Assembly: GCF_000444995.1 (NCBI RefSeq)
Contig: NC_022041.1
Location: 2,330,001-2,394,000 of the forward strand
Direction of reading: 5' to 3'
DNA length: 64,000 nucleotides
From: Paracoccus aminophilus JCM 7686
GTDB taxonomy: Bacteria > Pseudomonadota > Alphaproteobacteria > Rhodobacterales > Rhodobacteraceae
The first letter of the stretch is position 1, and the number at the start of each line of letters is the position of its first letter. Shown here in pieces: positions 1-64,000 of the stretch. The notes under the pieces were generated by a model. The model ran no database searches. It worked only from the letters and a program-made list of their open reading frames with translations, and was not told the DNA's origin. Both the position numbers and the translations under genes were made by a program.

Positions 1-109
1 AGCTGACGACCAACAGCAGCGAATTGATGCAGTGAACCGTGCCTGACCCTCCGGTGACCGGTCCCGCGCGGACCGGCATCCCGAGCGTCAGCAACGCAAG
101 GATCGCGAC

Positions 110-499
110 ATGGATATTCAGAACAGCTTCGACGGCATGCCGGATCGGCTTCCGCCTCCGACCGGCAACGGTGGCGCCGAGATCATGCGCAGCGCAGACC
201 GCAAGCGCCGCAAGGCCCCGCCTGTGAAGGAGACCGCAGAGGACCGCCAGCAGAGCGACCAAACCTATGGCATCGCCGCCGACGAGCTTCGGCAGTTTGT
301 CGAACAGTTCGAGCAGCTGGATGCGGAGAAGAAAGACCTGACCGAGCAGCAAAAGGAGCTGATGGCCGAGGCCAAAGCCCGCGGCTACGACACCAAGGTC
401 ATGCGCAAGGTCATCGCGCTGCGCAAGCGCGACAAGGACGATGTGGCCGAGGAAGAGGCCATTCTCGAAATGTACAAAGCAGCATTGGGAATGATGTGA
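110..499 (+). CDS. GapR-family (DUF2312) DNA-binding protein
   Basis: 129 aa. The C-terminal two thirds match the DUF2312/GapR family: ELRQFVEQFEQLDAEKKDL, then a KARGYDTKVMRKVIALRKR segment and an acidic end (EEAILEMYKAALGM). Known GapR proteins are coiled-coil, nucleoid-associated proteins that bind overtwisted AT-rich DNA; phages and plasmids of alphaproteobacteria carry copies. The N-terminal 50 residues are basic and low in complexity and lie outside the family core. AAGGA lies 8 bases before the ATG. The stop overlaps the next start (TGATG), so it is translationally linked to the sliding clamp gene. The context is a prophage replication module, so this is probably the phage copy rather than the host gapR. 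Confidence 0.8.
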   Translation: MDIQNSFDGMPDRLPPPTGNGGAEIMRSADRKRRKAPPVKETAEDRQQSDQTYGIAADELRQFVEQFEQLDAEKKDLTEQQKELMAEAKARGYDTKVMRKVIALRKRDKDDVAEEEAILEMYKAALGMM

Positions 500-1653
500 T
501 GAACGCTTTTTCCGAAGTCATCGCCGAGGCCGCGCCGGCCGCATCCGCAACCACCATCCGCTGCACGGTTGCAGATCTGCGCCGCGCCGTTTCCCTGGCT
601 GCGAGCGCGACCGAACGCTGGAATCACATCCCTGCCCTCGCGTGTCTCGCCTTTCACCCTGCGGCAGGCAAGCTCACGATCTGCGGCACCGACCTCGACC
701 GGCTGCTCTCCATCGACTGTCCCGCCGAATGCCTCGCGGAATTCGGCAGCTTTACCCTCGACGCTCGCCAGGTCTCCGCTCTGTTGCGCGGCGCGGAAGC
801 CAAGGAAATCGTCACCATCCAGCGCGAACCGGCAGACGCGGCCGGCGACGTTCTGTCCATCCAGCTCGGGCCGCTTACCATCAAGCGCCGCCAACTCATC
901 CCGATCGAGGACTGGCCGGTCATGGCCGAGATGGACGGTGAACACGAGGCGATCACGCTCCCGGAGGGTGCATTGCGCAAGGTGCTCGATACCTGCCGTC
1001 ATTGCATCTCCAGCGAGGAGACCCGCTATTACCTGAACGGGGTCTACATCCATGCGGTTGAGGGCCTGCTTGCGGGGGTCGCGACAGACGGGCATCGCCT
1101 CGCGCTTTGCTCTTCCGGCCATCAATGGCCGCTCGCGGCGCAAATCCTGCCGACGCGCGCGGTTGCAACCCTTGGAGCGCTGCTCACTGTCGGTGGCAGC
1201 AATCCGATCTCAGTCACCGGCTGGACCAAGCCGCGCATGAAGTTCGCGGGTGAAGGCTGGTCCCTGACAGTCAAGACGATCGACGGCACCTTTCCAGACT
1301 ACGATCGGGTCATACCGAAGCCCAACGGCGACAACTACAAGGGCCGTGCGGTTCTCGCACCGGCATTGTTTCGACGGATTCCGCCCGGCATCACCAGCGA
1401 GCGCCACGCCGCCGCAAGGCTCGATCTCGCCGAGCGCAAACTGTCGATCAGCGCACCGAGTGACGGCTTGGACGCTTCCCTTCCGATCGAAGCGGAGGGA
1501 GATATCGCGATTGGCTTCAACATGCGCTACTTGCGCGAATTCGCCCAGAACCACGGCACCATCCGTCTGCAGATCAACGGCAGCGGTGATGCCGCACTGA
1601 TCCATTCCGAGGATCCCGAGTTTCTTGGCGTCATCATGCCAATGCGGGTGTGA
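499..1653 (+). CDS. DNA polymerase III beta subunit-like sliding clamp (phage-encoded)
   Basis: 384 aa, close to the usual 366-380 aa of DnaN. It shows clamp-like segments in order: an N-terminal domain ending near LTICGTDLDRLLSIDC, a middle domain with YYLNGVYIHAVEG and GVATDGHRLALC (the conserved TDGHRLA motif), and a C-terminal domain ending in VIMPMRV, where the canonical end is LMPMRL. It would encircle DNA and tether a polymerase. The start is taken as the ATG at 499, which overlaps the TGA of the preceding gene; a GTG three bases earlier is possible. Its place beside phage-type genes and an integrase indicates a mobile-element clamp rather than the housekeeping dnaN. Confidence 0.85.
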   Translation: MNAFSEVIAEAAPAASATTIRCTVADLRRAVSLAASATERWNHIPALACLAFHPAAGKLTICGTDLDRLLSIDCPAECLAEFGSFTLDARQVSALLRGAEAKEIVTIQREPADAAGDVLSIQLGPLTIKRRQLIPIEDWPVMAEMDGEHEAITLPEGALRKVLDTCRHCISSEETRYYLNGVYIHAVEGLLAGVATDGHRLALCSSGHQWPLAAQILPTRAVATLGALLTVGGSNPISVTGWTKPRMKFAGEGWSLTVKTIDGTFPDYDRVIPKPNGDNYKGRAVLAPALFRRIPPGITSERHAAARLDLAERKLSISAPSDGLDASLPIEAEGDIAIGFNMRYLREFAQNHGTIRLQINGSGDAALIHSEDPEFLGVIMPMRV

Positions 1654-1655
1654 TC

Positions 1656-1913
1656 ATGACCGCCCACAAAGCCATCACCCATCGCGGTATCGAGATCGTG
1701 CTGCCCGAGGTCCCCGGCGCGCCGGTGACCTGGACGCATGATGAGAGCAACACGCATGGATTTGCCCGGAAAGTGGAGCACGCGATCTGTCAGATTAGCC
1801 ACTTTCTGGGGCCAGACCCGGAGTGCAGGGTTTGCCTCGGCACCGGAGCAGATGACTACACCGCGCTGGTCTATGTGCCGTGCCGTGTTTGCTATCCGGA
1901 GGCCAGGGAATGA
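1656..1913 (+). CDS. Small protein with paired CxxC motifs, unknown function
   Basis: 85 aa; I do not recognise the family. The C-terminal half has CRVCLGTGADD and, after a short strand, CRVCYPE. These two CxxC knuckles could bind one zinc ion in the manner of DnaJ-type or phage zinc ribbons. The ATG at 1656 is preferred over a GTG at 1650. The stop overlaps the next gene (ATGA at 1910), so it sits inside a tightly coupled phage operon. Confidence 0.6.
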   Translation: MTAHKAITHRGIEIVLPEVPGAPVTWTHDESNTHGFARKVEHAICQISHFLGPDPECRVCLGTGADDYTALVYVPCRVCYPEARE

Positions 1914-2605
1914 CGGGCACTCTCCGAATCCTGATCGGCTGCGAGACGTCTGGCATCGCTCGACGCGCCTTTGCGGCGCTTGGTCATGACGTCTGGTCCT
2001 GCGACATCGAGGCGGCAGAGGACGGCAGCAACAGGCATGTCCGCTGCGACATTCGCAACGGCATCCTGACCGAAGGATGGGATCTGCTTGCGGTCATGCA
2101 CCCGCCTTGCACACGGCTGTGCCGTTCTGGGCGGCGCTGGATGAGCGGCCCCGGCAAATGGTCCCCGCCCAAGCGCCTCCCGAAAGGGCGCAGCTGGAGC
2201 GACATGCGCCTCGAGTTCGAGGAAGGCGTTAGGATTTTCACCGCCTGCTGGACCGCGCCAATCAATCGGGTCGCGATCGAGAACCCGGAAATGAACGATC
2301 TCGCGCGCGACCGGATGCCTGCCGATCTGCCCGCGCCGCACATCGTACAGCCGCATTGGTTCGGACACCCAGAATATAAGGGCACAGGCTGGTATTTTCG
2401 TGGACTGCCAGAACTAGTCGCGACTGCGCCCCTGCCCGAGCCGGTGCGCGGATCGGATGAATGGAGGGCATGGAATCGGGTGCATCGGATGCCGCCGGGG
2501 CCGGAGCGCGCCCGCCTGCGCAGCCGATCCTATCCGGGGATGATGGAAGCCGCGGCGCACCAGTGGTGCCTCGGGGCCGTGGAAGAGATCAGGAGGACTG
2601 GGTGA
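1910..2605 (+). CDS. Phage SAM-dependent DNA methyltransferase-like protein
   Basis: 231 aa. It opens with RILIGCETSGIARRAFAALGHDVWSCDI, which looks like a Rossmann motif I followed by an acidic strand end. HPPCTRLC then occupies the place of the Pro-Cys motif of cytosine-5 methyltransferases, and NRVAIENPEM looks like the ENV/ENP motif. Proteins of this type in phages are usually annotated as DNA cytosine methyltransferase-like. It is shorter than true Dcm enzymes and I cannot identify a target-recognition domain, so activity is not assured. The start overlaps the preceding stop and its own stop overlaps the next ATG at 2605. Confidence 0.6.
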   Translation: MTGTLRILIGCETSGIARRAFAALGHDVWSCDIEAAEDGSNRHVRCDIRNGILTEGWDLLAVMHPPCTRLCRSGRRWMSGPGKWSPPKRLPKGRSWSDMRLEFEEGVRIFTACWTAPINRVAIENPEMNDLARDRMPADLPAPHIVQPHWFGHPEYKGTGWYFRGLPELVATAPLPEPVRGSDEWRAWNRVHRMPPGPERARLRSRSYPGMMEAAAHQWCLGAVEEIRRTG

Positions 2606-2841
2606 TGGGAGTCTACCTTCGCTATTCAGCTGTAGCCTCTCGGCTTGGGATCAGCACGACCATGTTTTACTCCCGCCGCTCGGCAATGGAAGCAGAGGGG
2701 TTTCCGAAGCCTGACCCCATTTTTCGTCGCTACCACGGCGATGACGTTGAGGCATGGATCAAGGCTCGCAGAAAGGTGGCTGACTCTGATAATTTAGCTG
2801 CCAGCGTCGAAGATGCTGAAATCAACTTCTCGGCGCTGTAA
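2605..2841 (+). CDS. Small HTH protein, excisionase/AlpA-like
   Basis: 78 aa. YLRYSAVASRLGISTTMFYSR is a MerR/AlpA-type helix-turn-helix, followed by GFPKPDPIFRRYHGDDVEAWI, the wing and final helix typical of excisionase/AlpA-type proteins. It lies directly before the integrase and overlaps the methylase stop by one base. The likely role is directionality factor or repressor for the adjacent recombinase, inferred from position and fold. The start at 2605 removes a longer, poorly supported N-terminal extension. Confidence 0.6.
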   Translation: MGVYLRYSAVASRLGISTTMFYSRRSAMEAEGFPKPDPIFRRYHGDDVEAWIKARRKVADSDNLAASVEDAEINFSAL

Positions 2842-2862
2842 CCGCAATCATTGGAGGGTGAA

Positions 2863-4044
2863 ATGCTTTTCAAAGACGCATTGAGGGACGGGAGCGATCC
2901 ACACTATGCGCCATGCACCGGCGTGTCTCGTGGCATCCTGTATTGGAAATGTCCGAAGAAATACCGCGACCAGGGCTACCAGCCCACGAGCATCAAGCTT
3001 GGTCGCGTTGGCGAATCCGACGGGCTCAACATGGCTCGAGAGGCCCGCCGACTCACCGTCGCTATGCTTGAAAGCCTAGAGCGGCCAACCCACGCCACCG
3101 GCACATGGAGTTGGCTCATTCATCGTTATGAGACTGACGAGTTCTCCCCGTTCCATCGGCTTAAGGCAAACTCTCGGAAATCCTACCAGGAGCAGCTCGA
3201 TCGATGGAAGCCGGTGATCGGTAAAGTCCGGATTGGCGCTCTGACCTATGAAAAGATCTCGGCAATCGAAACCGGGATGCGTGGGAAAGGTAGATCAACC
3301 AGCTACATCCATCGGATGATGTCGATGCTTCGGATACTTGCTGGCTATGGGAAAGCCCTGCGCGTTGGCGAGGCGAGAGACGTCGCCGATACGCTGTCAG
3401 AAATGCGCTTCAGCTCGCCACCGCGCCGAACGGCGAAAGTAACCAGAGACCAGATCGAAGCGATCATCGCGGCCGCTGATAGCCGAGGTTTGTACTCCTT
3501 CTCGCTCGGCATCTTGATCCAGTGGACGTACATGCTCCGAGCAGTCGATGTCCGAGGTCAATGGCTACCTGATGACGGAAGCGAAGGAGGCATCATCCGC
3601 GACGGCAAACGCTGGCAGGACGGCCTGACATGGGACATGTTTGCCCCCGATCTTTCTCACTTCGAGAAGGTGATCAGCAAAACCCGCAAGTCCATGCCAG
3701 AGCCATTCCGGTTTGACATCACACCGGAAGTTGCCGCGCGCCTCAGCCGCATCGATCCGACCAAGCGCATTGGTCCAGTTGTCGTCTCAAACCTCGGCCT
3801 GCCCTACATGGAAGAGACATGGCGCACGACCTTTGCTCGGATTCGGGATCGGCTTGATCTGCCGAAAAACCTCTGGGCGATGGACATTCGATCAGGCGCG
3901 ATCTCTGAGGCCCGTGACCTTGGTGCGGATCCGTTCAGTATCCGCGATGCAGCCCAACACGCCAACCTCAAGACGACCGATCGCTATATGAGAGGCAAAT
4001 CCGAGAGCGCAGCCAAGATAGTAAAACTGCGGACCCGGCAATAA
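2863..4044 (+). CDS. Tyrosine recombinase / prophage integrase
   Basis: 393 aa. The core-binding domain covers about residues 90-190 and the catalytic domain about 200-393. The first catalytic Arg is likely in YMLRAVDVRG. The box II region reads WAMDIRSGAIS, with Asp in place of the usual His of HxxR, and the C-terminal motif AQHANLKTTDRYM supplies the His and the nucleophilic Tyr. GGAGGGTGAA directly before the ATG at 2863 fixes the start; a TTG at 2851 is less likely. It is the last gene of the prophage module and reads towards the chromosomal junction, as expected when the attachment site flanks int. Confidence 0.88.
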   Translation: MLFKDALRDGSDPHYAPCTGVSRGILYWKCPKKYRDQGYQPTSIKLGRVGESDGLNMAREARRLTVAMLESLERPTHATGTWSWLIHRYETDEFSPFHRLKANSRKSYQEQLDRWKPVIGKVRIGALTYEKISAIETGMRGKGRSTSYIHRMMSMLRILAGYGKALRVGEARDVADTLSEMRFSSPPRRTAKVTRDQIEAIIAAADSRGLYSFSLGILIQWTYMLRAVDVRGQWLPDDGSEGGIIRDGKRWQDGLTWDMFAPDLSHFEKVISKTRKSMPEPFRFDITPEVAARLSRIDPTKRIGPVVVSNLGLPYMEETWRTTFARIRDRLDLPKNLWAMDIRSGAISEARDLGADPFSIRDAAQHANLKTTDRYMRGKSESAAKIVKLRTRQ

Positions 4045-4106
4045 AATCACGTTTCAACGCCGTCTATCAACATACTGACTATAAAAGATAATTCTTTCGC
4101 GTCGCC
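4045..4106. other. Prophage/chromosome junction (attachment-site side of int)
   Basis: Between the integrase stop and the truncated lyase gene lie about 60 AT-richer bases, including CATACTGACTATAAAAGATAA. The host reading frame stops abruptly at 4107-4109. The att core should lie here or in the first bases of the lyase gene, but the other junction is outside the window, so the core repeat cannot be defined. Confidence 0.4.
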
Positions 4107-5456
4107 TTAATGGAACATCTGGCCGTCCGGCGGCAGCATGATCGCGCTCGCGATCCCATCGAGCTGGAATTCGATATCGCTGATATTCAGCCGGTCGATG
4201 CGCTGAAGCCCCGAGAAATCAAGCGCATAGGCATAGCGGTGAAAGGCAAAGTTCCGGGTCGCCGCGCCGCCGAACATGCCTTGCGACAGTGTCAAGGTGC
4301 CCGCGCCGACGTTTTTGGCGCGGACATAGACCTCGCGGCCGACGCCCGCTCCGACCACGCGCGCGCCGACCTCGATATTGGCGACATTGGCGACATTCGA
4401 CAGGATATTGCTGCGCACCGGATCATAGGTCCCGGTCGAGGTCACCACCCGCGTGTCCCAGGCCGAACTCGCGACCACGCCGATCTGGCCATTGGTGATC
4501 AGGCGACGGTTCGAGAAACTGCCGAGACCCGGCGCGATCTCGGCAACATTGATCGGCTCGACCAGATCGACGCGGCGCCCGCAAAGGTCCAGCGTGGTGT
4601 GGTCGGTATAGCCGAAAAGCGCCTGAAGCGCGCGCTTGAACCCCTCGGTCTCATCGCCGAAGGCGCTGGCATAGGTTGGGAAATCGAAACGCCCCTGCAA
4701 GGCCAGCCGGGCCGTGCGCGGCATCGAGAGCCTGCCCTTGAAGCGCACCGGCGCGTTGAGCGACAGCGACGAGGCGATGCGATAGACCCCTTCCGGGACG
4801 ACGATCTCGCCGCCCGCCGCCGCCTGATCGGCCGCGACGAAGGCCGCGCGGTCATCGGTCACCCCGTCACCAACCGCGCCGAAATCGCGCACATCGACCC
4901 AATCGAGCATCTGCGGCAGGAAAGCCGAGGTGACATCCTCGATCAGGAAATTCTCGATCCGGACCGAGCCATTGTTGTCACCGATCAGGTCCAGCCCGAA
5001 ATGGCCGAAAACCGCGCTCCGCCCCCACACCAGATCGACGCCGTCGCGCTTGCCGCTGCCGACAATCGCCGAGACCTCGATCACATCGCCATAGCCCACC
5101 GGCGTCTCGACCGGGCCGGTCAGCGGCAGCCCGCCAAGCGCCGCGCCATTCGAGCCAAGCGCCGTGCCCGCAATCCGCACCTTGGGCAGATTGCCCGCGA
5201 TCACCTTGATCCGGGTCGAGATGCGCAGATAGGTGCCGGGCTGCAATGGTGTGCGCCGCATATAGCGCAGCGAGGTTGGCTCAGCTTGCTTGAGGATTTC
5301 GAGGCAGGTGCCGAAATCTTCATCCGCCGGAACCACAGCCGCATTGGCCTGTCCCGCCCAGCTCGGTGTGCCGGGCAGGCCGGTGGTGCGTGACCACAGC
5401 CCCAAACCCTTGTTGAAAGCCTGCGGTATCAGTGCCGAATTGCCCGAAATGGCCAT
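4107..5456 (-). pseudogene. Pectate-lyase-superfamily (GH28-related) protein, probably 3'-truncated
   Basis: 449 aa remain. The central motif VRDFGAVGDGVTDDRAAFVA is the pectate lyase_3/GH28-type opening of a right-handed beta-helix, followed by EIVVPEGVYRI. The frame then ends at DGQMFH plus stop, still within beta-helix-type sequence and directly at the prophage border. I expect the family to continue for a few hundred more residues, so the end was probably cut off by integration, with the stop supplied by phage DNA. The start at 5456 has AAGGGGAG seven bases upstream; a longer start at 5522 lacks support. Substrate is unknown; tail-fibre or exopolysaccharide-related roles are possible. Confidence 0.6.
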
Positions 5457-5579
5457 GCCGTTCTCCCCTTGCTTGGCCACCCCGCGGGGGCCGATGCGAT
5501 GGGGGAAAACTGGCAAGGCCAAATTAACCGGCTGTTAACTATGCGCGCGCCGCAACAGCCGCGCGCGCAACGTAAAGGC

Positions 5580-7160
5580 TCAGGCGGCGAGCTCGCCCGC
5601 GAGCGCCCGCTCGATCAGCGCGCGGGTTTCCGCGACGCCGTAAAGCGCAATGAAACCGCCGAAACGCGGCCCCTGATCGGCGCCCAGCAGCACCTGATAA
5701 AGCGCCTGGAACCAGTCTTTCATCGGCTCGAACTGATGCTCGCGCCCAATGGCAAAGACCATGGTTTGCAGCTCTTCGGCGTCGTTTCCGCCTTCCCAAG
5801 CCGCCAGACGACCGGCGAGATCCTCCATCGCGCGCCGCTCTTGCTCGGTCGGCAGACGGAAGCTGCGGGTCGGCGCCACGAAATCGGTGAAATAGCGCAC
5901 CGCGAATTCGGCAGCCGCGTCGAGGCTCGGGTTCTTTTCCGGGCTCGCCTCGGGCGCATAGCGGTTGATAAAGCCCCAAAGCCCGGTCTTGTCCTTGGCG
6001 CCAGCGACCGAAGCGAGGTTCAGCAGCATCTGGAACGGCACCACCAGATCGGATTCCGGCACATTGCCGCCATGGATATGCCAGACCGGATTCGCCAGCT
6101 GTTGCTCGGGCGTCTGGGTCGGATAGGCGCGCAGCTGCTGGTGATATTCGTCCACCGCTTTCGGGATCACATCGAAATGCATCCGCTTGGCGGTTTTGGG
6201 CTTTTGATACATGAAATAGCTGAGGCTTTCGGTCGCCGCATAGGTCAGCCATTCGTCGATCGAGAGCCCGTTGCCCTTGGATTTCGAGATCTTCTGACCG
6301 TCTTGATCCAGGAACAGCTCATAGGTGAAATGGTCGGGCTTCTTGCCGCCCAGGATCTCGCAGATCGCGTCATAGATCGGCGTATTGGTCGAGTGATCCT
6401 TGCCATACATCTCGAAATCGACGTCGAGCGCGGCCCAACGCGCGCCGAAATCGGGCTTCCACTGCAGCTTCACATTGCCGCCGGTGACCGAGAGCGTGGT
6501 CTCGGTGCCGTCCTCGTCGTCAAAGGTGATCGTGCCATTTTTGGCATCGACCTGTTTGATCGGCACATAGAGCACGCGGCCCGAAATCGGGCTGATCGGC
6601 AGGAAGCAGGAATAGCTCTGCTGGCGCTCTTCGCGCAAGGACGCGAGCATGACTTCCATGATCGCGTCATATTTCTCGGCGGCCTTCAGCAGGGTCGCGT
6701 CGAAACGGCCCGATTTGTAGAAATCGGTGGCCGAGATGAATTCATATTCAAAGCCGAACGTGTCCAGAAAGCGGCGCAGCATGGCGTTGTTGTGGTCGCC
6801 AAAGCTCGGATATTCCTCGAACGGATCGGGGACCGAGGTCAGCGGCTTCTGGATATTGGCTTTGAGCAGCTCTTGATTCGGCACGTTCTCGGGAACTTTG
6901 CGCATCCCGTCGAGATCGTCCGAGAACACGAAGAGCCGCGTCGGAATGTCCGAGATCAGTTCAAAGGCGCGGCGCACCATCGTCGTGCGCGCAACTTCGC
7001 CGAAGGTGCCGATATGGGGCAGACCCGAGGGACCATAGCCGGTCTCGAAGAGGACATAGCCCTTTTCGGGGTCCTTCTTCTCATAGCGTTTCAGCACGCG
7101 GCGGGCCTCTTCAAACGGCCAGGCCTTGGAATTCATCGCGGCATCACGCAGAGCGGTCAT
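5580..7160 (-). CDS. lysS: Lysine--tRNA ligase, class I
   Basis: 526 aa. It is the class I (Rossmann-fold) LysRS found in archaea and many alphaproteobacteria, unrelated to the class II enzyme of E. coli. The HIGH-type motif is in [10 protein letters not shown] near the N-terminus and the KMSKS-type motif is QKISKSKGN near residue 295. It charges tRNA-Lys with lysine using ATP. The length is normal for the family. It diverges from the TerB gene with an 88-base shared upstream region. Confidence 0.95.
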
Positions 7161-7248
7161 GTTGAGTCTCCATCACTAACCTGTCTCCCGTATTGAAACC
7201 CGCCGTTATCGTCAATAATTGCAGTGAAACCCAATAAGGAAACATGAC

Positions 7249-7671
7249 ATGACGTTGGATCTGCCCTCTTTCTCGGCCTGCGACGCGCTCGTGGCAGTGA
7301 TGGTGGCAGTCTCGGCCTCCGATGAGAACATCCGCACGGCCGAGCTGATTGCAATCGAACGCATGGTCAATCATACGCCGGTCTTCGCCCGCTATGACAT
7401 CGACCGGATGCGCGCGATCTCACAGACCGTCCTCACGCTCTTCGAGGAAGAAGACGGGCTGGATGCGCTGTTCGGCCTGATCCGCGACGCTTTGCCGGAA
7501 CATCTGTTCGACACCGCCTATGTGTTGGCCTGCGATGTCGCGGCCTCGGACGGGCGCTCGGGCGAGGTCGAGGCGCAGATGCTGGCCGAGATCCGGCTGC
7601 AACTGAGCATCGACCGCCTTCATGCCGCGGCGATCGAAATGTCAGCCCGCGCCCGCCACCGCCTGCTCTGA
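7249..7671 (+). CDS. TerB-family protein
   Basis: 140 aa, all-helical. It shows the TerB/DUF533-like pattern of two acidic helical repeats (ALVAVMVAVSASDENI and AYVLACDVAASDGRSGEVEAQM), where paired acidic residues are thought to bind divalent metal. The family was first linked to tellurite resistance, but many members sit alone and have no known role. AAGGA lies just upstream of the ATG. The 3' end overlaps the 3' end of the convergent carboxypeptidase gene by 30 bases. Confidence 0.8.
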   Translation: MTLDLPSFSACDALVAVMVAVSASDENIRTAELIAIERMVNHTPVFARYDIDRMRAISQTVLTLFEEEDGLDALFGLIRDALPEHLFDTAYVLACDVAASDGRSGEVEAQMLAEIRLQLSIDRLHAAAIEMSARARHRLL

Positions 7672-9162
7672 GATCGGCGCAGAGCCCGGCGCGGTGCGTC
7701 CCGCACCCGCCAGCCAATGCTCGATCAGCCCCTGTTGCAGCGCCTTCGAGCGCCGCGTCCAGTTGAGCACGCCCTCGGGCCGCTCGCGGCCTTCCGTGGC
7801 CGCCCGGCGGCTTTCGTCGCCGGTCAGGATGGCGAAACAGATCTGCGGCCCGGCGCCCTGCTGGGCATAGCCCGCAAGGTTCGAGACGAAGTTCAGCGTG
7901 CCGGTCTTGGCATCGACGCGCACCGGGCTCGCCTTGACCGGTTTGCCCTCGGCATCGCGCAAGGCGATATGCTTCATCAAGACCTGCAAGCCCTGCGCCC
8001 GGCCCGGCCCGGCGGCCATTTCCGCCATCATCCGCGCAGTGACGCGGTTGTCGGGCGCCAGCCCCGAATGGTCGCGGAACGAAAAGGGCCCGGAAATCCC
8101 CTGCCCGCGCAGCCAGCTTTCCATCTCGGCGGCAGAGGTGCGCAGGCTGGGCTGGCGGCTCGCGCTTAGCCCGACGATCTCGGCGGTCAGATTGTTCGAA
8201 TATTCCATCATCCGCACCAGAAGCTCCTGCAGCGGCGCCGAGCTGCGGCTGGCGATTTCCTCGCCCGGCGGCAGATCGGTGATGATCTCGGCGGCAGGCA
8301 GGTTCAGCCCCTCGGCGCGGCAGAGCGTCTGGAAGACATCGGCGGCATAAAGCTCGGGGTTGCGCACCGGCAACCAGCGGCTGCCATCCTTGCCCATCGC
8401 CGATTTGGCCACGGTCCAGTTTTCGCGGCCCTCGGCGGCGCTATAGGTGAAAATCGGCTGGGCGCGGTCGGCCACCGTCGCCGAAATCGTGTAAGAGGGT
8501 GGCGAGAGCCGCGAGCCCCGCGCCTCCATCGCCAAAGTATAGCCCTTGTCGCTGCGCTTCCAGCCCAGATGGACCCGGTTGAAGTTCAGGATGATCCCCG
8601 AAATCGTCGGATTATAGGCCAGATGCACGGCCTGACCGGGCGAGATCTCGGAGACATGGGGCAGCGCGCCGCCCCAGACCGCAAAGCGGCGCGGCGCCGG
8701 TCGTCCCGCGGCTTTCTCGGCCGCAGCCGCCGCTTTGGCCAGCGTGCCCAAGCCATCGGTGTCGAGTTCTGGATCGCCGCCACCGGCAAGGATCAGCAGA
8801 TCGCCCGCGCGGATGACGCGGGTGCGGTAGCGGTGATCCGGCCCCAGCCGGGCCAGCGCATAAAGCGCGGTCACCGCCTTCAGCGTGCTCGCGGGCGCAA
8901 GCGGCAGATCGGGCTCGCGCGCGTCGATCAACCGCCCGGTCGCCGGGTCAAGTGCCGCATAGGCCACGACCGCGCCCAGCTTGGCCTTCGCGATCAGCGC
9001 CTCGGGGTCCAGCGGGGTCGCCGCACGCGCAGGCGCCGCAGCGGCGGTCCCGCCGTCTGTGGCGGGGCGCGCCTTGGGGCGGGGATTGGCCAGCGCAAGC
9101 GCCGGAAGCGAGCCCGCAGCCAGCAGTCCCAGCAGCAGCGAACGACGCGAGAGATCGGACAT
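7642..9162 (-). CDS. dacB: D-alanyl-D-alanine carboxypeptidase/endopeptidase (PBP4 family)
   Basis: 506 aa with a Tat-like signal (LSRRSLLLGLLAAGSLPALALA), so it is periplasmic. The active-site motifs are in order: SxxK in APASTLKAVTALYAL, SxN in MEYSNNLTAE and KTG in DAKTGTLNF, with the large insertion between the first two that marks class C (PBP4) enzymes. It trims or hydrolyses peptidoglycan cross-links. It begins four bases after nadD, suggesting an operon nadD-dacB. The linker after the signal is Ala/Pro-rich. Confidence 0.9.
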   Translation of the reverse strand: MSDLSRRSLLLGLLAAGSLPALALANPRPKARPATDGGTAAAAPARAATPLDPEALIAKAKLGAVVAYAALDPATGRLIDAREPDLPLAPASTLKAVTALYALARLGPDHRYRTRVIRAGDLLILAGGGDPELDTDGLGTLAKAAAAAEKAAGRPAPRRFAVWGGALPHVSEISPGQAVHLAYNPTISGIILNFNRVHLGWKRSDKGYTLAMEARGSRLSPPSYTISATVADRAQPIFTYSAAEGRENWTVAKSAMGKDGSRWLPVRNPELYAADVFQTLCRAEGLNLPAAEIITDLPPGEEIASRSSAPLQELLVRMMEYSNNLTAEIVGLSASRQPSLRTSAAEMESWLRGQGISGPFSFRDHSGLAPDNRVTARMMAEMAAGPGRAQGLQVLMKHIALRDAEGKPVKASPVRVDAKTGTLNFVSNLAGYAQQGAGPQICFAILTGDESRRAATEGRERPEGVLNWTRRSKALQQGLIEHWLAGAGRTAPGSAPISEQAVAGAG

Positions 9163-9166
9163 GTCT

Positions 9167-9778
9167 CTACCTTTTGCTATCAGCGCAACGACGCTCGGCC
9201 CTGATGGCAGTTGAGGAAAGCGAATTGAGCGGCACGTTGATCAACACCCAAGCCGGGGGATTGGCAAGAGGCAGAAGCTGCGCTTCGCTCTCGGGCAGCC
9301 GGTTGCGCCAGAGCTTGCGCGCCGCCACCGAAAAGCGGGCGGGCATCCGCCAATCAGGCCGGGCGATGACGCCGATCGGCACGCGCGCGGCGATCTCTTG
9401 CCAGCGGCCCCAGCTGTGAAACTGCACGAGATTGTCGGCCCCCATCAGCCAGACGAAATGCACGCCGGGATAGATCTTCTGCAAACCCGCGATCGTGTCG
9501 GCGGTCACCCTTGTGCCCAGCTGCGCCTCAAGGCCGGTGACGATGACGCGCGGATCCTCCATGATGCGACGCGCCTCGGTGATCCGGGTGTCCAAAGGGG
9601 CAGGCCCGCGCGTTTTCAGGGGGTTGCCCGGGCTGACCAGCCACCAGATCCGATCGAGACCGAAGCGGCGCAGCGCCATTTCAGTGATATGGACATGGCC
9701 GGCATGAGCGGGATCGAACGAGCCTCCCAGCAGACCGATCCGCATCCCGGGAACCGCGATGGGAAAGCCCTCTCTCAT
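9167..9778 (-). CDS. nadD: Nicotinate-nucleotide adenylyltransferase
   Basis: 203 aa from the ATG at 9778. [16 protein letters not shown] is the nucleotidyltransferase GGSFDPxHxGH signature and SLSSTAIR near the C-terminus is the matching ISSTxxR motif. It converts nicotinate mononucleotide and ATP to deamido-NAD in NAD synthesis. Family members are about 190-220 aa, which supports this start over one 41 codons upstream that would overlap opgC. It is followed closely by dacB. Confidence 0.93.
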
Positions 9779-9807
9779 CCCCGCCCCTTTCCGCTCGTCC
9801 TTGGCAT

Positions 9808-10944
9808 CTAGCGGGCCGGGTGATGATGGCCGCTCCATGCGGCCCAAAGCTGTTTGCGCCGCATCCACAGCGCCGCCACTACCCAGAGGGTGAGAATGCA
9901 CCAGATGTCGATCACGATCCTGAAGCCAAGGCCATCAGGCCCCGCAGGCGCGGTCAGATGCATCGCATCACCAAAGATTGAAAGCAGGACGCAGGCCACG
10001 AAGGACAATAGCCCGCCCTGCCCGATCTCGGCAAGCGCCCGCCCGCCGATCGTATCGGCCAGCCAATTGAAATACCGCGCCAAAGGCATGGCGACGAGCC
10101 AGCTTGCCGCCAGCACCCCCAAGAGCCGGACGCCGTCCATCGACCATTTGTCGATATCGCCGTGGATCAGGAACAGGGCGTCATGCAGCGGCTTGCCGCG
10201 CTCGCCGAGCTGCCAGCTCAGCACGATCGCCATGCTGAACAGCATCATGCCCCAAGCCGCGGCGGTGACCCAACCGGCATAGGGCTTGAGCGTCGCGGTA
10301 ATGCGGTCGCGGAAAGCCCCCATGCCAACGCCGCAGAAGAACAGCAACTGCCAGCCGAACGGGTTGAACAACAGCCCCGGCCCCGGTCTCTGGTTCGGGA
10401 TCAGCGCATTCAGCGGCACCGCCACCATCCAAAGCGCGACCGAAGCGACCATGAACAGCACCGGCCAGCGCAGCAGGATCGGCACGGTTACCGGCACGGT
10501 CGCGATCAGCAGGACGTAGAGCGCCAACACATCCAGCAGGTTGGGCTGCATCCACATCAGCGCGACGGTTGCGACATAGCCAAGCGGGTTGTCGATGATC
10601 ATATTCGAATATTCGAACCAGACCGCCGTGTGCTTGAGCTTGAAGTAAAAGAGCAGCCGCGACAGCAACGCGAGCAGGATCGCGCCGAGGATCAAGGCGC
10701 GCCAGACCTGAAAGGCCCGCCGCCAGAACCGCTTGCGCGCCGCCGCTCGGCCTTCGCGGGCCTCGACCTTGATCCAGACCAGCCCGACCAGAAAGCCCGA
10801 CAACAGGACAAACAGCTCGGCCGCGTCGAAGGTCACGAAATTCGTCAGCGTCAGCGCGCGCAGGCTGCCGACCGGCATATGGTCCAGCATGATGCAGACC
10901 AGCGCGTAACCGCGCAGCATATCGAGCGAGGCAATCCGCTTCAT
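9808..10944 (-). CDS. opgC: OpgC-type acyltransferase, osmoregulated periplasmic glucan succinylation
   Basis: 378 aa polytopic membrane protein of about 10 TM helices. It opens with [19 protein letters not shown], the LDxLRG start shared by acyltransferase_3/OpgC proteins. OpgC, first described in Rhodobacter sphaeroides, adds succinyl groups to the periplasmic glucan backbone. The ATG overlaps the TGA of opgH (ATGA), so it is the third gene of opgG-opgH-opgC. The exact substituent in this strain is inferred from the family. Confidence 0.88.
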
Positions 10945-13109
10945 GCGGGCAGCCGGGACCAGATGTCGAGCAGCTCGGGCTCTTCGATCATCGCGAGCAC
11001 CTCGCCTTGCGTGAGGAAGCCAAGCGCCTCGCGCCGGTTGAGCGCCGCGCCGATCTTGGCCCCGGCCGAGATCGCATTCAGCCGCTCGGAATTGCGCCGC
11101 GTCGGATCGAAGACGGGCGTCATCGCCGCATGGCGGACGCGCTCGGCGGCATCTTCACCGAGATGAGCCAGACTCGTCTCGCTCAGCGCCGCGATGCGGT
11201 TGCCCAGCACATTGGCCGCAGTCAGAAGCTCGGGCGGATCGCGCTCTTCGGGGGTCACCAACAGGCCGCGCAACCGCGCCCACCGTCCGAAGACCGGGCT
11301 TGACGACCAGCGCGAGGTAAAGGGCGCAAGGATCAGACCGGCGAGGATCGGCGACAGCCAGACCAGCTGACCCGGCGACAAATAAGCCAGCACGATCAGC
11401 GTGCCGAGACCAAGGACGACATGCAGCGCGTGACGGCGCAGCACCAGCGACCACGGCGGGGTTTGTCCGGCGCGCACCTGCGCCTCCCAGCCGCTGTCCT
11501 TGCCCTGCAAGATCTCGATGATCTGGCGGGTCTGGAACAGCATCTGCACCGGCGCGATCAGCGCAGACAGCACGATCTCGAACAGAGCCGAAGCGACAAT
11601 TCGCCCCTTGCCGCCCGAATTATGCGCCAGAGGCCGCATCCAGGCCCGAAAGAGCGCGATGAATTTGGGCACCAAAAGGAAGCCCATCGCCACCGCGAAG
11701 AGCCAGAGCATCCGCACCGGATCGAAGACCGGCCATTCCGGGAAAAGCTGATAGGTCGAGGGGAAGTAATCGGGCCGCGACAAGAGCACATTGGCCGACA
11801 GAGCCAGACCGACAAGGATCATGGCAAGCCAGATCGGCGACATCACAAAGCCCAGCACGCCGATCATGAAATGGACCCGGCTGACGGTGGTAAAGCCGCG
11901 CGACAGGAAGATGCGCAGATGCTGAAGATTGCCCTGCGCCCACCGCCGCTCGCGCACGGCCATGTCGAGAAGCGTCGGCGGCGTGCCCTCGAAGCTTTGA
12001 CGCAGATCGTGGTCGAGCCGGACCTTCCAGCCCGCCCGCCGCAAAAGCGCGGCCTCGACGAAATCGTGGCTGAGGATCGTGCCGCCGAAAGGCGCCTTCC
12101 CGGGCAGGGTTGGCAATCCGCAGCAAGCCGCGAAAGCGCGGACACGGATGATCGCGTTATGGCCCCAGAAATTGCCATTGTCGCCCGACCAGGCAGCAAC
12201 GCCCCGCGCCACCGCAGGCCCATAGACCCGCCCGGCGAATTGGGTCAGCCGCGCGAAAATCGTCTGGCCACCGACCAGCATCGGCATGGTCTGGATCAGG
12301 CCGAGATCCGGGTCCGCATTCATGCGCGCCGAAAGCGCCTTGATCGTCGCCGCGCCAACGACGCTGTCGGCATCGAGCACCAGCATCTGGTCGTAACGCC
12401 CGCCCCAGCGGCGGACGAAATCGGCGACGTTCCCGGCCTTGCGGCCCTCGTTGCTGCGCCGCCGCCGATACCAGACTGGCACCGGAGACATCTCGCGCAA
12501 CCGGCTGATCGCTGCCATTTCCTCGACCACGGATTCGGGCTTGCGGCTGTCCGAGATCACGAAAATCTCTGCACGGTCGCTCAAACCCTCGCGGGCGAGG
12601 TCACGCGCCAAAGCGGCGAGCAGCCCGCTCGTGGTGGCGGCGTCCTCGTGATAGACCGGCATGACCACGGCGATCCGGGCCGCATTCGGGCCCTCGGGCG
12701 TCTTAGGCGCAGGCGCGAAAAAGCCCGCGACCATCGAGCAAAAGGAAAAGCCGACCCAGCCGAAGGTCAGAACGAAGAGGACCAGCAGCACGCCCTGAAG
12801 AAAGGTGATGTGGTCACCGAAGACAAGCACCATCTCGCGGTAGCCCGCCACCGCAATCGCCGCCGTGCCGCCAAAGGCAATCAACCGCGCCAGCGTGACC
12901 CGCCAGCTCGCCCAGCCCGGACGGGGTCCATGGGGCGGCGCGCCGCGCAGATCCTGCACCGGCATGCTGAGAGGCTCTTCCGGCGGGGTTGCCCGGACGA
13001 GCCCATTCAGTGCTGGCTTGAACGATACATCCGCCTCGGGACCGAGTAGACCACCGGGAAAACTGCGGCTGGTCCCGGCAGAAAGCGGTGCGGAATCGAA
13101 CTGGCTCAC
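10941..13109 (-). CDS. opgH: Glucan biosynthesis glucosyltransferase H
   Basis: 722 aa. Two N-terminal TM segments follow a Pro-rich cytoplasmic start. Next comes a GT2-family domain with MLVLDADSVV (UDP-glucose/metal Asp), GHNAIIRVRAF, SHDFVEAALLRRAGW and RERRWAQGNLQH (the Q/RxxRW motif), then several further TM segments. It polymerises UDP-glucose into the beta-glucan backbone and exports it. It lies between opgG and opgC, with a 6-base gap to the former and a 4-base overlap with the latter. Confidence 0.94.
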   Translation of the reverse strand: MSQFDSAPLSAGTSRSFPGGLLGPEADVSFKPALNGLVRATPPEEPLSMPVQDLRGAPPHGPRPGWASWRVTLARLIAFGGTAAIAVAGYREMVLVFGDHITFLQGVLLVLFVLTFGWVGFSFCSMVAGFFAPAPKTPEGPNAARIAVVMPVYHEDAATTSGLLAALARDLAREGLSDRAEIFVISDSRKPESVVEEMAAISRLREMSPVPVWYRRRRSNEGRKAGNVADFVRRWGGRYDQMLVLDADSVVGAATIKALSARMNADPDLGLIQTMPMLVGGQTIFARLTQFAGRVYGPAVARGVAAWSGDNGNFWGHNAIIRVRAFAACCGLPTLPGKAPFGGTILSHDFVEAALLRRAGWKVRLDHDLRQSFEGTPPTLLDMAVRERRWAQGNLQHLRIFLSRGFTTVSRVHFMIGVLGFVMSPIWLAMILVGLALSANVLLSRPDYFPSTYQLFPEWPVFDPVRMLWLFAVAMGFLLVPKFIALFRAWMRPLAHNSGGKGRIVASALFEIVLSALIAPVQMLFQTRQIIEILQGKDSGWEAQVRAGQTPPWSLVLRRHALHVVLGLGTLIVLAYLSPGQLVWLSPILAGLILAPFTSRWSSSPVFGRWARLRGLLVTPEERDPPELLTAANVLGNRIAALSETSLAHLGEDAAERVRHAAMTPVFDPTRRNSERLNAISAGAKIGAALNRREALGFLTQGEVLAMIEEPELLDIWSRLPA

Positions 13110-13115
13110 CTTGAC

Positions 13116-14705
13116 TTACTCGCGTGCCCAACGGGCGATCCAGGTCTCGCTGAGCGGCCCTTCCGGCCCGTTCAGTACCGCCGAAAGATCCGCCACCTTG
13201 GCGTTTTCAGGGAAATATTCGAAGGACAGTCGCAACCGGCCCTCCTGCGGCATTCGGATCAGATAATTATGCCCGATGCGCCCGGCCGAGGCACGGATCT
13301 GCGCGGCAGGATCCTCCGAGCCAAAGACCGAGAGATCGAAATCGACGATATAGGTCCGGGCATCGGCATTGTTGATCGCCCTGCCCGACATCGTTTCCAA
13401 AACCCGAGAAATCGGTGCACTATCAGGGATTTGCGGCGCGAAGGTGAGAACGTAGGAATAGTCCTTGCGCTGCCCCTTCAGAAGCTTGTCCGAGGATTGC
13501 CAGAAGGTCACGATATTGTCGTTGAACTCGTTCTCGACCGGGATCTCGATCAGCGTGACCGAGCCCTTGCCCCAACGCCCCTGCGGCGCAATCCAGGCCG
13601 AGGGCCGCAGATCATAGCGCGCCTCGGCATCCTGATAATCCTCGAAACTCCGCGACCTTTGCGCCAGCCCGAAGCCAAGCGGGTCATTGTCCATGAAGGC
13701 CGAAGCCTGCAAGGTCGGCGGCCCCGAGAGCACGCGCCAGAGCCGGGTTTCCGCGCCTGTCAGCATCTGAAGCCCGTCATTGTCGTGAACGGCGGGGCGA
13801 TAATCGTCGATGCGACGCCGGTCGGCGGGGCCGAACCAATACATCGAGGTCAGCGGCGCAATGCCGACATTGGTCATATCCCGGCGCGGGAACAGGGCCA
13901 CGCGCGTGGTGATGACCGTCTCGGCCCCCGGAGCGAGGATGAATTCGAAAGCGCCGGTGATGGATTTGCTGTCGAGCAGCGCGTTGATCTTGACTGTGCG
14001 GTCCTGCGGGCCGGGCTCGTGGATCCAGAAGGCGCGGAAGAGCGGGAATTCCTCGCCCTCGGGGCTGCCGGTGCCGATTGCCAGACCGCGCGCCGAAAGG
14101 CCGTAAAGCGTCCCGCGCGAGACGGCGCGGAAGTAGCTCGCGCCCTGAAAGACCGCGAATTCGTCCATGACATCGGGGCGGTTCAACGGCGTGCGCAGCC
14201 GGAAGCCCGAAAAGCCCATATTGCCGACGGTCTCCATATCGCCGCCGTCGGGGAACTGCGACGGATCGAACTCAAAGAGCCGCGGCGTGAAGGCCACCTT
14301 GGTCGCGACCCCATCGACGACCATATTGATCTCGATCGGCTCGTAGAAAATCGAGCCCGGCGGCAGCAGATCCAGCGAGAACAGCCGGTTCGCATGCCAG
14401 GGATCACGGTCCCGGCGAAAACGGATCGCGCGATACTGATCATAGTTCAGATTGCCAAAGCTGCCGGTCAGCTGCGAAATCGGCTGGGTGTAATCGCGGC
14501 TCGCGTAATCTTTGGCGATGTCGGCGACATCTTCGAAATCGAAGGGCTTGGGCGCGGGTTCAGGCTGGGCCTCGTCCGGGGTCTCAGGGGCCGGTTGATC
14601 CGGAGCGGCCGGGGCGCCCGGCTCTTGCGCGAAGGCAAATCCCGCCAGAGCGCCGGTCGAGCCCAAGGCAGCGGCGGAAGAAAACAAAAAGTTGCGACGA
14701 TACAT
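13116..14705 (-). CDS. opgG: Glucan biosynthesis protein G (periplasmic)
   Basis: 529 aa. The N-terminus MYRRNFLFSSAAALGSTGAL is a twin-arginine-type signal, and cleavage after FAFA is likely. OpgG/OpgD proteins act in the periplasm on the glucan backbone made by OpgH. The conserved body is visible, for example YDQYRAIRFRRD and PPGSIFYEPIEI. A Pro/Glu-rich linker (residues about 30-55) separates the signal from the domain. It is the first gene of the opg operon. The Tat signal recalls OpgD of enterobacteria, but the operon position supports the name opgG. Confidence 0.92.
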   Translation of the reverse strand: MYRRNFLFSSAAALGSTGALAGFAFAQEPGAPAAPDQPAPETPDEAQPEPAPKPFDFEDVADIAKDYASRDYTQPISQLTGSFGNLNYDQYRAIRFRRDRDPWHANRLFSLDLLPPGSIFYEPIEINMVVDGVATKVAFTPRLFEFDPSQFPDGGDMETVGNMGFSGFRLRTPLNRPDVMDEFAVFQGASYFRAVSRGTLYGLSARGLAIGTGSPEGEEFPLFRAFWIHEPGPQDRTVKINALLDSKSITGAFEFILAPGAETVITTRVALFPRRDMTNVGIAPLTSMYWFGPADRRRIDDYRPAVHDNDGLQMLTGAETRLWRVLSGPPTLQASAFMDNDPLGFGLAQRSRSFEDYQDAEARYDLRPSAWIAPQGRWGKGSVTLIEIPVENEFNDNIVTFWQSSDKLLKGQRKDYSYVLTFAPQIPDSAPISRVLETMSGRAINNADARTYIVDFDLSVFGSEDPAAQIRASAGRIGHNYLIRMPQEGRLRLSFEYFPENAKVADLSAVLNGPEGPLSETWIARWARE

Positions 14706-14923
14706 CCCCCGGACCTTTCACATCGGCCATCCCCATAAAAGCGGCCAGCAGGACGGGATTTGGCACCGCGTTAAGCAACTCGCAAGCAGTTTTCCCAGCG
14801 AGAGCAAGAGACTGCCGACAAGCGACATCAAATCATCATAATTCGCGCATCCCGGACGCATTGTGGGCGCGAAGCACAAGACTTCGCACCCGGTTCTCTT
14901 GCCTGATTCGGTCCTAAAGCCTC

Positions 14924-15745
14924 TTAACGGGCGGTTTCGCGCAGGACCTCGCCCTTGGCGCCGATCTCGACGCGCACGGTCTCGCCCTGCGGGTTTTTGG
15001 CATCAAGGTAAATCGCGCGCCCTTCACGCGTGAGATTGCCGGTCTCGGTATAGCCCGCATCGCTTGCAGCCTTCAGCGCCGCCTCATCGCTCAGCGCGGC
15101 TTGCCCCGGCCCGCCCTTGCCGGAATGGCGCTCGCCTTTGCCGGACCAATCGCCCTTGCCGTGGCCGCCCTTGTCGCGACCGCCTTTGTCATGGTCACCT
15201 TTGCCGTGGCGACGGTCATGCTCTCCGCCCTTCCGATCCGGGCCGCGATCATCGCCGCGCCCAAAGCGCATCAGCGTGCCGTCCTGCGTAAAGCCCGCGC
15301 GCAAACCCTGCCCGCTGCTGTCCGCGCCGACGACCATCACGCCGCGCTCATCCGAGAAAACGCCACCAACACGCGAGAATTGCTTGTAAATATCCTGATT
15401 GCGCACGGCCTCGGGCACAAGTTGGGCGACCAGCGTCTCGGGCAAAGCCGTGCCGTCCTTATCGGCAAAGGCACCGCGCAAAGCGCCGTTGTCGTCCAGC
15501 ATCGCCTTGATCTCGGCCCCATCCGCGGTCTTGCCGCTCACCCGCTGACCGCCGCGCTTGCCTGCGCTGACCTTCAGATCAGAGAGGTTGAGATCCTTCA
15601 GCACCTGCGGCAGCTCCGGGCTTTGGGTCGATGCGGTGGCCGGCGCCGGAGCGGGCGTGCTCTCTTGCGCCAGTGTTGCGATCGGCAGGCCCAGCATGGC
15701 CGCAAGAGCAATCACCGCGACCGAACCTTTAACCATTCTGCTCAT
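14924..15745 (-). CDS. Secreted PepSY-like protein with His/Lys/Gly-rich insert
   Basis: 273 aa with a signal peptide (VAVIALAAMLGLPIATLAQE). An N-terminal domain (residues about 45-135) is followed by a very unusual segment of Asp, Lys, Gly and His repeats (GGEHDRRHGKGDHDKGGRDK and similar) to about residue 205. A C-terminal PepSY-like repeat follows (EAALKAASDAGYTETGNLTR, then VRVEIGAKGEVLRETAR). The insert could bind metal or polyanions; this is inference. It is divergent from a second PepSY gene and a two-component system, and is a likely target or partner of that system. Confidence 0.65.
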   Translation of the reverse strand: MSRMVKGSVAVIALAAMLGLPIATLAQESTPAPAPATASTQSPELPQVLKDLNLSDLKVSAGKRGGQRVSGKTADGAEIKAMLDDNGALRGAFADKDGTALPETLVAQLVPEAVRNQDIYKQFSRVGGVFSDERGVMVVGADSSGQGLRAGFTQDGTLMRFGRGDDRGPDRKGGEHDRRHGKGDHDKGGRDKGGHGKGDWSGKGERHSGKGGPGQAALSDEAALKAASDAGYTETGNLTREGRAIYLDAKNPQGETVRVEIGAKGEVLRETAR

Positions 15746-15872
15746 TCTGACTTCCTTCCTCTGGGCGGGACGATATGCGTCCCATGCGAATCAGATCTAG
15801 CGCAGAGAAGATCAACGAACCGCCAACAGCCTGTTTGGCATTCGTTTGGAATTCGCGCCATAATCAGGCGAT

Positions 15873-16304
15873 ATGAGCCGCCGCCTCTCTCTTCTTCTGC
15901 TCGCCCTCGCGGCGCTGCTGCTTCTCGCCCTCGGGCTGGGGCTGGGATCGGGGATGCTCGGACGCGGGCGCGAGGCGGCGCCGGGTGAGCTCACCCATCA
16001 TCGCTGGAGCGGCCCGGTGGATTTCGACGACAGCGAGCTTGACGCTCCGCCAAGCTTCGACGTCCTGCCGCTGAGCACCGCCGCGCGGCTGGTCGAAAGC
16101 CGCTTCAGCGGCAAGCTGATCGCGGCGCGGCTGATCCCGCCCACCCCCGCGGAATTCGAGCAAGGCGTCGAGCTTGTCCACGAGCTGCGCCTGCTCACCC
16201 CAAAGCGCGATGTCCTGTTCATCCGGCTCGATGCGAAGACCGGCCGCTTTCTTGAGGTTGCGGGCGCGGGACTGACCAAGGCGCGCAAGCGCAAAGGAGA
16301 CTGA
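15873..16304 (+). CDS. PepSY-domain membrane/periplasmic protein
   Basis: 143 aa. An N-terminal Leu-rich TM anchor (LSLLLLALAALLLLALGLGL) precedes a periplasmic PepSY-like domain, with LSTAARLVESRFSGKLIAARL forming the helix-strand part and VLFIRLDAKTGRFLEVAGAG the end. It is the first gene of an operon with the response regulator (3-base gap) and sensor kinase. PepSY proteins next to two-component systems often modulate sensing or peptidases; the role here is inferred. Confidence 0.75.
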   Translation: MSRRLSLLLLALAALLLLALGLGLGSGMLGRGREAAPGELTHHRWSGPVDFDDSELDAPPSFDVLPLSTAARLVESRFSGKLIAARLIPPTPAEFEQGVELVHELRLLTPKRDVLFIRLDAKTGRFLEVAGAGLTKARKRKGD

Positions 16305-16307
16305 ACC

Positions 16308-16982
16308 ATGAAAGCCCTGATCATCGAGGACGATCCCCTGCTCGCCTCGCAATTGGCGGATGCCATGCAGGCCGGGGGCTTTGCCTGCGACATCGCCCAT
16401 GACGGTGAAAAGGGCGAGTTTCTCGGCGCGACCGAAAGCTATGATGTCGCGATCCTTGACCTTGGCCTGCCGGGGATGCCGGGGATCGAGGTGCTGACCC
16501 ATTGGCGCAGCGGCGGCACCACCATTCCGGTGCTGATCCTGACCGCGCGCGGCGACTGGACCGACAAGGTCGCGGGCTTTCGCGCAGGCGCCGATGATTA
16601 CGCGGTCAAGCCCTTCCGGCTCGAAGAGGTAGTCATCCGCGCGCAAACGCTGGTGCGCCGTGCCGCTGGCCATGTGCAGGCGGTGATTGCGGCGGGCCCG
16701 CTCAAGCTCGACAGCCAGCTTGGCGTGATCTCGCAAAACGGGCTCGCACTGAAGCTGACCGGCTTCGAGACCCGGATTCTCTCCTATCTCATCCACCATC
16801 AGAACCGGGTCATCACCCGCTCGGAGCTCTCGGACCATCTCTACGATTCGGCAGCTGATCGCGATTACAAATCGCTGGAGGTCGTGATCGGGCGGCTGCG
16901 GCGCAAGATCGGCGAGGGCCTGATCGAGACCCGGCGCGGCGAGGGCTATGTCCTGCGCACCCCGGTTGATCGCGCATCATGA
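16308..16982 (+). CDS. OmpR-family response regulator
   Basis: 224 aa. The receiver domain has acidic residues in IIEDDPL, phospho-acceptor Asp51 in VAILDLGLPGMPG and Lys in DDYAVKPF. A winged-helix DNA-binding domain follows (about 125-220; SLEVVIGRLRRKIGEGLIET and RGEGYVL). It is PhoP/QseB-like. It overlaps the kinase gene by four bases (ATGA), so the two are translationally coupled. Confidence 0.93.
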   Translation: MKALIIEDDPLLASQLADAMQAGGFACDIAHDGEKGEFLGATESYDVAILDLGLPGMPGIEVLTHWRSGGTTIPVLILTARGDWTDKVAGFRAGADDYAVKPFRLEEVVIRAQTLVRRAAGHVQAVIAAGPLKLDSQLGVISQNGLALKLTGFETRILSYLIHHQNRVITRSELSDHLYDSAADRDYKSLEVVIGRLRRKIGEGLIETRRGEGYVLRTPVDRAS

Positions 16983-18331
16983 AGCTGAAACTGCCCGCCG
17001 ATTCGATCCGCTTCCGCCTGCTCGGGCTCGCCGCTTTGCTGGTCGGCGCGGCGCTGATCGCCGCCTATCTGACCATTGCCGCGATCCTTGAAGATTTCAT
17101 CACCGGCCGCTTCGATGCGGAAACCCGCGCCATTGCCGAGGGGCTGATGGCGGGGGCCACGATCTCGGACAGCGGACGGCTGGTGGCGGGCGTGCCGCCA
17201 AGCGATGCGCGCTTCGATCTGCCGCTCTCGGGCTGGTATTGGCAGCTCATGCAGAATGGTCAGGTCACCGCGAAATCGCCCTCGCTCTTTGACAATCTGC
17301 TGTCGGTGCCGGTCGAGGATGTGCAGGGCGGTCATCTCTTTGGACCGGACGGCCAGAGGCTGCGCCTGATCCACAGCGACTTCACCCTTCCCGGCAGCGA
17401 GGCGCGCCTCTCGGTCGCGGTGACCGCGCCGCAAGCCGAGATCGTCGAGAGCCTTGCCCAAGTCCGCCGCCCGCTGGCGATCTCGCTTCTGGTCTTGGGG
17501 CTTGGGCTCGGTCTGACCAGCCTTTTGCAGGTCACCGCAGGCCTCAAAAGCCTTGACCGGCTGGGCCATGACATTCGCCGCATCCGCGCCGGAGAGGCGG
17601 AAAGCCTATCCCTGCCCGCCGTATCAGAGCTTCGGCCAATTTCTTCTGAAATCAATGCTCTGCTCGAACAAAATCGAATTGTTCTGACCCGATCGCGCGA
17701 CTATGTCGGCAACCTTGCCCATTCGCTGAAAACCCCGCTGGCCGCGCTGGCCAACAGCCTTGGCCCCGATCATCCCGGACAGGCGCTGATCGCGCGAATG
17801 GATCGCCAGATCGGCTGGCATCTGCGCCGCGCGCGCAGCTCTGCCGCGCCGCGCCTTCTGGGTCACCGCACCCCCGTCGCCGCCGTGGTCGAGGATATTC
17901 TGCTGGTGCTCCGCCGCCCGCTTGAGGATCGGGCGATCGCGATCACAACCGCCTGCCCGCCCGAGCTGGCCTTTGCCGGAGAGCGGCAGGACCTTGAGGA
18001 GATGATCGGCAATCTGACCGAGAACGCCTCGAAATGGGCCGATCACCAGATCCGGATTTCGGCGCGTCTGCTGCCCGAGAACAAGGCCAGTGAGAACAAG
18101 GCGGGCGAGCGCGAGATCGCGATCCGCATCGAGGATGACGGCCCCGGCATGTCGCAAGAGGATCACGCCCATGCCCTGACGCGCGGCCGCAGGCTCGATG
18201 AATTCGGCCCGCCCGGCGCGGGTCTCGGGCTCGCGATTGTGCATGATCTGTGCGCCTTACACGGCGGCAGTCTGACCCTTGGCCATTCGGATCTGGGCGG
18301 GCTGCGAGCAGAGCTGATCCTGCCTGCCTGA
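16979..18331 (+). CDS. PhoQ-like sensor histidine kinase
   Basis: 450 aa. Two TM helices (about 12-38 and 160-182) flank a periplasmic sensor region, followed by HAMP-like sequence. The H-box is NLAHSLKTPLAALAN; HSLKTPL is typical of the PhoQ group. The ATPase motifs are NLTENASKWA (N box), EDDGPGMS (G1) and GPPGAGLGLAIV (G2). It presumably autophosphorylates and passes phosphate to the adjacent regulator. With two PepSY genes next to it, cell-envelope or metal signals are plausible, but the ligand is unknown. Confidence 0.92.
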   Translation: MKLKLPADSIRFRLLGLAALLVGAALIAAYLTIAAILEDFITGRFDAETRAIAEGLMAGATISDSGRLVAGVPPSDARFDLPLSGWYWQLMQNGQVTAKSPSLFDNLLSVPVEDVQGGHLFGPDGQRLRLIHSDFTLPGSEARLSVAVTAPQAEIVESLAQVRRPLAISLLVLGLGLGLTSLLQVTAGLKSLDRLGHDIRRIRAGEAESLSLPAVSELRPISSEINALLEQNRIVLTRSRDYVGNLAHSLKTPLAALANSLGPDHPGQALIARMDRQIGWHLRRARSSAAPRLLGHRTPVAAVVEDILLVLRRPLEDRAIAITTACPPELAFAGERQDLEEMIGNLTENASKWADHQIRISARLLPENKASENKAGEREIAIRIEDDGPGMSQEDHAHALTRGRRLDEFGPPGAGLGLAIVHDLCALHGGSLTLGHSDLGGLRAELILPA

Positions 18332-18391
18332 TGCATTTGCAGCGTAAAAATGCTGCGCCGCGAAATTTTCGGAAAATCAAATTCGAGAAAT

Positions 18392-18407
18392 TTTACCATT
18401 TGATAAA
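18392..18407. promoter_or_regulatory. Putative RutR operator upstream of preTA
   Basis: TTTACCATTTGATAAA matches the RutR palindrome TTGACCATTTGGTCAA at 13 of 16 positions. It lies 57 bases before the preT start in the AT-rich upstream region (about 18340-18460). RutR is a uracil-responsive TetR regulator of pyrimidine catabolism in proteobacteria, so the location fits the downstream genes. The match to the known consensus is seen; binding is inferred. Confidence 0.55.
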
Positions 18408-18463
18408 AAATTTGACCTGTGACAGCCTGATTCTCAGATAGCAGCCAGCCTGGGGTCCAAGCG

Positions 18464-19801
18464 ATGTCCAATAGCCAGCTGACGCCCGGTGTTGTGCCGG
18501 GCCGTCTCACAACTGAAGTCTACGCCGTCAATTTCTCCGATGTTGCCCCGCCCCTCGATGATCACGAGGCGAGGGTTGCGGCTGATCGGTGCTACTTCTG
18601 CTATGACGCGCCCTGCGTCACAGCCTGCCCGACCTCGATCGACATCCCGCTCTTCATCCGTCAGATCTCGACGGGCACGCCGGATGCCGCCGCCAAGACG
18701 ATCTTTCACCAGAACATTCTGGGCGGGATCTGCGCCCGCGTCTGCCCGACCGAGAACCTCTGCGAAGGCTCTTGCGTGCGTGAAACCGCCGAGGGCAAGC
18801 CGGTTCAGATCGGCGCGCTTCAACGCTATGCCACCGATCACCTCATGGATGAGGGCGAGCATCCCTTCCGGCGCGGCGAGGCGACCGGCAAGCGCATCGC
18901 CGTGGTCGGCGCGGGCCCCGCAGGTCTTTCGGCCGCGCATCGTCTGGCCGCTAAAGGCCACGAGGTCACGCTGTTTGACGCCCGTGAAAAGGCCGGCGGG
19001 CTCAACGAATACGGCATTGCCACCTATAAAGCGGTCGATGGTTTCGCGGGTCGCGAGGTCGATTGGCTGCTCGGGATCGGCGGGATCTCGGTTGAGACCG
19101 GCAAGGCGCTGGGGCGCGATCTGTCGCTCGACAAGCTGCGCGCCGATTATGACGCGGTCTTTCTTGGCCTTGGCCTGCAAGGTGTGAATGCCCTGCGCGC
19201 GCCGGGCGAAGATCGTGGCGAAGTCCATGACGCGGTCGATTTCATCCGCGAGCTGCGCCAGTCCCGCGATCTCTCGGCCCTGCCGATTGGCCGCGATATC
19301 GTGGTGATCGGTGGCGGTATGACCGCGGTCGATGCCGCCGTGCAGGCCCGTCACCTTGGCGCGCAGAACGTCACCATTGTCTATCGGCGCGGCCAGGAGC
19401 GGATGAGCGCCTCGGCCCATGAGCAGGAACATGCGACCTCCTCGGGCGTGCGCATCATCTGCAATGCCATGCCGATTGCGGTCCACGGCAATGGCACGGT
19501 GCGCGAGGTCGAGTTTGCCCATACCCGCGACGGCGCAAACGGGCTTGAAGAGACCGGCGAGCGCTTTCGTCTTGCCGCCGACCAGCTCTTCCGCGCGATT
19601 GGCCAGACGCTTCATGGCCATCCCGAGGGGCTCACGCTTTCGGGCGGCAAGATCGCGGTTGACGCCACGGGCCGGACCTCGCTTTCGGGCGTCTGGGCAG
19701 GCGGAGATTGCGCGACGGGCGGCGATGATCTGACCGTCACCGCCGTCGCCGAGGGCCGCGATGCGGCCGAAGACATCCATACGCAACTGATGGGGGCCTG
19801 A
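18464..19801 (+). CDS. preT: NAD-dependent dihydropyrimidine dehydrogenase subunit PreT
   Basis: 445 aa. The N-terminal Fe-S domain has cysteines in CYFCYDAPCVTACP and CARVCPTENLCEGSC. FAD-binding (GAGPAGLSAAHRLAAKGHEV) and NAD-binding (VIGGGMTAVDAAVQA) Rossmann motifs follow, as in the glutamate synthase small subunit family. With PreA it reduces uracil and thymine to dihydropyrimidines with NADH. It is followed one base later by preA and preceded by a RutR-like site. Confidence 0.93.
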   Translation: MSNSQLTPGVVPGRLTTEVYAVNFSDVAPPLDDHEARVAADRCYFCYDAPCVTACPTSIDIPLFIRQISTGTPDAAAKTIFHQNILGGICARVCPTENLCEGSCVRETAEGKPVQIGALQRYATDHLMDEGEHPFRRGEATGKRIAVVGAGPAGLSAAHRLAAKGHEVTLFDAREKAGGLNEYGIATYKAVDGFAGREVDWLLGIGGISVETGKALGRDLSLDKLRADYDAVFLGLGLQGVNALRAPGEDRGEVHDAVDFIRELRQSRDLSALPIGRDIVVIGGGMTAVDAAVQARHLGAQNVTIVYRRGQERMSASAHEQEHATSSGVRIICNAMPIAVHGNGTVREVEFAHTRDGANGLEETGERFRLAADQLFRAIGQTLHGHPEGLTLSGGKIAVDATGRTSLSGVWAGGDCATGGDDLTVTAVAEGRDAAEDIHTQLMGA

Positions 19802-19802
19802 C

Positions 19803-21101
19803 ATGGCGGACCTGCGTTCGAATTTCATCGGCATCAAATCCCCGAACCCGTTCTGGCTCGCCTCGGCGCCTCCGACCGACAAAGAGGTCAACGTTCGCCG
19901 CGCCTTTCAGGCCGGTTGGGGCGGGGTCGTGTGGAAGACGCTCGGGCTTGAAGGGCCGCCGGTCGTCAACGTCAACGGCCCGCGCTACGGCGTGGTCTAT
20001 GGCGCGGATCGCCGCGTTCTCGGCATCAACAATATCGAGCTGATCACCGACCGCCCGCTCGAGGTGAACCTGCGCGAAATCAAATCGGTCAAGCGCGACT
20101 ACCCTGACCGCGCGCTCATCATCAGCCTGATGGTGCCTTGCGACGAGCCAAGCTGGATCTCGATCCTGCGCGCGATCGAAGACACCGAGGCAGATGGGGT
20201 CGAGTTGAACTTCGGCTGTCCCCATGGCATGGCCGAGCGCGGCATGGGCGCCGCCGTGGGGCAAGTCCCGGAATATATCGAGATGGTGACGCGCTGGGTG
20301 AAGCAGCATTCGCGCATGCCCTGCATCGTCAAGCTGACGCCGAATATCACCGATGTGAAAAAGCCCGCCGAGGCAGCCCTGCGCGGAGGCGCGGATGCCG
20401 TCAGCCTGATCAATACGGTGAATTCGATCACCTCGGTCGATCTCGACCTCTTCGCGCCCCAGCCGACGATTGACGGCAAGGGCAGCCACGGCGGCTATTG
20501 CGGCCCGGCGGTCAAGCCCATCGCGCTGAATATGGTGGCCGAAATCGCGCGCAATCCTGCGACGGCGAACCTGCCGATCTCGGGCATCGGCGGGGTCACG
20601 ACCTGGCGCGATGCCGCCGAATTCATGGCGCTTGGCGCGGGCAATGTGCAGGTCTGCACGGCGGCCATGACCTATGGCTTCAAGGTCGTGCAAGAGATGA
20701 TCACCGGCCTTCACGACTATCTCGACAGCCATGAGATGGAGATGTCCGATCTGATCCGTCGCGCGGTGCCGAATGTCACCGATTGGCAGCATCTCAACCT
20801 GAACTACACCACCAAAGCGGTGATCAATCAGGATGATTGCATCAAATGCGGCCGCTGCTATGCCGCCTGCGAAGACACCAGCCACCAGGCGATCAACATC
20901 GAGCCCGGCCGCGTCTTCAAGGTCAATGAGGCCGAATGCGTGGCCTGCAATCTCTGCGTCGATGTCTGCCCGGTCGAGAATTGCATCACCATGCGCGAAC
21001 TCGAGGTTGGCGAGATGGATTTGCGCACCGGCCGCCCCGTCCAGCCCTACAGCAACTGGACCGAGCATCCGAACAACCCGATGGCGCGGGCCGCCGAATA
21101 G
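19803..21101 (+). CDS. preA: NAD-dependent dihydropyrimidine dehydrogenase subunit PreA
   Basis: 432 aa. It is a dihydroorotate-dehydrogenase-like FMN barrel with NFGCPHGMAERGMGAA and the catalytic-loop region, followed by a C-terminal ferredoxin domain with two 4Fe-4S motifs (CIKCGRCYAACEDTS and CVACNLCVDVCPVENC). It forms the catalytic half of the complex with PreT. A hairpin follows 49 bases after the stop. No hydantoinase or beta-ureidopropionase gene is adjacent, so the later steps must be encoded elsewhere. Confidence 0.94.
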   Translation: MADLRSNFIGIKSPNPFWLASAPPTDKEVNVRRAFQAGWGGVVWKTLGLEGPPVVNVNGPRYGVVYGADRRVLGINNIELITDRPLEVNLREIKSVKRDYPDRALIISLMVPCDEPSWISILRAIEDTEADGVELNFGCPHGMAERGMGAAVGQVPEYIEMVTRWVKQHSRMPCIVKLTPNITDVKKPAEAALRGGADAVSLINTVNSITSVDLDLFAPQPTIDGKGSHGGYCGPAVKPIALNMVAEIARNPATANLPISGIGGVTTWRDAAEFMALGAGNVQVCTAAMTYGFKVVQEMITGLHDYLDSHEMEMSDLIRRAVPNVTDWQHLNLNYTTKAVINQDDCIKCGRCYAACEDTSHQAINIEPGRVFKVNEAECVACNLCVDVCPVENCITMRELEVGEMDLRTGRPVQPYSNWTEHPNNPMARAAE

Positions 21102-21149
21102 CAGGCAAGCCCTTGGAATGCGGCGAAATCAACGCATTGTCTGAAAATC

Positions 21150-21178
21150 GCAAGAGGCGGATCATCACCGCCTCTTGC
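21150..21178 (+). terminator. Hairpin after preA
   Basis: A perfect 11-base stem GCAAGAGGCGG / CCGCCTCTTGC encloses a 7-base loop and lies between preA and the tRNA gene. The following bases are only weakly T-rich, so termination is likely but not certain. Confidence 0.55.
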
Positions 21179-21212
21179 TCTGCCCGCGCAGTCAGGCTAA
21201 TCCTGCGCCGTC

Positions 21213-21302
21213 GGAGGAGTGGCAGAGCGGTTTAATGCACCGGTCTTGAAAACCGACGTGGGGGTAACTCCACCGTGGGTTCGAATCCCACCTCCTCCGC
21301 CA
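21213..21302 (+). tRNA. tRNA-Ser (anticodon UGA)
   Basis: The acceptor stem GGAGGAG (21213-21219) pairs with CTCCTCC (21292-21298). The discriminator is G and CCA is encoded (21300-21302). The anticodon loop CTTGAAA gives TGA. There is a long variable arm (GTGGGGGTAACTCCAC), as in class II tRNAs, and the T loop is TTCGAATCC. The total is 90 nt. tRNA-Ser genes are common integration sites, and the next 7 kb is accessory in character. Confidence 0.96.
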
Positions 21303-21662
21303 TATATCACTGAAATCGTTAGTTAATTTCGTAATTGGCGAGCTTTCCCCGCCTAAGCGCCCGCCTTCTTGTTGCGCTTGATTGCGACGGGTTGCGTTGC
21401 GTCACTGCTTCACCTTGTTAACATCTCGTGCAGGCAGCGTTTCCCGCGCCCTCCCCTGCTACGCCGCTATACTGTCCGCGACATTCAGGACACGCAGGGC
21501 GGATCACCTCACCTCGTGCGCGCCGATCATGCTGCGCGAAGCCAACCCTCAAGGTGACGTCGTTGGGTGCCCGATATTGTCGCCCAGTGTTTAGGGCACC
21601 TTAAAAAAGCGCTGGAACCGGGTTTCTGGTCGAGGCTAGGTTGCGCGTCAAAAAGGATGCTC
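21303..21662. other. Non-coding stretch after tRNA-Ser
   Basis: No convincing gene or RNA. The region after the tRNA is AT-richer (ATATATCACTGAAATCGTTAG) and leads into the propeller protein gene. I looked for a copy of the tRNA 3' end further right as an attachment repeat and did not find one by eye. Confidence 0.4.
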
Positions 21663-22877
21663 ATGCGCAAACTCAAATGCTCAAGCTGCGGTGGAACGCT
21701 GGCCATAGCGAATACGCCTGATGGACATGTCATCGGCAGCTGTGGAAGTTGCGGGTCGCAATATGTGATCGAAGCGCGAGGCCGCCAGCATATCGTGCTT
21801 GAGCATCGTTTTCCTGACGGAAAACCCGGTGTCCCGGCCCCTTCGACGGCCAGCCTATCACGGCGACAGGCTCTGGGCACCGGGCTGGGCGTTGTCGCAG
21901 TTGGCGGAGCCATGCTGGGGCTGTCTCAGATCCTGGGAATTGGCCGTCGCTCGACACCAGCGGCCAAGAGTGGAGTGGAAGCTGTCTTCAATGTCGGTGG
22001 AAAGGGTGCAAGCGCTGGGCTCTTTCGCGACAATCTCAATGCGATCGGTATTGATAGCCTCTCTCGGGCGGTGGTTACCGATCAACAGCAACGGTTTTAC
22101 GTATTTGGTCCGGATGGGGCGCCCCTGACCCAGTTTTCCGCGCCGGAAGACAGCCGCGGCCAAATGCTCGGCGTTCTGCCGGGCGGCGATATCGTGCTCA
22201 ACGGATATAACATTCTGGTGCGGCTGGATCCGCTCTCTGGCGCGGTAAAAGACCGCGTGCCAATGCCCGAAAACGACGGCTATTGGACCAACGGTGAGGG
22301 AAGCTGCGTTACCGCGGATGGCGGCCTTGCGCTTTACTTCGTCGCACCGCCAACCAAGGGGCAGCCCGCAAGCCTACCGGGACCAGATACGCTGGTTCTT
22401 CTCGACCGGGATTTGAGGGAGCGGCGGCGGCTGACCGGGCTGATGGCACAGGCCTTGGCCGCAGATCCGATGGTGTCACGCCCTCCCTCGGCGACAAGCA
22501 TTGCCGTCAATGCGGCGGGCAGCATCTTCATCGCCCTCAAACGCGGAGAGGATACCGACGGCCGCGACGGCATCTTCGAGTTCAACGCCGATGGACGCTT
22601 TCAGCGCCGGATCGAGACTGGCCCGAAGTTCTCGCCGCAGATCATTTCGGATCCCGGGAGCGCGCTTTGGCTTTCTGATCCATGGGAAAGTGAGCTGGGG
22701 CAAGTCACGTCAGGGGGGATCCGGTCAGTTGATCTCGCGCCCATTGGGCGGGACCGCGGCGAGAGTATTGGGAATATCAGAGCAATTTCCGCATATCCTA
22801 ACGGGGACTTGGCCGTCATTGGTGTCGGCAGTGCTCGCTTTGCGAGAGTGCACGTTTTGTCCCGAGATATGACGTAA
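21663..22877 (+). CDS. Zinc-ribbon plus anchored beta-propeller-like protein
   Basis: 404 aa from the ATG at 21663 (AAAAGG just upstream). The order is unusual. An N-terminal zinc ribbon (CSSCGGTL ... GSCGSCGSQY) comes first. Then at about residue 60 comes LSRRQALGTGLGVVAVGGAM, which looks like a Tat/TM signal, followed by six-bladed-propeller-like repeats (ADGGLALYFVAPP, VNAAGSIFIALK, SAYPNGDLAVIGVG). The layout suggests a cytoplasmic ribbon joined to an exported sensor. I do not recognise a named family. It is flanked by eroded genes. Confidence 0.6.
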   Translation: MRKLKCSSCGGTLAIANTPDGHVIGSCGSCGSQYVIEARGRQHIVLEHRFPDGKPGVPAPSTASLSRRQALGTGLGVVAVGGAMLGLSQILGIGRRSTPAAKSGVEAVFNVGGKGASAGLFRDNLNAIGIDSLSRAVVTDQQQRFYVFGPDGAPLTQFSAPEDSRGQMLGVLPGGDIVLNGYNILVRLDPLSGAVKDRVPMPENDGYWTNGEGSCVTADGGLALYFVAPPTKGQPASLPGPDTLVLLDRDLRERRRLTGLMAQALAADPMVSRPPSATSIAVNAAGSIFIALKRGEDTDGRDGIFEFNADGRFQRRIETGPKFSPQIISDPGSALWLSDPWESELGQVTSGGIRSVDLAPIGRDRGESIGNIRAISAYPNGDLAVIGVGSARFARVHVLSRDMT

Positions 22878-23021
22878 GCTAAATTGTGGCACGCGACGCG
22901 CGAAGCATGGGCGTCGCCTGTCGCGCGGCTGCTTCACAGATGCTGATTGGCGAAGTATTTGAGAAGTCTGGCGCTCATGCGGCTTCATCCTCGCGCCACG
23001 CTCCACACTTTGTCTCGCGAG

Positions 23022-23378
23022 CTAGTCCTTCAACGCCATCGGACCGATGTCCATCAGACACTCGGCAATCTCCAGAGCGTCGGCGACATAGGCTTCGCGG
23101 TGTTGAAAATCGCCGCTGGCCTCGTTCTCAAGCGCCAGCCGAGAAACCCGGATAATCGCATGGACGTGACGGGCGATGCCGTCGGCTGCCTCGCGGGCGT
23201 CTCCCTTGAACCGCAGGATTTCGGAGGCTCTCGTCGCTGGACCTCCACCAGCTTGAGGGTCTGACGCAGCGCGGCGCGCACATAGCCCCGGGCCTCTGCC
23301 TCAGTATAGCCCCGGTCATGCTCGCTGGCATCGAGCGCCAGAGCAAGGCGATCGTGGACTTCGTGAAGCGGAAAAGCT
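23022..23378 (-). pseudogene. Broken small phage-type gene (frameshifted)
   Basis: Reading the minus strand from 23378, one frame gives FPLHEVHDRLALALDASEHD ... VRAALRQTLKLVEVQRRE. After a frameshift near 23235 another frame continues ILRFKGDAREAADGIARHVH ... ALEIAECLMDIGPMALKD to a TAG at 23022. The two halves read as one coherent helical protein of about 118 aa. The start is also lost: ATG is followed at once by TGA in the N-terminal frame. I do not recognise the family. Confidence 0.5.
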
Positions 23379-23690
23379 CACATGCCGGTATCGGTCGCGG
23401 TTCTCGCGCTCATGTGGGTTCGCCATTGTCGCAAATTTCGCGAGGGTCGCGGTGTCGCGCCCGCCTCAGTCAGTTCCCCCGACGCGCCATTTCACGCCGG
23501 ATTTGGTCAAGCTGGTCATAGTCGGCAGAGGTCAGGCCAGACGCGCCCGCATCGGCTCGCCGTTCCCTTTGAACCGTCATGCAATGATCCACGCTTCCGA
23601 CGTGATCGAGGAAAGATTGTAGATCATCGAACCATCTCGCTGTGCGGCCAGTTCGCAAACAGTGTTATAGTTACGATACAGGGTAGACGA

Positions 23691-23945
23691 ATGACCCCTG
23701 CCCAACTTCGAATGGCCCGAAGCGCGCTTCAGCTTGGCGTGCGATAACTCGTTGAACTCGCGGGAATTTTCTTCGCTACGGTGAGCCGTTTTGAGACCGG
23801 GAAGAGTGGGTTGCAGCATTCCACGGCGGAGACATTGCGCAAAGCCTTGGAGGCAAGGGGCATCCAGTTCCTCGAGGGCGGCCAAGTGGCGGAGGGAGTG
23901 GGAATTTCACTGAGGCCGGAAGCTTCTTCACAAGCTCAGATTTAG
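23691..23945 (+). pseudogene. XRE-type regulator interrupted by one nonsense codon
   Basis: The frame reads MTPAQLRMARSALQLGVR, stop, LVELAGIFFATVSRFETGKS and on through ETLRKALEARGIQFLEGG to a TAG at 23945. It is a normal 84-codon XRE/Cro HTH protein except for TAA at codon 19 (23745-23747), where family members usually have Glu or Gln (GAA/CAA). A single base change would explain it. The rest of the HTH is intact, so the lesion may be recent. Confidence 0.7.
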
Positions 23946-24009
23946 ACGGCAGGTCCGGGCTGCACAACTAGCGGGAGACGATTTGCACTGCTCAGAAGCG
24001 AGATTATCA

Positions 24010-24234
24010 ATGACGCAAAGCGAGATCTCCGCGCCGCGCAAAGGAGAGCGGGGTTTTAGCATCCCCGTGGTCCTCGCCGCCGTTGTGCTCTTGGATTGGT
24101 CCGTGTCGTCGCAGCCTCTCGACTATGACATGCCGATCACCACAGCCATTGTCGTCTGTTGCCTCATGTCAATTCGGGCTGTCATTCACGCCTGCGCCTT
24201 ACGGAGCCTCATGGCATCGACTGCGCCGGGGTGA
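24010..24234 (+). CDS. Possible small membrane protein
   Basis: 74 aa. A short basic start is followed by two hydrophobic stretches (IPVVLAAVVLLDW and ITTAIVVCCLMSIRAVI). I recognise no family, and the neighbourhood is eroded, so it could be a chance or decayed frame. Confidence 0.3.
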   Translation: MTQSEISAPRKGERGFSIPVVLAAVVLLDWSVSSQPLDYDMPITTAIVVCCLMSIRAVIHACALRSLMASTAPG

Positions 24235-24434
24235 TGATGGCGCAATCAGCTATTCGGAAGGTTCGATGCCTCGGGCATCTCACCAGCCGGGCGAGGCATT
24301 TCGCTGACCTGGGCCGGGGGCGCCGTAGACCCAACCGGCACTATTCCGCCCGCCACGCTCTGCCAGTCTCGCAAACGATACCATCGCCGCGTAAGCTCCC
24401 GGCCTCTTGAATGATGGATCGGAGCTTGAGCCCT

Positions 24435-24719
24435 ATGGCTAAGAAGAACGACGGCAGCGCACCGCTCCTGGATGACGAGACCCTGAAACTCCTGGCCCGA
24501 CAACTGCGCGGAATGACCCATGCGAAGCTTCGTTTCATCGGTGGCGATCCCGCTCAAGAGCGAGCAATATCCGATGCACTCCTCGCGCTCGGCATATCCT
24601 CGGAAAGCGAGCACATCCCCGATTTCGCGCCATCACCGCAACGGCGCTACAGCTTCCGTTTCGAGGGAACCACTGCTGTCCTGACGGTAGCGCTGGCCGT
24701 TCAGCCCGACCACTACTGA
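24435..24719 (+). CDS. Small hypothetical protein
   Basis: 94 aa from the ATG at 24435, a lysine-rich start (MAKKNDGSA). The body LDDETLKLLARQLRGMTHAK is a helix, followed by a compact alpha/beta end (YSFRFEGTTAVLTVALAV). Codon use looks coding. I do not recognise it; it sits alone between decayed genes. Confidence 0.5.
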   Translation: MAKKNDGSAPLLDDETLKLLARQLRGMTHAKLRFIGGDPAQERAISDALLALGISSESEHIPDFAPSPQRRYSFRFEGTTAVLTVALAVQPDHY

Positions 24720-24927
24720 CGCCGCCGAGGCTTGCTGGCCGCCTCTTCATGGCCTGACCTAATCAAGCCCAGCGATCTCTGCTCATGTCGCTTGATTTCG
24801 GCTGATTAAAATCAAGACGCTCAGATTGACCGCTAGCGCCCTCGCCTGCAGCGCTATTGACGAAGAATTGGTTTGCACCCAACCCCTTCCGGTTGTCTGA
24901 TGGTATCTTGGCATAGGGGTGGAAAGC

Positions 24928-25275
24928 ATGAGAGCGTCTATCATCGGAGTTTGCCTTGCTCTCATGCCTGTTTCTGGCTCTGCGGATCAGCAGGCCTTTA
25001 CTTGCATTCCTGTTCGGGGAATGGAGGGAAGAACCAGACTTATTGTAGATCTGGCCTCACGCGCCATGGGCACCGAAAGCGGGAAAACGCTACCAATCCA
25101 CTCAGAGAATAAGGACTTTCTGCTCGCGGCGCAGATTGACGGCGCCAGCAGCACTGCGCTGCTCTTCGATCGCAAGTCTGGGTCGCTCTATGGTAGCGGG
25201 GTCTCTCGATGGTGTGATGCTTCGCAATGCAACTCGCGCTCATTTGCATCCGAATTTGCCTGCAAACCGGAGTAA
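24928..25275 (+). CDS. Small secreted protein of unknown function
   Basis: 115 aa from the ATG at 24928. The N-terminus MRASIIGVCLALMPVSGSAD is a clear Sec signal peptide, leaving a mature protein of about 95 aa with four cysteines, two of them in SRWCDASQCNS. The Cys pairs suggest disulfides in the periplasm. No family is recognised. Confidence 0.55.
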   Translation: MRASIIGVCLALMPVSGSADQQAFTCIPVRGMEGRTRLIVDLASRAMGTESGKTLPIHSENKDFLLAAQIDGASSTALLFDRKSGSLYGSGVSRWCDASQCNSRSFASEFACKPE

Positions 25276-25286
25276 GACGGCGGTGC

Positions 25287-25553
25287 TTATGAGGCCTCAG
25301 GATAGCGAGGCGAACACAGTGCTGCGACACCCAGCTTTGCCCAGCGCCGCCGCTGCGCTTCCCTGATCCGCGCGATTCCCTCAGGTGTCTTGGCGCCGGT
25401 GGACTTGCCGCCGTGGAACTTGCAGCGCTTCCTGCCGGGCTCGCTCTTGTTCCGACAGTTCGTGTTTTTTCGTGTTTTGGCCCCGCAGATGACGCGGGCT
25501 GTCTTGGCGCGCCGGGGCTCTCTCGCTTGCCAAGCCGCGGGCGGCGATGTTCT
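25287..25553 (-). pseudogene. Remnant of a phage-type HGGxSTG protein
   Basis: On the minus strand, the frame open between a TAG at 25554-25556 and a TAA at 25287 reads CGAKTRKNTNCRNKSEPGRK, then CKFHGGKSTGAKTPEGIARI and REAQRRRWAKL. This is the compact Cys/HGG(K/R)STG(P/A)KT small protein common in phage and mobile regions. No good start codon remains in the frame, so it is probably a 5'-truncated leftover. Confidence 0.55.
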
Positions 25554-25577
25554 CTACCTCGGCGCGCCAGCCCCACC

Positions 25578-26000
25578 TCACCCCTCGGCGGCAAAGGCGC
25601 TGGCCGCGATCTGCGCCAGCGTGACCGCCCCATAACTCGCGACCAGCTGCGCTTCGGCCTTGGCGAAAGCCGCCTCTAGAACCGCATTGGCGGCGCGCTC
25701 GACCGGGCAGGTCGGATGATCGCGCGAGAGCGGCGCGGTCAGGATCGCGCCGGAGGTCAGCGCGCGCTGCACCTCGAGCACCGTGATCTGATCAAGCGCC
25801 CGGGTCAGTTTCCACCCCCCACCCCGCCCGCCTTCCGAGGCGACGATGCCATGATCGCGCAAGGCGCCGAGCGTGCGGCGCACCACCACCGGATTGGTGT
25901 TGAGCATCTGCCCAATGCGCTCAGAGGTCTCGCGCCCCCCGAGCAGGCCCATATGCACCAGCACATGCAGCATTCTGGCAAGCCGGCCATCGGTCTTCAT
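25578..26000 (-). CDS. Rrf2-family transcriptional regulator
   Basis: 140 aa. The winged HTH is at residues about 5-75 (LARMLHVLVHMGLLGGRETS, NTNPVVVRRTLGALRDHGIV, GGRGGGWKL). It has one Cys (HPTCPVERA) rather than the three-Cys cluster of IscR/NsrR, so it is of the YwnA/thiol-sensing or unliganded type. It is divergent from the hydrolase gene with a perfect palindrome between them, which makes it the likely regulator of that gene. Confidence 0.88.
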   Translation of the reverse strand: MKTDGRLARMLHVLVHMGLLGGRETSERIGQMLNTNPVVVRRTLGALRDHGIVASEGGRGGGWKLTRALDQITVLEVQRALTSGAILTAPLSRDHPTCPVERAANAVLEAAFAKAEAQLVASYGAVTLAQIAASAFAAEG

Positions 26001-26052
26001 CGCATCCCTTTCCGCAACAATTCATGTTACGCAATCTTGACAGATCCGCATA

Positions 26053-26075
26053 TGTGTAACATTTACTGTTACACA
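26053..26075. promoter_or_regulatory. Palindromic operator between Rrf2 regulator and hydrolase
   Basis: TGTGTAACA, five bases, TGTTACACA: perfect 9-base inverted arms in an AT-rich intergenic region. A further partial half-site (ATGTTACGCA) lies about 25 bases nearer the regulator. Position and symmetry suit a dimeric Rrf2 protein controlling both genes. Confidence 0.65.
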
Positions 26076-26165
26076 ATAAAGGAACTCCGCTGCACCGCCC
26101 TTGGTTATCCGATCTGGCGCGGCACCGCACTGCCTCCTCTGTTCAGACATCCCGAGAAGAGCCCG

Positions 26166-27146
26166 ATGAAAGAAACGATCCTTCAGACCCGCACGATCAA
26201 GATGAGCCTCCTCGAGGCTGGGCACGGCCCTTTGGTTGTGCTCTGCCACGGCTTTCCCGAAACCAAACGCGCCTGGCGCCATCAGATCGCGGCGCTGGCG
26301 CAAGCAGGCTACCGCGCGGTCGCGCCGGATCTGCGCGGCTATGGCCAAAGCGAGGCGCCCGAGGGGGCGGAGCACTACAGCGTCATTCATGCGGTCGGCG
26401 ATCTGGTGGCGCTGCTTGATGCGCTCGGCGAGCAACAGGCGGTGATTGTCGGTCATGATTGGGGCGCGACGATCGCTTGGCAGGCCGCGCTCATGCGCCC
26501 GGATCGCTTTCGCGCAGTTGTGGCGCTGTCCGTGCCGATGATGGGCCAGCCGCCGGTGCCGCCCTCGCGGATCTTTCCGCAAAACGAGAACGCGCTGTTT
26601 TATACACTCTATTTTCAAAACCCCGAGGGTGCCGAGGCCGAATTCGGCCGAGATCCCCGCCAAACGCTGCGCAAGCTGATCTTCGCGGCCAGCGGCGAGG
26701 CAGGTCCCCGCCTGCCCGGCGACGCCACACCGAACCCCTTCGGCATGGTCTCGCGCAGCTCTGGCCTGCTCGCGACCCTGCCCGATCCGGCGCGCCTGCC
26801 CGACTGGCTGCCTGGCGCAGAGTTTGACGCGCTGGCTCAGGCTTTCGAGGCGTCGGGCTTCACGGGCGGGCTGAACTATTACCGCAATCTCGACCGGAAT
26901 TGGGAGCTCCAGCAAGCCTATGCCGGTGCGACGGTCACGCCGCCCGCGCTCTTTTTGATCGGCACGCGCGACAGCGGCTTGGCCATGCCCGGCATGGATC
27001 AGATCATTGCCGCGATGCCCGCACTCGTCCCCGATTTGCGCGGCAGCCATCTCGTCGAGGGCGCGGGCCACTGGCTGCAACAAGAGCGGCCCGCCGAGGT
27101 TTCGGCGCTGATCCTCGATTTCCTGCGGCAATTGCCGGATCGCTGA
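26166..27146 (+). CDS. Alpha/beta hydrolase, epoxide-hydrolase-like
   Basis: 326 aa. The oxyanion motif is HGFPETKRAWRHQ (HGxP of epoxide hydrolases). The nucleophile elbow is VGHDWGATIAW, with Asp as nucleophile as in epoxide hydrolases and dehalogenases. The lid has paired Tyr (FYTLYFQNP and GLNYYRN), and the catalytic His is in EGAGHWLQQERP. It probably opens epoxides by attack of the Asp; the natural substrate is unknown. Likely controlled by the adjacent Rrf2 regulator. Confidence 0.85.
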   Translation: MKETILQTRTIKMSLLEAGHGPLVVLCHGFPETKRAWRHQIAALAQAGYRAVAPDLRGYGQSEAPEGAEHYSVIHAVGDLVALLDALGEQQAVIVGHDWGATIAWQAALMRPDRFRAVVALSVPMMGQPPVPPSRIFPQNENALFYTLYFQNPEGAEAEFGRDPRQTLRKLIFAASGEAGPRLPGDATPNPFGMVSRSSGLLATLPDPARLPDWLPGAEFDALAQAFEASGFTGGLNYYRNLDRNWELQQAYAGATVTPPALFLIGTRDSGLAMPGMDQIIAAMPALVPDLRGSHLVEGAGHWLQQERPAEVSALILDFLRQLPDR

Positions 27147-27179
27147 GGCGCGCGCAAACGATCCGGTCAGGCGAACCGG

Positions 27180-28112
27180 TCAGGCGCGGTTGGCTTCCGC
27201 CTCGCGCACCGCGATCTCGGCCATCGCCACGGCGGCCTCGCGCGTGGCGGCTGCCGCGATGAAGCGGCCATTGTGGCAGAAAAGCGCGCCGGGAACGCCC
27301 GAGGCGGCTTCCAGAGCCTCGCCCGAAAGACCCGCCCAAGATGCGGGAAGATCGGCGCGCAGCTCGAACCCGTCTTCGGATTTGCGGATGCCGCCGATGC
27401 CCCAATCCTTGCCGCGCGGGTTGATGACGAACCAGAGGTGATCGGCCCCGGCCTTCACCACCGTCGGACGGAAGGGCATGCCCATGGGCAGCTCGAGAAT
27501 GCGGCTCTCGCCCGCGCGGGCGATCGCGTCGAACACCATGCCCTCGGCGCGGAGTTTCGCCGCGCTGCGGGCAATGCGGGCCTCGACAAAGGCGCGGGCA
27601 ATGGTCAGCGCCGTCTGAAACGCGCGATCCTCGGATCCCGGATCGGTGTCGTCAAAAACCGGCTTCAGCGTTTCCATCAGGCTCGGGAGCACCATGCCGG
27701 TCAGCAAGGGCCCCGCGCTGGCCGGGCTGAGCGCGCCGTTGTCGACGAGGTCAATCGGCAGCACGAAACCCGCATCAAACGAGGCATGAACCGTTTCGAT
27801 ATGATCCGCCGGAACGCCAGAGGCCGCCAGATAATCGCGGCCAAAGTGGCGCCAGATCAGCCCGAAGGAGCTGAGCGGCTGGCCGTCATCGCGCAAAGGC
27901 GCGCCGCGCTGGTGGTGATCGAAGATCCCGGCCTCGGCATCATAGGCGCCGCCGACATCATAGATGACGCGATCCGCGGCGGGCGTGATCCATTCCGGCG
28001 ACCGGCTGCGGACCAGCTGAGCATCCGGGAAAAGCCGGGTCAGGATCACGCTGGAAAAGAGCTCATCCGCGTGAAAGCCGCCGTTATGGGTGACGAGATA
28101 GGCAGGAGACAT
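27180..28112 (-). CDS. MYG1-family metal-dependent hydrolase/exonuclease
   Basis: 310 aa from the ATG at 28112. VTHNGGFHADELFSSVIL is the MYG1/UPF0160 start, with DHH-like metal ligands (HxD). YDVGGAYDAEAGIFDHHQRG supplies the second ligand set (DHHQ). Eukaryotic MYG1 is a 3'-5' RNA exonuclease; bacterial roles are unclear. It stands immediately inside a transposon right-end-like sequence (28161-28274). A fragment of its 5' end recurs beside the intact right end at 58630-58707, so the gene has travelled with this transposon family. Confidence 0.88.
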   Translation of the reverse strand: MSPAYLVTHNGGFHADELFSSVILTRLFPDAQLVRSRSPEWITPAADRVIYDVGGAYDAEAGIFDHHQRGAPLRDDGQPLSSFGLIWRHFGRDYLAASGVPADHIETVHASFDAGFVLPIDLVDNGALSPASAGPLLTGMVLPSLMETLKPVFDDTDPGSEDRAFQTALTIARAFVEARIARSAAKLRAEGMVFDAIARAGESRILELPMGMPFRPTVVKAGADHLWFVINPRGKDWGIGGIRKSEDGFELRADLPASWAGLSGEALEAASGVPGALFCHNGRFIAAAATREAAVAMAEIAVREAEANRA

Positions 28113-28160
28113 GGTGGACGGTCCTTGATGGTGATGGACCGGCCCTGCCCGTCCTCGGAA

Positions 28161-28274
28161 ACGAAAAACGCCGGGATCGATCTCCGATCCCAGCAAATAC
28201 AGTCACTTGCGAAAATTCGCCCCGGGTTCGGGCGAGACTCCCCCGATTGGTGTTGAACTTTCGCGCAATTTACG
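28161..28274. repeat. Diverged Tn7-like right end (oldest)
   Basis: Clearly related to the right ends at 32845-32975 and 58745-58875 along its length. It has the A-tract (GAAAAACG), the GGGATCG...CGATCCC hairpin, ACTTGCGAAAATTCGCCCCG and GAACTTTCGCGCAATTTACG, where the others end ACTTTCGCCCGATTTACA. The terminal ACA has become ACG. It directly precedes MYG1 and is followed 6 bases later by a left end. Confidence 0.7.
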
Positions 28275-28280
28275 AAGCTC

Positions 28281-28440
28281 TGTAAATCGGGTGAAGGTTG
28301 ATGCCAAGGGGACATTTTTTCTCAATAAAATCAGCGAAAGCCAAAACCATTTGAGGGGGGATATGGTGCAGTTTGGGGCAAGGTTCTCGTCAGCCAGTGC
28401 GGTCGGTCAGAATCAAAAACGCCCGCGAGGCCGTGGGCCT
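28281..28440. repeat. Relic Tn7-like left end
   Basis: It starts TGTAAATCGGGTGAAGGTTG, matching the left end at 32983 (TGTAATTCGGGCGAAAGTTA). A second repeat (TTTGGGGCAAGGTT) begins at 28372, in exactly the same register from the TGT as in the intact left end. A decayed copy of the inner hairpin terminator follows (GCCCGCG...CGTGGGC, near 28428-28450). The flanking bases AGCTC do not match those of the next right end, so the partner end was probably exchanged or lost. Confidence 0.7.
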
Positions 28441-28469
28441 GCTTCTCTTTCGTCTGATCACCTTACTGC

Positions 28470-28525
28470 AGGTAGCCAGTACCTCAGAAGCCATCTTCGC
28501 CCTTCGAACATCACCCAATGCGGAG
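28470..28525 (-). pseudogene. 3' fragment of a tniQ gene
   Basis: On the minus strand it reads LGDVRRAKMASEVLAT, which aligns with the C-terminus of the intact TniQ here (LDDVRSLKAATEIRAA). It lies at the same distance inside its left end as the intact gene. The sequence upstream of it is no longer alignable by eye, so only a stub survives. Confidence 0.6.
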
Positions 28526-29847
28526 ATTGGGAACCAAGCCATTCTTCGCCAACATCGCCCTATGGCGCATCGCGTTGCCAAAATCCCGGTTGCCCGTAAC
28601 GAGGTGCGGTCGCCTGCCGCTTGTCGAGCGGCGATGTTTCGGTCTGCGCCCATGTCGAGGAGCGATGGCAAGGGACAAGCAGGTCACAGGCCACGCATGA
28701 TTAGGGCCTTTGGCCGAATCCCGATGCTGGGACCGAGACGCGTCAAATGGTGGCCCAACTCGTCGCCCAGTTCGATCAGAGCTGGACCCCTAGTCGCGCC
28801 AACACAGCGGTCGGGGGCCTGTCGGAGCAGAACTTCTCCACCGGTGCCGGGCCGAAATTCGCATTTATCGAGCAATGGCGGCAATGCGGGAGCGGTCCGG
28901 CCTTGGTTGAGATCACGGTCGAGCATTATAATTCGTCATCCAGCGACAGCTCCACGCCGCCCGCCGCTGTGAGCGCGCCCCTGCCTGAAGATACCCCAGA
29001 CCGGTTCCTGATTTATGCAGGCGTCGGGCCAGCGACCTCGGAGCTTGCCGATAAGCTCGGCGAGATTGTCGCGTCGCGACGACGGGCGGAAGAGCTGGAT
29101 CCGACCTACCCAGCGGCTACCGGCGCGGATATGGCTGAACGATCCGGGCTGGCGGCCTGCGGGATGGAATGGCGGCTTTAGGCAGTCGCCCGGCACTGCC
29201 GCAGTCGTCTCGAGTCCGCGCGGCTCCCCGAAGCGGAACCGGAACTACAGCCGCTTTGGTCCTGCGCGGGTGAAGCAGCGGAAATGGCGCCAGATCTCCT
29301 CAAAAGAGGCGTGCGATCATTCAGAGATGCCCGGCTCGCTTTACCACAATCCGCCGCTCCTTTCGGTGCCCGTGAACTGTAAGCGGGTCAGGCGGCGGTC
29401 TTCGGTCGGCCCGATCCGCTACGGCGCTGGCTCGCCCAGCTCCTCGGCAACCTGCCCTTGAGCAGCCAGCGATGTTTCCAGCCCGCCGATATCGAGCCGC
29501 TCGGGCAGATGCGCGATCTTGGCAGCGTCGCGGATCGTATAGGTCTGCAAGCTGGGCAGCTTCGTGCGATCGCCGTCTGCCACCTCGATCTCGGACGGAA
29601 GCGGATCGGGTGACCGAGAGGAACGTCTGGATCGTCGGTCATCCGCACCCCTCACCGCTCTGATCTGAGCATCCAGCCCGCCGATCGGTCGCAGTTTAAG
29701 ACGAATTCGCGCGCGCAAAGAGAGGTGGCCTCGCAGTGGCGCGGACCCTCGCCCTACGGGTCGAACGGCGCCGCCGGGCGCGGCTTTGCTTGCCCGAACG
29801 GCGTGGGATAGCGCGCCGCCGGAAGGCAAAACCCTCGACGAGATCAA
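28526..29847. other. Eroded DNA inside the older Tn7-like remnant
   Basis: No intact gene. Open frames exist but lack family features. A minus-strand frame ending at 29419 with PSLQTYTIRDAAKIAHLPER looks like the tail of a former gene. Taken as the decayed interior between the relic left end and the Hint genes. Confidence 0.4.
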
Positions 29848-29870
29848 CAGGCCGCTTCAGCCGTCTTTTT

Positions 29871-31302
29871 TTTTCGCAGAAAGCAGAATCCGACACGGCA
29901 CGGCGGATTTTGATTGGACAAAACACAACTTTAGGAAGAAATTAACCTTAAATGATACCGGTTTGGTACCCGTTTGATTCGGCTTTTTCGCTACTTTCAG
30001 CTGATAGACGCGCCATGGCCCATCTGCGGGCCAGCGCCTCTGTCCGCGCGCTTTTTATCTCGTTCCTCCCACTGCTGAGTACATCATGCCCATCCTGAAC
30101 GACCTGACGCGCCTTTTCGATGAAACGCCCGGACCCTCCGGTGTGCCACAACAAGGACAAACCTACATGCCCCGAAACGGGGTCAACACCGGCACAACCT
30201 TTGGCAAGATGCGGGACGGAACACAGATCGACCTTGCAGATCCAACCAAGATCACAGCCGGGGACACGCTTCATTGGGGTGGGAAAGCTTATGAAGTCAC
30301 CCAGCTTTTCCAAGCGAATATTCATTGGGAATCAGTGAATACCGGCCTTTCGGCAACAAGCTCCCAACACTTCATTATTCAAGTGGCGGATCCCGCAGAT
30401 CCTTCAAAGACGATGATGTTCTGGCTTCCGCAAGACAACACCCTCCCAACCAATGTCGACCTCGATTTTCTGCCACCACAGGTCAGAATGCAGGGCACGG
30501 CCGCCTCGATCCATTTCAATTCGTTAACGCCGATCACCGAGATCAACTGGATCGACGTTGATGGCAACGACAATATCGACGCGATTTGCTTCTCGGCGGA
30601 TGCGCTGATCGAGACGCAATCGGGGCTGGTCGCGGCGGGCGATCTGACTTTGGGCGATCTGGTCTGGACGAGGGATGCCGGGTGCCAGCCGATCCGCTGG
30701 ATCGGGAAGCGCGCGCTTTCCGCCGAGGAGCTCGCCCATGCCCCCCATCTCTGCCCGATCCGCATTCGCGCCGGTGCCTTGGGGGCGAACACCCCGCAAA
30801 CCGATCTCGTCGTCTCGCCGCAGCACCGGATGCTCATCCGCTCGAAGATCGCGCTGCGCATGTTCGGCGCGCAAGAGGTTCTGATCGCCGCGCAGCAATT
30901 GCTGGGTATCGAGGGGGTCGAAGAAGCCACCGATCTCGCGGGCGTGACCTATGTCCATATCCTGCTCGACAGCCATCAGATCATCCATGCCAATGGCGCC
31001 GAGGCGGAATCGCTGTTCACCGGCGAACAGGCTTTGCGCAGCGTTGGCCCGGCGGCAATGGACGAGATCCTGGCGCTCTTCCCCGAGCTCGCCGAAACCG
31101 GCTTCCTGCCCGCGCCGGCGCGCCCGCTGATCCCAGGACGCGCCGCCCGCCATCTGGCAGAGCGCCACGCCCAGAACCTCAAACCGCTGTTCGAGGCCAT
31201 CGCGTCTTAAGGCGACCCGCCCAAGAGGCGGGGGCCCGGCTTTCTCCGCCGGAAGGGTGCTGGACAACGCCGCCTAAAGGCAGAAATCCCAACGAGATCA
31301 AA
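29871..31302 (+). repeat. Tandem duplicate unit 1 (leader plus Hint gene)
   Basis: The leader (AATCCGACACGGC, TTGGACAAAA, ATTCGGCTTTTT, CGCGCTTTTTATCTCGTTCC) and the coding region are repeated at 31326-32806. A related terminator lies before, between and after the two units, which marks the joints of the duplication. Confidence 0.75.
30086..31210 (+). CDS. Hint (Hedgehog/intein) domain protein, copy 1
   Basis: 374 aa. The N-terminal region (about 1-165) has no recognised family. Then CFSADALIETQSGLVAAGDL starts a Hint_2 domain with the block A Cys nucleophile, followed by the B-block-like VVSPQHRML and THINT-like core strands. Hint_2 proteins are numerous in Rhodobacterales; autoproteolysis at the Cys is expected from the fold but the function is unknown. 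There is no signal peptide. Its C-terminal 206 residues differ from copy 2 at only about five positions, while the N-terminal parts differ widely. Confidence 0.8.
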   Translation: MPILNDLTRLFDETPGPSGVPQQGQTYMPRNGVNTGTTFGKMRDGTQIDLADPTKITAGDTLHWGGKAYEVTQLFQANIHWESVNTGLSATSSQHFIIQVADPADPSKTMMFWLPQDNTLPTNVDLDFLPPQVRMQGTAASIHFNSLTPITEINWIDVDGNDNIDAICFSADALIETQSGLVAAGDLTLGDLVWTRDAGCQPIRWIGKRALSAEELAHAPHLCPIRIRAGALGANTPQTDLVVSPQHRMLIRSKIALRMFGAQEVLIAAQQLLGIEGVEEATDLAGVTYVHILLDSHQIIHANGAEAESLFTGEQALRSVGPAAMDEILALFPELAETGFLPAPARPLIPGRAARHLAERHAQNLKPLFEAIAS

Positions 31303-31325
31303 GGGCAGCTTCGGCTGCCCTTTTT
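31303..31325 (+). terminator. Rho-independent terminator after Hint copy 1
   Basis: A GGGCAGC-TTCG-GCTGCCC stem with a UUCG-type tetraloop is followed by TTTTT. Confidence 0.85.
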
Positions 31326-32806
31326 CGTGCCGAAAGCAAAATCCGACACGGCATGGCGGATTTATGTTGGACAAAAAACAACTTTAAGGAGAAATTAACC
31401 TCGAATGATGCCGCGTTGGTGACCATTTGATTCGGCTTTTTTGCCACTTTCGGCTGATAGATGCGCCACGCCCCCTCTGCGAGCCAACGCCTCTGTCCGC
31501 GCGCTTTTTATCTCGTTCCTCCGACTACTGAGTGCACCATGCCCATCCTGAACGACCTGACGCGCCTTTTCGATCACACGCCCGGAGCAACCGGCCTGCC
31601 GCAACCGGGGCAAACCTATCTGCCCGGCAACGGCCCCAACTCTGGCACCACCTTTGGCCAGATGCGGGACGGAACCCAGATCGACCTTGCCGATCCCAAC
31701 CAGATCGCAGCCGGAGACACCCTACATTGGGGCGGAAAAGAATATGAGGTGACCCAGCTGTTCCAAGCCGAACTGACTTGGATAGGGGTGAACGGTGGCG
31801 TCGAAGTTAGGTTTAATCAAAACTTCATCATCCAAGTGGCTGATCCGGCTGATCCATCAAAGACCATGATGTTCTGGATCCCTCAAGATTACACCTTGCC
31901 GCAGAACGCCGTCGTCCCAGGCATCCCGCAAGCCGCCCTGCAAGGCACCGCTGGCTCTCTCGAGTTCATCAGCCTGACCCCCATCACTCAAATTGAATGG
32001 GTGCGGGTCCAATACAACGACGTTATCGACGCGGTCTGCTTCTCGACAGATGCGCTGATCGAGACGCAATCGGGGCTGGTCGCGGCAGGTGATCTGGCCG
32101 TTGGCGATCTGGTCTGGACCCGGGACGCCGGATGCCAACCGATCCGCTGGATCGGGAAACGCGCGCTTTCCGCCGAAGAGCTCGCGCATGCCCCCCATCT
32201 CTGCCCGATCCGCATTCGCGCCGGTGCTTTGGGGGCGAACACCCCGCAAACCGATCTCGTCGTCTCGCCGCAGCACCGGATGCTCATCCGCTCGAAAATC
32301 GCGCTGCGCATGTTTGGCGCGCAAGAGGTGCTGATCGCCGCGCAGCAATTGCTGGGTATCGAGGGGGTTGAAGAGGCCACCGATCTGGCCAGCGTGACCT
32401 ATGTCCACATCTTGCTCGACAGCCATCAGATCATCCATGCCAATGGCGCCGAGGCGGAATCGCTGTTCACCGGCGAACAGGCCTTGCGCAGCGTTGGCCC
32501 GGCGGCAATGGACGAGATCTTGGCGCTCTTTCCCGAGCTCGCCGAAACCGGCTTCCTGCCCGCTCCGGCCCGCCCGCTGATCCCAGGACGCGCCGCCCGC
32601 CATCTGGCAGAGCGCCACGCCCAGAACCTCAAACCGCTGTTCGAGGCCACCGCGTCTTAAGGCGACCCGCCCATGATCCGCAGGATAGCCCCCTGAAGAT
32701 CATGGGCGACCCGCATCTGAACGCGAATGACGCGCTGGACGCGGCTTTGTTTGCTTGTCCGGCGGCGGCAAAGCCGCCTAAAGGCAGAAATCACAACGAG
32801 ATTAAA
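31326..32806 (+). repeat. Tandem duplicate unit 2 (leader plus Hint gene)
   Basis: Second copy of the unit at 29871-31302, with the same leader blocks and a Hint gene. Near its 3' end it has gained about 80 bases around 32680-32760 not seen in unit 1. Confidence 0.7.
31539..32660 (+). CDS. Hint (Hedgehog/intein) domain protein, copy 2
   Basis: 373 aa from the ATG at 31539, homologous to the start of copy 1 (both MPILNDLTRLFD). The Hint_2 domain begins CFSTDALIETQSG at about residue 167, with VVSPQHRML further on. The N-terminal half shares the opening and IIQVADPADPSKTMMFW with copy 1 but differs strongly elsewhere. The contrast in divergence suggests gene conversion of the Hint half or selection for change in the N-terminal half. 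A longer frame starting at 31461 lacks homology in copy 1. Confidence 0.8.
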   Translation: MPILNDLTRLFDHTPGATGLPQPGQTYLPGNGPNSGTTFGQMRDGTQIDLADPNQIAAGDTLHWGGKEYEVTQLFQAELTWIGVNGGVEVRFNQNFIIQVADPADPSKTMMFWIPQDYTLPQNAVVPGIPQAALQGTAGSLEFISLTPITQIEWVRVQYNDVIDAVCFSTDALIETQSGLVAAGDLAVGDLVWTRDAGCQPIRWIGKRALSAEELAHAPHLCPIRIRAGALGANTPQTDLVVSPQHRMLIRSKIALRMFGAQEVLIAAQQLLGIEGVEEATDLASVTYVHILLDSHQIIHANGAEAESLFTGEQALRSVGPAAMDEILALFPELAETGFLPAPARPLIPGRAARHLAERHAQNLKPLFEATAS

Positions 32807-32829
32807 GGGCAGCTTCGGCTGTCTTTTTT
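32807..32829 (+). terminator. Rho-independent terminator after Hint copy 2
   Basis: GGGCAGC-TTCG-GCTGTC followed by TTTTTT; one stem mismatch relative to the copy at 31303. Confidence 0.75.
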
Positions 32830-32844
32830 CGTGCCGAAAGCGAT

Positions 32845-32975
32845 CGCGTCGCGCCTCAAAAAGAAAAACGCTGGGATCGTTTCCCGACCCCAGCGAATTC
32901 AATTACTTGCAAAAACTATGCCCCGAATTCGGACAAAACGACCCCGATTGGGGACTAACTTTCGCCCGATTTACA
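32845..32975. repeat. Second Tn7-like right end
   Basis: 131 bases aligned without gaps to 58745-58875, with 3 mismatches. It contains the same hairpin (one arm mismatch), the A-tract and three adjacent end repeats, and finishes GCCCGATTTACA. It is followed by TACAGGC and then the intact left end at 32983, so two transposon ends face each other across 7 bases. Confidence 0.85.
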
Positions 32976-32977
32976 TA

Positions 32978-32982
32978 CAGGC
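32978..32982. repeat. Target-site duplication CAGGC, left copy
   Basis: CAGGC directly precedes the TGT of the left end. The same five bases directly follow the ACA of the right end at 58876-58880. Five bases is the duplication length made by Tn7-type transposases. Confidence 0.85.
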
Positions 32983-33093
32983 TGTAATTCGGGCGAAAGT
33001 TAGTGCCAAACGACGTATTTTATTCAATGAAATCAATGCCCACAAAAACTCTCAGAGGAAAGATAGGATCGAGTTCGGGGCAAAGTTGTTCCC
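32983..33093. repeat. Left end of the Tn7-like element with two repeats
   Basis: Repeats TTCGGGCGAAAGTTAGTGCC (32988-33007) and TTCGGGGCAAAGTTGTTCCC (33074-33093) are in the same orientation, 86 bases apart. Spaced repeats are typical of Tn7 left ends, where TnsB binds. The relic end at 28281 has the same spacing. Confidence 0.8.
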
Positions 33094-33118
33094 GTCCTTG
33101 GCGGTTTGCCAGAATCAA

Positions 33119-33142
33119 AAAGCCCGCGATATCGCGGGCTTG
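33119..33142 (-). terminator. Terminator of the tns operon
   Basis: A perfect palindrome AGCCCGCGATATCGCGGGCT (33121-33140) with A residues on the left (TTTTTG on the minus strand) lies just after the tniQ stop. It could also work from the other side (TTTTTCTTT at 33147 onward). Confidence 0.75.
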
Positions 33143-33168
33143 ATCGGTTTTTCTTTGGTTTTCGTGTC

Positions 33169-34665
33169 TCAGGCGGCCCGAATTTCCGTTGCCGCCTTCA
33201 AGCTTCGGACATCATCCAGACGCACCTTCAACGCGGCCAATCCTGAGAGTGACGGATCGCGCCATCCCTGGATCCGCCCTGTGAAAACTGCATCGACCAG
33301 GTCCGGGGTCATCATGCCGATGCGCTGACAGGCGACGGCAATCGAGACGAAATCGTCGCCAACATCCCCATCCAGGACATCAGCCCTCGAGACCTGATTC
33401 AGGAAGGCGTCGAGATGCCTTCTGGCAAAGACCAGCCGCCGAACGCTTCCTGCGCCAGCGGGTGGAAATAGCGGCATGATCATCCCTGCCCCGTAGAGCA
33501 TCTGGACCTGCCGTATGCTTGCGCCAAGATGATTGGCGACCTCCTCATAAGGGATCGCATGCGCGACATCCTTCTGCAGCTCTTCAACCTCGCCGACAGG
33601 AAAGGTCAGCAGGCCGGTCTCGGCATCGCTCGCCCCTTCCGGAGCAAGGCCCAGTTTTGCCAAAAGCCGTGTCAAGCGCTTACGATGGATGCCAAGGGTT
33701 TCGCCAAGGCTGACAACCGAATGCAGGCGGCGCTCCGTGACCTCTTCGCCAAGCAGGCGCTCGCCCTTTGCCATCGGGATGTGGGAAAGGATACGGTCAC
33801 GCAGCAGCGGTCGGATTGGCCCCGGATCGATCAGCTTCGCGCCCCCCTCGAGCCAGTCGTAAAGGCGGCCATAGACGGCAAGAGGGCCGGCCTGAACTGC
33901 CCGGGCCGAGGACCGGGCCTGGATTTCGTCAAGGGCTGCCATGACGCCGCCCTGCCCTTCGCGATAATAGGAAAACCCCCGCTCGACGGCATCCGACCTT
34001 TCCTGACGGGAGAGGCTTCGCAGACGGATCTGCTGGCCATGGCCAAGAACAGCGCCGATCATCTCCGAAGCTGCAACGACCTGTTCGATCGTGTGATCGG
34101 CCAGCCACGGATCATCCGCCGCACCCTCAAGCCGCGCCGAAAGCCAGGTCTGCCAATCCGGTGCAGAAAACGGCTCGGTCGTGTTCAGGGCCTCAAGGGC
34201 CGTTCTGCCTTCGATCACCTCGCGAAGGTCACAGACCTTCTCGCTGCCGGCAAGCTCCGCCAGCCGAACCCCATGAACTGCACATCCATCGACATGTTGA
34301 AAGCACCAGAGCAACCGATGCTTCCATGCCTCACGGGCGCCATCCTCCATAAGACATTGAGGGCAGAATTTGCGGACTTTGGTGGAGATGAAACCCGTGC
34401 TGATGTCCTCGCCCCTGAACCGGCCATATCGCGACAGAAGTTCTACGGTGCCACGAGACAGTTGCAACGGATCGGCGCCGACATCCGCGGCGAAGCTCTC
34501 GATGGCCTCGGGCTTGCCGGTCAGGAACCGGTCGCGGCCAAGATCAAGATCTTCGAGCAGGCGCCGGATCGTCATGCCAGTATGAACGAACGAGAGCCGG
34601 GCCGCATAGGACAGTGCCGTTTCGGAGGCTTCATAGGGCGAATTTGGCGAGATAACGGCCATCAT
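33169..34665 (-). CDS. tniQ: TniQ/TnsD-family target-selection protein
   Basis: 498 aa from the ATG overlapping the tnsC stop (ATGA). The N-terminal TniQ domain has a zinc finger: FCPQCLMEDG, then WCFQHVDGCAVHG. The long C-terminal region carries HTH-like stretches (SLGETLGIHRKRLTRLLAKL and EEVANHLGASIRQVQMLYGA), as in TnsD-type proteins that read a specific attachment site. It is the only TniQ in the element, so it should be what directs insertion beside the ETC complex I gene. It is the last gene of the operon, next to the left end. Confidence 0.9.
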   Translation of the reverse strand: MMAVISPNSPYEASETALSYAARLSFVHTGMTIRRLLEDLDLGRDRFLTGKPEAIESFAADVGADPLQLSRGTVELLSRYGRFRGEDISTGFISTKVRKFCPQCLMEDGAREAWKHRLLWCFQHVDGCAVHGVRLAELAGSEKVCDLREVIEGRTALEALNTTEPFSAPDWQTWLSARLEGAADDPWLADHTIEQVVAASEMIGAVLGHGQQIRLRSLSRQERSDAVERGFSYYREGQGGVMAALDEIQARSSARAVQAGPLAVYGRLYDWLEGGAKLIDPGPIRPLLRDRILSHIPMAKGERLLGEEVTERRLHSVVSLGETLGIHRKRLTRLLAKLGLAPEGASDAETGLLTFPVGEVEELQKDVAHAIPYEEVANHLGASIRQVQMLYGAGMIMPLFPPAGAGSVRRLVFARRHLDAFLNQVSRADVLDGDVGDDFVSIAVACQRIGMMTPDLVDAVFTGRIQGWRDPSLSGLAALKVRLDDVRSLKAATEIRAA

Positions 34666-35651
34666 GCCCAACCTGCGTCGACCAGAGACTTCTTGAGATC
34701 TGGCCAATGGATGTCGGCGAAAGGCCCGAGCCCATCATGCTCAGGGTGCTGCAGCTCCCATGTGCGGCGGGCGTGGTCCAGGGTCAGTTGGCTATCCTTG
34801 ACGGTGAGCGCCCGTCGCAGGCTGTCCTTGATCAGGGCAAGGCTCAGGCCCAAGCCGTCGTGAGATGCAAAGATCAAGCGTTCCGCAAAATGCGGATCGC
34901 CAGGCGGCAGAAGCCCGATATTCTTGCAGCATGCGGTCACGAACCTTGCGATATTGACCGCATCTTCGCTGGCCGTCCCGACTGGCCGCAACCACTGCCA
35001 TTTGAAGCGACGGTTGGTCTCCGGATCGGTCAGCAAACCCTCGCGCAGCTTAGGAATGCCCGAGACAATGACCGCAACGCCGCTTTCTTCCTGCATGAGA
35101 TTTTTCAGGGTCTGAAGCGCACCAACCAGATCCCGGCCAGCGCCCCCACGCAAGAGGTGATGGGCTTCGTCGATCCAGAGCAACGAGATTTTGCAAAGGA
35201 TCAAACGGTGGCGGACCATCTTCCAGAGCTCATGTGCTTTGGCCGAGCTCGCCACCTTTCCATATCCCGTTTTGGCCAGGATATCTGTGGCCAAGCTTTT
35301 GATCGTCGCCTCGGGCGGCACGTTAACCGCCAGGTAATTGCCGTCACTCTGAGGCGTTTGCTCGCGGAACCCCACCAGCTTTGCCAGGTTACGCCGGATC
35401 ATCGCCGACTTTCCATCGCCGGAACTGCCGATCACTGCAAAACCATTGGTCTCGCCTGTCAGGGGATCACGGATGGGCTCAGGGACAATCTTGCCCTCCG
35501 CATCAACTTTCATGATCTCACGCAGGCCTTCCTCGAAAGCCTCGTCACGGGCGTTTCGCAGGTAGCGATCATCGAGCCAGGCCAAACGTGAGGGGAGGTC
35601 CGTGAGGTCGGCCGAGGTCAACGCGGAAGAGGTTCGTTCTTTCAAAAGCAT
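34662..35651 (-). CDS. tnsC: TnsC/TniB-family AAA+ transposition regulator
   Basis: 329 aa. Walker A is FAVIGSSGDGKSAMI (GxxGxGKS), Walker B is ISLLWIDEAHHLL and the sensor region is VAVIVSGIPKL. Proteins of this family form ATP-dependent filaments on DNA that link the target selector to the transposase. It starts four bases after the tnsB stop and overlaps tniQ. Confidence 0.92.
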   Translation of the reverse strand: MLLKERTSSALTSADLTDLPSRLAWLDDRYLRNARDEAFEEGLREIMKVDAEGKIVPEPIRDPLTGETNGFAVIGSSGDGKSAMIRRNLAKLVGFREQTPQSDGNYLAVNVPPEATIKSLATDILAKTGYGKVASSAKAHELWKMVRHRLILCKISLLWIDEAHHLLRGGAGRDLVGALQTLKNLMQEESGVAVIVSGIPKLREGLLTDPETNRRFKWQWLRPVGTASEDAVNIARFVTACCKNIGLLPPGDPHFAERLIFASHDGLGLSLALIKDSLRRALTVKDSQLTLDHARRTWELQHPEHDGLGPFADIHWPDLKKSLVDAGWA

Positions 35652-35655
35652 GGGA

Positions 35656-37851
35656 TCAATCCATCAAATCATCAGTGTCGTCATCGCCCGGAACTTCCGG
35701 GTGACGGGGCGCGGAATTGTCAGCGTTGGGCTGAGAAACCGGCGGCGTCGATGATATCTCGCCTTGTGGCGGAATCTCTGTCTCAACCTCATCGGCGAAG
35801 AGATCACGAGGCTCGGCGCTGTTCATCCGCCGTGACGCCGTGTCCAGGTAGCGACGATGCCGCTCCTCTTCGAGGCGCAACTCATGCGCCGTCATGATGG
35901 TTGGCAGCAGGTTTGAGAGTTGCTTTCGCCGATAGGACTCGACATCCAGCGCATATTTGGCCCGGTTCGCAATCGCTTCATGCTCTCGATTGCGCTCGCG
36001 GCGGCTCATCAGCCATGCCGTGTGGTCAATATGCGTTTTGCCAATCCATTTGGGATCGGTGACCGGGACCGTCAGCCAACGATCCGGGCCGACTTTCACC
36101 TCAATGGCGCTGATATCACCCGGCCACCACGCGATTTCCGCTTCGCGCAGATTCAGCGCATGCAGTTCGTCGGACATGTAGTCGAGATGGAAAACCCGGA
36201 AGCCAGATTTCTGGTACTTCCGCTTGTCCTTGATTCCGAAGACGTGGCGCATCTCGCGACGCGACATCTCTGCGGGCCGCAAGTTGGCCGTCGCCTCCAT
36301 CCAGGCCTCATAAGGGGACATGCCATTCAGTCCGCGATGCGGCTCCAAATGATAGATGTCGACGATCCAGCGCGTGAGAAACCCGAGAAGATCTTCCAGC
36401 GTGACGGATGCGCGGTCGATGTGATTATTTTCACCGCGTTGCACCACGTCGGAAAAGGTGCGTCCGGAAAATCGCTGCAGCAGTTTGGAATGAATGGTGC
36501 GAAACAGCCGCTCAATGAAGCCCCGGAGCCAGGGTTTACCCGCAGGCGCACCGAAATTGGTGATCCCTGCCGCCGCCAATAGATCATAGGTCTCGTCGGC
36601 GACATAGGCCGCTCCCCGATCCATCGCGATCAGCCCCGGCCGCCCATACATCGGCCAGTCCATCTCGGCGATGCCATCGGTGATCGGCGTTTTCTCGGTG
36701 TAAATCATCTCCACGGTGTCGCGCATCAATCGCGCTGAGGCCTCTTTGCCGAGCTTGATCCCGACGATGCAGCGAGTGTGGACATCAATGGCCGCGGACA
36801 GCACGACCCGCTTCGCCGATCCATCCAGACCGAGGGCGCGTACGATGTCGTCGCTCAAAAGCTCGAGGATACCGGTTTTCCGAAACAGCACCATCAGATC
36901 CATGGTATATTCGTCAATCTCGACCCTCTCCAGGGCGCGGGTGGTCTCGATACCGATTCCAACCCCATGCATGTCGCGATAAGCGATTTTGAGACCACGG
37001 GTGCGGATCGCGTGATCGAGCGGGGCAATTTCGTTGATCGCGCTCCAAATCGCGTCATAGCCGGGAACTTCGAGGATGCGATCATCCCCGGTTCCAGGGA
37101 CGACTCCTTGATTATGGACATCGAATGCCGTCTGGACGCTGTCGACAATGCTGCTGATGCTCGGACGCTCCAGATCAAGTCGCATCTCGATGACCGACCA
37201 CATGAAAGCGCGCTCTTCGTCGAGCATCCGCGTGCCGCGGCGGCCCGAGGCCCGAAGATTGTCGAAAAGCGCGTCATCGCCGCCCCGCTTCCAGGCAAGG
37301 TACCAGCGCCGAATGATGGCCGCCGACTTCGGCGATGCCTTCAGGCGCACCCATTCGACCGATGCGCCGCCCCGCTTTGCCGCGTAACCGTTTTTCTGCA
37401 TCTGCGTGTGAAGATCGCGCGTTTCACCGGCGGCGAGGATCTCGTCCGCACAGCGTTCGAACTCGGTCCGGCTCGGGCGCATCGCACCGGATGAAACCAG
37501 AGCATCTGAAGCCAGCACATAGGACTTTCGCCATTCCATCCGTCGGATTTCCTCGGGGGAGCGATCAAACCGGCTCGGACGACCAACAGCATTCGCACTT
37601 CCCGGACGGCGTGTCACCGCCAGCCGCCCTTCCCGATCGGCTCGGGCGGCATCCTCATGGGTCAGTGCAGAAGAACGCGCCGCGTGGACCTCGCCAGTTT
37701 CCAAGTCGAAGAACTCTTTCCAGGCGATGAGAGATGCCTCCGGCCTCACCTCGAAAACGGTACCGCAGCGGCCATTGAAAATGAGCTCGGCCTCGCATTC
37801 CAACAAATGGTGCGTCGCCCGGGGCATGGGCATGCGTTCGAACATGGTCAT
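35656..37851 (-). CDS. tnsB: TnsB/TniA-family DDE transposase
   Basis: 731 aa from the ATG at 37851, which overlaps the tnsA stop (ATGA). An N-terminal HTH region is followed by an RNase H-like core: first Asp in RVEIDEYTMDLMVLF (about 313), second Asp in LIAMDRGAAYVADETYDLL (about 411) and Glu in PWLRGFIERLFRTIHSKLL (about 447). A Mu-type C-terminal beta domain and an acidic Pro-rich tail, likely contacting TnsC, complete it. It would bind the end repeats and cut the 3' ends. Confidence 0.93.
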   Translation of the reverse strand: MTMFERMPMPRATHHLLECEAELIFNGRCGTVFEVRPEASLIAWKEFFDLETGEVHAARSSALTHEDAARADREGRLAVTRRPGSANAVGRPSRFDRSPEEIRRMEWRKSYVLASDALVSSGAMRPSRTEFERCADEILAAGETRDLHTQMQKNGYAAKRGGASVEWVRLKASPKSAAIIRRWYLAWKRGGDDALFDNLRASGRRGTRMLDEERAFMWSVIEMRLDLERPSISSIVDSVQTAFDVHNQGVVPGTGDDRILEVPGYDAIWSAINEIAPLDHAIRTRGLKIAYRDMHGVGIGIETTRALERVEIDEYTMDLMVLFRKTGILELLSDDIVRALGLDGSAKRVVLSAAIDVHTRCIVGIKLGKEASARLMRDTVEMIYTEKTPITDGIAEMDWPMYGRPGLIAMDRGAAYVADETYDLLAAAGITNFGAPAGKPWLRGFIERLFRTIHSKLLQRFSGRTFSDVVQRGENNHIDRASVTLEDLLGFLTRWIVDIYHLEPHRGLNGMSPYEAWMEATANLRPAEMSRREMRHVFGIKDKRKYQKSGFRVFHLDYMSDELHALNLREAEIAWWPGDISAIEVKVGPDRWLTVPVTDPKWIGKTHIDHTAWLMSRRERNREHEAIANRAKYALDVESYRRKQLSNLLPTIMTAHELRLEEERHRRYLDTASRRMNSAEPRDLFADEVETEIPPQGEISSTPPVSQPNADNSAPRHPEVPGDDDTDDLMD

Positions 37852-38546
37852 TGCACCTGCCCCCGTTCCGCTGGCCAAACGACCGTGTCAAAGGTGATGC
37901 GTTGGCGGCGGTCGAATTGCAGAGCTTGTTGGGTGAGAGCGCGGAGCACCGCCGCGAAACCGCGATCGCCGAGACCGGTCTGCCGGACGATGTCGGAAAT
38001 CCGGCATGCCTCCATCATCGTTGGCAGAAAGCTCGCGAGGACGGCATCGCTCTCGGGATCCGGAAACCGCACCTCATGCATGAATTCGGCATTCGCGAGT
38101 TCAATCCGGTTGATGTTTTCTTCGGTGACGAGGCAAACACTGTCGACCAGTTTTCCTCTGGCGGCGACCGCCACTGCTCTCACCTGGGCGCGGAATTCTG
38201 GAGTTACGCGACACGACGGCTTTACGATAAGGCCAACACGATGACCCCCACGTTTGGTCACTCGAAAGTCGATGTAGTGCAGTGGATTCTGCTTGCCGAC
38301 CGGCAGACTCGGCAGAAAATATCTGACGCCTTCCAGCTGCTCTTCAACGTCGATCACATCAGGTCGGTAGATCGCGCAGATCGCGACCTTGTATTCGAGA
38401 TGGCTTGCATAGCCGAGGCATTGGCCGTTGCCGGGGCCGAAGACGAGCTGTCCGACTGCATGGCGATCGGCCTTGCGCGGTATGGCCCGCTTGGCACGGC
38501 TTCGCGCCGGCGCCGCCCATTGATAGGTGTTCATTCCTTCAAGCAT
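37848..38546 (-). CDS. tnsA: TnsA-like endonuclease subunit
   Basis: 232 aa. The PD-(D/E)xK-type pattern is ASHLEYKVAICAI (Glu), LHYIDFRVTKRGG (Asp) and VGLIVKPSCRV (Lys). The E-x-K of typical TnsA is replaced by V-K, so the catalytic set is slightly unusual. The C-terminal part is the TnsB-contact region. TnsA cuts the 5' ends and makes transposition cut-and-paste. AAGGAG lies seven bases before the ATG at 38546. A 425-base gap with an AT-rich stretch upstream probably holds the operon promoter. Confidence 0.82.
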   Translation of the reverse strand: MLEGMNTYQWAAPARSRAKRAIPRKADRHAVGQLVFGPGNGQCLGYASHLEYKVAICAIYRPDVIDVEEQLEGVRYFLPSLPVGKQNPLHYIDFRVTKRGGHRVGLIVKPSCRVTPEFRAQVRAVAVAARGKLVDSVCLVTEENINRIELANAEFMHEVRFPDPESDAVLASFLPTMMEACRISDIVRQTGLGDRGFAAVLRALTQQALQFDRRQRITFDTVVWPAERGQVQ

Positions 38547-38971
38547 GTGAAGGCTCCTTCAGACATGAGAATTGCGGTCCCAGAAGCGGCGATCTGGGGT
38601 GATTTTTCTGATGAGCCGGAGGAATCTCTTGCGCTTTTTCGGATTGCGCGTAACTTGAGCTATGCAAATGGGTTGAGATTCATCTCGACTCGACCTTTGC
38701 CCGGTCCCTGTGGATCGGGCTTTTCTTTGGACGGCTGCATTTTACGTCATCATGCGAGGCTCCTTCTTCAGTTGCCTCATTGTGACTCGGGCGAGAGAAA
38801 CTGCAGATAGCCTAAATTTGGTTATCCACATAAATGCGATGGCCGCATATTTTTTATTTTAAATCAGATGCTTGTGAAGTCATGCAGACCCCGCCGGGGG
38901 ACTTTCTGGATCGTTGCGCGAAAAGTTCGATCAAAGAGTGTTGGGTTCGGAGCCCGCCTCCGGTCTGCTCG
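38547..38971. other. Gap upstream of tnsA, probable promoter region
   Basis: No gene seen. An AT-rich block at about 38805-38875 (TTTGGTTATCCACATAAATG, TATTTTTTATTTTAAATCAG) could hold the promoter for tnsABC-tniQ reading left. Confidence 0.4.
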
Positions 38972-40075
38972 TCAGTTAAGCATCGGGGCCGTTTCGAGGA
39001 TTTCGGCCAGGTCGAGCATCCTGTTGATCATGCGCAGATTGACGGACTGACGAGCTCTTTCGCGCTCAATGATCACCTCGAGGATAGCTTCGATCGAAGG
39101 CGCTGAAAGGCTGCGTCGTTTACCCTGACGACGCGCGAAGCTGTGGAGGTCATCGCGCATCACCTGACCGACGGTCACCACCCTGCACCGGCTCAGGAAG
39201 GGCTCCGGCAGCGACGTCACTGTATTCGTGGTAAAAATCCAGCTGATCCAGCTCATATCAAACACCAGCTGGTAATATGGGCAACTCCATTGGGCAGCCG
39301 ATAGAGGCTCGAGTAGCGGAAGAAGTGCATCGGTGATGCTCGGAACCGTGTCGCGCATCGAACTCGCACGTCCGGCTTTTTCAACTTCGTCGATGATGAT
39401 AAAAGGATTGGCGATCCGCTCTTGCAGGATGAGGCTCAGGGGTCGCCCCGGTGTGGCGCTGCCCCATCCCTTCTGGACACCGCCGACGCTAAATCCCGCG
39501 GACTCTCCGGTGGCATCGATCGCGATGGAAGGCGCGCCAAGCAGTTCTGCAAGCCTGCGTGCCCAAAAAGATTTTCCGACGCCGGGCGGGCCATTCAGGA
39601 TGACGGGCCGACAGCGAAACCCGATCTCCTTTCGCTTTTGCGAAAGCAGCATATCGCGCATGATCAATGTGCTCGCTGCTGACATCCAGGGCATTTCCGC
39701 ATGAAGGGCAGCCCCGATCCGATGTGCCTCCTCCTCCCGCGGAGGCGGGATGACCTCGGCCCCCTCCCGCAGACGTAACAGAATGTCGCGGTCCGCATCC
39801 TTCATGCGGTAAAAAGGCGATGACTGCTCATGCCATCTGGCGATGCGCGTGGCCCGCCGGTGGATCTCGTGGGTCTGATCATAGGACAGCCGAAGATCAG
39901 GGTAGAATTTGTCAAAGCTGCGCTGATCAATGCTGCCGTCGATCGACCGTGGTATGGCCATGTCCGAGCGACGCGCCAGTCGGATCTTGGCGTTCCGGAG
40001 AAAACGGTCGGCGATTGCCTCCTGCGATCGCATTGGGTCGGGAAGCTGGCTTTGAATGAAGCGGATGGAAGGCAT
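38972..40075 (-). CDS. Lon-like AAA+ ATPase without protease domain
   Basis: 367 aa. Walker A is ILNGPPGVGKSFWARRLAE, Walker B is FIIIDEVEKAGRASS (IDEVEK as in Lon), sensor 1 is WIFTTNTVTSLPEPF and the arginine finger region is PFLSRCRVVTVG. An N-terminal helical region of about 150 residues is not recognised, and the Ser-Lys protease domain of Lon is absent. It lies upstream of tnsA on the same strand. It could remodel transposition complexes as ClpX does for Mu, or act in cargo defence; this is inference. Confidence 0.8.
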   Translation of the reverse strand: MPSIRFIQSQLPDPMRSQEAIADRFLRNAKIRLARRSDMAIPRSIDGSIDQRSFDKFYPDLRLSYDQTHEIHRRATRIARWHEQSSPFYRMKDADRDILLRLREGAEVIPPPREEEAHRIGAALHAEMPWMSAASTLIMRDMLLSQKRKEIGFRCRPVILNGPPGVGKSFWARRLAELLGAPSIAIDATGESAGFSVGGVQKGWGSATPGRPLSLILQERIANPFIIIDEVEKAGRASSMRDTVPSITDALLPLLEPLSAAQWSCPYYQLVFDMSWISWIFTTNTVTSLPEPFLSRCRVVTVGQVMRDDLHSFARRQGKRRSLSAPSIEAILEVIIERERARQSVNLRMINRMLDLAEILETAPMLN

Positions 40076-40224
40076 GGTTTCACCCTTCTCAATGCTGTAA
40101 AAACAAGAGGCGTCGTTGGCCCTCGCGCCGCCGCCTCATCGACTGTGACGCCTGGAGGGGCGCTGCCGAAGATCTGGTGCAAATGTCAGGAACTGATGAA
40201 CGTTTTTGCTCAGTCCGGCCGCGA

Positions 40225-40695
40225 TCAGCGATCTGCTGATCCGCAACCGTCCTGTTGACCGCAGGTCTGTTCGCGAACGAGAGCGACAAAATCCGCAATC
40301 AGCCGCTGAGCGATGTCCAGATCTCCGATCGGATAGGCGCCGGGAAACTCGAACATAAGGTCTAAATTCGCCGGGTGCATTTCGCTCAATTCCGCGGCGA
40401 TGGCATCCCGCAGTCGAAAAAAGGGGCGTCCCAGCCGGTACCAACGGCTGCAACTCCTGGCCCAGCCTTCCTCGATATTCAGCGCCACCACCGGCGACGT
40501 AATGATATCGTCGCCGCCGAGAATGGGATGATCCCGGACCTGCCCCCACAGGCACGGCGCACCAAGATGATGCAAGACCGGCAGCCACAAATCGATCTCG
40601 GGCGCTCGTGCCAGTTCTTGGGCGGTTGGGCCGATTTCGACAGCCTTAATTGCCGCCCGCGCTTTCTGAAGATGCGAAAAGAAATCTTGAGACAT
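40225..40695 (-). CDS. Small protein upstream of the Lon-like ATPase
   Basis: 156 aa, helical, with conserved-looking blocks (HLGAPCLWGQVRDHPILGGD, VVALNIEEGWARSCSRWYRL, LIADFVALVREQ). It may belong to a DUF known from Rhodobacterales accessory regions, but I cannot name it with certainty. It is same-strand and 149 bases upstream of the ATPase gene, so the two may act as a pair. An AT-rich block (40790-40900) upstream is a likely promoter. Confidence 0.6.
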   Translation of the reverse strand: MSQDFFSHLQKARAAIKAVEIGPTAQELARAPEIDLWLPVLHHLGAPCLWGQVRDHPILGGDDIITSPVVALNIEEGWARSCSRWYRLGRPFFRLRDAIAAELSEMHPANLDLMFEFPGAYPIGDLDIAQRLIADFVALVREQTCGQQDGCGSADR

Positions 40696-41447
40696 CGATA
40701 TTCTCCATCGCGAACCGGCACGATGGCAAAACCATCAGAGACCGGTAGGGTAAAAATTCAGCCTGTCGGATTGTTTTAGGGCTCCAACATATCTCAAACA
40801 GGACGGTGAGTCAAATTACCGTATATAATCAGATATTTAAGCGTTTTCGCACCTGTCATTATGGGCAGAGTCCAAGTATTGACGAGAACCATTTTCATTT
40901 GAATACAAGAGAGATACTGAGAGTTGCCTTACAGGCAGTCGGCTCGCAAGCGACCGGATTCTAAGGTTTTTCTCGAGCGGATGCCTTGTCGCTGAAATGG
41001 ACACATAGAATACAAAAGCGCCCTAGATGAAGCGATGATTCGAAGGCGAACGAGCCGGACGAAAAGGGCAGCACTCGACGTAATCAGGCAAGGAGATGTC
41101 CACTATGCGGGACGAAGCGGCCATTCGCTGCACTTGCATCCTGACTGCTTCGATCCACCCGATGCGCAGTAAGCCGCTTTTGGCAGGCGGCCGAAGCGAG
41201 GTACTTCAAGCTGTCGCTGCAGCAGCACGCGCCGAGCTCGACGAGCACAACGGCACTGCCGTTTCCATTGACAAGCCTAAAGCGGCATCAGGCAGTGGGG
41301 TATAGGATCATGCAGTGCGCCGATCATGCCCCTGCAGCAGCCACCTTTACCGAAAACAACCCAATTACGGCGATGGCGGCCCGCTTGAACCGGCTTGCGC
41401 TGGTAGCGGCCAGAAAGATCACGATCCGCTTCAGCGCCGACGCTTCC
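40696..41447. other. Gap between transposition genes and cargo
   Basis: No convincing gene. Left part AT-rich (CCGTATATAATCAGATATTTA, 40820-40840); right part has short frames without family features, probably eroded. Confidence 0.4.
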
Positions 41448-42680
41448 TCAATGACCGCTGAGCACCAGCGTCTTGACCGGCAGGGCCACAGCTTGGATCC
41501 GCAGAAGCATTGCATGAACCATAGCTGTCGCATCGACCGCGTGAAGGAAAATCGCTTGGCCGGGGCCTGTGTTCGGGTCGCTTAGACGATCATGGTTATT
41601 AGTATAGGCATTGGCAATGCAACTGCTGCCGCGCGGAATATCGGCGATCTGACCGGCATAAAGTGGCTCGAGCGTGGCCGTGATCGTTCCCGGCTTTGCC
41701 AATTGCTGGGCATCCACCAGCTGATCTGATGCGCGCACTTGCCCCGAGGCAATGACATCTTGCACCTCGGTCAAGACCATCGGGATGATTTGATAGGGTT
41801 TAGAGGCACATGTGACCTCAGCAATCATACCAGGTTTCAGGACTTGCGCCTCGACTTGATTGAAGCCCACCACCAGCGTCTCATCGCCCGCATCGTCGGG
41901 AACAAGGATCCCGGCAGGACGCATCAATGGGTTGATCACCTCGCCCGGGCGCAACGTGAATTGCTGCAGAGTCCCCGCGACACCTGCATATACCGTGGTG
42001 CGATCCACCGCGACCTGCGCTTCGCGGATCTTGGCCTTTGCGCTTTCCAGTTCGGCGGGTAGAAGCGATCCAAGCTTTGTTTGCAATGTGCGCTTACTGG
42101 CCAGCGCGGCATCCAACTCGCCCACCCGGGCATCTACGACCGCTTGCAGCCGGTTCAGTTCGGTGCGCGTAGTGGTCGAGGCGTTACGGTTGCGCAGTTC
42201 CTGATAGGTCTGCAAATCGTCCCACGCCAGATCATGTGCGGCCCGCGCCTGTGCGATACGCCCGTCGATCCCTTCAAGTTCGGTTTGCGACACCTTGGCC
42301 GAAGCCTCTAATTCGGCAAGGCTTTTTTCAGCCGTATCCAGAGCCGCAGCCTGCCGCGAGTCCTCCATCCTAAACAGCGCCTGCCCGGCTTCCACATGTT
42401 GAAAGCGCGTCACATAGACCTCTTCCACGCGACCGATCATCTCGGGTTGGATGGTGATGGTGCGAAACGCCTTGGTCACATTGGTCGTCGAGGGGTGATA
42501 ATAAAAGATCATCGTGATCAAGCTGACGGTCAACAAGATGCAGGCCGTAATGCCCCACCTCAGCTCATACCAGACCGAGTAAAGATTAATCTCGTTGCCA
42601 AGGCGCTTGCCCTGAAAAAAGCGCCGAAAAAGATAGTCCGGAAAAATCGTGACCATCAAGCATAGAAGAAACTCAAGCAT
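41448..42680 (-). CDS. HlyD-type membrane fusion protein (YiaV/YibH-like)
   Basis: 410 aa from the ATG at 42680. Two N-terminal hydrophobic segments (MLEFLLCLMVTIFPDYLF and ITACILLTVSLITMIFYY) precede a biotinyl-lipoyl half motif (IGRVEEVYVTRFQHVEAGQA), a long coiled coil (about 120-225) and a beta-barrel. It is the periplasmic adaptor type. It overlaps the DUF3302 gene by 8 bases, the same pairing as yiaW-yiaV and yibI-yibH in E. coli. No pump gene is adjacent. Confidence 0.85.
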   Translation of the reverse strand: MLEFLLCLMVTIFPDYLFRRFFQGKRLGNEINLYSVWYELRWGITACILLTVSLITMIFYYHPSTTNVTKAFRTITIQPEMIGRVEEVYVTRFQHVEAGQALFRMEDSRQAAALDTAEKSLAELEASAKVSQTELEGIDGRIAQARAAHDLAWDDLQTYQELRNRNASTTTRTELNRLQAVVDARVGELDAALASKRTLQTKLGSLLPAELESAKAKIREAQVAVDRTTVYAGVAGTLQQFTLRPGEVINPLMRPAGILVPDDAGDETLVVGFNQVEAQVLKPGMIAEVTCASKPYQIIPMVLTEVQDVIASGQVRASDQLVDAQQLAKPGTITATLEPLYAGQIADIPRGSSCIANAYTNNHDRLSDPNTGPGQAIFLHAVDATAMVHAMLLRIQAVALPVKTLVLSGH

Positions 42681-43173
42681 CGGCCTTCCTCTCGGTCTGA
42701 TGATGGCTTGCTGCGACGGTGTCTCCCGCATCCTCGGGCAGATCATCGGTCATCTCGTCGGTTGTGTCGGCCGCCGGATCACCTGCAGCGGCACGCCGCG
42801 AGCGGCGGCGCTCGCGCCGGGCAGGTTGCACCGACAGTCGATGAAGCGATCTGGCCATGGAAGCTAGCGGCGAAAACAGGCTTGGCAAATCGATCATGGC
42901 CAATAATAGCGCCGCGATCCAAAATATCTGGTTATGCGTCAAAAGCGAGATTAGCCCCATAACTGCGACGATTTGGAACTGTGCAGGATGACGGCCATGC
43001 ATCATCCTTTCGGGGAGCGAATGCAGCTTAAGGTAGAAAGCCCCGGTAAGTAGCACCGCCACCAGAAGAAAGATGATGACAAAATTGAACATCAGATCGG
43101 TCTGCCCCGGCGGGGTAATAAAGCTTGGTAGATGTTCAATCGCAACGGGATGTCTGGCAGGAAGATCTTCCAT
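42673..43173 (-). CDS. DUF3302 inner-membrane protein (YiaW/YibI-like)
   Basis: 166 aa. Two hydrophobic spans (FVIIFLLVAVLLTGAFYL and QIFWIAALLLAMIDL) surround the conserved SLPERMMHGRHPAQFQIVA, the DUF3302 pattern. The tail is Arg-rich, then Asp/Thr-rich. The ATG at 43173 lies only 11 bases from the IS3 end, so its native promoter has been cut away. It is partnered with the HlyD gene. Confidence 0.7.
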   Translation of the reverse strand: MEDLPARHPVAIEHLPSFITPPGQTDLMFNFVIIFLLVAVLLTGAFYLKLHSLPERMMHGRHPAQFQIVAVMGLISLLTHNQIFWIAALLLAMIDLPSLFSPLASMARSLHRLSVQPARRERRRSRRAAAGDPAADTTDEMTDDLPEDAGDTVAASHHQTERKADA

Positions 43174-43203
43174 GGCTCTGCGATCTGAATAGCCCCGAGT
43201 TTC

Positions 43204-44079
43204 TTAGACGCCTTCGCGTCTCATCTTCTGCTGCCGTTCGAACTCGGCGGGCGACAGCATCCCGTTCCTCGCATGCTTGCGCTTTGGATTGTAGAACATC
43301 TCGATGTAATCGAACACGTCCTGCCTTGCGTCTTCGCGGGTCCGGTAGGTCCTGCGCCTGATCCGCTCGCGCTTGAGGAGGTTGAAGAAACTCTCGGCGA
43401 CGGCGTTGTCGTGGCAGTTGCCGCGGCGGCTCATCGAATGCTCAAGATTGTGGGCGCTCAGGAACGCAGCCCAATCCATGCTGGTGAATTGGCTGCCCTG
43501 ATCTGAATGAATCAGCACCTTTCCCTTCGGCTTGCGCCGCCAGACAGCCATGAGCAGGGCTTGCAAGACGACATCCGTTGTTTGCCTGCTTTGCATCGAC
43601 CAACCAATCACGCGCCGGGAATAGAGGTCGATGACCACCGCGAGGTAGGCAAAGCCCTCCTGCGTCCGGATGTAGGTGATGTCGATCACCCACACCCTGT
43701 CTGGCGCATCGACGTCGAACTGCCGGTCGAGAGTATTGTCGACCACGACCGATGGCTTGCCACCATAGCTGCCAGGGCGGCGCTTATAGCCGATCTCCGC
43801 CTTGATCCCCGCAAGCTGGGCCAATCTGGCCACCCGGTTCGGACAGATGCTTTCGCCCTGCTCAACCAGATCGTCATGCAGCTTGCGGTATCCGTAGACT
43901 TTCCCACTCTCCGTCCAGGCGCTCCGCGGCAGTTCAGTCTGGCGCCTGTCTTCGTGAGCTCGCGCACTCATCGGAGCCTGTAGCCAGGCATAGAACCCGC
44001 TCGGCTGGATGCGCAGACACCGGCACATGGCCCGGACAGAAAACTGACCCCGATGCTCGGCCACGAACGCGTATCTCAC
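43204..44079 (-). CDS. IS3-family transposase OrfB
   Basis: 291 aa with HTH_21 (RQTELPRSAWTESGKVYGYR) and rve integrase core. DDE residues: VWVIDITYIRTQEG, VLIHSDQGSQFTSMDW, and Glu in DNAVAESFFNLLKRERI. It overlaps orfA (ATGA), the arrangement used for -1 frameshift fusion OrfAB. Appears intact. Confidence 0.93.
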   Translation of the reverse strand: MRYAFVAEHRGQFSVRAMCRCLRIQPSGFYAWLQAPMSARAHEDRRQTELPRSAWTESGKVYGYRKLHDDLVEQGESICPNRVARLAQLAGIKAEIGYKRRPGSYGGKPSVVVDNTLDRQFDVDAPDRVWVIDITYIRTQEGFAYLAVVIDLYSRRVIGWSMQSRQTTDVVLQALLMAVWRRKPKGKVLIHSDQGSQFTSMDWAAFLSAHNLEHSMSRRGNCHDNAVAESFFNLLKRERIRRRTYRTREDARQDVFDYIEMFYNPKRKHARNGMLSPAEFERQQKMRREGV

Positions 44080-44348
44080 TTTGCATCCCGAGCGAAATAC
44101 GCGGTGGCTTTTTTTAGGATGTCGCGCTCCTCGGAAACCCGTGCCAGCTCCCGCTTCAACAGGCGGATCTCGGCATCCTTCTCGGTCTCACCTGATGCCG
44201 TCTTCGCGAACTTGCGCTTCCAGGCATAGAGCGAGTGCTTGCTCACCCCGAGCCGTTCAGAAACCTCGCTGACCGGGTAGCCCCGCTCCGTGATCTGAGC
44301 GACCGCATCGCGCTTGAAGTCGTCGCTGAAAATGGCTGTGCCCATCAT
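44076..44348 (-). CDS. IS3-family transposase OrfA
   Basis: 90 aa HTH protein (FSDDFKRDAVAQITERGYPV, SERLGVSKHSLYAWKRKF) with a leucine-zipper-like C-terminus (IRLLKRELARVSEERDILKK). Binds the IS ends and is fused to OrfB by frameshifting. Confidence 0.92.
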   Translation of the reverse strand: MMGTAIFSDDFKRDAVAQITERGYPVSEVSERLGVSKHSLYAWKRKFAKTASGETEKDAEIRLLKRELARVSEERDILKKATAYFARDAK

Positions 44349-44405
44349 GGCCTCCTTGCCTCAAAATTAGCAAAGAAGGCGTCCACGAAACATGGGGCTA
44401 TTCAG

Positions 44406-44876
44406 AAGGAAAGCCCATCGCACGGCCTCCAGCCTGCAGGTGAAAAAGGGGGGCGTGGAAGGCTGATCGGGCGCACGAAAGGCGGCATGAATACAAAACT
44501 TCATGCCGTAGCCGATGCGCATGGCCGCCCGATCCACATGTTCGTCACCGCTGGTCCCGTCAGCGACTACACCGGAGCGCCTGCCATGCTGAGCAGCCTG
44601 CCGAAGGCGGAATGGATGCTGGCTGACCGCGGCTATGATGCTGACTGGTTCATAAATGCCTTGAAAGACAATGGGATAAAGGCATGCATCCCCGGCCGGA
44701 AGGGCAGGAAGAAAGCTATCAGGCACGACAAACGCCGCTACAAGCGCCGCAACCGTATCGAGATCATATTCGGCAGGCTCAGAGATTGGCGGCGGATTGC
44801 GACCAGATACGACAGGTGCCCTATCACCTTCCTCTCGGCCATCGCCCTTGCCGCAACCGTCCTCTTCTGGCTCTAA
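44406..44876 (+). pseudogene. 5'-truncated IS5-family transposase
   Basis: C-terminal part only: GRTKGGMNTKLHAVADAHGR, AEWMLADRGYDADWFINAL (DDE second Asp), and RRNRIEIIFGRLRDWRRIAT with the YREK-like Glu region, ending ALAATVLFWL. It starts at the IS3 right end, so the N-terminal half was removed. Confidence 0.85.
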
Positions 44877-45051
44877 AGTTAATGAAGCTGGAGGCTCTGG
44901 CGGCTTCGCCCTCTAGCCAACCAAAACCGTGATTGGCGGTCAGAGCCGAGACTATATGAAAACGCAGTCAAGCATCACCATATCCCACAGTAGCGATTCA
45001 AAGGCTGGCCACCTCTCGGTAGTGGCCAGCGACACTTATTGATCTCGCATG

Positions 45052-46209
45052 TTAATTTCTGAGTGCGGGCAACAGGGCCTGCCCTTGCGAGATATGCTTT
45101 GTAGCGATTTCACGTCCTTGCTTTCCGGTTACGAAAGTTCTTGCTGGAACACCCTCGCCGGGATGAAGATCCGGAAACAGCGTCAAAATCTCGTCCATAC
45201 AGCTGGTGGGTAGCATCTTCGCTGCCTGTTTACCCAAATATAAGGATTCAGTCGGAGCGCCTTCTGCAAACACCACCTCATGCTGATCCAGCATGAAGTG
45301 AAAATACTCCACCTGATTACAGTCATTCAATCTTTGAATGCCTGCTGACCCCACCAGATGAATAGCTGCAACAAGCACTTCATCCTGCGCGAATAAGCGC
45401 TGTACGATGCGGGACTTCACAAGCACCCGATGCTGCGGGGACACGACCAAATCGCGCAGTGGCAGGCCAGGACCAAGCGCACCAGCCTTAATTTCAATGG
45501 GCCGAAGCTTTGGACGGGCAGCAAGATCGACGCGATCAAGGGATCTCGATCCGATCCACACAATTGGTTTAAACCCGTGATCTGCCGTTCTTACCAAATC
45601 ACCAACCTTTAAGCTTTCCACCGGAATCAGCCCTTGATCGGTTTCGATCAGCGTCCCTCGCGTAAAGCAGGGAAATTCGACATCGAAAATAGAAGGAGCA
45701 AAGCTTGTTGTATGATTGAAGGCAGAGAAAGAGGTCCCTATCGACACCGAAATAACCTGAATCGAGTGAACTTGGGTAATGCCAGCCCAGTTCGGAAGCT
45801 GAGCATTCAAGGGTCTAAAGAACATATCGCCGTTCGACATTTGAACAAGCAAAGCTCCTTGATCCTGAAATACATCAGGATTTATAGCGGTTTGAATCCG
45901 CATCGTGACGGCGATGGCACTCACGGCCGTCAAGTTGGTATGAGACATACCGTCAGCGGTATAGGAAAAATGTGAGGGTATGTGGGGAGGGTTGGCACTC
46001 GCTGCCCAGCTCGGGCTAAATCCATTCTGTGTTTGACCAGGAGAGAACTCATAAGCCCCTGTGATCGCCACGGCCTCCAATTGGCTGCTGCCACTGGCGG
46101 TATAGCCAACGACGGCCGTTTGCTGGGCTGGCGTACTGTCGGTAAGCGGGGTGTCGTCGATCATCGGGGCATTCCCCATCCAGATCCAGTTCACGGTCGA
46201 TGTTGGCAT
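45052..46209 (-). CDS. Hint domain protein, copy 3 (cargo)
   Basis: 385 aa. The N-terminal region (1-180) is Ser/Thr-rich, with Trp motifs (STVNWIWMGNAP) and no recognised family. The Hint_2 domain starts CFTRGTLIETDQGLIPVESL and includes VVSPQHRVLV. It shares the C-terminal MDEILTLFPDL block with copies 1 and 2 but is clearly diverged from them. It is inside the intact Tn7-like element, while the other two are in the older remnant, so this family recurs as cargo. Confidence 0.8.
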   Translation of the reverse strand: MPTSTVNWIWMGNAPMIDDTPLTDSTPAQQTAVVGYTASGSSQLEAVAITGAYEFSPGQTQNGFSPSWAASANPPHIPSHFSYTADGMSHTNLTAVSAIAVTMRIQTAINPDVFQDQGALLVQMSNGDMFFRPLNAQLPNWAGITQVHSIQVISVSIGTSFSAFNHTTSFAPSIFDVEFPCFTRGTLIETDQGLIPVESLKVGDLVRTADHGFKPIVWIGSRSLDRVDLAARPKLRPIEIKAGALGPGLPLRDLVVSPQHRVLVKSRIVQRLFAQDEVLVAAIHLVGSAGIQRLNDCNQVEYFHFMLDQHEVVFAEGAPTESLYLGKQAAKMLPTSCMDEILTLFPDLHPGEGVPARTFVTGKQGREIATKHISQGQALLPALRN

Positions 46210-46739
46210 GATTTGATTCTCACAGAGGTCGAAGCGCCCGAACTCATGGTTGTCAAAAATGCAGGAAAGCGCTAGTGCTCGTTCAGATTTACAACTTTTA
46301 GTTGCTAGTTTTCGCGCGTGAAAAAGATTCAGAATACAACTCTCGATTGATTCAGTTCCACGTCACATTTCGTGAACCTCTCGCTCTACCACCGCATTCA
46401 CAACGCCTGCCCTTGCGTCGATCTCCGACGTCCCAGCGGTCACCGGGAGACGATCACCTTTGGACTTCATGTTGATTTTAAATAATAATAATAAGATCAT
46501 CGACTGAGAGAGATCTGCCTAAGTCCCGCCATTGCATGACTGAAACCTCACAGAAAGCGAAATTTCAGCCCAGAATCTTCCCCGCCAAATCGAGCAAGGC
46601 AACTCTTAACCTGTCATTTTTGGCAAACAAAAAACGTAAGCGAAACTTCGCCTAGATCGTCACCCTCACAATGAACAAAATTGCGGAATATTTTTCCACA
46701 CATTAGCGAATTAAGAGAGCAAAATATGTGTGAGAAGCA
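46210..46739. other. Intergenic region between divergent Hint and XRE genes
   Basis: AT-rich, no gene. Contains AAATAATAATAATAAGATC near 46480 and ATATTTTTCCACACATTAGC before the XRE gene; probably promoters for both directions. Confidence 0.45.
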
Positions 46740-47141
46740 TTGGTCCATAATATAGATCTCATAGTGGGCCGTAATATTCGCCGCTTTAGGCATGAATCGC
46801 TCATGACCCAGAAAGACCTAGGCGTCCTAGTCGGAGTTACGACTCAACAAATACAGAAATACGAAATGGGGCATGATCGCGTTTCAGCTTCACGGCTATG
46901 GGACATTTCCACAATTCTTAATATAAAAATTGAACTGTTCTTTGCTGAAAGCGATGCTTCGGAAACGACAGAAACTCACAATCAAGCAACGGACAGAGTC
47001 ATCGAACTCGTCAAGCTATACCAAGCGATGCCAAAACATGTCGCCGCGACATTTCTTAAGATATTGAGGAATACCGCCGAGGCCGATGCTAGCGGGATTG
47101 AGGCACTGTCAAAAGCCATCGTTCCTCGCCTCCCAAGCTGA
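46740..47141 (+). CDS. XRE-family transcriptional regulator
   Basis: 133 aa, TTG start. The HTH reads IRRFRHESLMTQKDLGVLVG, then TTQQIQKYEMGHDRVSASRL, as in the alphaproteobacterial SinR/PraR-like regulators, followed by a helical C-terminal domain (VIELVKLYQAMPKHVAATFL). Lower GC than its surroundings. May control the adjacent Hint gene or itself. Confidence 0.82.
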   Translation: MVHNIDLIVGRNIRRFRHESLMTQKDLGVLVGVTTQQIQKYEMGHDRVSASRLWDISTILNIKIELFFAESDASETTETHNQATDRVIELVKLYQAMPKHVAATFLKILRNTAEADASGIEALSKAIVPRLPS

Positions 47142-47865
47142 GGGCGCCCCCGAGATTACGAGGCGTGCCATCACTTGAGACAGCAATGTGCCCGTGCTCT
47201 GCACTGCATTAAATGTTTTAACCGCCAAATATCATTAAGAGAGCGGAATTGGCAACGCATCACTCATTACTTAATCTGCTAGTCTCAAAGACAAACATCA
47301 ACCCCATCAAAGAGCTGACGATATAGATCGTTACTCTTTCAGCAGGTCGTGAGATAGCTGTACCGGATTTATTAACTTTCGACGAACCTCACATAAAAAT
47401 GTCACATCCGCCTCATATCTCCGAGTGTCAGGCGTTCTGGAATTAATGAAATGCGCCTGGACTACGGAGCCGCTCCAACCTCCAATCTATAAAGAAAGGC
47501 TGGATCCCCGAACGACTAGCCAGCACGACGGACCTTGCCCACCGAGATTTCGCACTTCGGGTTAAATCTGGCTTAACTGAGCCCTCAATGAGGCCAGCCG
47601 CCTGGCCCGATAATCTCCGCCTTCGCAGCCTTCCTAAGGAGGGCCAGAAACGGGGGTTACCGCTTAGAACCTCCCCTCCTCTGGATCTGTTAAGAAAATT
47701 ACCGATATCGACGTTGGGCTAGAACAGTGCGAATCCTCGCCAGTGACCTCCCTTTTTTAAACGCCTCCTGAGCCGTGAGTGAACCCACTCTCTCCGGGGA
47801 TTTGATAAAGCGCTACGAGCCAAGGATCGAGGCAGAGCTAGATCCGACCTGCCAGCGGGCCCTGT
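47142..47865. other. Non-coding stretch after the XRE gene
   Basis: No gene seen on either strand. Scattered short frames only; base composition is lower in GC than the core chromosome. Possibly eroded. Confidence 0.4.
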
Positions 47866-48504
47866 TCACCCAGCAGGAAGGATAACAATTTCAACCCGCC
47901 GATTTTCTGCGCGGCCAGCCGGATTTGCGTTCGAAGCAATGGGACGCGCCGGCCCCTGACCAAGCGTTGTGATTCTGTGAGCGCTCACGCCGCCTGCAAT
48001 CAGCGTGTTTGCGACACCCGCTGCGCGCCGCTCTGACAGGGTTTGATTATACGACAGAGAGCCCGTGCTATCGGTGTGCCCGATCACACGCACAACGCTT
48101 TGCGGAAAGCGCTGCAGATGGGCAGCAAGCCCGAAAAGATCCCGCTTCCCGTTGGGAGAGATGGTGAATGACGATGTGTCAAACAGGACAGAATCTGCGA
48201 AAACAACCGTCAGATTGGTGCCATCATTCGAAATCTGCACATTCGGATCATTGATGGATTGTCGCAGGGCTCGTTGCTGATCGGCAAGACTACCAACCAC
48301 ACTGCCAGCGGTGGCGCCGATGAGAGCTCCACGCGCCGCAACCCGGCTTGAGCCGCTTTTTGTGCCGCCGATTAGAGCCCCGGCAACACCACCTGCGATT
48401 GTGCCTTGAGTGGTGTGATTCGGTGCGGTCCGATCGAGCGGCGCACAAGCTGCAAGTGAGATTATCACTGTACTGATCGTCAATAAAGGAAGTGGTCTGG
48501 CCAT
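47866..48504 (-). CDS. OmpA-family lipoprotein with glycine zipper
   Basis: 212 aa from the ATG at 48504 (AAAGGA upstream). A lipoprotein signal ends in SLAAC. A glycine zipper follows (GTIAGGVAGALIGG, GALIGATAGSVVGSL), then a C-terminal OmpA peptidoglycan-binding domain (VRVIGHTDSTGSLSYNQTLS, RRAAGVANTLIAGG, NRRVEIVI). It would tie the outer membrane to the cell wall (YiaD-like). It follows hdeD in the same direction. Confidence 0.87.
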   Translation of the reverse strand: MARPLPLLTISTVIISLAACAPLDRTAPNHTTQGTIAGGVAGALIGGTKSGSSRVAARGALIGATAGSVVGSLADQQRALRQSINDPNVQISNDGTNLTVVFADSVLFDTSSFTISPNGKRDLFGLAAHLQRFPQSVVRVIGHTDSTGSLSYNQTLSERRAAGVANTLIAGGVSAHRITTLGQGPARPIASNANPAGRAENRRVEIVILPAG

Positions 48505-48565
48505 TGCGGTTCCTTTCATCAAAGACGCGAGCCCATTCTCATCACACCAAGATTTGGCGTTGACC

Positions 48566-49180
48566 CTAGACTGGAAGATCGGCGGTGTTTGGATCGGCTT
48601 TCTCGCTCCGGCGTTTACGGATTTGCCACGCCAGCAATGCGATCGCAAAGCCCTCACTTATCAAGCTGATCCCGAGCAGCGTCCCAATCAGCCAGATCCC
48701 GGTCACCGGCATCCGGGACCAAAGATAGAGCGATAGCATCACGCCAACGATGCCGCTGAACAGAACCCAGATCCAGTTTGGAAGAGGCCGGATCGTGAGG
48801 GCGAAGACAATCTTTGAAATACCCTCGACCATGAAAAGAACGATCAGCAACAGCGACAAGGTCAGCATGCTTTCGACCGGGCTTCGCAAGAACATCAGGC
48901 CGACCATCACAAAGAGCGCGCCAGAGATCAGTTGCAGCAGGAAGTTCGGCGCCGACCGTGATCCGATCACGCCGAAGGCCTGCACGATCCCCGTGCCGAT
49001 CAGGAGCCAGCCTAAAAAACGCACCATCGCAAAGGATGAGAGTGCTGGAAAAAGGATGGCAAAAATACCTGCAACAACCATCAGGCACCCCTGCAGCAAA
49101 TACCAGAACGAGTATTTCTGGATCGTCTCGCGCATGGACTGCCGTAAGATCTGCGAGGCAGTTTCGACGGAATAGGACAT
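48566..49180 (-). CDS. HdeD-family (DUF308) membrane protein
   Basis: 204 aa from the ATG at 49180, six TM helices in the DUF308 duplicate pattern (WYLLQGCLMVVAGIFAILFP, GWLLIGTGIVQAF). E. coli HdeD belongs to the acid fitness island and protects at high cell density. It starts four bases after the MFS stop, so it is in an operon with the transporter. Confidence 0.85.
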   Translation of the reverse strand: MSYSVETASQILRQSMRETIQKYSFWYLLQGCLMVVAGIFAILFPALSSFAMVRFLGWLLIGTGIVQAFGVIGSRSAPNFLLQLISGALFVMVGLMFLRSPVESMLTLSLLLIVLFMVEGISKIVFALTIRPLPNWIWVLFSGIVGVMLSLYLWSRMPVTGIWLIGTLLGISLISEGFAIALLAWQIRKRRSEKADPNTADLPV

Positions 49181-49184
49181 GAAA

Positions 49185-50864
49185 TCAAACCCCTGTTTGT
49201 TGGATTCTTGCGGTGTTGGAGCGCCCGTCGCGCGCCCCTCCGAAGGGCTCGGCGGGAATATCTTCACCCTTGCGGAGGCCGGGCAGGCGGGCCGCGGGCA
49301 GAAGGGCGATAAGCGACAGTGCGGCCATGATCATCAGTCCAAACTTCAAGGCGCGCAGCCGACCGTCGGTGTTGATCTCAAGAGCTGCCGCCACTTGATC
49401 CGCAGGCGCGCCTGTAGAGATCAGAAAGTCCTGCAACCGATCATTCCCGACGAAATTGATGCTGCTCAGATCGAGCTGTGGCAAAGCGTCCGGGGGTAGG
49501 ATTGGATGGGCTGCAAGATTGCCGAGGACCAACACGCTGAGCAGCCCAACCATCATAGCCCCGGCAACCGAGGTTCCGACCGCCGCAGCGAGGTTGTTTG
49601 TCGTTCCGCGCAAGGATCCGACATCGCCCGCCAACTCTTTCGGAGAGGAGGTGACCAGCACATTGAACAGCAAGGTGACCAACGCGCCCTGCCCGATCCC
49701 GAAGACCACCAACCCAAACAGGACGGGAACCGCGCTCCAATCATTGCGCACAACCCACGACAACCACATCAACGCGACGGCGCACAGAACAAAGCTGCCC
49801 TGCCCGATTTGGCGCGGCGTAAATCGGTCGTAAAACCGGATGATGAGCATCGCGGCGAAGAAGACGGTCAGGTTGAACGGCATCATGGCAATCGCCGTCG
49901 CCAGTGGCGTGTTACCCTGCACAATCTGAATGTAGAGCGGCACGGAAAAGTTTAGCGCGGCCTCCAACGCCACGACAACGAACATGCAGTAAACGGCAGC
50001 GCGTTCTTGTGGCGAGGCAATTATCTCGAGCGGAAGAAGCGGAGTGCCGCCATTTCGGGTAATCCGCGCCGTCCAGGTGAAGAATGCTTTTCCTAATCCT
50101 GCTCCGAAGATCAACATCACCAGCGCAGGCGACATGCCCAGCAGGCTGAAAGGAGCGTTACTCGTCGCAAGAATGAGCCCCCATGCATTGAGATTGTTAA
50201 AACCAAAGCTGAGAAGAATAATCGAGCCGGCGGCTAAGATAACACTCGGAATATCGATTTTGACCTCGGCCCGCCCGGGAACGGATTTCAGCTTGAAGCT
50301 CAGAAAATAGACCGCCGCCGAGGCGACGACCAAAATGCCAAATGCCGGGCGCCAGCCGATATAGGTTCCAAGAACACCGCCTATGACAAAGGCCAAAACA
50401 CCCGCGGCAGCCCGCGCAGATCCCAAAGCGCCAATCGCCGTCGCCTGCTGCTTTCCGTGGTAGTTTTCCGCAATAAGTGCGACCAGCGAGGGCACGATCA
50501 CGGCGGCAGAGGCACCGCACAAGAACTGCGCCGTTATCATGATCGTTGCATTGGGACTAAAGGTCATCAAAGTTTGTGAAATGCAAAAACCAATGATCGC
50601 CAAGCGGAAGATTTTAACGACGCCGAAACGCTGTATCAGTTTTGCGCCTAGCATAACGAACCCAGCAACCAACATCGAATAGGCGACGATTCCCGTGGCG
50701 ATTGTCGTCGGAGGAACATTGAAGCTTTTGATCATCCCTCCCATTGCGACTGGCAAAGAAGCGACGTTGAACGACATGATCATTTGACCAAGTCCGATCG
50801 CGGTCATCGGCAGCCAAGATTGTCTTTCGTGAGGCACGAGATCCGCTTCGAGGCGTTGGCTCAT
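49185..50864 (-). CDS. MFS transporter, DHA2-like drug/H+ antiporter
   Basis: 559 aa with about 14 TM segments, as in the DHA2 (14-TMS) group; motif A-like GAKLIQRFGVVKIFRL and motif C-like GVLAFVIGGVLGTYIGWRPA are visible. It probably exports a toxic compound or acid; substrate unknown. First gene of an MFS-hdeD-ompA group, downstream of glutaminase in the same direction. Confidence 0.85.
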   Translation of the reverse strand: MSQRLEADLVPHERQSWLPMTAIGLGQMIMSFNVASLPVAMGGMIKSFNVPPTTIATGIVAYSMLVAGFVMLGAKLIQRFGVVKIFRLAIIGFCISQTLMTFSPNATIMITAQFLCGASAAVIVPSLVALIAENYHGKQQATAIGALGSARAAAGVLAFVIGGVLGTYIGWRPAFGILVVASAAVYFLSFKLKSVPGRAEVKIDIPSVILAAGSIILLSFGFNNLNAWGLILATSNAPFSLLGMSPALVMLIFGAGLGKAFFTWTARITRNGGTPLLPLEIIASPQERAAVYCMFVVVALEAALNFSVPLYIQIVQGNTPLATAIAMMPFNLTVFFAAMLIIRFYDRFTPRQIGQGSFVLCAVALMWLSWVVRNDWSAVPVLFGLVVFGIGQGALVTLLFNVLVTSSPKELAGDVGSLRGTTNNLAAAVGTSVAGAMMVGLLSVLVLGNLAAHPILPPDALPQLDLSSINFVGNDRLQDFLISTGAPADQVAAALEINTDGRLRALKFGLMIMAALSLIALLPAARLPGLRKGEDIPAEPFGGARDGRSNTARIQQTGV

Positions 50865-50932
50865 CTGCTGTTTCCTGTCTGGTCTATGTCACAATCTGCA
50901 AGGAGAACGCTTCGCGCCGGAAACGCTGACGA

Positions 50933-51934
50933 TTACTGCTCTGGCCGCGATGCAAAAAGACCCATACCAAGCTTCTGCGAAAGATACTTCACAGCAAGCT
51001 GGCCTTTGACGCTGTTTCCCGCCGCATCCAATCGCGGCCCAAAAGTCCCAATCGCGCCTTTACCCGGCGCCACAGCGACAATTCCACCACCAATTCCACT
51101 TTTTCCAGGAAGACCAACCTCATAGAGCCAATCTCCAGAGGTCTCATACATTCCGGCCGTCGCCATTACGGCGAGAGTATAGTGACATATGCTTGCCGGA
51201 ATCACGCGCGCTCTGGTGATCGGATTAACGCCACCATCCGCGAGAGTTGCTCCCATGACAGCCAAATCGAAAGCAGAGACATCCAGAGCGCACTGCCGTG
51301 TATAAAGGTCGACGGCGTCGATAGGGTCGCAATAAATGCAATCTCGAGACCTCAACATATTTGCGATCGCGCGGTTGCGATAGTTCGTTTCCTGCGCCGA
51401 ACGATAAATCGCAGAATTCACCTGAAGATCGCGCCCTGCAAACCGCGACATTCCCTCGTGAATAAAGCTCCATTTCCGAGCTGGGTTGTCCCCGGGGACG
51501 AGGCTCGTTGTGGCAATAGCTCCAGAATTTACCATCGGGTTCGTTCGGCCATCGCGACTCGCCTCAACTCCGGTGAGCGAGTTGAACGGCAAACCGGTGC
51601 TATTGGCTCCAATGAGATTCAGGGCTTGTCTGTGCCCCAGATGCGCGCAGACAAGCGCAAAGAGAAAAGGCTTCGAAACGCTCATGATCGAAAAATGATC
51701 ATCCGCGTTACCGCATTTTATTGAATCACCGTTTACGCCGCAAACCGAAATTCCGAAAAGATCGGGATCTACTGCCGCGAGAGCGGGATAGACGTTTGAG
51801 ATGTCTCCATCGCGATCGCTCGCGAAACGTAAATAGGCATCCTTTACCAAATCATGAATCTGATCCTTGAAAGGAAGATGTCCAGTTGAAATAAAAGAGT
51901 GATCATCTGAGAGTGTCAGGTCTTCAAGCTTCAT
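50933..51934 (-). CDS. glsA: Glutaminase A
   Basis: 333 aa from the ATG at 51934. Serine-dependent beta-lactamase-fold glutaminase: catalytic SxxK in FSIMSVSKPFLFALV, GVEASRDGRTNPMVNSGAI, and Tyr motif SGDWLYEVGLPGKSGIGGGI. It hydrolyses glutamine to glutamate and ammonia, which consumes protons in E. coli acid resistance. An upstream start at 52021 would add a hydrophobic segment and cannot be excluded. Confidence 0.9.
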   Translation of the reverse strand: MKLEDLTLSDDHSFISTGHLPFKDQIHDLVKDAYLRFASDRDGDISNVYPALAAVDPDLFGISVCGVNGDSIKCGNADDHFSIMSVSKPFLFALVCAHLGHRQALNLIGANSTGLPFNSLTGVEASRDGRTNPMVNSGAIATTSLVPGDNPARKWSFIHEGMSRFAGRDLQVNSAIYRSAQETNYRNRAIANMLRSRDCIYCDPIDAVDLYTRQCALDVSAFDLAVMGATLADGGVNPITRARVIPASICHYTLAVMATAGMYETSGDWLYEVGLPGKSGIGGGIVAVAPGKGAIGTFGPRLDAAGNSVKGQLAVKYLSQKLGMGLFASRPEQ

Positions 51935-52422
51935 CAGCGTCACCCATGTAAGGTGCCAAGAGCTATAGAAACCAATCAACAACAGGAGAAGCGACGGCGA
52001 TCGCGCCATCAACGGCGCCACACCTCCGGCGAGTGTCGCCAGAGTCGGCTAGTGCGTTAGGCGCAAAAGTGGAAATACAACGCTCGCCCACAATCCACAG
52101 TAATATATGAAATTTTGAAAAGCAAACTTGATTTTGATGCGGGCTGCGAGCCTGAAATTTCGGAAGAATCCGTAAGATTGACGGAGTAAAGACAAATTGC
52201 TCTGAAATCGGGCAGGCCTTCTTGCGCAGGTGATGCCGAGACCATCAATCCTGCCTTCGGCTTCCCAGTCTTGCGCCGTCAATAAGAGGATCGTGGCCGC
52301 GGCCTGCGCGATCACGTCCACGGAGTCGCGCGAATGGGTTTTGCTATCGCTCGGCTGCCCAGGATGGCATGACTGACGAGCTCTTTCTTTCCGTCGAGAA
52401 AGATAGAACTCGCATGATCATA
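51935..52422. other. Intergenic region, possible remnants
   Basis: No intact gene. A short frame (VDVIAQAAATILLLTAQDWE, minus strand near 52320) looks protein-like but is truncated. Confidence 0.35.
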
Positions 52423-53760
52423 CTAATCGTGCTGGATCAAGTAGTTGGCCACCGCCATGTACGCGGGCAGAGATGTCGGATCGATCTCACCATTCGACGC
52501 GGTCGGGAATGAGGCGAAGCGCACGAGGACCATCCCGGCGACCGGATCGATATAGATCGTCTGCCCATGCACGCCACGCGCCGCGTAAGCGCCATGCGCG
52601 TTGTTGAAACTCCACCATTGGCTCTTATAGCTGCCGTTCGGGATCGTCGGGTAACCGCCGAACTTGCTCTGATCGCCACCCGCAGCAATCTTTTCGACCA
52701 CCTCGCTGGGAAACAAGCGCCGGCCATTCAGCTCGCCCTTGTCGAGCATGAGCTGTCCAAGCCGCGCCAAATCTCGCAAGCCAAGGCTAAGCCCGCCGCC
52801 CGCGAAGGGCACCCCTTTGCCGTCCACAGTCTGATAGGCGTCCTGTTCGGCCCCCATCGGCTGCCAGAGACGCTCGGAGGCAAGTGCGGCGACAGACTTT
52901 TGCGAAACCCGGCTGATGATCCAGCCGAGCATGTCAGAGTTTACCGTTTTATAATGGAAGGCTTCGCCATGGCTGCCCTCGGGTTGAACCTGTGCGAGAT
53001 ATTCCCAATACCCGTCTGGGCCAAGGTAGCCTTCAGGCTTCGGGAGCGGACTGGCAGCGGCCGAATATGTCCAGATGTCTGCGTTCGGACTTGCATAATC
53101 CTCGGAGAACTTGATCCCTGTGGTCATATCCATGACCTGCCTGACGGTCGCGCTTCCGAAAGCGCCCGCTTTGACCTCTGGAATGATTTCGGCGACGTGC
53201 ACCCTATCGTCCAGCTTCCCCTCGGCGACGAGGATCTCGGCCAGAAGTCCGGTAACCGATTTGGTCATCGACATGGCCGCATGCTGCCCGGTCTCATCAA
53301 GGCATCCGAAATAGCGTTCGTAGACGACTTTGCCTTTGTGCAGGATCAAAATACCGTCCGTATAATTGGCGTAGAGCGACGCCTCCCAGCTCATTTCGGC
53401 TCCGCCGCCCAGAGGTGTGAAGGTCAGAGAATCGATCTCGTTGCGCAGATCCGCGAAAGTTGCCGGTTCGGGATATGAGAGCGGGATTGGCGCACCGAGG
53501 CCTCGGCTGATCTGCTTTGTCGGCAGGAATTCTCGCAGATGGCAAACCGACCACCGCAGCTTTGGAAAGCTGAAGTAAACCGAGTCGGGTTGCGTTATGA
53601 TCTTGTCTGGCGCGGGCGGAAAGCCCTGCATCCAACCCATGACACGCGGGTCGGAAGCCTGCGCCGAGAGCGGGGTTGTGTCAGCCAAAGCGGGACCTCC
53701 GATCAATGCCAGAAGCAAGCTTGCGGTCAGAAACTTTGCGCGAACCGATGGTGTCGCCAA
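52423..53760 (-). CDS. Secreted serine hydrolase, beta-lactamase class C fold
   Basis: 445 aa from a TTG at 53760, chosen because AAGGA lies before it and a signal peptide follows (LTASLLLALIGGPALADTT). SxxK is HAAMSMTKSVTGLLAEIL, YxN is HYKTVNSDMLGW, and a C-terminal HGQ motif (ARGVHGQTIYIDP) replaces KTG, as in 6-aminohexanoate-dimer hydrolase (NylB)-like esterases. The substrate is unknown; probably periplasmic. A longer frame from 53967 has an Arg-rich, unlikely N-terminus. Confidence 0.82.
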   Translation of the reverse strand: MATPSVRAKFLTASLLLALIGGPALADTTPLSAQASDPRVMGWMQGFPPAPDKIITQPDSVYFSFPKLRWSVCHLREFLPTKQISRGLGAPIPLSYPEPATFADLRNEIDSLTFTPLGGGAEMSWEASLYANYTDGILILHKGKVVYERYFGCLDETGQHAAMSMTKSVTGLLAEILVAEGKLDDRVHVAEIIPEVKAGAFGSATVRQVMDMTTGIKFSEDYASPNADIWTYSAAASPLPKPEGYLGPDGYWEYLAQVQPEGSHGEAFHYKTVNSDMLGWIISRVSQKSVAALASERLWQPMGAEQDAYQTVDGKGVPFAGGGLSLGLRDLARLGQLMLDKGELNGRRLFPSEVVEKIAAGGDQSKFGGYPTIPNGSYKSQWWSFNNAHGAYAARGVHGQTIYIDPVAGMVLVRFASFPTASNGEIDPTSLPAYMAVANYLIQHD

Positions 53761-54189
53761 GCTGGATCCTTCCCAACGGGTGAAGCACAGGTCATCACCC
53801 TGACTGTGGGCGAAATGGACCCGATGCGTCAATGGCGGCAATCGAGGCGAGACCACCCGCCGACAAGGCCGATCTTGCCCGCGAGGTTCTGCGCTGCGGT
53901 TGACCGAAGCCAGAAGCGCCTGTGTCCGCGTGGCGAGGCTAAAGCGGCGGGCAGTGCGGCGGGTCATCAGCTTTTATGGGGCGGCCCAGAAACAATCTCT
54001 CTCTGAACAGCTCCTACCGGATCGCCCGCCAGACTGCGCGCGTCCGGTCTATTCGCCCAAGGGTTGCGTGTCGGACAGAGTCGCTGCAAGCTTGCGGCAG
54101 AGCGGGGAATCCAATTGCGCCATCAAGCGTCCATCGCCCGACAGCCGTGACCTCTTCCGCGTCGAGATGCCTCAGACAGGAGACTGAAC
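53761..54189. other. Divergent upstream region of hydrolase and oleate hydratase genes
   Basis: No gene supported. Expected to hold promoters for both directions; no clear operator seen. Confidence 0.4.
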
Positions 54190-56154
54190 ATGAGCCCCAA
54201 GACCTCCAAACCCTTCCACGTCGAGAACGACACGACCGCCGGATATTGGTCAAATCGACCAGAAAATACCCTGCCTGTGCCCGATATGATGGGCGCTTAT
54301 ATGCGCAACCACCCCTATCCCGGCAACCAGGTCGAGGGTCGCAAGGCCTGGATCATTGGCAGCGGTATCGCCGGGCTGGCAGCGGCGTTCTACCTGATCC
54401 GTGATGGCGGGATGAAAGGGCAAGACATCACCATTCTGGATGCGCTGGATGTCACGGGCGGCTCGCTCGACGGGGCTGGCAATCCCGAGGATGGCTATAT
54501 CATCCGCGGCGGCCGCGAGATGAACTTTAATTACGACAACCTTTGGGACATGTTCCAGGACGTGCAGGCGCTGGAGCTGCCCGAGGGCTACAGCGTGCTC
54601 GACGAGTATCGCCAACTGAACGATGCCGATCCCAACTGGTCAAAGTCTCGGCTGATGCACAATCAGGGCGAGATTCGCGATTTCTCAACCTTCGGCCTGA
54701 CCAAGCCGCAGCAATGGGAGCTGATCCGCCTGCTCTTGAAGCGCAAAGAGGATCTCGATGATCTGACCATCGAGGATTATTTCAGCCCCGGCTTCCTGCA
54801 GTCGAACTTTTGGTTCCTGTGGCGCTCGATGTTCGCCTTTGAGAACTGGCAGAGCTTGCTGGAGATGAAGCTTTATACCCACCGCTTTCTCGATTCCATC
54901 GACGGGTTTGCGGATATGTCCTGCCTCGTTTTCCCGAAGTATAATCAGCATGATACCTTCGTTAAGCCGCTGGTCGACCACCTAAAGAAGCTCGGCGTTC
55001 AGGTCCAGTTCGCGACCCGTGTCTCTGATTTGGAAATGACCGAAGACGCAGGCAAGCGCAGTGTGACGGGCATTCTGGCCAGCGTGAACGGTCAGGAACA
55101 CCGCATCCCAGTCGATGAAAAGGATGTGGTCTTTGCGCTGACCGGCTCGATGACCGAGGGCACCGCCTATGGCGATATGGATCATGCCCCCGTGATGGAG
55201 CGCGGGCGCTCGGATCCGGGACCAGACAGTGATTGGGCTTTGTGGCAAAACCTCGCCGCGAAATCGCCGATCTTTGGCAATCCCAAGAAGTTCTATGGCG
55301 ATATCGACAAGTCGATGTGGGAATCCGGCACGCTGACGTGCAAGCCCTCGCCCCTGACTGACCGGCTGACAGAGCTGTCGGTCAACGACCCCTATTCCGG
55401 CAAGACCGTGACCGGCGGCATCATTACCTTCACCGACTCGAATTGGGTGATGAGCGTGACCTGTAACCGCCAGCCGCATTTCCTCGGCCAGCCCAAGGAT
55501 GTTCTGGTGCTCTGGGTCTATGCGCTGCTGATGGACAAGGATGGCAACAAGGTCAAAAAGCCCATGCCCGCCTGCACCGGGCGCGAGATTTTGGCCGAGC
55601 TGTGCCATCATTTGGGCATTCCCGACGATCAATTCGAGGCCGTCGCCGCGAAGACCAAGGTACGGTTGGCGTTGATGCCCTATATTACCTCGATGTTCAT
55701 GCCGCGTGCCAAAGGTGACCGTCCCCATGTCGTGCCCGAGGGCTGCACGAACCTCGCGCTGATGGGCCAGTTCGTCGAGACGGCGAATGATATCGTCTTC
55801 ACCATGGATAGCTCGATCCGCACGGCGCGCATTGGCGTCTATACGCTGTTGGGGCTGCGCAAGCAGGTGCCCGATATCAGCCCGGTGCAATATGATATCC
55901 GCACCTTGATCAAGGCCGCCCGCACGGTGAACAACAACCAGCCCTTCCCGGGTGAACGCCTGCTGCATCGTCTCTTGGGAAAGACCTACTATGCCCATAT
56001 CCTGCCGCCGCTGCCCGATCGCACCCAAACCACCCGCGACGCTGCCGAGACCGAACTGAAGGCGTTTCTCGGTACTGGCGGCACTGCTCTGGCGGCCGTG
56101 GGCGGTTGGCTGCAAAGGGTTCGCGAGGACCTCAAAGAGAGGACCCGCAAGTGA
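54190..56154 (+). CDS. ohyA: Oleate hydratase
   Basis: 654 aa, the 67-kDa myosin-cross-reactive antigen family. The FAD-binding start is [20 protein letters not shown], with the conserved [17 protein letters not shown] (active-site Glu/Met region) and [20 protein letters not shown] later. It adds water across the cis-9 double bond of unsaturated fatty acids, often to detoxify them. Cytoplasmic or membrane-associated. The GGAGACTGAAC region before the ATG supports the start. Confidence 0.95.
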
Positions 56155-56421
56155 AACGACGGCACAGATATTAGCGTTCTCCCACCCGCCCTGCATCTGT
56201 TGTCGGGAGACAGTTTGACCGCAGGCGGCGTCGCTGTAGATAGGCGCTGCCCCTCTCCCCGTCTATTTGGGCATCATCGCTGACCGGATTGGGGCCAGTC
56301 CTTCGATCTGTTGATGATCGGCGGCACCGCGCGCCATGCCGGTCAATCCACCGATGACGGGCGGCAGCACCGGCTCAGGCCGGGAGGCAACCGAGCGCAG
56401 GTCTTAGTCACATTGCTCCTC

Positions 56422-56730
56422 TCACGAGCCCGACCACGCCGCGGCGGCCCAGATGATCAGGGCCAGCGCGCTGAATGCCGCGCCGAGCGCCGAGACGCCC
56501 GCCCAGCCCGCATGGGCAAAGGCGGTCGTCGCTCCGATGGCGCCGATCGCGCTGCCAAGCGAATAGAACGCCATGTAGCCGCCGACCAGACGACTGCGCG
56601 CTTGGGGGTGGCGCTCGAAAATGATGCTTTGATTGGTGACGTGAACCGCTTGCACCGCCAGATCAAGCAGCACGACGCCGATCAGCAGCGCGGGCATGAT
56701 CTGCTGTTCCGTGAAACGGCTCTTTCTCAT
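56422..56730 (-). pseudogene. Chimeric remnant: IS3 OrfA start fused to MFS C-terminus
   Basis: The frame opens MRKSRFTEQQIM, the typical first residues of an IS3-family OrfA, then switches near 56695 to an MFS C-terminal part (VQAVHVTNQSIIFERHPQAR, RLVGGYMAFYSLGSAIGAIG). Neither gene is complete, so it records an IS insertion into an MFS gene followed by deletion. Expression is possible but function unlikely. Confidence 0.65.
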
Positions 56731-56805
56731 TCGAATCTTCTCAGCTGCCGGCTCACGAGAAAACTCTGCTTATGCAGCCCCTTAACCTTGGGGAGGATTA
56801 CCCTT

Positions 56806-57381
56806 TTATGACCCGTAACGCACTGTTATAATAAAAAACTCTGCTGCGAACGGCGAGCAACAAAACTCATTTGCAAGGCTCTCGATGATGCTCTGAAACT
56901 GATCGTTGAATTTCGCCGCATTCACGTCGATAGACAGTAGTTTCAAGAAATCCTTAAGCTCCGCGTCGCTGACGCCAAGCTCTTCATGCTTTTTGACCGT
57001 CCCATCTTTTGATGCAGTTGTGAGAAAATTGGTCTTTAGGAAGTCGATATCGAACGGGATATCTAACTTATCCTGCCCCGACGAAAAATGACCGCTGAGC
57101 TGGTACTGGATCGCTGGCCGGCCAGCCGTGAGGCCCTCTTTATAATGCGCAAGCATGAACATGATGGCGGGCTTGATAACCGAATGATTATATTCGGACT
57201 TCTCATAATATTTGCACTGGACGGCAGTCGTTTCGGTAGCGGTGCGGACGTCGATATCCTCAATGCATTCGATTGCCACCGAGTCATTTCCATCGGATAG
57301 CCCCAGGATGCTGAGGATTGAGCGATCGAATTGATAGAAATAGCCAGCAATTGTTGAAACTGCGCTCCGATCAACCACCAC
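56806..57381 (-). pseudogene. N-terminal nuclease-like domain, truncated defence-type gene
   Basis: 191 aa, GTG start. GYFYQFDRSILSILGL, then AIECIEDIDVRTATETTAVQ and CKYYEKSEY give an E...D...QxK pattern (Q-C-K) of restriction-type nucleases such as the DUF4297/Cap4 group. The frame ends FFIITVRYGS at the edge of the IS3 remnant, where the effector or sensor C-terminus would be expected. AT-richer than the surroundings. Confidence 0.5.
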
Positions 57382-57472
57382 TACCCCCTACGGTGATCTG
57401 CCACGCGGGCAGCGCGTCCACATTCGTTTGTCATCGGAACCCCATTTTCCAGTTCTCCAGTTTCTACAATGG

Positions 57473-57931
57473 TCAGGCGTTCGCGCGGGCCGGCCAAGCA
57501 AGGGCTGCCTGCAGCACAGCGTGGGCTTCCTTTATAAGCGTCACGTCACGCTCCCACTGGCCATCCGGCCCACCGCGGAACTTCTCTCCATGCAGGTAGC
57601 TATTGCGCACTCGGCAAACGCCTTGGATAATTAGCTCGTGCACGTTCGTTAAGGGCGTGGGTATTCTAGGCGCCCATACAAGGTCGTTCATCAGCCGACG
57701 CGGCGGCTCGCCAATCAGCGTCTTAGCGATGCTGTTATCGACGACTGCAGCGAAGAACTCTGGCCCGAGATCGCGGGCGAACGCATCCCAATCGGCCTCA
57801 GCAGTCTCCCTGTTTCCCCGTATCAAGCCGGATCGCTTCAAAGCGTATTCTGCATTGCCGAACTCGTTCGCGAAGGCCTGTGCGGCGTCGTGGGGGTTTT
57901 GCACCGAATTCCTCCAATCCTGATCCGTCAC
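57473..57931 (-). CDS. Hypothetical protein with HEPN-type RxxxxH motif
   Basis: 152 aa, mainly helical. CRVRNSYLHGEKF contains R-N-x-x-x-H, the catalytic motif of HEPN ribonucleases, in the right place near the C-terminal helix, followed by a terminal helix (RDVTLIKEAHAVLQAALAW). HEPN proteins act in toxin-antitoxin, abortive infection and phage defence. No nucleotidyltransferase partner is adjacent. Upstream gene debris is defence-like. Confidence 0.55.
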   Translation of the reverse strand: MTDQDWRNSVQNPHDAAQAFANEFGNAEYALKRSGLIRGNRETAEADWDAFARDLGPEFFAAVVDNSIAKTLIGEPPRRLMNDLVWAPRIPTPLTNVHELIIQGVCRVRNSYLHGEKFRGGPDGQWERDVTLIKEAHAVLQAALAWPARANA

Positions 57932-58629
57932 CCAACTAAAAGTTGTGTGACGTTATACGCTTTAACGACATTCTGGGTGACTTCCTTGGGGCGCACAGCC
58001 GTCGGCGTGCCGAATTGTGTGCGAATGCACCTGATTGATGTAAAGGGAGCTGTCACCCGTTCTCGATCTGAAGAGATTGATTTGGCGGGGGATAGGGCGG
58101 CAACTTGGATTTCTCACCGGAACGAAAGGCAGTGGTTCTGACGAAGATGCTGCCGCCGAACAACATGCCGCTTGGGCAACTCGCAAGGGATTAAGGTATT
58201 TCCTACGCTAGGCTGGAAAAATGGTGGGCGGATAGCGTGGGCGAAGGTGAAGCGCTGCCTGATGCCCATTTTACACCGGAAGGCTGAACTTTCTCGGGCA
58301 AGGCTGCCTGCGGTGATCGCGATCGCATAGGCACCGCCAACGCCACTCGCCTTTAGATTCCCCGCCTGCTGGACCTGAGCCATTCAGGTTTCGCTGCGCT
58401 AGGGACGAATGTCCGCTAACCCGAATTGCCGCGGCTGCCATGCCACGCCGCCGTCAGGCGGCTCTCCACCCTTCACGACGATCACCCGTCTAGCAGAGCG
58501 GCTATGGCTCTTCCCAGAAAACCTGATCATCATGCCGTTATCTCAGCCCCACGCGCAGCAATCTCCGTCATTGCCATGCGATCAGAGCCGAGTGTGATCC
58601 ATCCAGACGCGCGACTGCAGATCAATCGG
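57932..58629. other. Eroded DNA near the right end
   Basis: No intact gene on either strand. Short frames show no family features. Leads into the MYG1 fragment. Confidence 0.4.
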
Positions 58630-58707
58630 GCATCCGGGACACGCCGGGTCAGGATGACGCTTGAGAAAAGTCATCCGCATGAAACCGCCGTTATGGGTAC
58701 CGAGATC
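58630..58707 (-). pseudogene. Fragment of the MYG1 gene 5' end
   Basis: GCATCCGGGA ... GCCGGGTCAGGAT ... TCATCCGC ... CCGCCGTTATGGGT matches 28021-28099 with small gaps. On the minus strand it encodes THNGGF, then loses frame. It lies beside the right end, as MYG1 does at 28161. Confidence 0.75.
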
Positions 58708-58744
58708 ACCGAGCGGCATGATCGAAGTCACTAGATGCTTGGTC

Positions 58745-58875
58745 CGCGTCGCGCCTCAAAAAGAAAAACGCTGGGATCGTTTCCCGATCCCAGCGAATTC
58801 AACTACTTGCAAAAACTATGCCCCGAAATCGGACAAAACGACCCCGATTGGGGACTAACTTTCGCCCGATTTACA
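58745..58875. repeat. Right end of the Tn7-like element with three adjacent repeats
   Basis: Read inward on the minus strand, the repeats are AATCGGGCGAAAGTTAGTCC (58852-58871), AATCGGGGTCGTTTTGTCC (58831-58849) and GATTTCGGGGCATAGTTTTT (58811-58830). They are nearly contiguous, as TnsB sites are in Tn7 right ends. Confidence 0.85.
58757..58795 (-). terminator. Intrinsic terminator inside the right end
   Basis: A perfect 11-base stem CGCTGGGATCG / CGATCCCAGCG with a 5-base loop; on the minus strand it is followed by TTTTTCTTTTTG. It would stop transcripts coming from the ETC complex I gene. Confidence 0.85.
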
Positions 58876-58880
58876 CAGGC
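58876..58880. repeat. Target-site duplication CAGGC, right copy
   Basis: Matches 32978-32982 exactly and directly touches the stop codon (58881-58883) of the complex I gene. Confidence 0.85.
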
Positions 58881-59192
58881 TCAATGCGTCCAGGGAGCGC
58901 GGCGGTCGGGGGCGAAGTTTTCGCCGTAGCCGCGGGCGCGGATGTTGGGCTGGCGCGGTTGCGGCTCGATCACCTCGTAATCGAGGCCCTTTTCGCGGGC
59001 ATATTCCTCGGCCTGCTTCAGCGTGTCGAAACGCAGGCGGACTTGGCTTTGGGTGTCGTCAGAGCTGGTCCAACCCATCAGCGGATCGATCTCGCGCGCA
59101 TCGGCCTGCGGAAAGACCAGCACCCAGCCTTTGGTCTTGGCCATGCCCGATTGCATCGCATTGCGGGCGGGCTGGTAGATACGGACGCGCAT
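58881..59192 (-). CDS. ETC complex I subunit (NDUFS4-like); apparent transposon attachment gene
   Basis: 103 aa from the ATG at 59192 (AGAGG upstream). [56 protein letters not shown] and [20 protein letters not shown] are the conserved blocks of the alphaproteobacterial homologue of mitochondrial NDUFS4, an accessory subunit of NADH:ubiquinone oxidoreductase. It is intact. The transposon right end starts 5 bases after its stop, so the 3' coding end is the likely TniQ recognition site and its native downstream region is displaced. Confidence 0.9.
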
Positions 59193-59375
59193 GGCGAAAA
59201 CCTCTGTTCTTGCTCGCCCCGTGTTATCCACCATGCGCCCTTGCGGATCAAGCCCAGATCAAGATCGCAATCTCAGCAATCGCAACGTTTTTTGCATGTC
59301 GTAGGACCATCAGCGGGACTTGCCATGCCCCAAGCCGCAAGCGAAGCTGGAGAGAGTTTCTGAGGAGGTTGAGCC

Positions 59376-60593
59376 ATGGTCAGGCTGAAATGTCTCGCGA
59401 TTGCTGCGCTCTTTGCCCTGCCCGGCTCGCTCGCAAGCGCGGAACGCTATCAATACAGCAACAGCATTTACGAGCTGCCGAAAGGCTGGGGCGTCTATCG
59501 CGCGACCGAAGCCTATCAACTGCTCGGCAGGTCCGGGGCAACCTCTTGCGAGCAATGCGATTTCCTGATCGCGCGCTCGGCCCCGGCAAAGGGCGAGCTC
59601 ACCGATTTTCTCGCGCAGAACGCCCCCCATCTGCTCGACCCCGGCAAGGACGAGACCCTGACCCTGCTCGAACCGCCAAAGCTGATCAAGGACGGGGGCT
59701 GGACCTATGCCTTTGCCATGGCGCGCGTGAGCGATGACGATTTCCTTTTTCTCCTCGCGACCAAGGCCGGGGACCGCTACGAGATGATCGCGCTGCGCGC
59801 ACCTTCGGGAAATCAGGCCACGGTGAAGGAAGCGGCCGAGATCTTCCAGAGCACGGGGCTCGGGCTTGCCTCGTCGATGCGCTACGTCTCGGAGGGGGCG
59901 GTGCCGCTGATGCCGCCAGCCACGCCCGGAAGACTGGATGGCCTTTGGTCGGGCACCAGCATGAATTCGGTTCTGGGGCTCGACGGGATGCTTCGGATGG
60001 AGGCCTCGACCCGTCACTTGGTCTTTTGGGGGAACGGCTATTTCTATGATGGCACGCCCCCGGATGGGCTGGCCCTGCCCGCCCCCGCCACTTTGCGCGA
60101 GCCGATCGACACGCGGATTGGCACCTATCGCATCAGCGGCGATAAGCTCGATCTGACCTTTGCCGATGGCACGACAGGCCAGCTGACCCTGAACCAGAAC
60201 ACGATGGCCGACGGGTCTCGGACGCTTTACCCGATGAAGCTTCTGCCGGATGGCTCGACCATCAGCGGCTCGATTTCCGACTTCTACTTCATGGGCTTCA
60301 CGCCCGGCACCATTGGCGGCGGCGTGTCGAGCTCGTCCTTTTTCGCCTATAAGAAGGACGGCACCTATTCGGGCTCCAGCTCGGGCGGGGCGAGCGCCAC
60401 CTTCACTAATGGCTCGGGTGATACGACCGGAGGCTTTGCCTCTGGCAGCCAGGCCAAGCGCGGCGGCACCTATGAGATCCGCGACGGGTTGTTGATCTCG
60501 CATCCCGCGGATGGCTCGGCCGCGATAAAAGCGCTGATCTACAAGAACGGCGATTCCATCTACATCGGCGACAGCGCCCTTTCCACGGACTGA
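59376..60593 (+). CDS. Secreted protein of unknown function
   Basis: 405 aa. The signal peptide is LKCLAIAALFALPGSLASAE. The mature part starts with a domain containing a Cys pair (SCEQCDFLIA), then beta-rich repeats and a Ser/Gly-rich stretch (SSSGGASATFTNGSGDTTGG). It is not recognised, possibly a lipocalin- or DUF-type periplasmic protein. Upstream of uvrB in the same direction but with its own signals. Confidence 0.7.
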   Translation: MVRLKCLAIAALFALPGSLASAERYQYSNSIYELPKGWGVYRATEAYQLLGRSGATSCEQCDFLIARSAPAKGELTDFLAQNAPHLLDPGKDETLTLLEPPKLIKDGGWTYAFAMARVSDDDFLFLLATKAGDRYEMIALRAPSGNQATVKEAAEIFQSTGLGLASSMRYVSEGAVPLMPPATPGRLDGLWSGTSMNSVLGLDGMLRMEASTRHLVFWGNGYFYDGTPPDGLALPAPATLREPIDTRIGTYRISGDKLDLTFADGTTGQLTLNQNTMADGSRTLYPMKLLPDGSTISGSISDFYFMGFTPGTIGGGVSSSSFFAYKKDGTYSGSSSGGASATFTNGSGDTTGGFASGSQAKRGGTYEIRDGLLISHPADGSAAIKALIYKNGDSIYIGDSALSTD

Positions 60594-60674
60594 GTTACGG
60601 CAGGGACCTGTCAGCTTGCCCTTGCATCGCGCGGCAAAAAGACCAGATTGGAAGCCAAGAACAAAGGTGCAACG

Positions 60675-62861
<2,187 letters not shown>

Positions 62862-62871
62862 GATCAAGGTA

Positions 62872-62899
62872 CTCCGCGGAACCGATAGATTTCGCGGAG
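62872..62899. terminator. Hairpin between convergent uvrB and parA
   Basis: CTCCGCGGAA ... TTTCGCGGAG, nine of ten pairs, followed by CTTTGGG. May serve both genes. Confidence 0.5.
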
Positions 62900-62921
62900 C
62901 CTTTGGGTCAGGACCTTCAGA

Positions 62922-63557
62922 TCAATCCCAATGCGACAGGATCTCGGTGGTCAGTGCGGCGACTTCCGCGCGCGCCGTCGCATTGCGGCCGCTCTCGCCC
63001 GCGCCAAGGCCCTGCCCCAAAGTTTCGGCATAGGCGACGCGGTTCGCGATCTGGGTCGCGGCGATGCCCGCGCCAAGCGCACCGGCTTTTTCGGCGATCT
63101 CGGCGGTCAGCCGGGTGTTCGGGCGGGTGCGATTAAGCACGATCAGCGCCTCGGACTTTTCGCGTCGCGCCAGATCGAGAACGCCCTCGGTCGCCCAAAG
63201 ATCGACATGGCTGGTCGCGACCGGCACCAGCACAAGATCGGCGACGCGCAGCGCCGGGCGCAGATCGCTGTCGATCTTGGGCGGCGTGTCGATGATGACG
63301 AAATCGAAGCGTTTCTTCAGCTTCTCGGATTCGTAGCTCGCCCCCCAAGCCGAGGAGGTCGAGAACTCCAGCCCGTCCTGCTCGCCGATGCGGTCGAGCC
63401 GTTCGAGAAACCAGCGCCCGAGGCTGCCCTGCGGATCGGTGTCGATCAGCGCGACGCTATGGCCGCGCCTCAGAAGATCCGCCGCGAGATTGACGGCAAG
63501 CGTGGTCTTGCCGGACCCGCCCTTTTGCTGCGCCACGGTAATGATACGTCCCGCCAT
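62922..63557 (-). CDS. Orphan ParA-family ATPase
   Basis: 211 aa. The deviant Walker A is VAQQKGGSGKTTLAVNLAAD, with IDTDPQGSLGRWF and FVIIDTPPKIDSDLR further on. There is no parB nearby, so it belongs to the chromosomal orphan ParA group that positions protein cargo (PpfA-like) rather than segregating a plasmid. Confidence 0.88.
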   Translation of the reverse strand: MAGRIITVAQQKGGSGKTTLAVNLAADLLRRGHSVALIDTDPQGSLGRWFLERLDRIGEQDGLEFSTSSAWGASYESEKLKKRFDFVIIDTPPKIDSDLRPALRVADLVLVPVATSHVDLWATEGVLDLARREKSEALIVLNRTRPNTRLTAEIAEKAGALGAGIAATQIANRVAYAETLGQGLGAGESGRNATARAEVAALTTEILSHWD

Positions 63558-63658
63558 CCTGCCTCCGCCATCAAGCCCGAGCGCCTCGGCCCGAGCGCGA
63601 GTCTAGAGGCCCCCTGTCGGCGATGCACGTCTTTTTCGCAGGTGCAGCATTGAAAGCA

Positions 63659-63976
63659 TCAATAGGTCGAGATCACCTCATACATGACCGGCTCGAAGCT
63701 GCGGCACATGCCGTTGATCTGACGATTGCGCTCGCGCATTTCGGGGGTGCGCAACATCGCCTGATAATCGCCGCGCGCCTGCCATTGCGAATAGCTGGCG
63801 ATCCGGGTCTGGGCGTCGTTCAGATGAAGCGCGCCGGAAATATAGCCCGGCTGGCGGCTGATGACGCCGTCATAGGCGGCTTGCAGGGCTTCCAGAACGT
63901 CATGCGCGGTGCCCGGCGTCACATCGAAGGTGCAGATGACAGTCTGGCCGCTGAAGCCGGTGGTGATCTCGGTCAT
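63659..63976 (-). CDS. Antibiotic biosynthesis monooxygenase (ABM) domain protein
   Basis: 105 aa ferredoxin-like fold: TVICTFDVTPGTAHDVLEAL, QPGYISGALHLNDAQTRIAS and YSQWQARGDYQAMLRTPEM form the standard ABM pattern. Family members are small cofactor-free oxygenases or heme-degrading enzymes; substrate unknown. Confidence 0.85.
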   Translation of the reverse strand: MTEITTGFSGQTVICTFDVTPGTAHDVLEALQAAYDGVISRQPGYISGALHLNDAQTRIASYSQWQARGDYQAMLRTPEMRERNRQINGMCRSFEPVMYEVISTY

Positions 63977-64000
63977 GGCTCGCTCTCCTTGGCTGGCTCT

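Follow-up and report, generated by a model that had tools for sequence, protein, structure and literature searches.

A complete Tn7-like transposon stacked against further, presumably older transposon ends behind an NDUFS4-like gene in Paracoccus aminophilus

The window analysed here, a stretch of 64,000 nucleotides from Paracoccus aminophilus JCM 7686, contains a complete Tn7-like transposon of 25,893 bp (32983-58875), called element 1 in the following. Its TGT...ACA ends are inverted and flanked on each side by CAGGC, and its right end adjoins the gene of an NDUFS4-like subunit of complex I. Element 1 and the genes on its right-hand side comprise the following features:

32978..32982, left CAGGC, first copy of the 5-bp target duplication (from sequence)
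32983..33140, plus strand, LE1, left end of element 1, with two TnsB-site-like repeats at 32989 and 33075
33169..34707, minus strand, tniQ, TnsD-like target selector of 512 aa (PF06527, E 2e-20)
34662..35651, minus strand, tnsC, AAA+ regulator (PF05621/PF13401, TniB/AAA, above Pfam cut-offs)
35656..37878, minus strand, tnsB, DDE transposase (rve below cut-off; solved TnsB chains, E 1.7e-27)
37848..38546, minus strand, tnsA, diverged endonuclease (predicted fold; E/D/K triad)
38972..57931, cargo region (gene content from ORF scans)
about 58542..58670, minus strand, degenerate 5' fragment of MYG1 adjoining RE1 (repeat search, tblastn)
58745..58875, minus strand, RE1, right end of element 1, adjoining NDUFS4, with a hairpin inside
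58876..58880, right CAGGC, second copy of the target duplication (from sequence)
58881..59234, minus strand, NDUFS4-like complex I subunit gene (PF04800, E 1.8e-34), whose 3' end is the presumed attachment site
60648-62861, uvrB, beyond NDUFS4 and past a 405-aa ORF

LE1 reads TGTAATTCGGGCGAAAGTTA at 32983, and RE1 reads TGTAAATCGGGCGAAAGTTA inward from 58875 on the minus strand; the inverted arms extend over 28 nt with 89% complementarity. The preliminary description of a 25.9-kb element defined to the base, with inverted ends and a 5-bp CAGGC duplication, is borne out by these sequences at 32983 and 58875 and by the copies at 32978-32982 and 58876-58880. The end 20-mer, allowing at most 3 mismatches, occurs four times in the window, for 0.02 occurrences expected from shuffles. 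Two strong repeats per end are predicted as TnsB sites by a pattern search, those of RE1 lying 6 and 49 nt inward of the terminus. Across the whole genome the left end has two matches and the right end three, every one at the locus between NDUFS4 and the MYG1-family gene described below; a looser limit yields one extra 28-nt match, which is LE1 itself.

The genes tnsA, tnsB, tnsC and tniQ are all open reading frames. The leftward tnsA-tnsB-tnsC operon with one large tniQ, announced earlier from the letters of the sequence, is confirmed by Pfam, by the solved TnsB chains and by the predicted fold of TnsA. The tniQ match to PF06527 passes the Pfam cut-off, and the rve match of tnsB falls below it (27.3 bits for a cut-off of 32.6). 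No match at E 0.001 was found for tnsA in Pfam or NCBIfam, its Pfam resemblance to TFIIB_C_2 (E 0.21) being regarded as due to chance, and its sequence profile found no solved relative. Models of TnsA and TniQ were compared with VIA-align to the candidates supplied by Foldseek. Among these candidates the predicted TnsA fold is best matched by Tn7 TnsA, and the E/D/K triad is kept in 9/9 aligned sequences. The TniQ model, compared in the same way, combines an N-terminal TniQ core with two predicted C-terminal MerR-like DNA-binding domains; the TniQ sequence profile gave weak matches to solved structures (E 0.015 or worse), mostly to TniQ proteins. The conserved triad and the resemblance of the model to Tn7 TnsA favour a cut-and-paste chemistry. 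The cut-and-paste movement initially proposed for element 1 is further supported in that its limits, its 5-bp duplication and its TnsABC and TniQ genes fit transposition of the Tn7 type.

The cargo comprises genes for an AAA ATPase, a DUF6634 protein, an HlyD-like protein, an IS3 pair, a Hint protein, an HTH protein and OmpA, together with a DUF308 protein, an MFS transporter, a glutaminase, a beta-lactamase-fold hydrolase, an oleate hydratase and a DUF4297-like fragment. The MYG1 fragment beside RE1 is a 75% repeat of 27969-28061, and tblastn finds 53% identity over 43 aa. By eye, P. cavernae (G022) seems to carry a similar MYG1 piece. On the basis of these two pieces, the lineage to which element 1 belongs may at some time have captured DNA of its host at the NDUFS4 site. 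The MYG1 fragment and the IS3 pair are also signs of decay or rearrangement, as would be expected if element 1 were an inactive fossil kept for its useful cargo. In P. cavernae, an assembly 79% complete in which errors are possible, tnsB, tnsC and tniQ are each in two pieces and no tnsA was found within a 20-kb stretch. In element 1, however, all four tns genes are open, the TnsA triad is kept and both the ends and the duplication are intact, which makes such a fossil rather unlikely.

The left flank of element 1, taken for plain chromosome in the first reading, is another transposon end. Indeed, the end sequence recurs exactly at 32956-32975, inside a 131-nt copy of the right end. Further copies extend leftward to MYG1:

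27180..28112, minus strand, MYG1-family gene (PF03690), adjacent to NDUFS4 in relatives
28159..28274, minus strand, RE3, presumably the oldest right end, adjoining MYG1, 76% identical to RE1
28281..28441, plus strand, LE2, diverged left end, about 69% identical to LE1
28281..32975, remnant unit LE2-RE2 of 4.7 kb, with two Hint-domain ORFs (30086-31210 and 31461-32660)
32845..32975, minus strand, RE2, presumably an older right end of 131 nt, 98% identical to RE1, lying 7 bp outside LE1

LE2 and RE3 are separated by 6 bp. A search of the remnant unit (28281..32975) for tns genes found none; a tniQ remnant suspected by eye behind LE2 was discarded, blastn supporting the 162-bp end only and tblastn giving nothing convincing. 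The flanks of LE2 and RE2 have no 5-bp sequence in common, and the 4.7-kb unit is therefore probably the leftover of more than one element.

MYG1 was detected in 34/125 genomes of the genus (E 1e-10), in many of them directly behind NDUFS4. The interval between the two genes is free of ends in G042, G045, G016, G068, G033, G005, G034, G047 and G046 (G106 being doubtful), with other sequence behind the stop codon, and it holds a right end alone in G113, G091, G009, G052, G018 and G027. Since such intervals exist in relatives, MYG1 appears to be the original neighbour of NDUFS4, and the region from about 28.1 to 58.9 kb is taken as inserted between them. This chromosomal neighbourhood rules out MYG1 beside RE3 as cargo. 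G018 was discarded as an example of an empty site: between its NDUFS4 and MYG1 genes stands a solo right end of a different type.

The order of events may be read from the junctions, given here in the direction of NDUFS4, with TGA as its stop codon and a slash at the border of each end. Those of element 1 are TGA-GCCTG/RE1 ... LE1/GCCTG. At RE2 the junction is GCCTGTA/RE2, with a 5-bp flank, CTGTA, whose last four bases, TGTA, are those with which a right end begins; this fits an insertion into the state TGAGCC/TGTAAATC, still present in G022. The junction of LE2, /GAGCT followed by RE3, fits the state TGAGCT/TGTAAATC, present in G113. Because these nested junctions match the states of G022 and G113, each insertion presumably hit between NDUFS4 and the previous right end, or at most 4 bp inside that end. 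The locus thus reads as at least three successive insertions, with element 1 the newest, atop the remnants of at least two earlier ones. No close relative with the exact pre-insertion state of element 1 was found, and the simple expectation of an empty site with a single CAGGC after the complex I gene does not hold, an older right end lying already 7 bp away.

A stack of this kind could also be chiefly the product of homologous recombination, or of tandem duplication, between repeated ends. RE1 and RE2 are direct repeats with 98% identity, the flanks of LE2 and RE2 mismatch, and 70/71 positions compared agree between the inner and the outer right end of G328. Against this, the duplication of element 1 is perfect, each junction fits an insertion into a G022-like or G113-like state, and in G328, G518 and L198 too the duplication is perfect and an older right end lies immediately beyond the left end. 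Separate insertions are consequently preferred, recombination as the main source of the stack being improbable.

The association with NDUFS4 was examined in relatives using TniQ searches at three taxonomic levels: the family (394 genomes, E 1e-50), the order (390, E 1e-70) and the genus (125, E 1e-20); these sets overlap, and few candidates were scored per genome. A transposon end lies 3-7 bp behind the NDUFS4 stop codon in 22/22 genomes, P. aminophilus (G000) included, with a TniQ of at least 39% identity over about 300 residues or more, a cut chosen after the fact. These genomes are G000, G022, G087, G018, G088, G328, G655, G443, G626, G130, G199, G607, G689, G383, G518, G562, G691, G534, G444, G311, G725 and G258, the TniQ matches being only partial in G311, G725 and G258. 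An end is present at NDUFS4 in none of the four genomes with a full-length TniQ of 34-36% (G334, G679, G656, G675), a difference for which Fisher's test gives p = 6.7e-5 with the identity cut picked after the data. At lower identities, G386 (30%) has an end-like sequence at NDUFS4 and G147 (31%) has none. G073, with a 167-residue piece of TniQ (53%), has the end. Two minor deviations concern G607, where the inner repeats are of different sequence, and G655, whose terminus is TATAAATC.

In 11 of the 22 genomes tniQ and NDUFS4 share contig and strand, with tniQ downstream, and equal 5-bp flanks link the two in 6 more. They are unlinked in the other five (G199, G691, G725, G018, G088); in G018 the tns genes and NDUFS4 are on different contigs, and NDUFS4 is followed by the solo end and MYG1. 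The orientation is fixed, with the right end nearest NDUFS4, and the one opposite case (L203) falls outside the 22. The junction logic described for element 1 recurs in these relatives. Among 20 elements with both ends readable by visual inspection, confirmed by a script, the two 5-bp flanks beside NDUFS4 are the same in 14, for about 0.02 expected (1 in 1024 each); one of the remaining six matches at 4 of 5 positions and five differ (G311, G655, G022, G199, G607).

The same association is found in a plasmid collection, where NDUFS4 matches (E 1e-20) in only 22/72,556 records. The three records with a TniQ of at least 40% are all closed Thioclava replicons, and in each of them NDUFS4 lies 14-59 kb upstream of tniQ, in the same orientation. 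An end lies 3 bp after the NDUFS4 stop codon in these three and in a fourth Thioclava replicon devoid of such a TniQ, a fifth Thioclava record being left out of this count. The inner repeats are unlike in one of these four replicons. The named relatives (41 loci) include Loktanella, Pacificibacter, Thalassovita, Sulfitobacter, Frigidibacter and Falsirhodobacter, as well as Paenibacillus, a weak match. The recurrence at NDUFS4 is seen directly in many genera and suggests that NDUFS4 serves this TniQ lineage as its attachment gene.

The reading favoured here, with a probability of about 0.9, is that of a cut-and-paste Tn7-like transposon whose single TniQ most likely binds the 3' coding end of NDUFS4, leading to repeated landing beside this gene. 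The TnsD-like TniQ would recognize the conserved end of the gene by its C-terminal MerR-like domains, as suggested by the genomic association with NDUFS4 and by the DNA-binding domains of the model. TnsC would then act as a bridge, TnsA and TnsB would cut and join the DNA, and a 5-bp stagger would produce the target duplication. TnsABC would in this way insert the element a few bp behind the stop codon, with its right end facing the gene. A binding site inside the gene would outlast each insertion, which would explain the repeated use of the site, later elements landing between NDUFS4 and the previous right end.

The ends of Tn7 are TGT...ACA, as in element 1, and the piling up of Tn7 relatives at one site as islands has already been described for glmS. 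The layout of Tn7 differs from that of element 1, in which the tns operon adjoins the left end and points outward, the cargo lying between the right end and tnsA. Element 1 also differs from prototypic Tn7 by its attachment gene, NDUFS4 instead of glmS, by its insertion only a few bp behind the stop codon and by its single TniQ; no TnsE was found among the larger ORFs of the element, scanned with Pfam. It shares with Tn7 the TnsA, TnsB, TnsC and TniQ/TnsD proteins, the 5-bp duplication, a right end towards the attachment gene and the use of a conserved gene's 3' end as target (PMC11406308). Tn7-like elements are defined by TnsB and TnsC plus TnsA and/or TniQ (PMC11406308); element 1 has this gene set, along with the duplication and the TGT/ACA ends. 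Its one large TniQ/TnsD resembles the condition of the 2,905 Tn7 loci with a single TniQ or TnsD (Faure 2023, PMC10293859). Compared with the type I-F3 CASTs Tn6677 and PseCAST, its TniQ is longer and has extra C-terminal domains. A CRISPR-guided element is unsupported: the scan of the larger ORFs found no cas gene, and positions 20000-64000 hold no CRISPR-like repeat family.

The attachment genes named in the available portions of PMC11406308 are glmS, yhiN, comM, parE, guaC, yciA, ffs, rsmJ and tRNA genes. NDUFS4 is not among them, nor does it appear in the available portions of PMC10293859, PMC8649781 and PMC12452197; the word "NADH" is absent from the main text of PMC10293859. A search of the literature, as far as accessible, found no Tn7-like element at NDUFS4, an earlier description being possible. 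The class is therefore known, and the NDUFS4 site, its TniQ lineage and the record of solo ends appear to be new within the literature searched. The few safe sites listed for Tn7-type elements are thereby extended by an attachment gene whose junction is defined in many genera. The associated TniQ family, with a specificity that follows NDUFS4, should help in learning how TniQ/TnsD proteins read DNA, and may be useful for site-specific insertion tools in alphaproteobacteria.

The region behind NDUFS4 was surveyed in 122/125 genomes of the genus (G099 and G114 gave no match, G121 a distant one only). By a strict pattern, 20/122 have a right end there. About five further intervals resemble degenerate ends by eye. 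A TniQ of at least 45% is encoded in five of the 20 end-bearing genomes (G000, G022, G087, G018, G088), and a fragment in G073. No matching TniQ was found in the other 14, among which some hold distant TniQs and two are incomplete (G103, 71%; G091, 84%). In 10/36 named loci a second right end lies no more than about 12 bp beyond the left end, an automatic count that misses some left ends and that leaves out five loci with a TniQ below 30%. Inner and outer right ends agree at 92/95 positions in this window, 70/71 in G328 and 43/52 in L198.

Further insertion close to a resident Tn7 or its ends is hindered (PMC11406308, PMC12452197). The stacking of right ends at NDUFS4 suggests a target immunity that is weak, that is evaded, or whose effect later gene conversion has blurred. 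A broader proposal, tentative and with the odds somewhat against it, would be that NDUFS4 is the homing site of a Rhodobacterales-wide Tn7 lineage able to ignore or escape target immunity, with new copies landing within a few bp of, or inside, near-identical older right ends. Lost elements would leave solo right ends, and the interval would constitute a stratified record of invasion, comparable to solo LTRs. The stacked and solo ends provide in any case a natural record bearing on target immunity and element loss in Tn7-like elements.

That the right end beside NDUFS4 might belong natively to the intergenic region, for instance as a terminator merely resembling a transposon end, is scarcely conceivable: several copies have no adjoining transposase genes and the hairpin of RE1 carries a T run, but the right end is absent from 102/122 genomes of the genus by the strict pattern, end-free NDUFS4-MYG1 intervals exist, end-bearing intervals show no excess of terminator-like hairpins, and the pairing of this end as an inverted repeat with the left end, together with its flank duplications, already contradicts such an origin. 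The idea that right ends supply a replacement terminator to NDUFS4 is likewise unsupported as a general rule, a hairpin with a T run occurring in 24/35 end-bearing intervals for 20.2 expected from shuffles. In end-free intervals, the same structure was observed in 20/33 cases for 8.4 expected from shuffles.

Three Hint-domain (PF13403) proteins are encoded across 30086-32660 and 45052-46209, in the remnant unit outside the left end of the Tn7-like transposon (element 1) and in the cargo of element 1. They are listed here with two further features.

30086-32660: tandem pair of Hint-domain proteins in the remnant unit, similar copies (about 85% at the protein level)
45052-46209: single Hint-domain protein, element 1 cargo
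47866-52021: cargo block with family matches to a DUF308 (HdeD-like) protein, OmpA/glycine zipper, an MFS transporter and a glutaminase
56806-57381: DUF4297-like ORF, 191 aa (PADLOC, E = 9.5e-77, model positions 2-182 of 404)

Going by protein families alone, one might guess that the cargo block is akin to an acid-stress set. DUF4297 is a defence-related model, and the product of 56806-57381 matches its N-terminal half; this piece is possibly a truncated gene.

Several related loci display particular end arrangements. Past tniQ in L151 (genome G607), a left end is followed by two more right-end-like sequences spaced slightly more than 100 bp apart, which look as if they were accumulated solo ends, right ends devoid of the rest of the transposon. 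In Mangrovicoccus ximenensis (L203, 11422-11660), the NDUFS4 gene is faced by a left end and not by a right end, a possible inverted insertion. In Thioclava sp. Guangxiensis p2 (L213 and L216), a DUF6880 gene comes after the end proximal to NDUFS4 and also after the far left end, GAGGG adjoins both ends, and the inner repeats of the right end are unlike.
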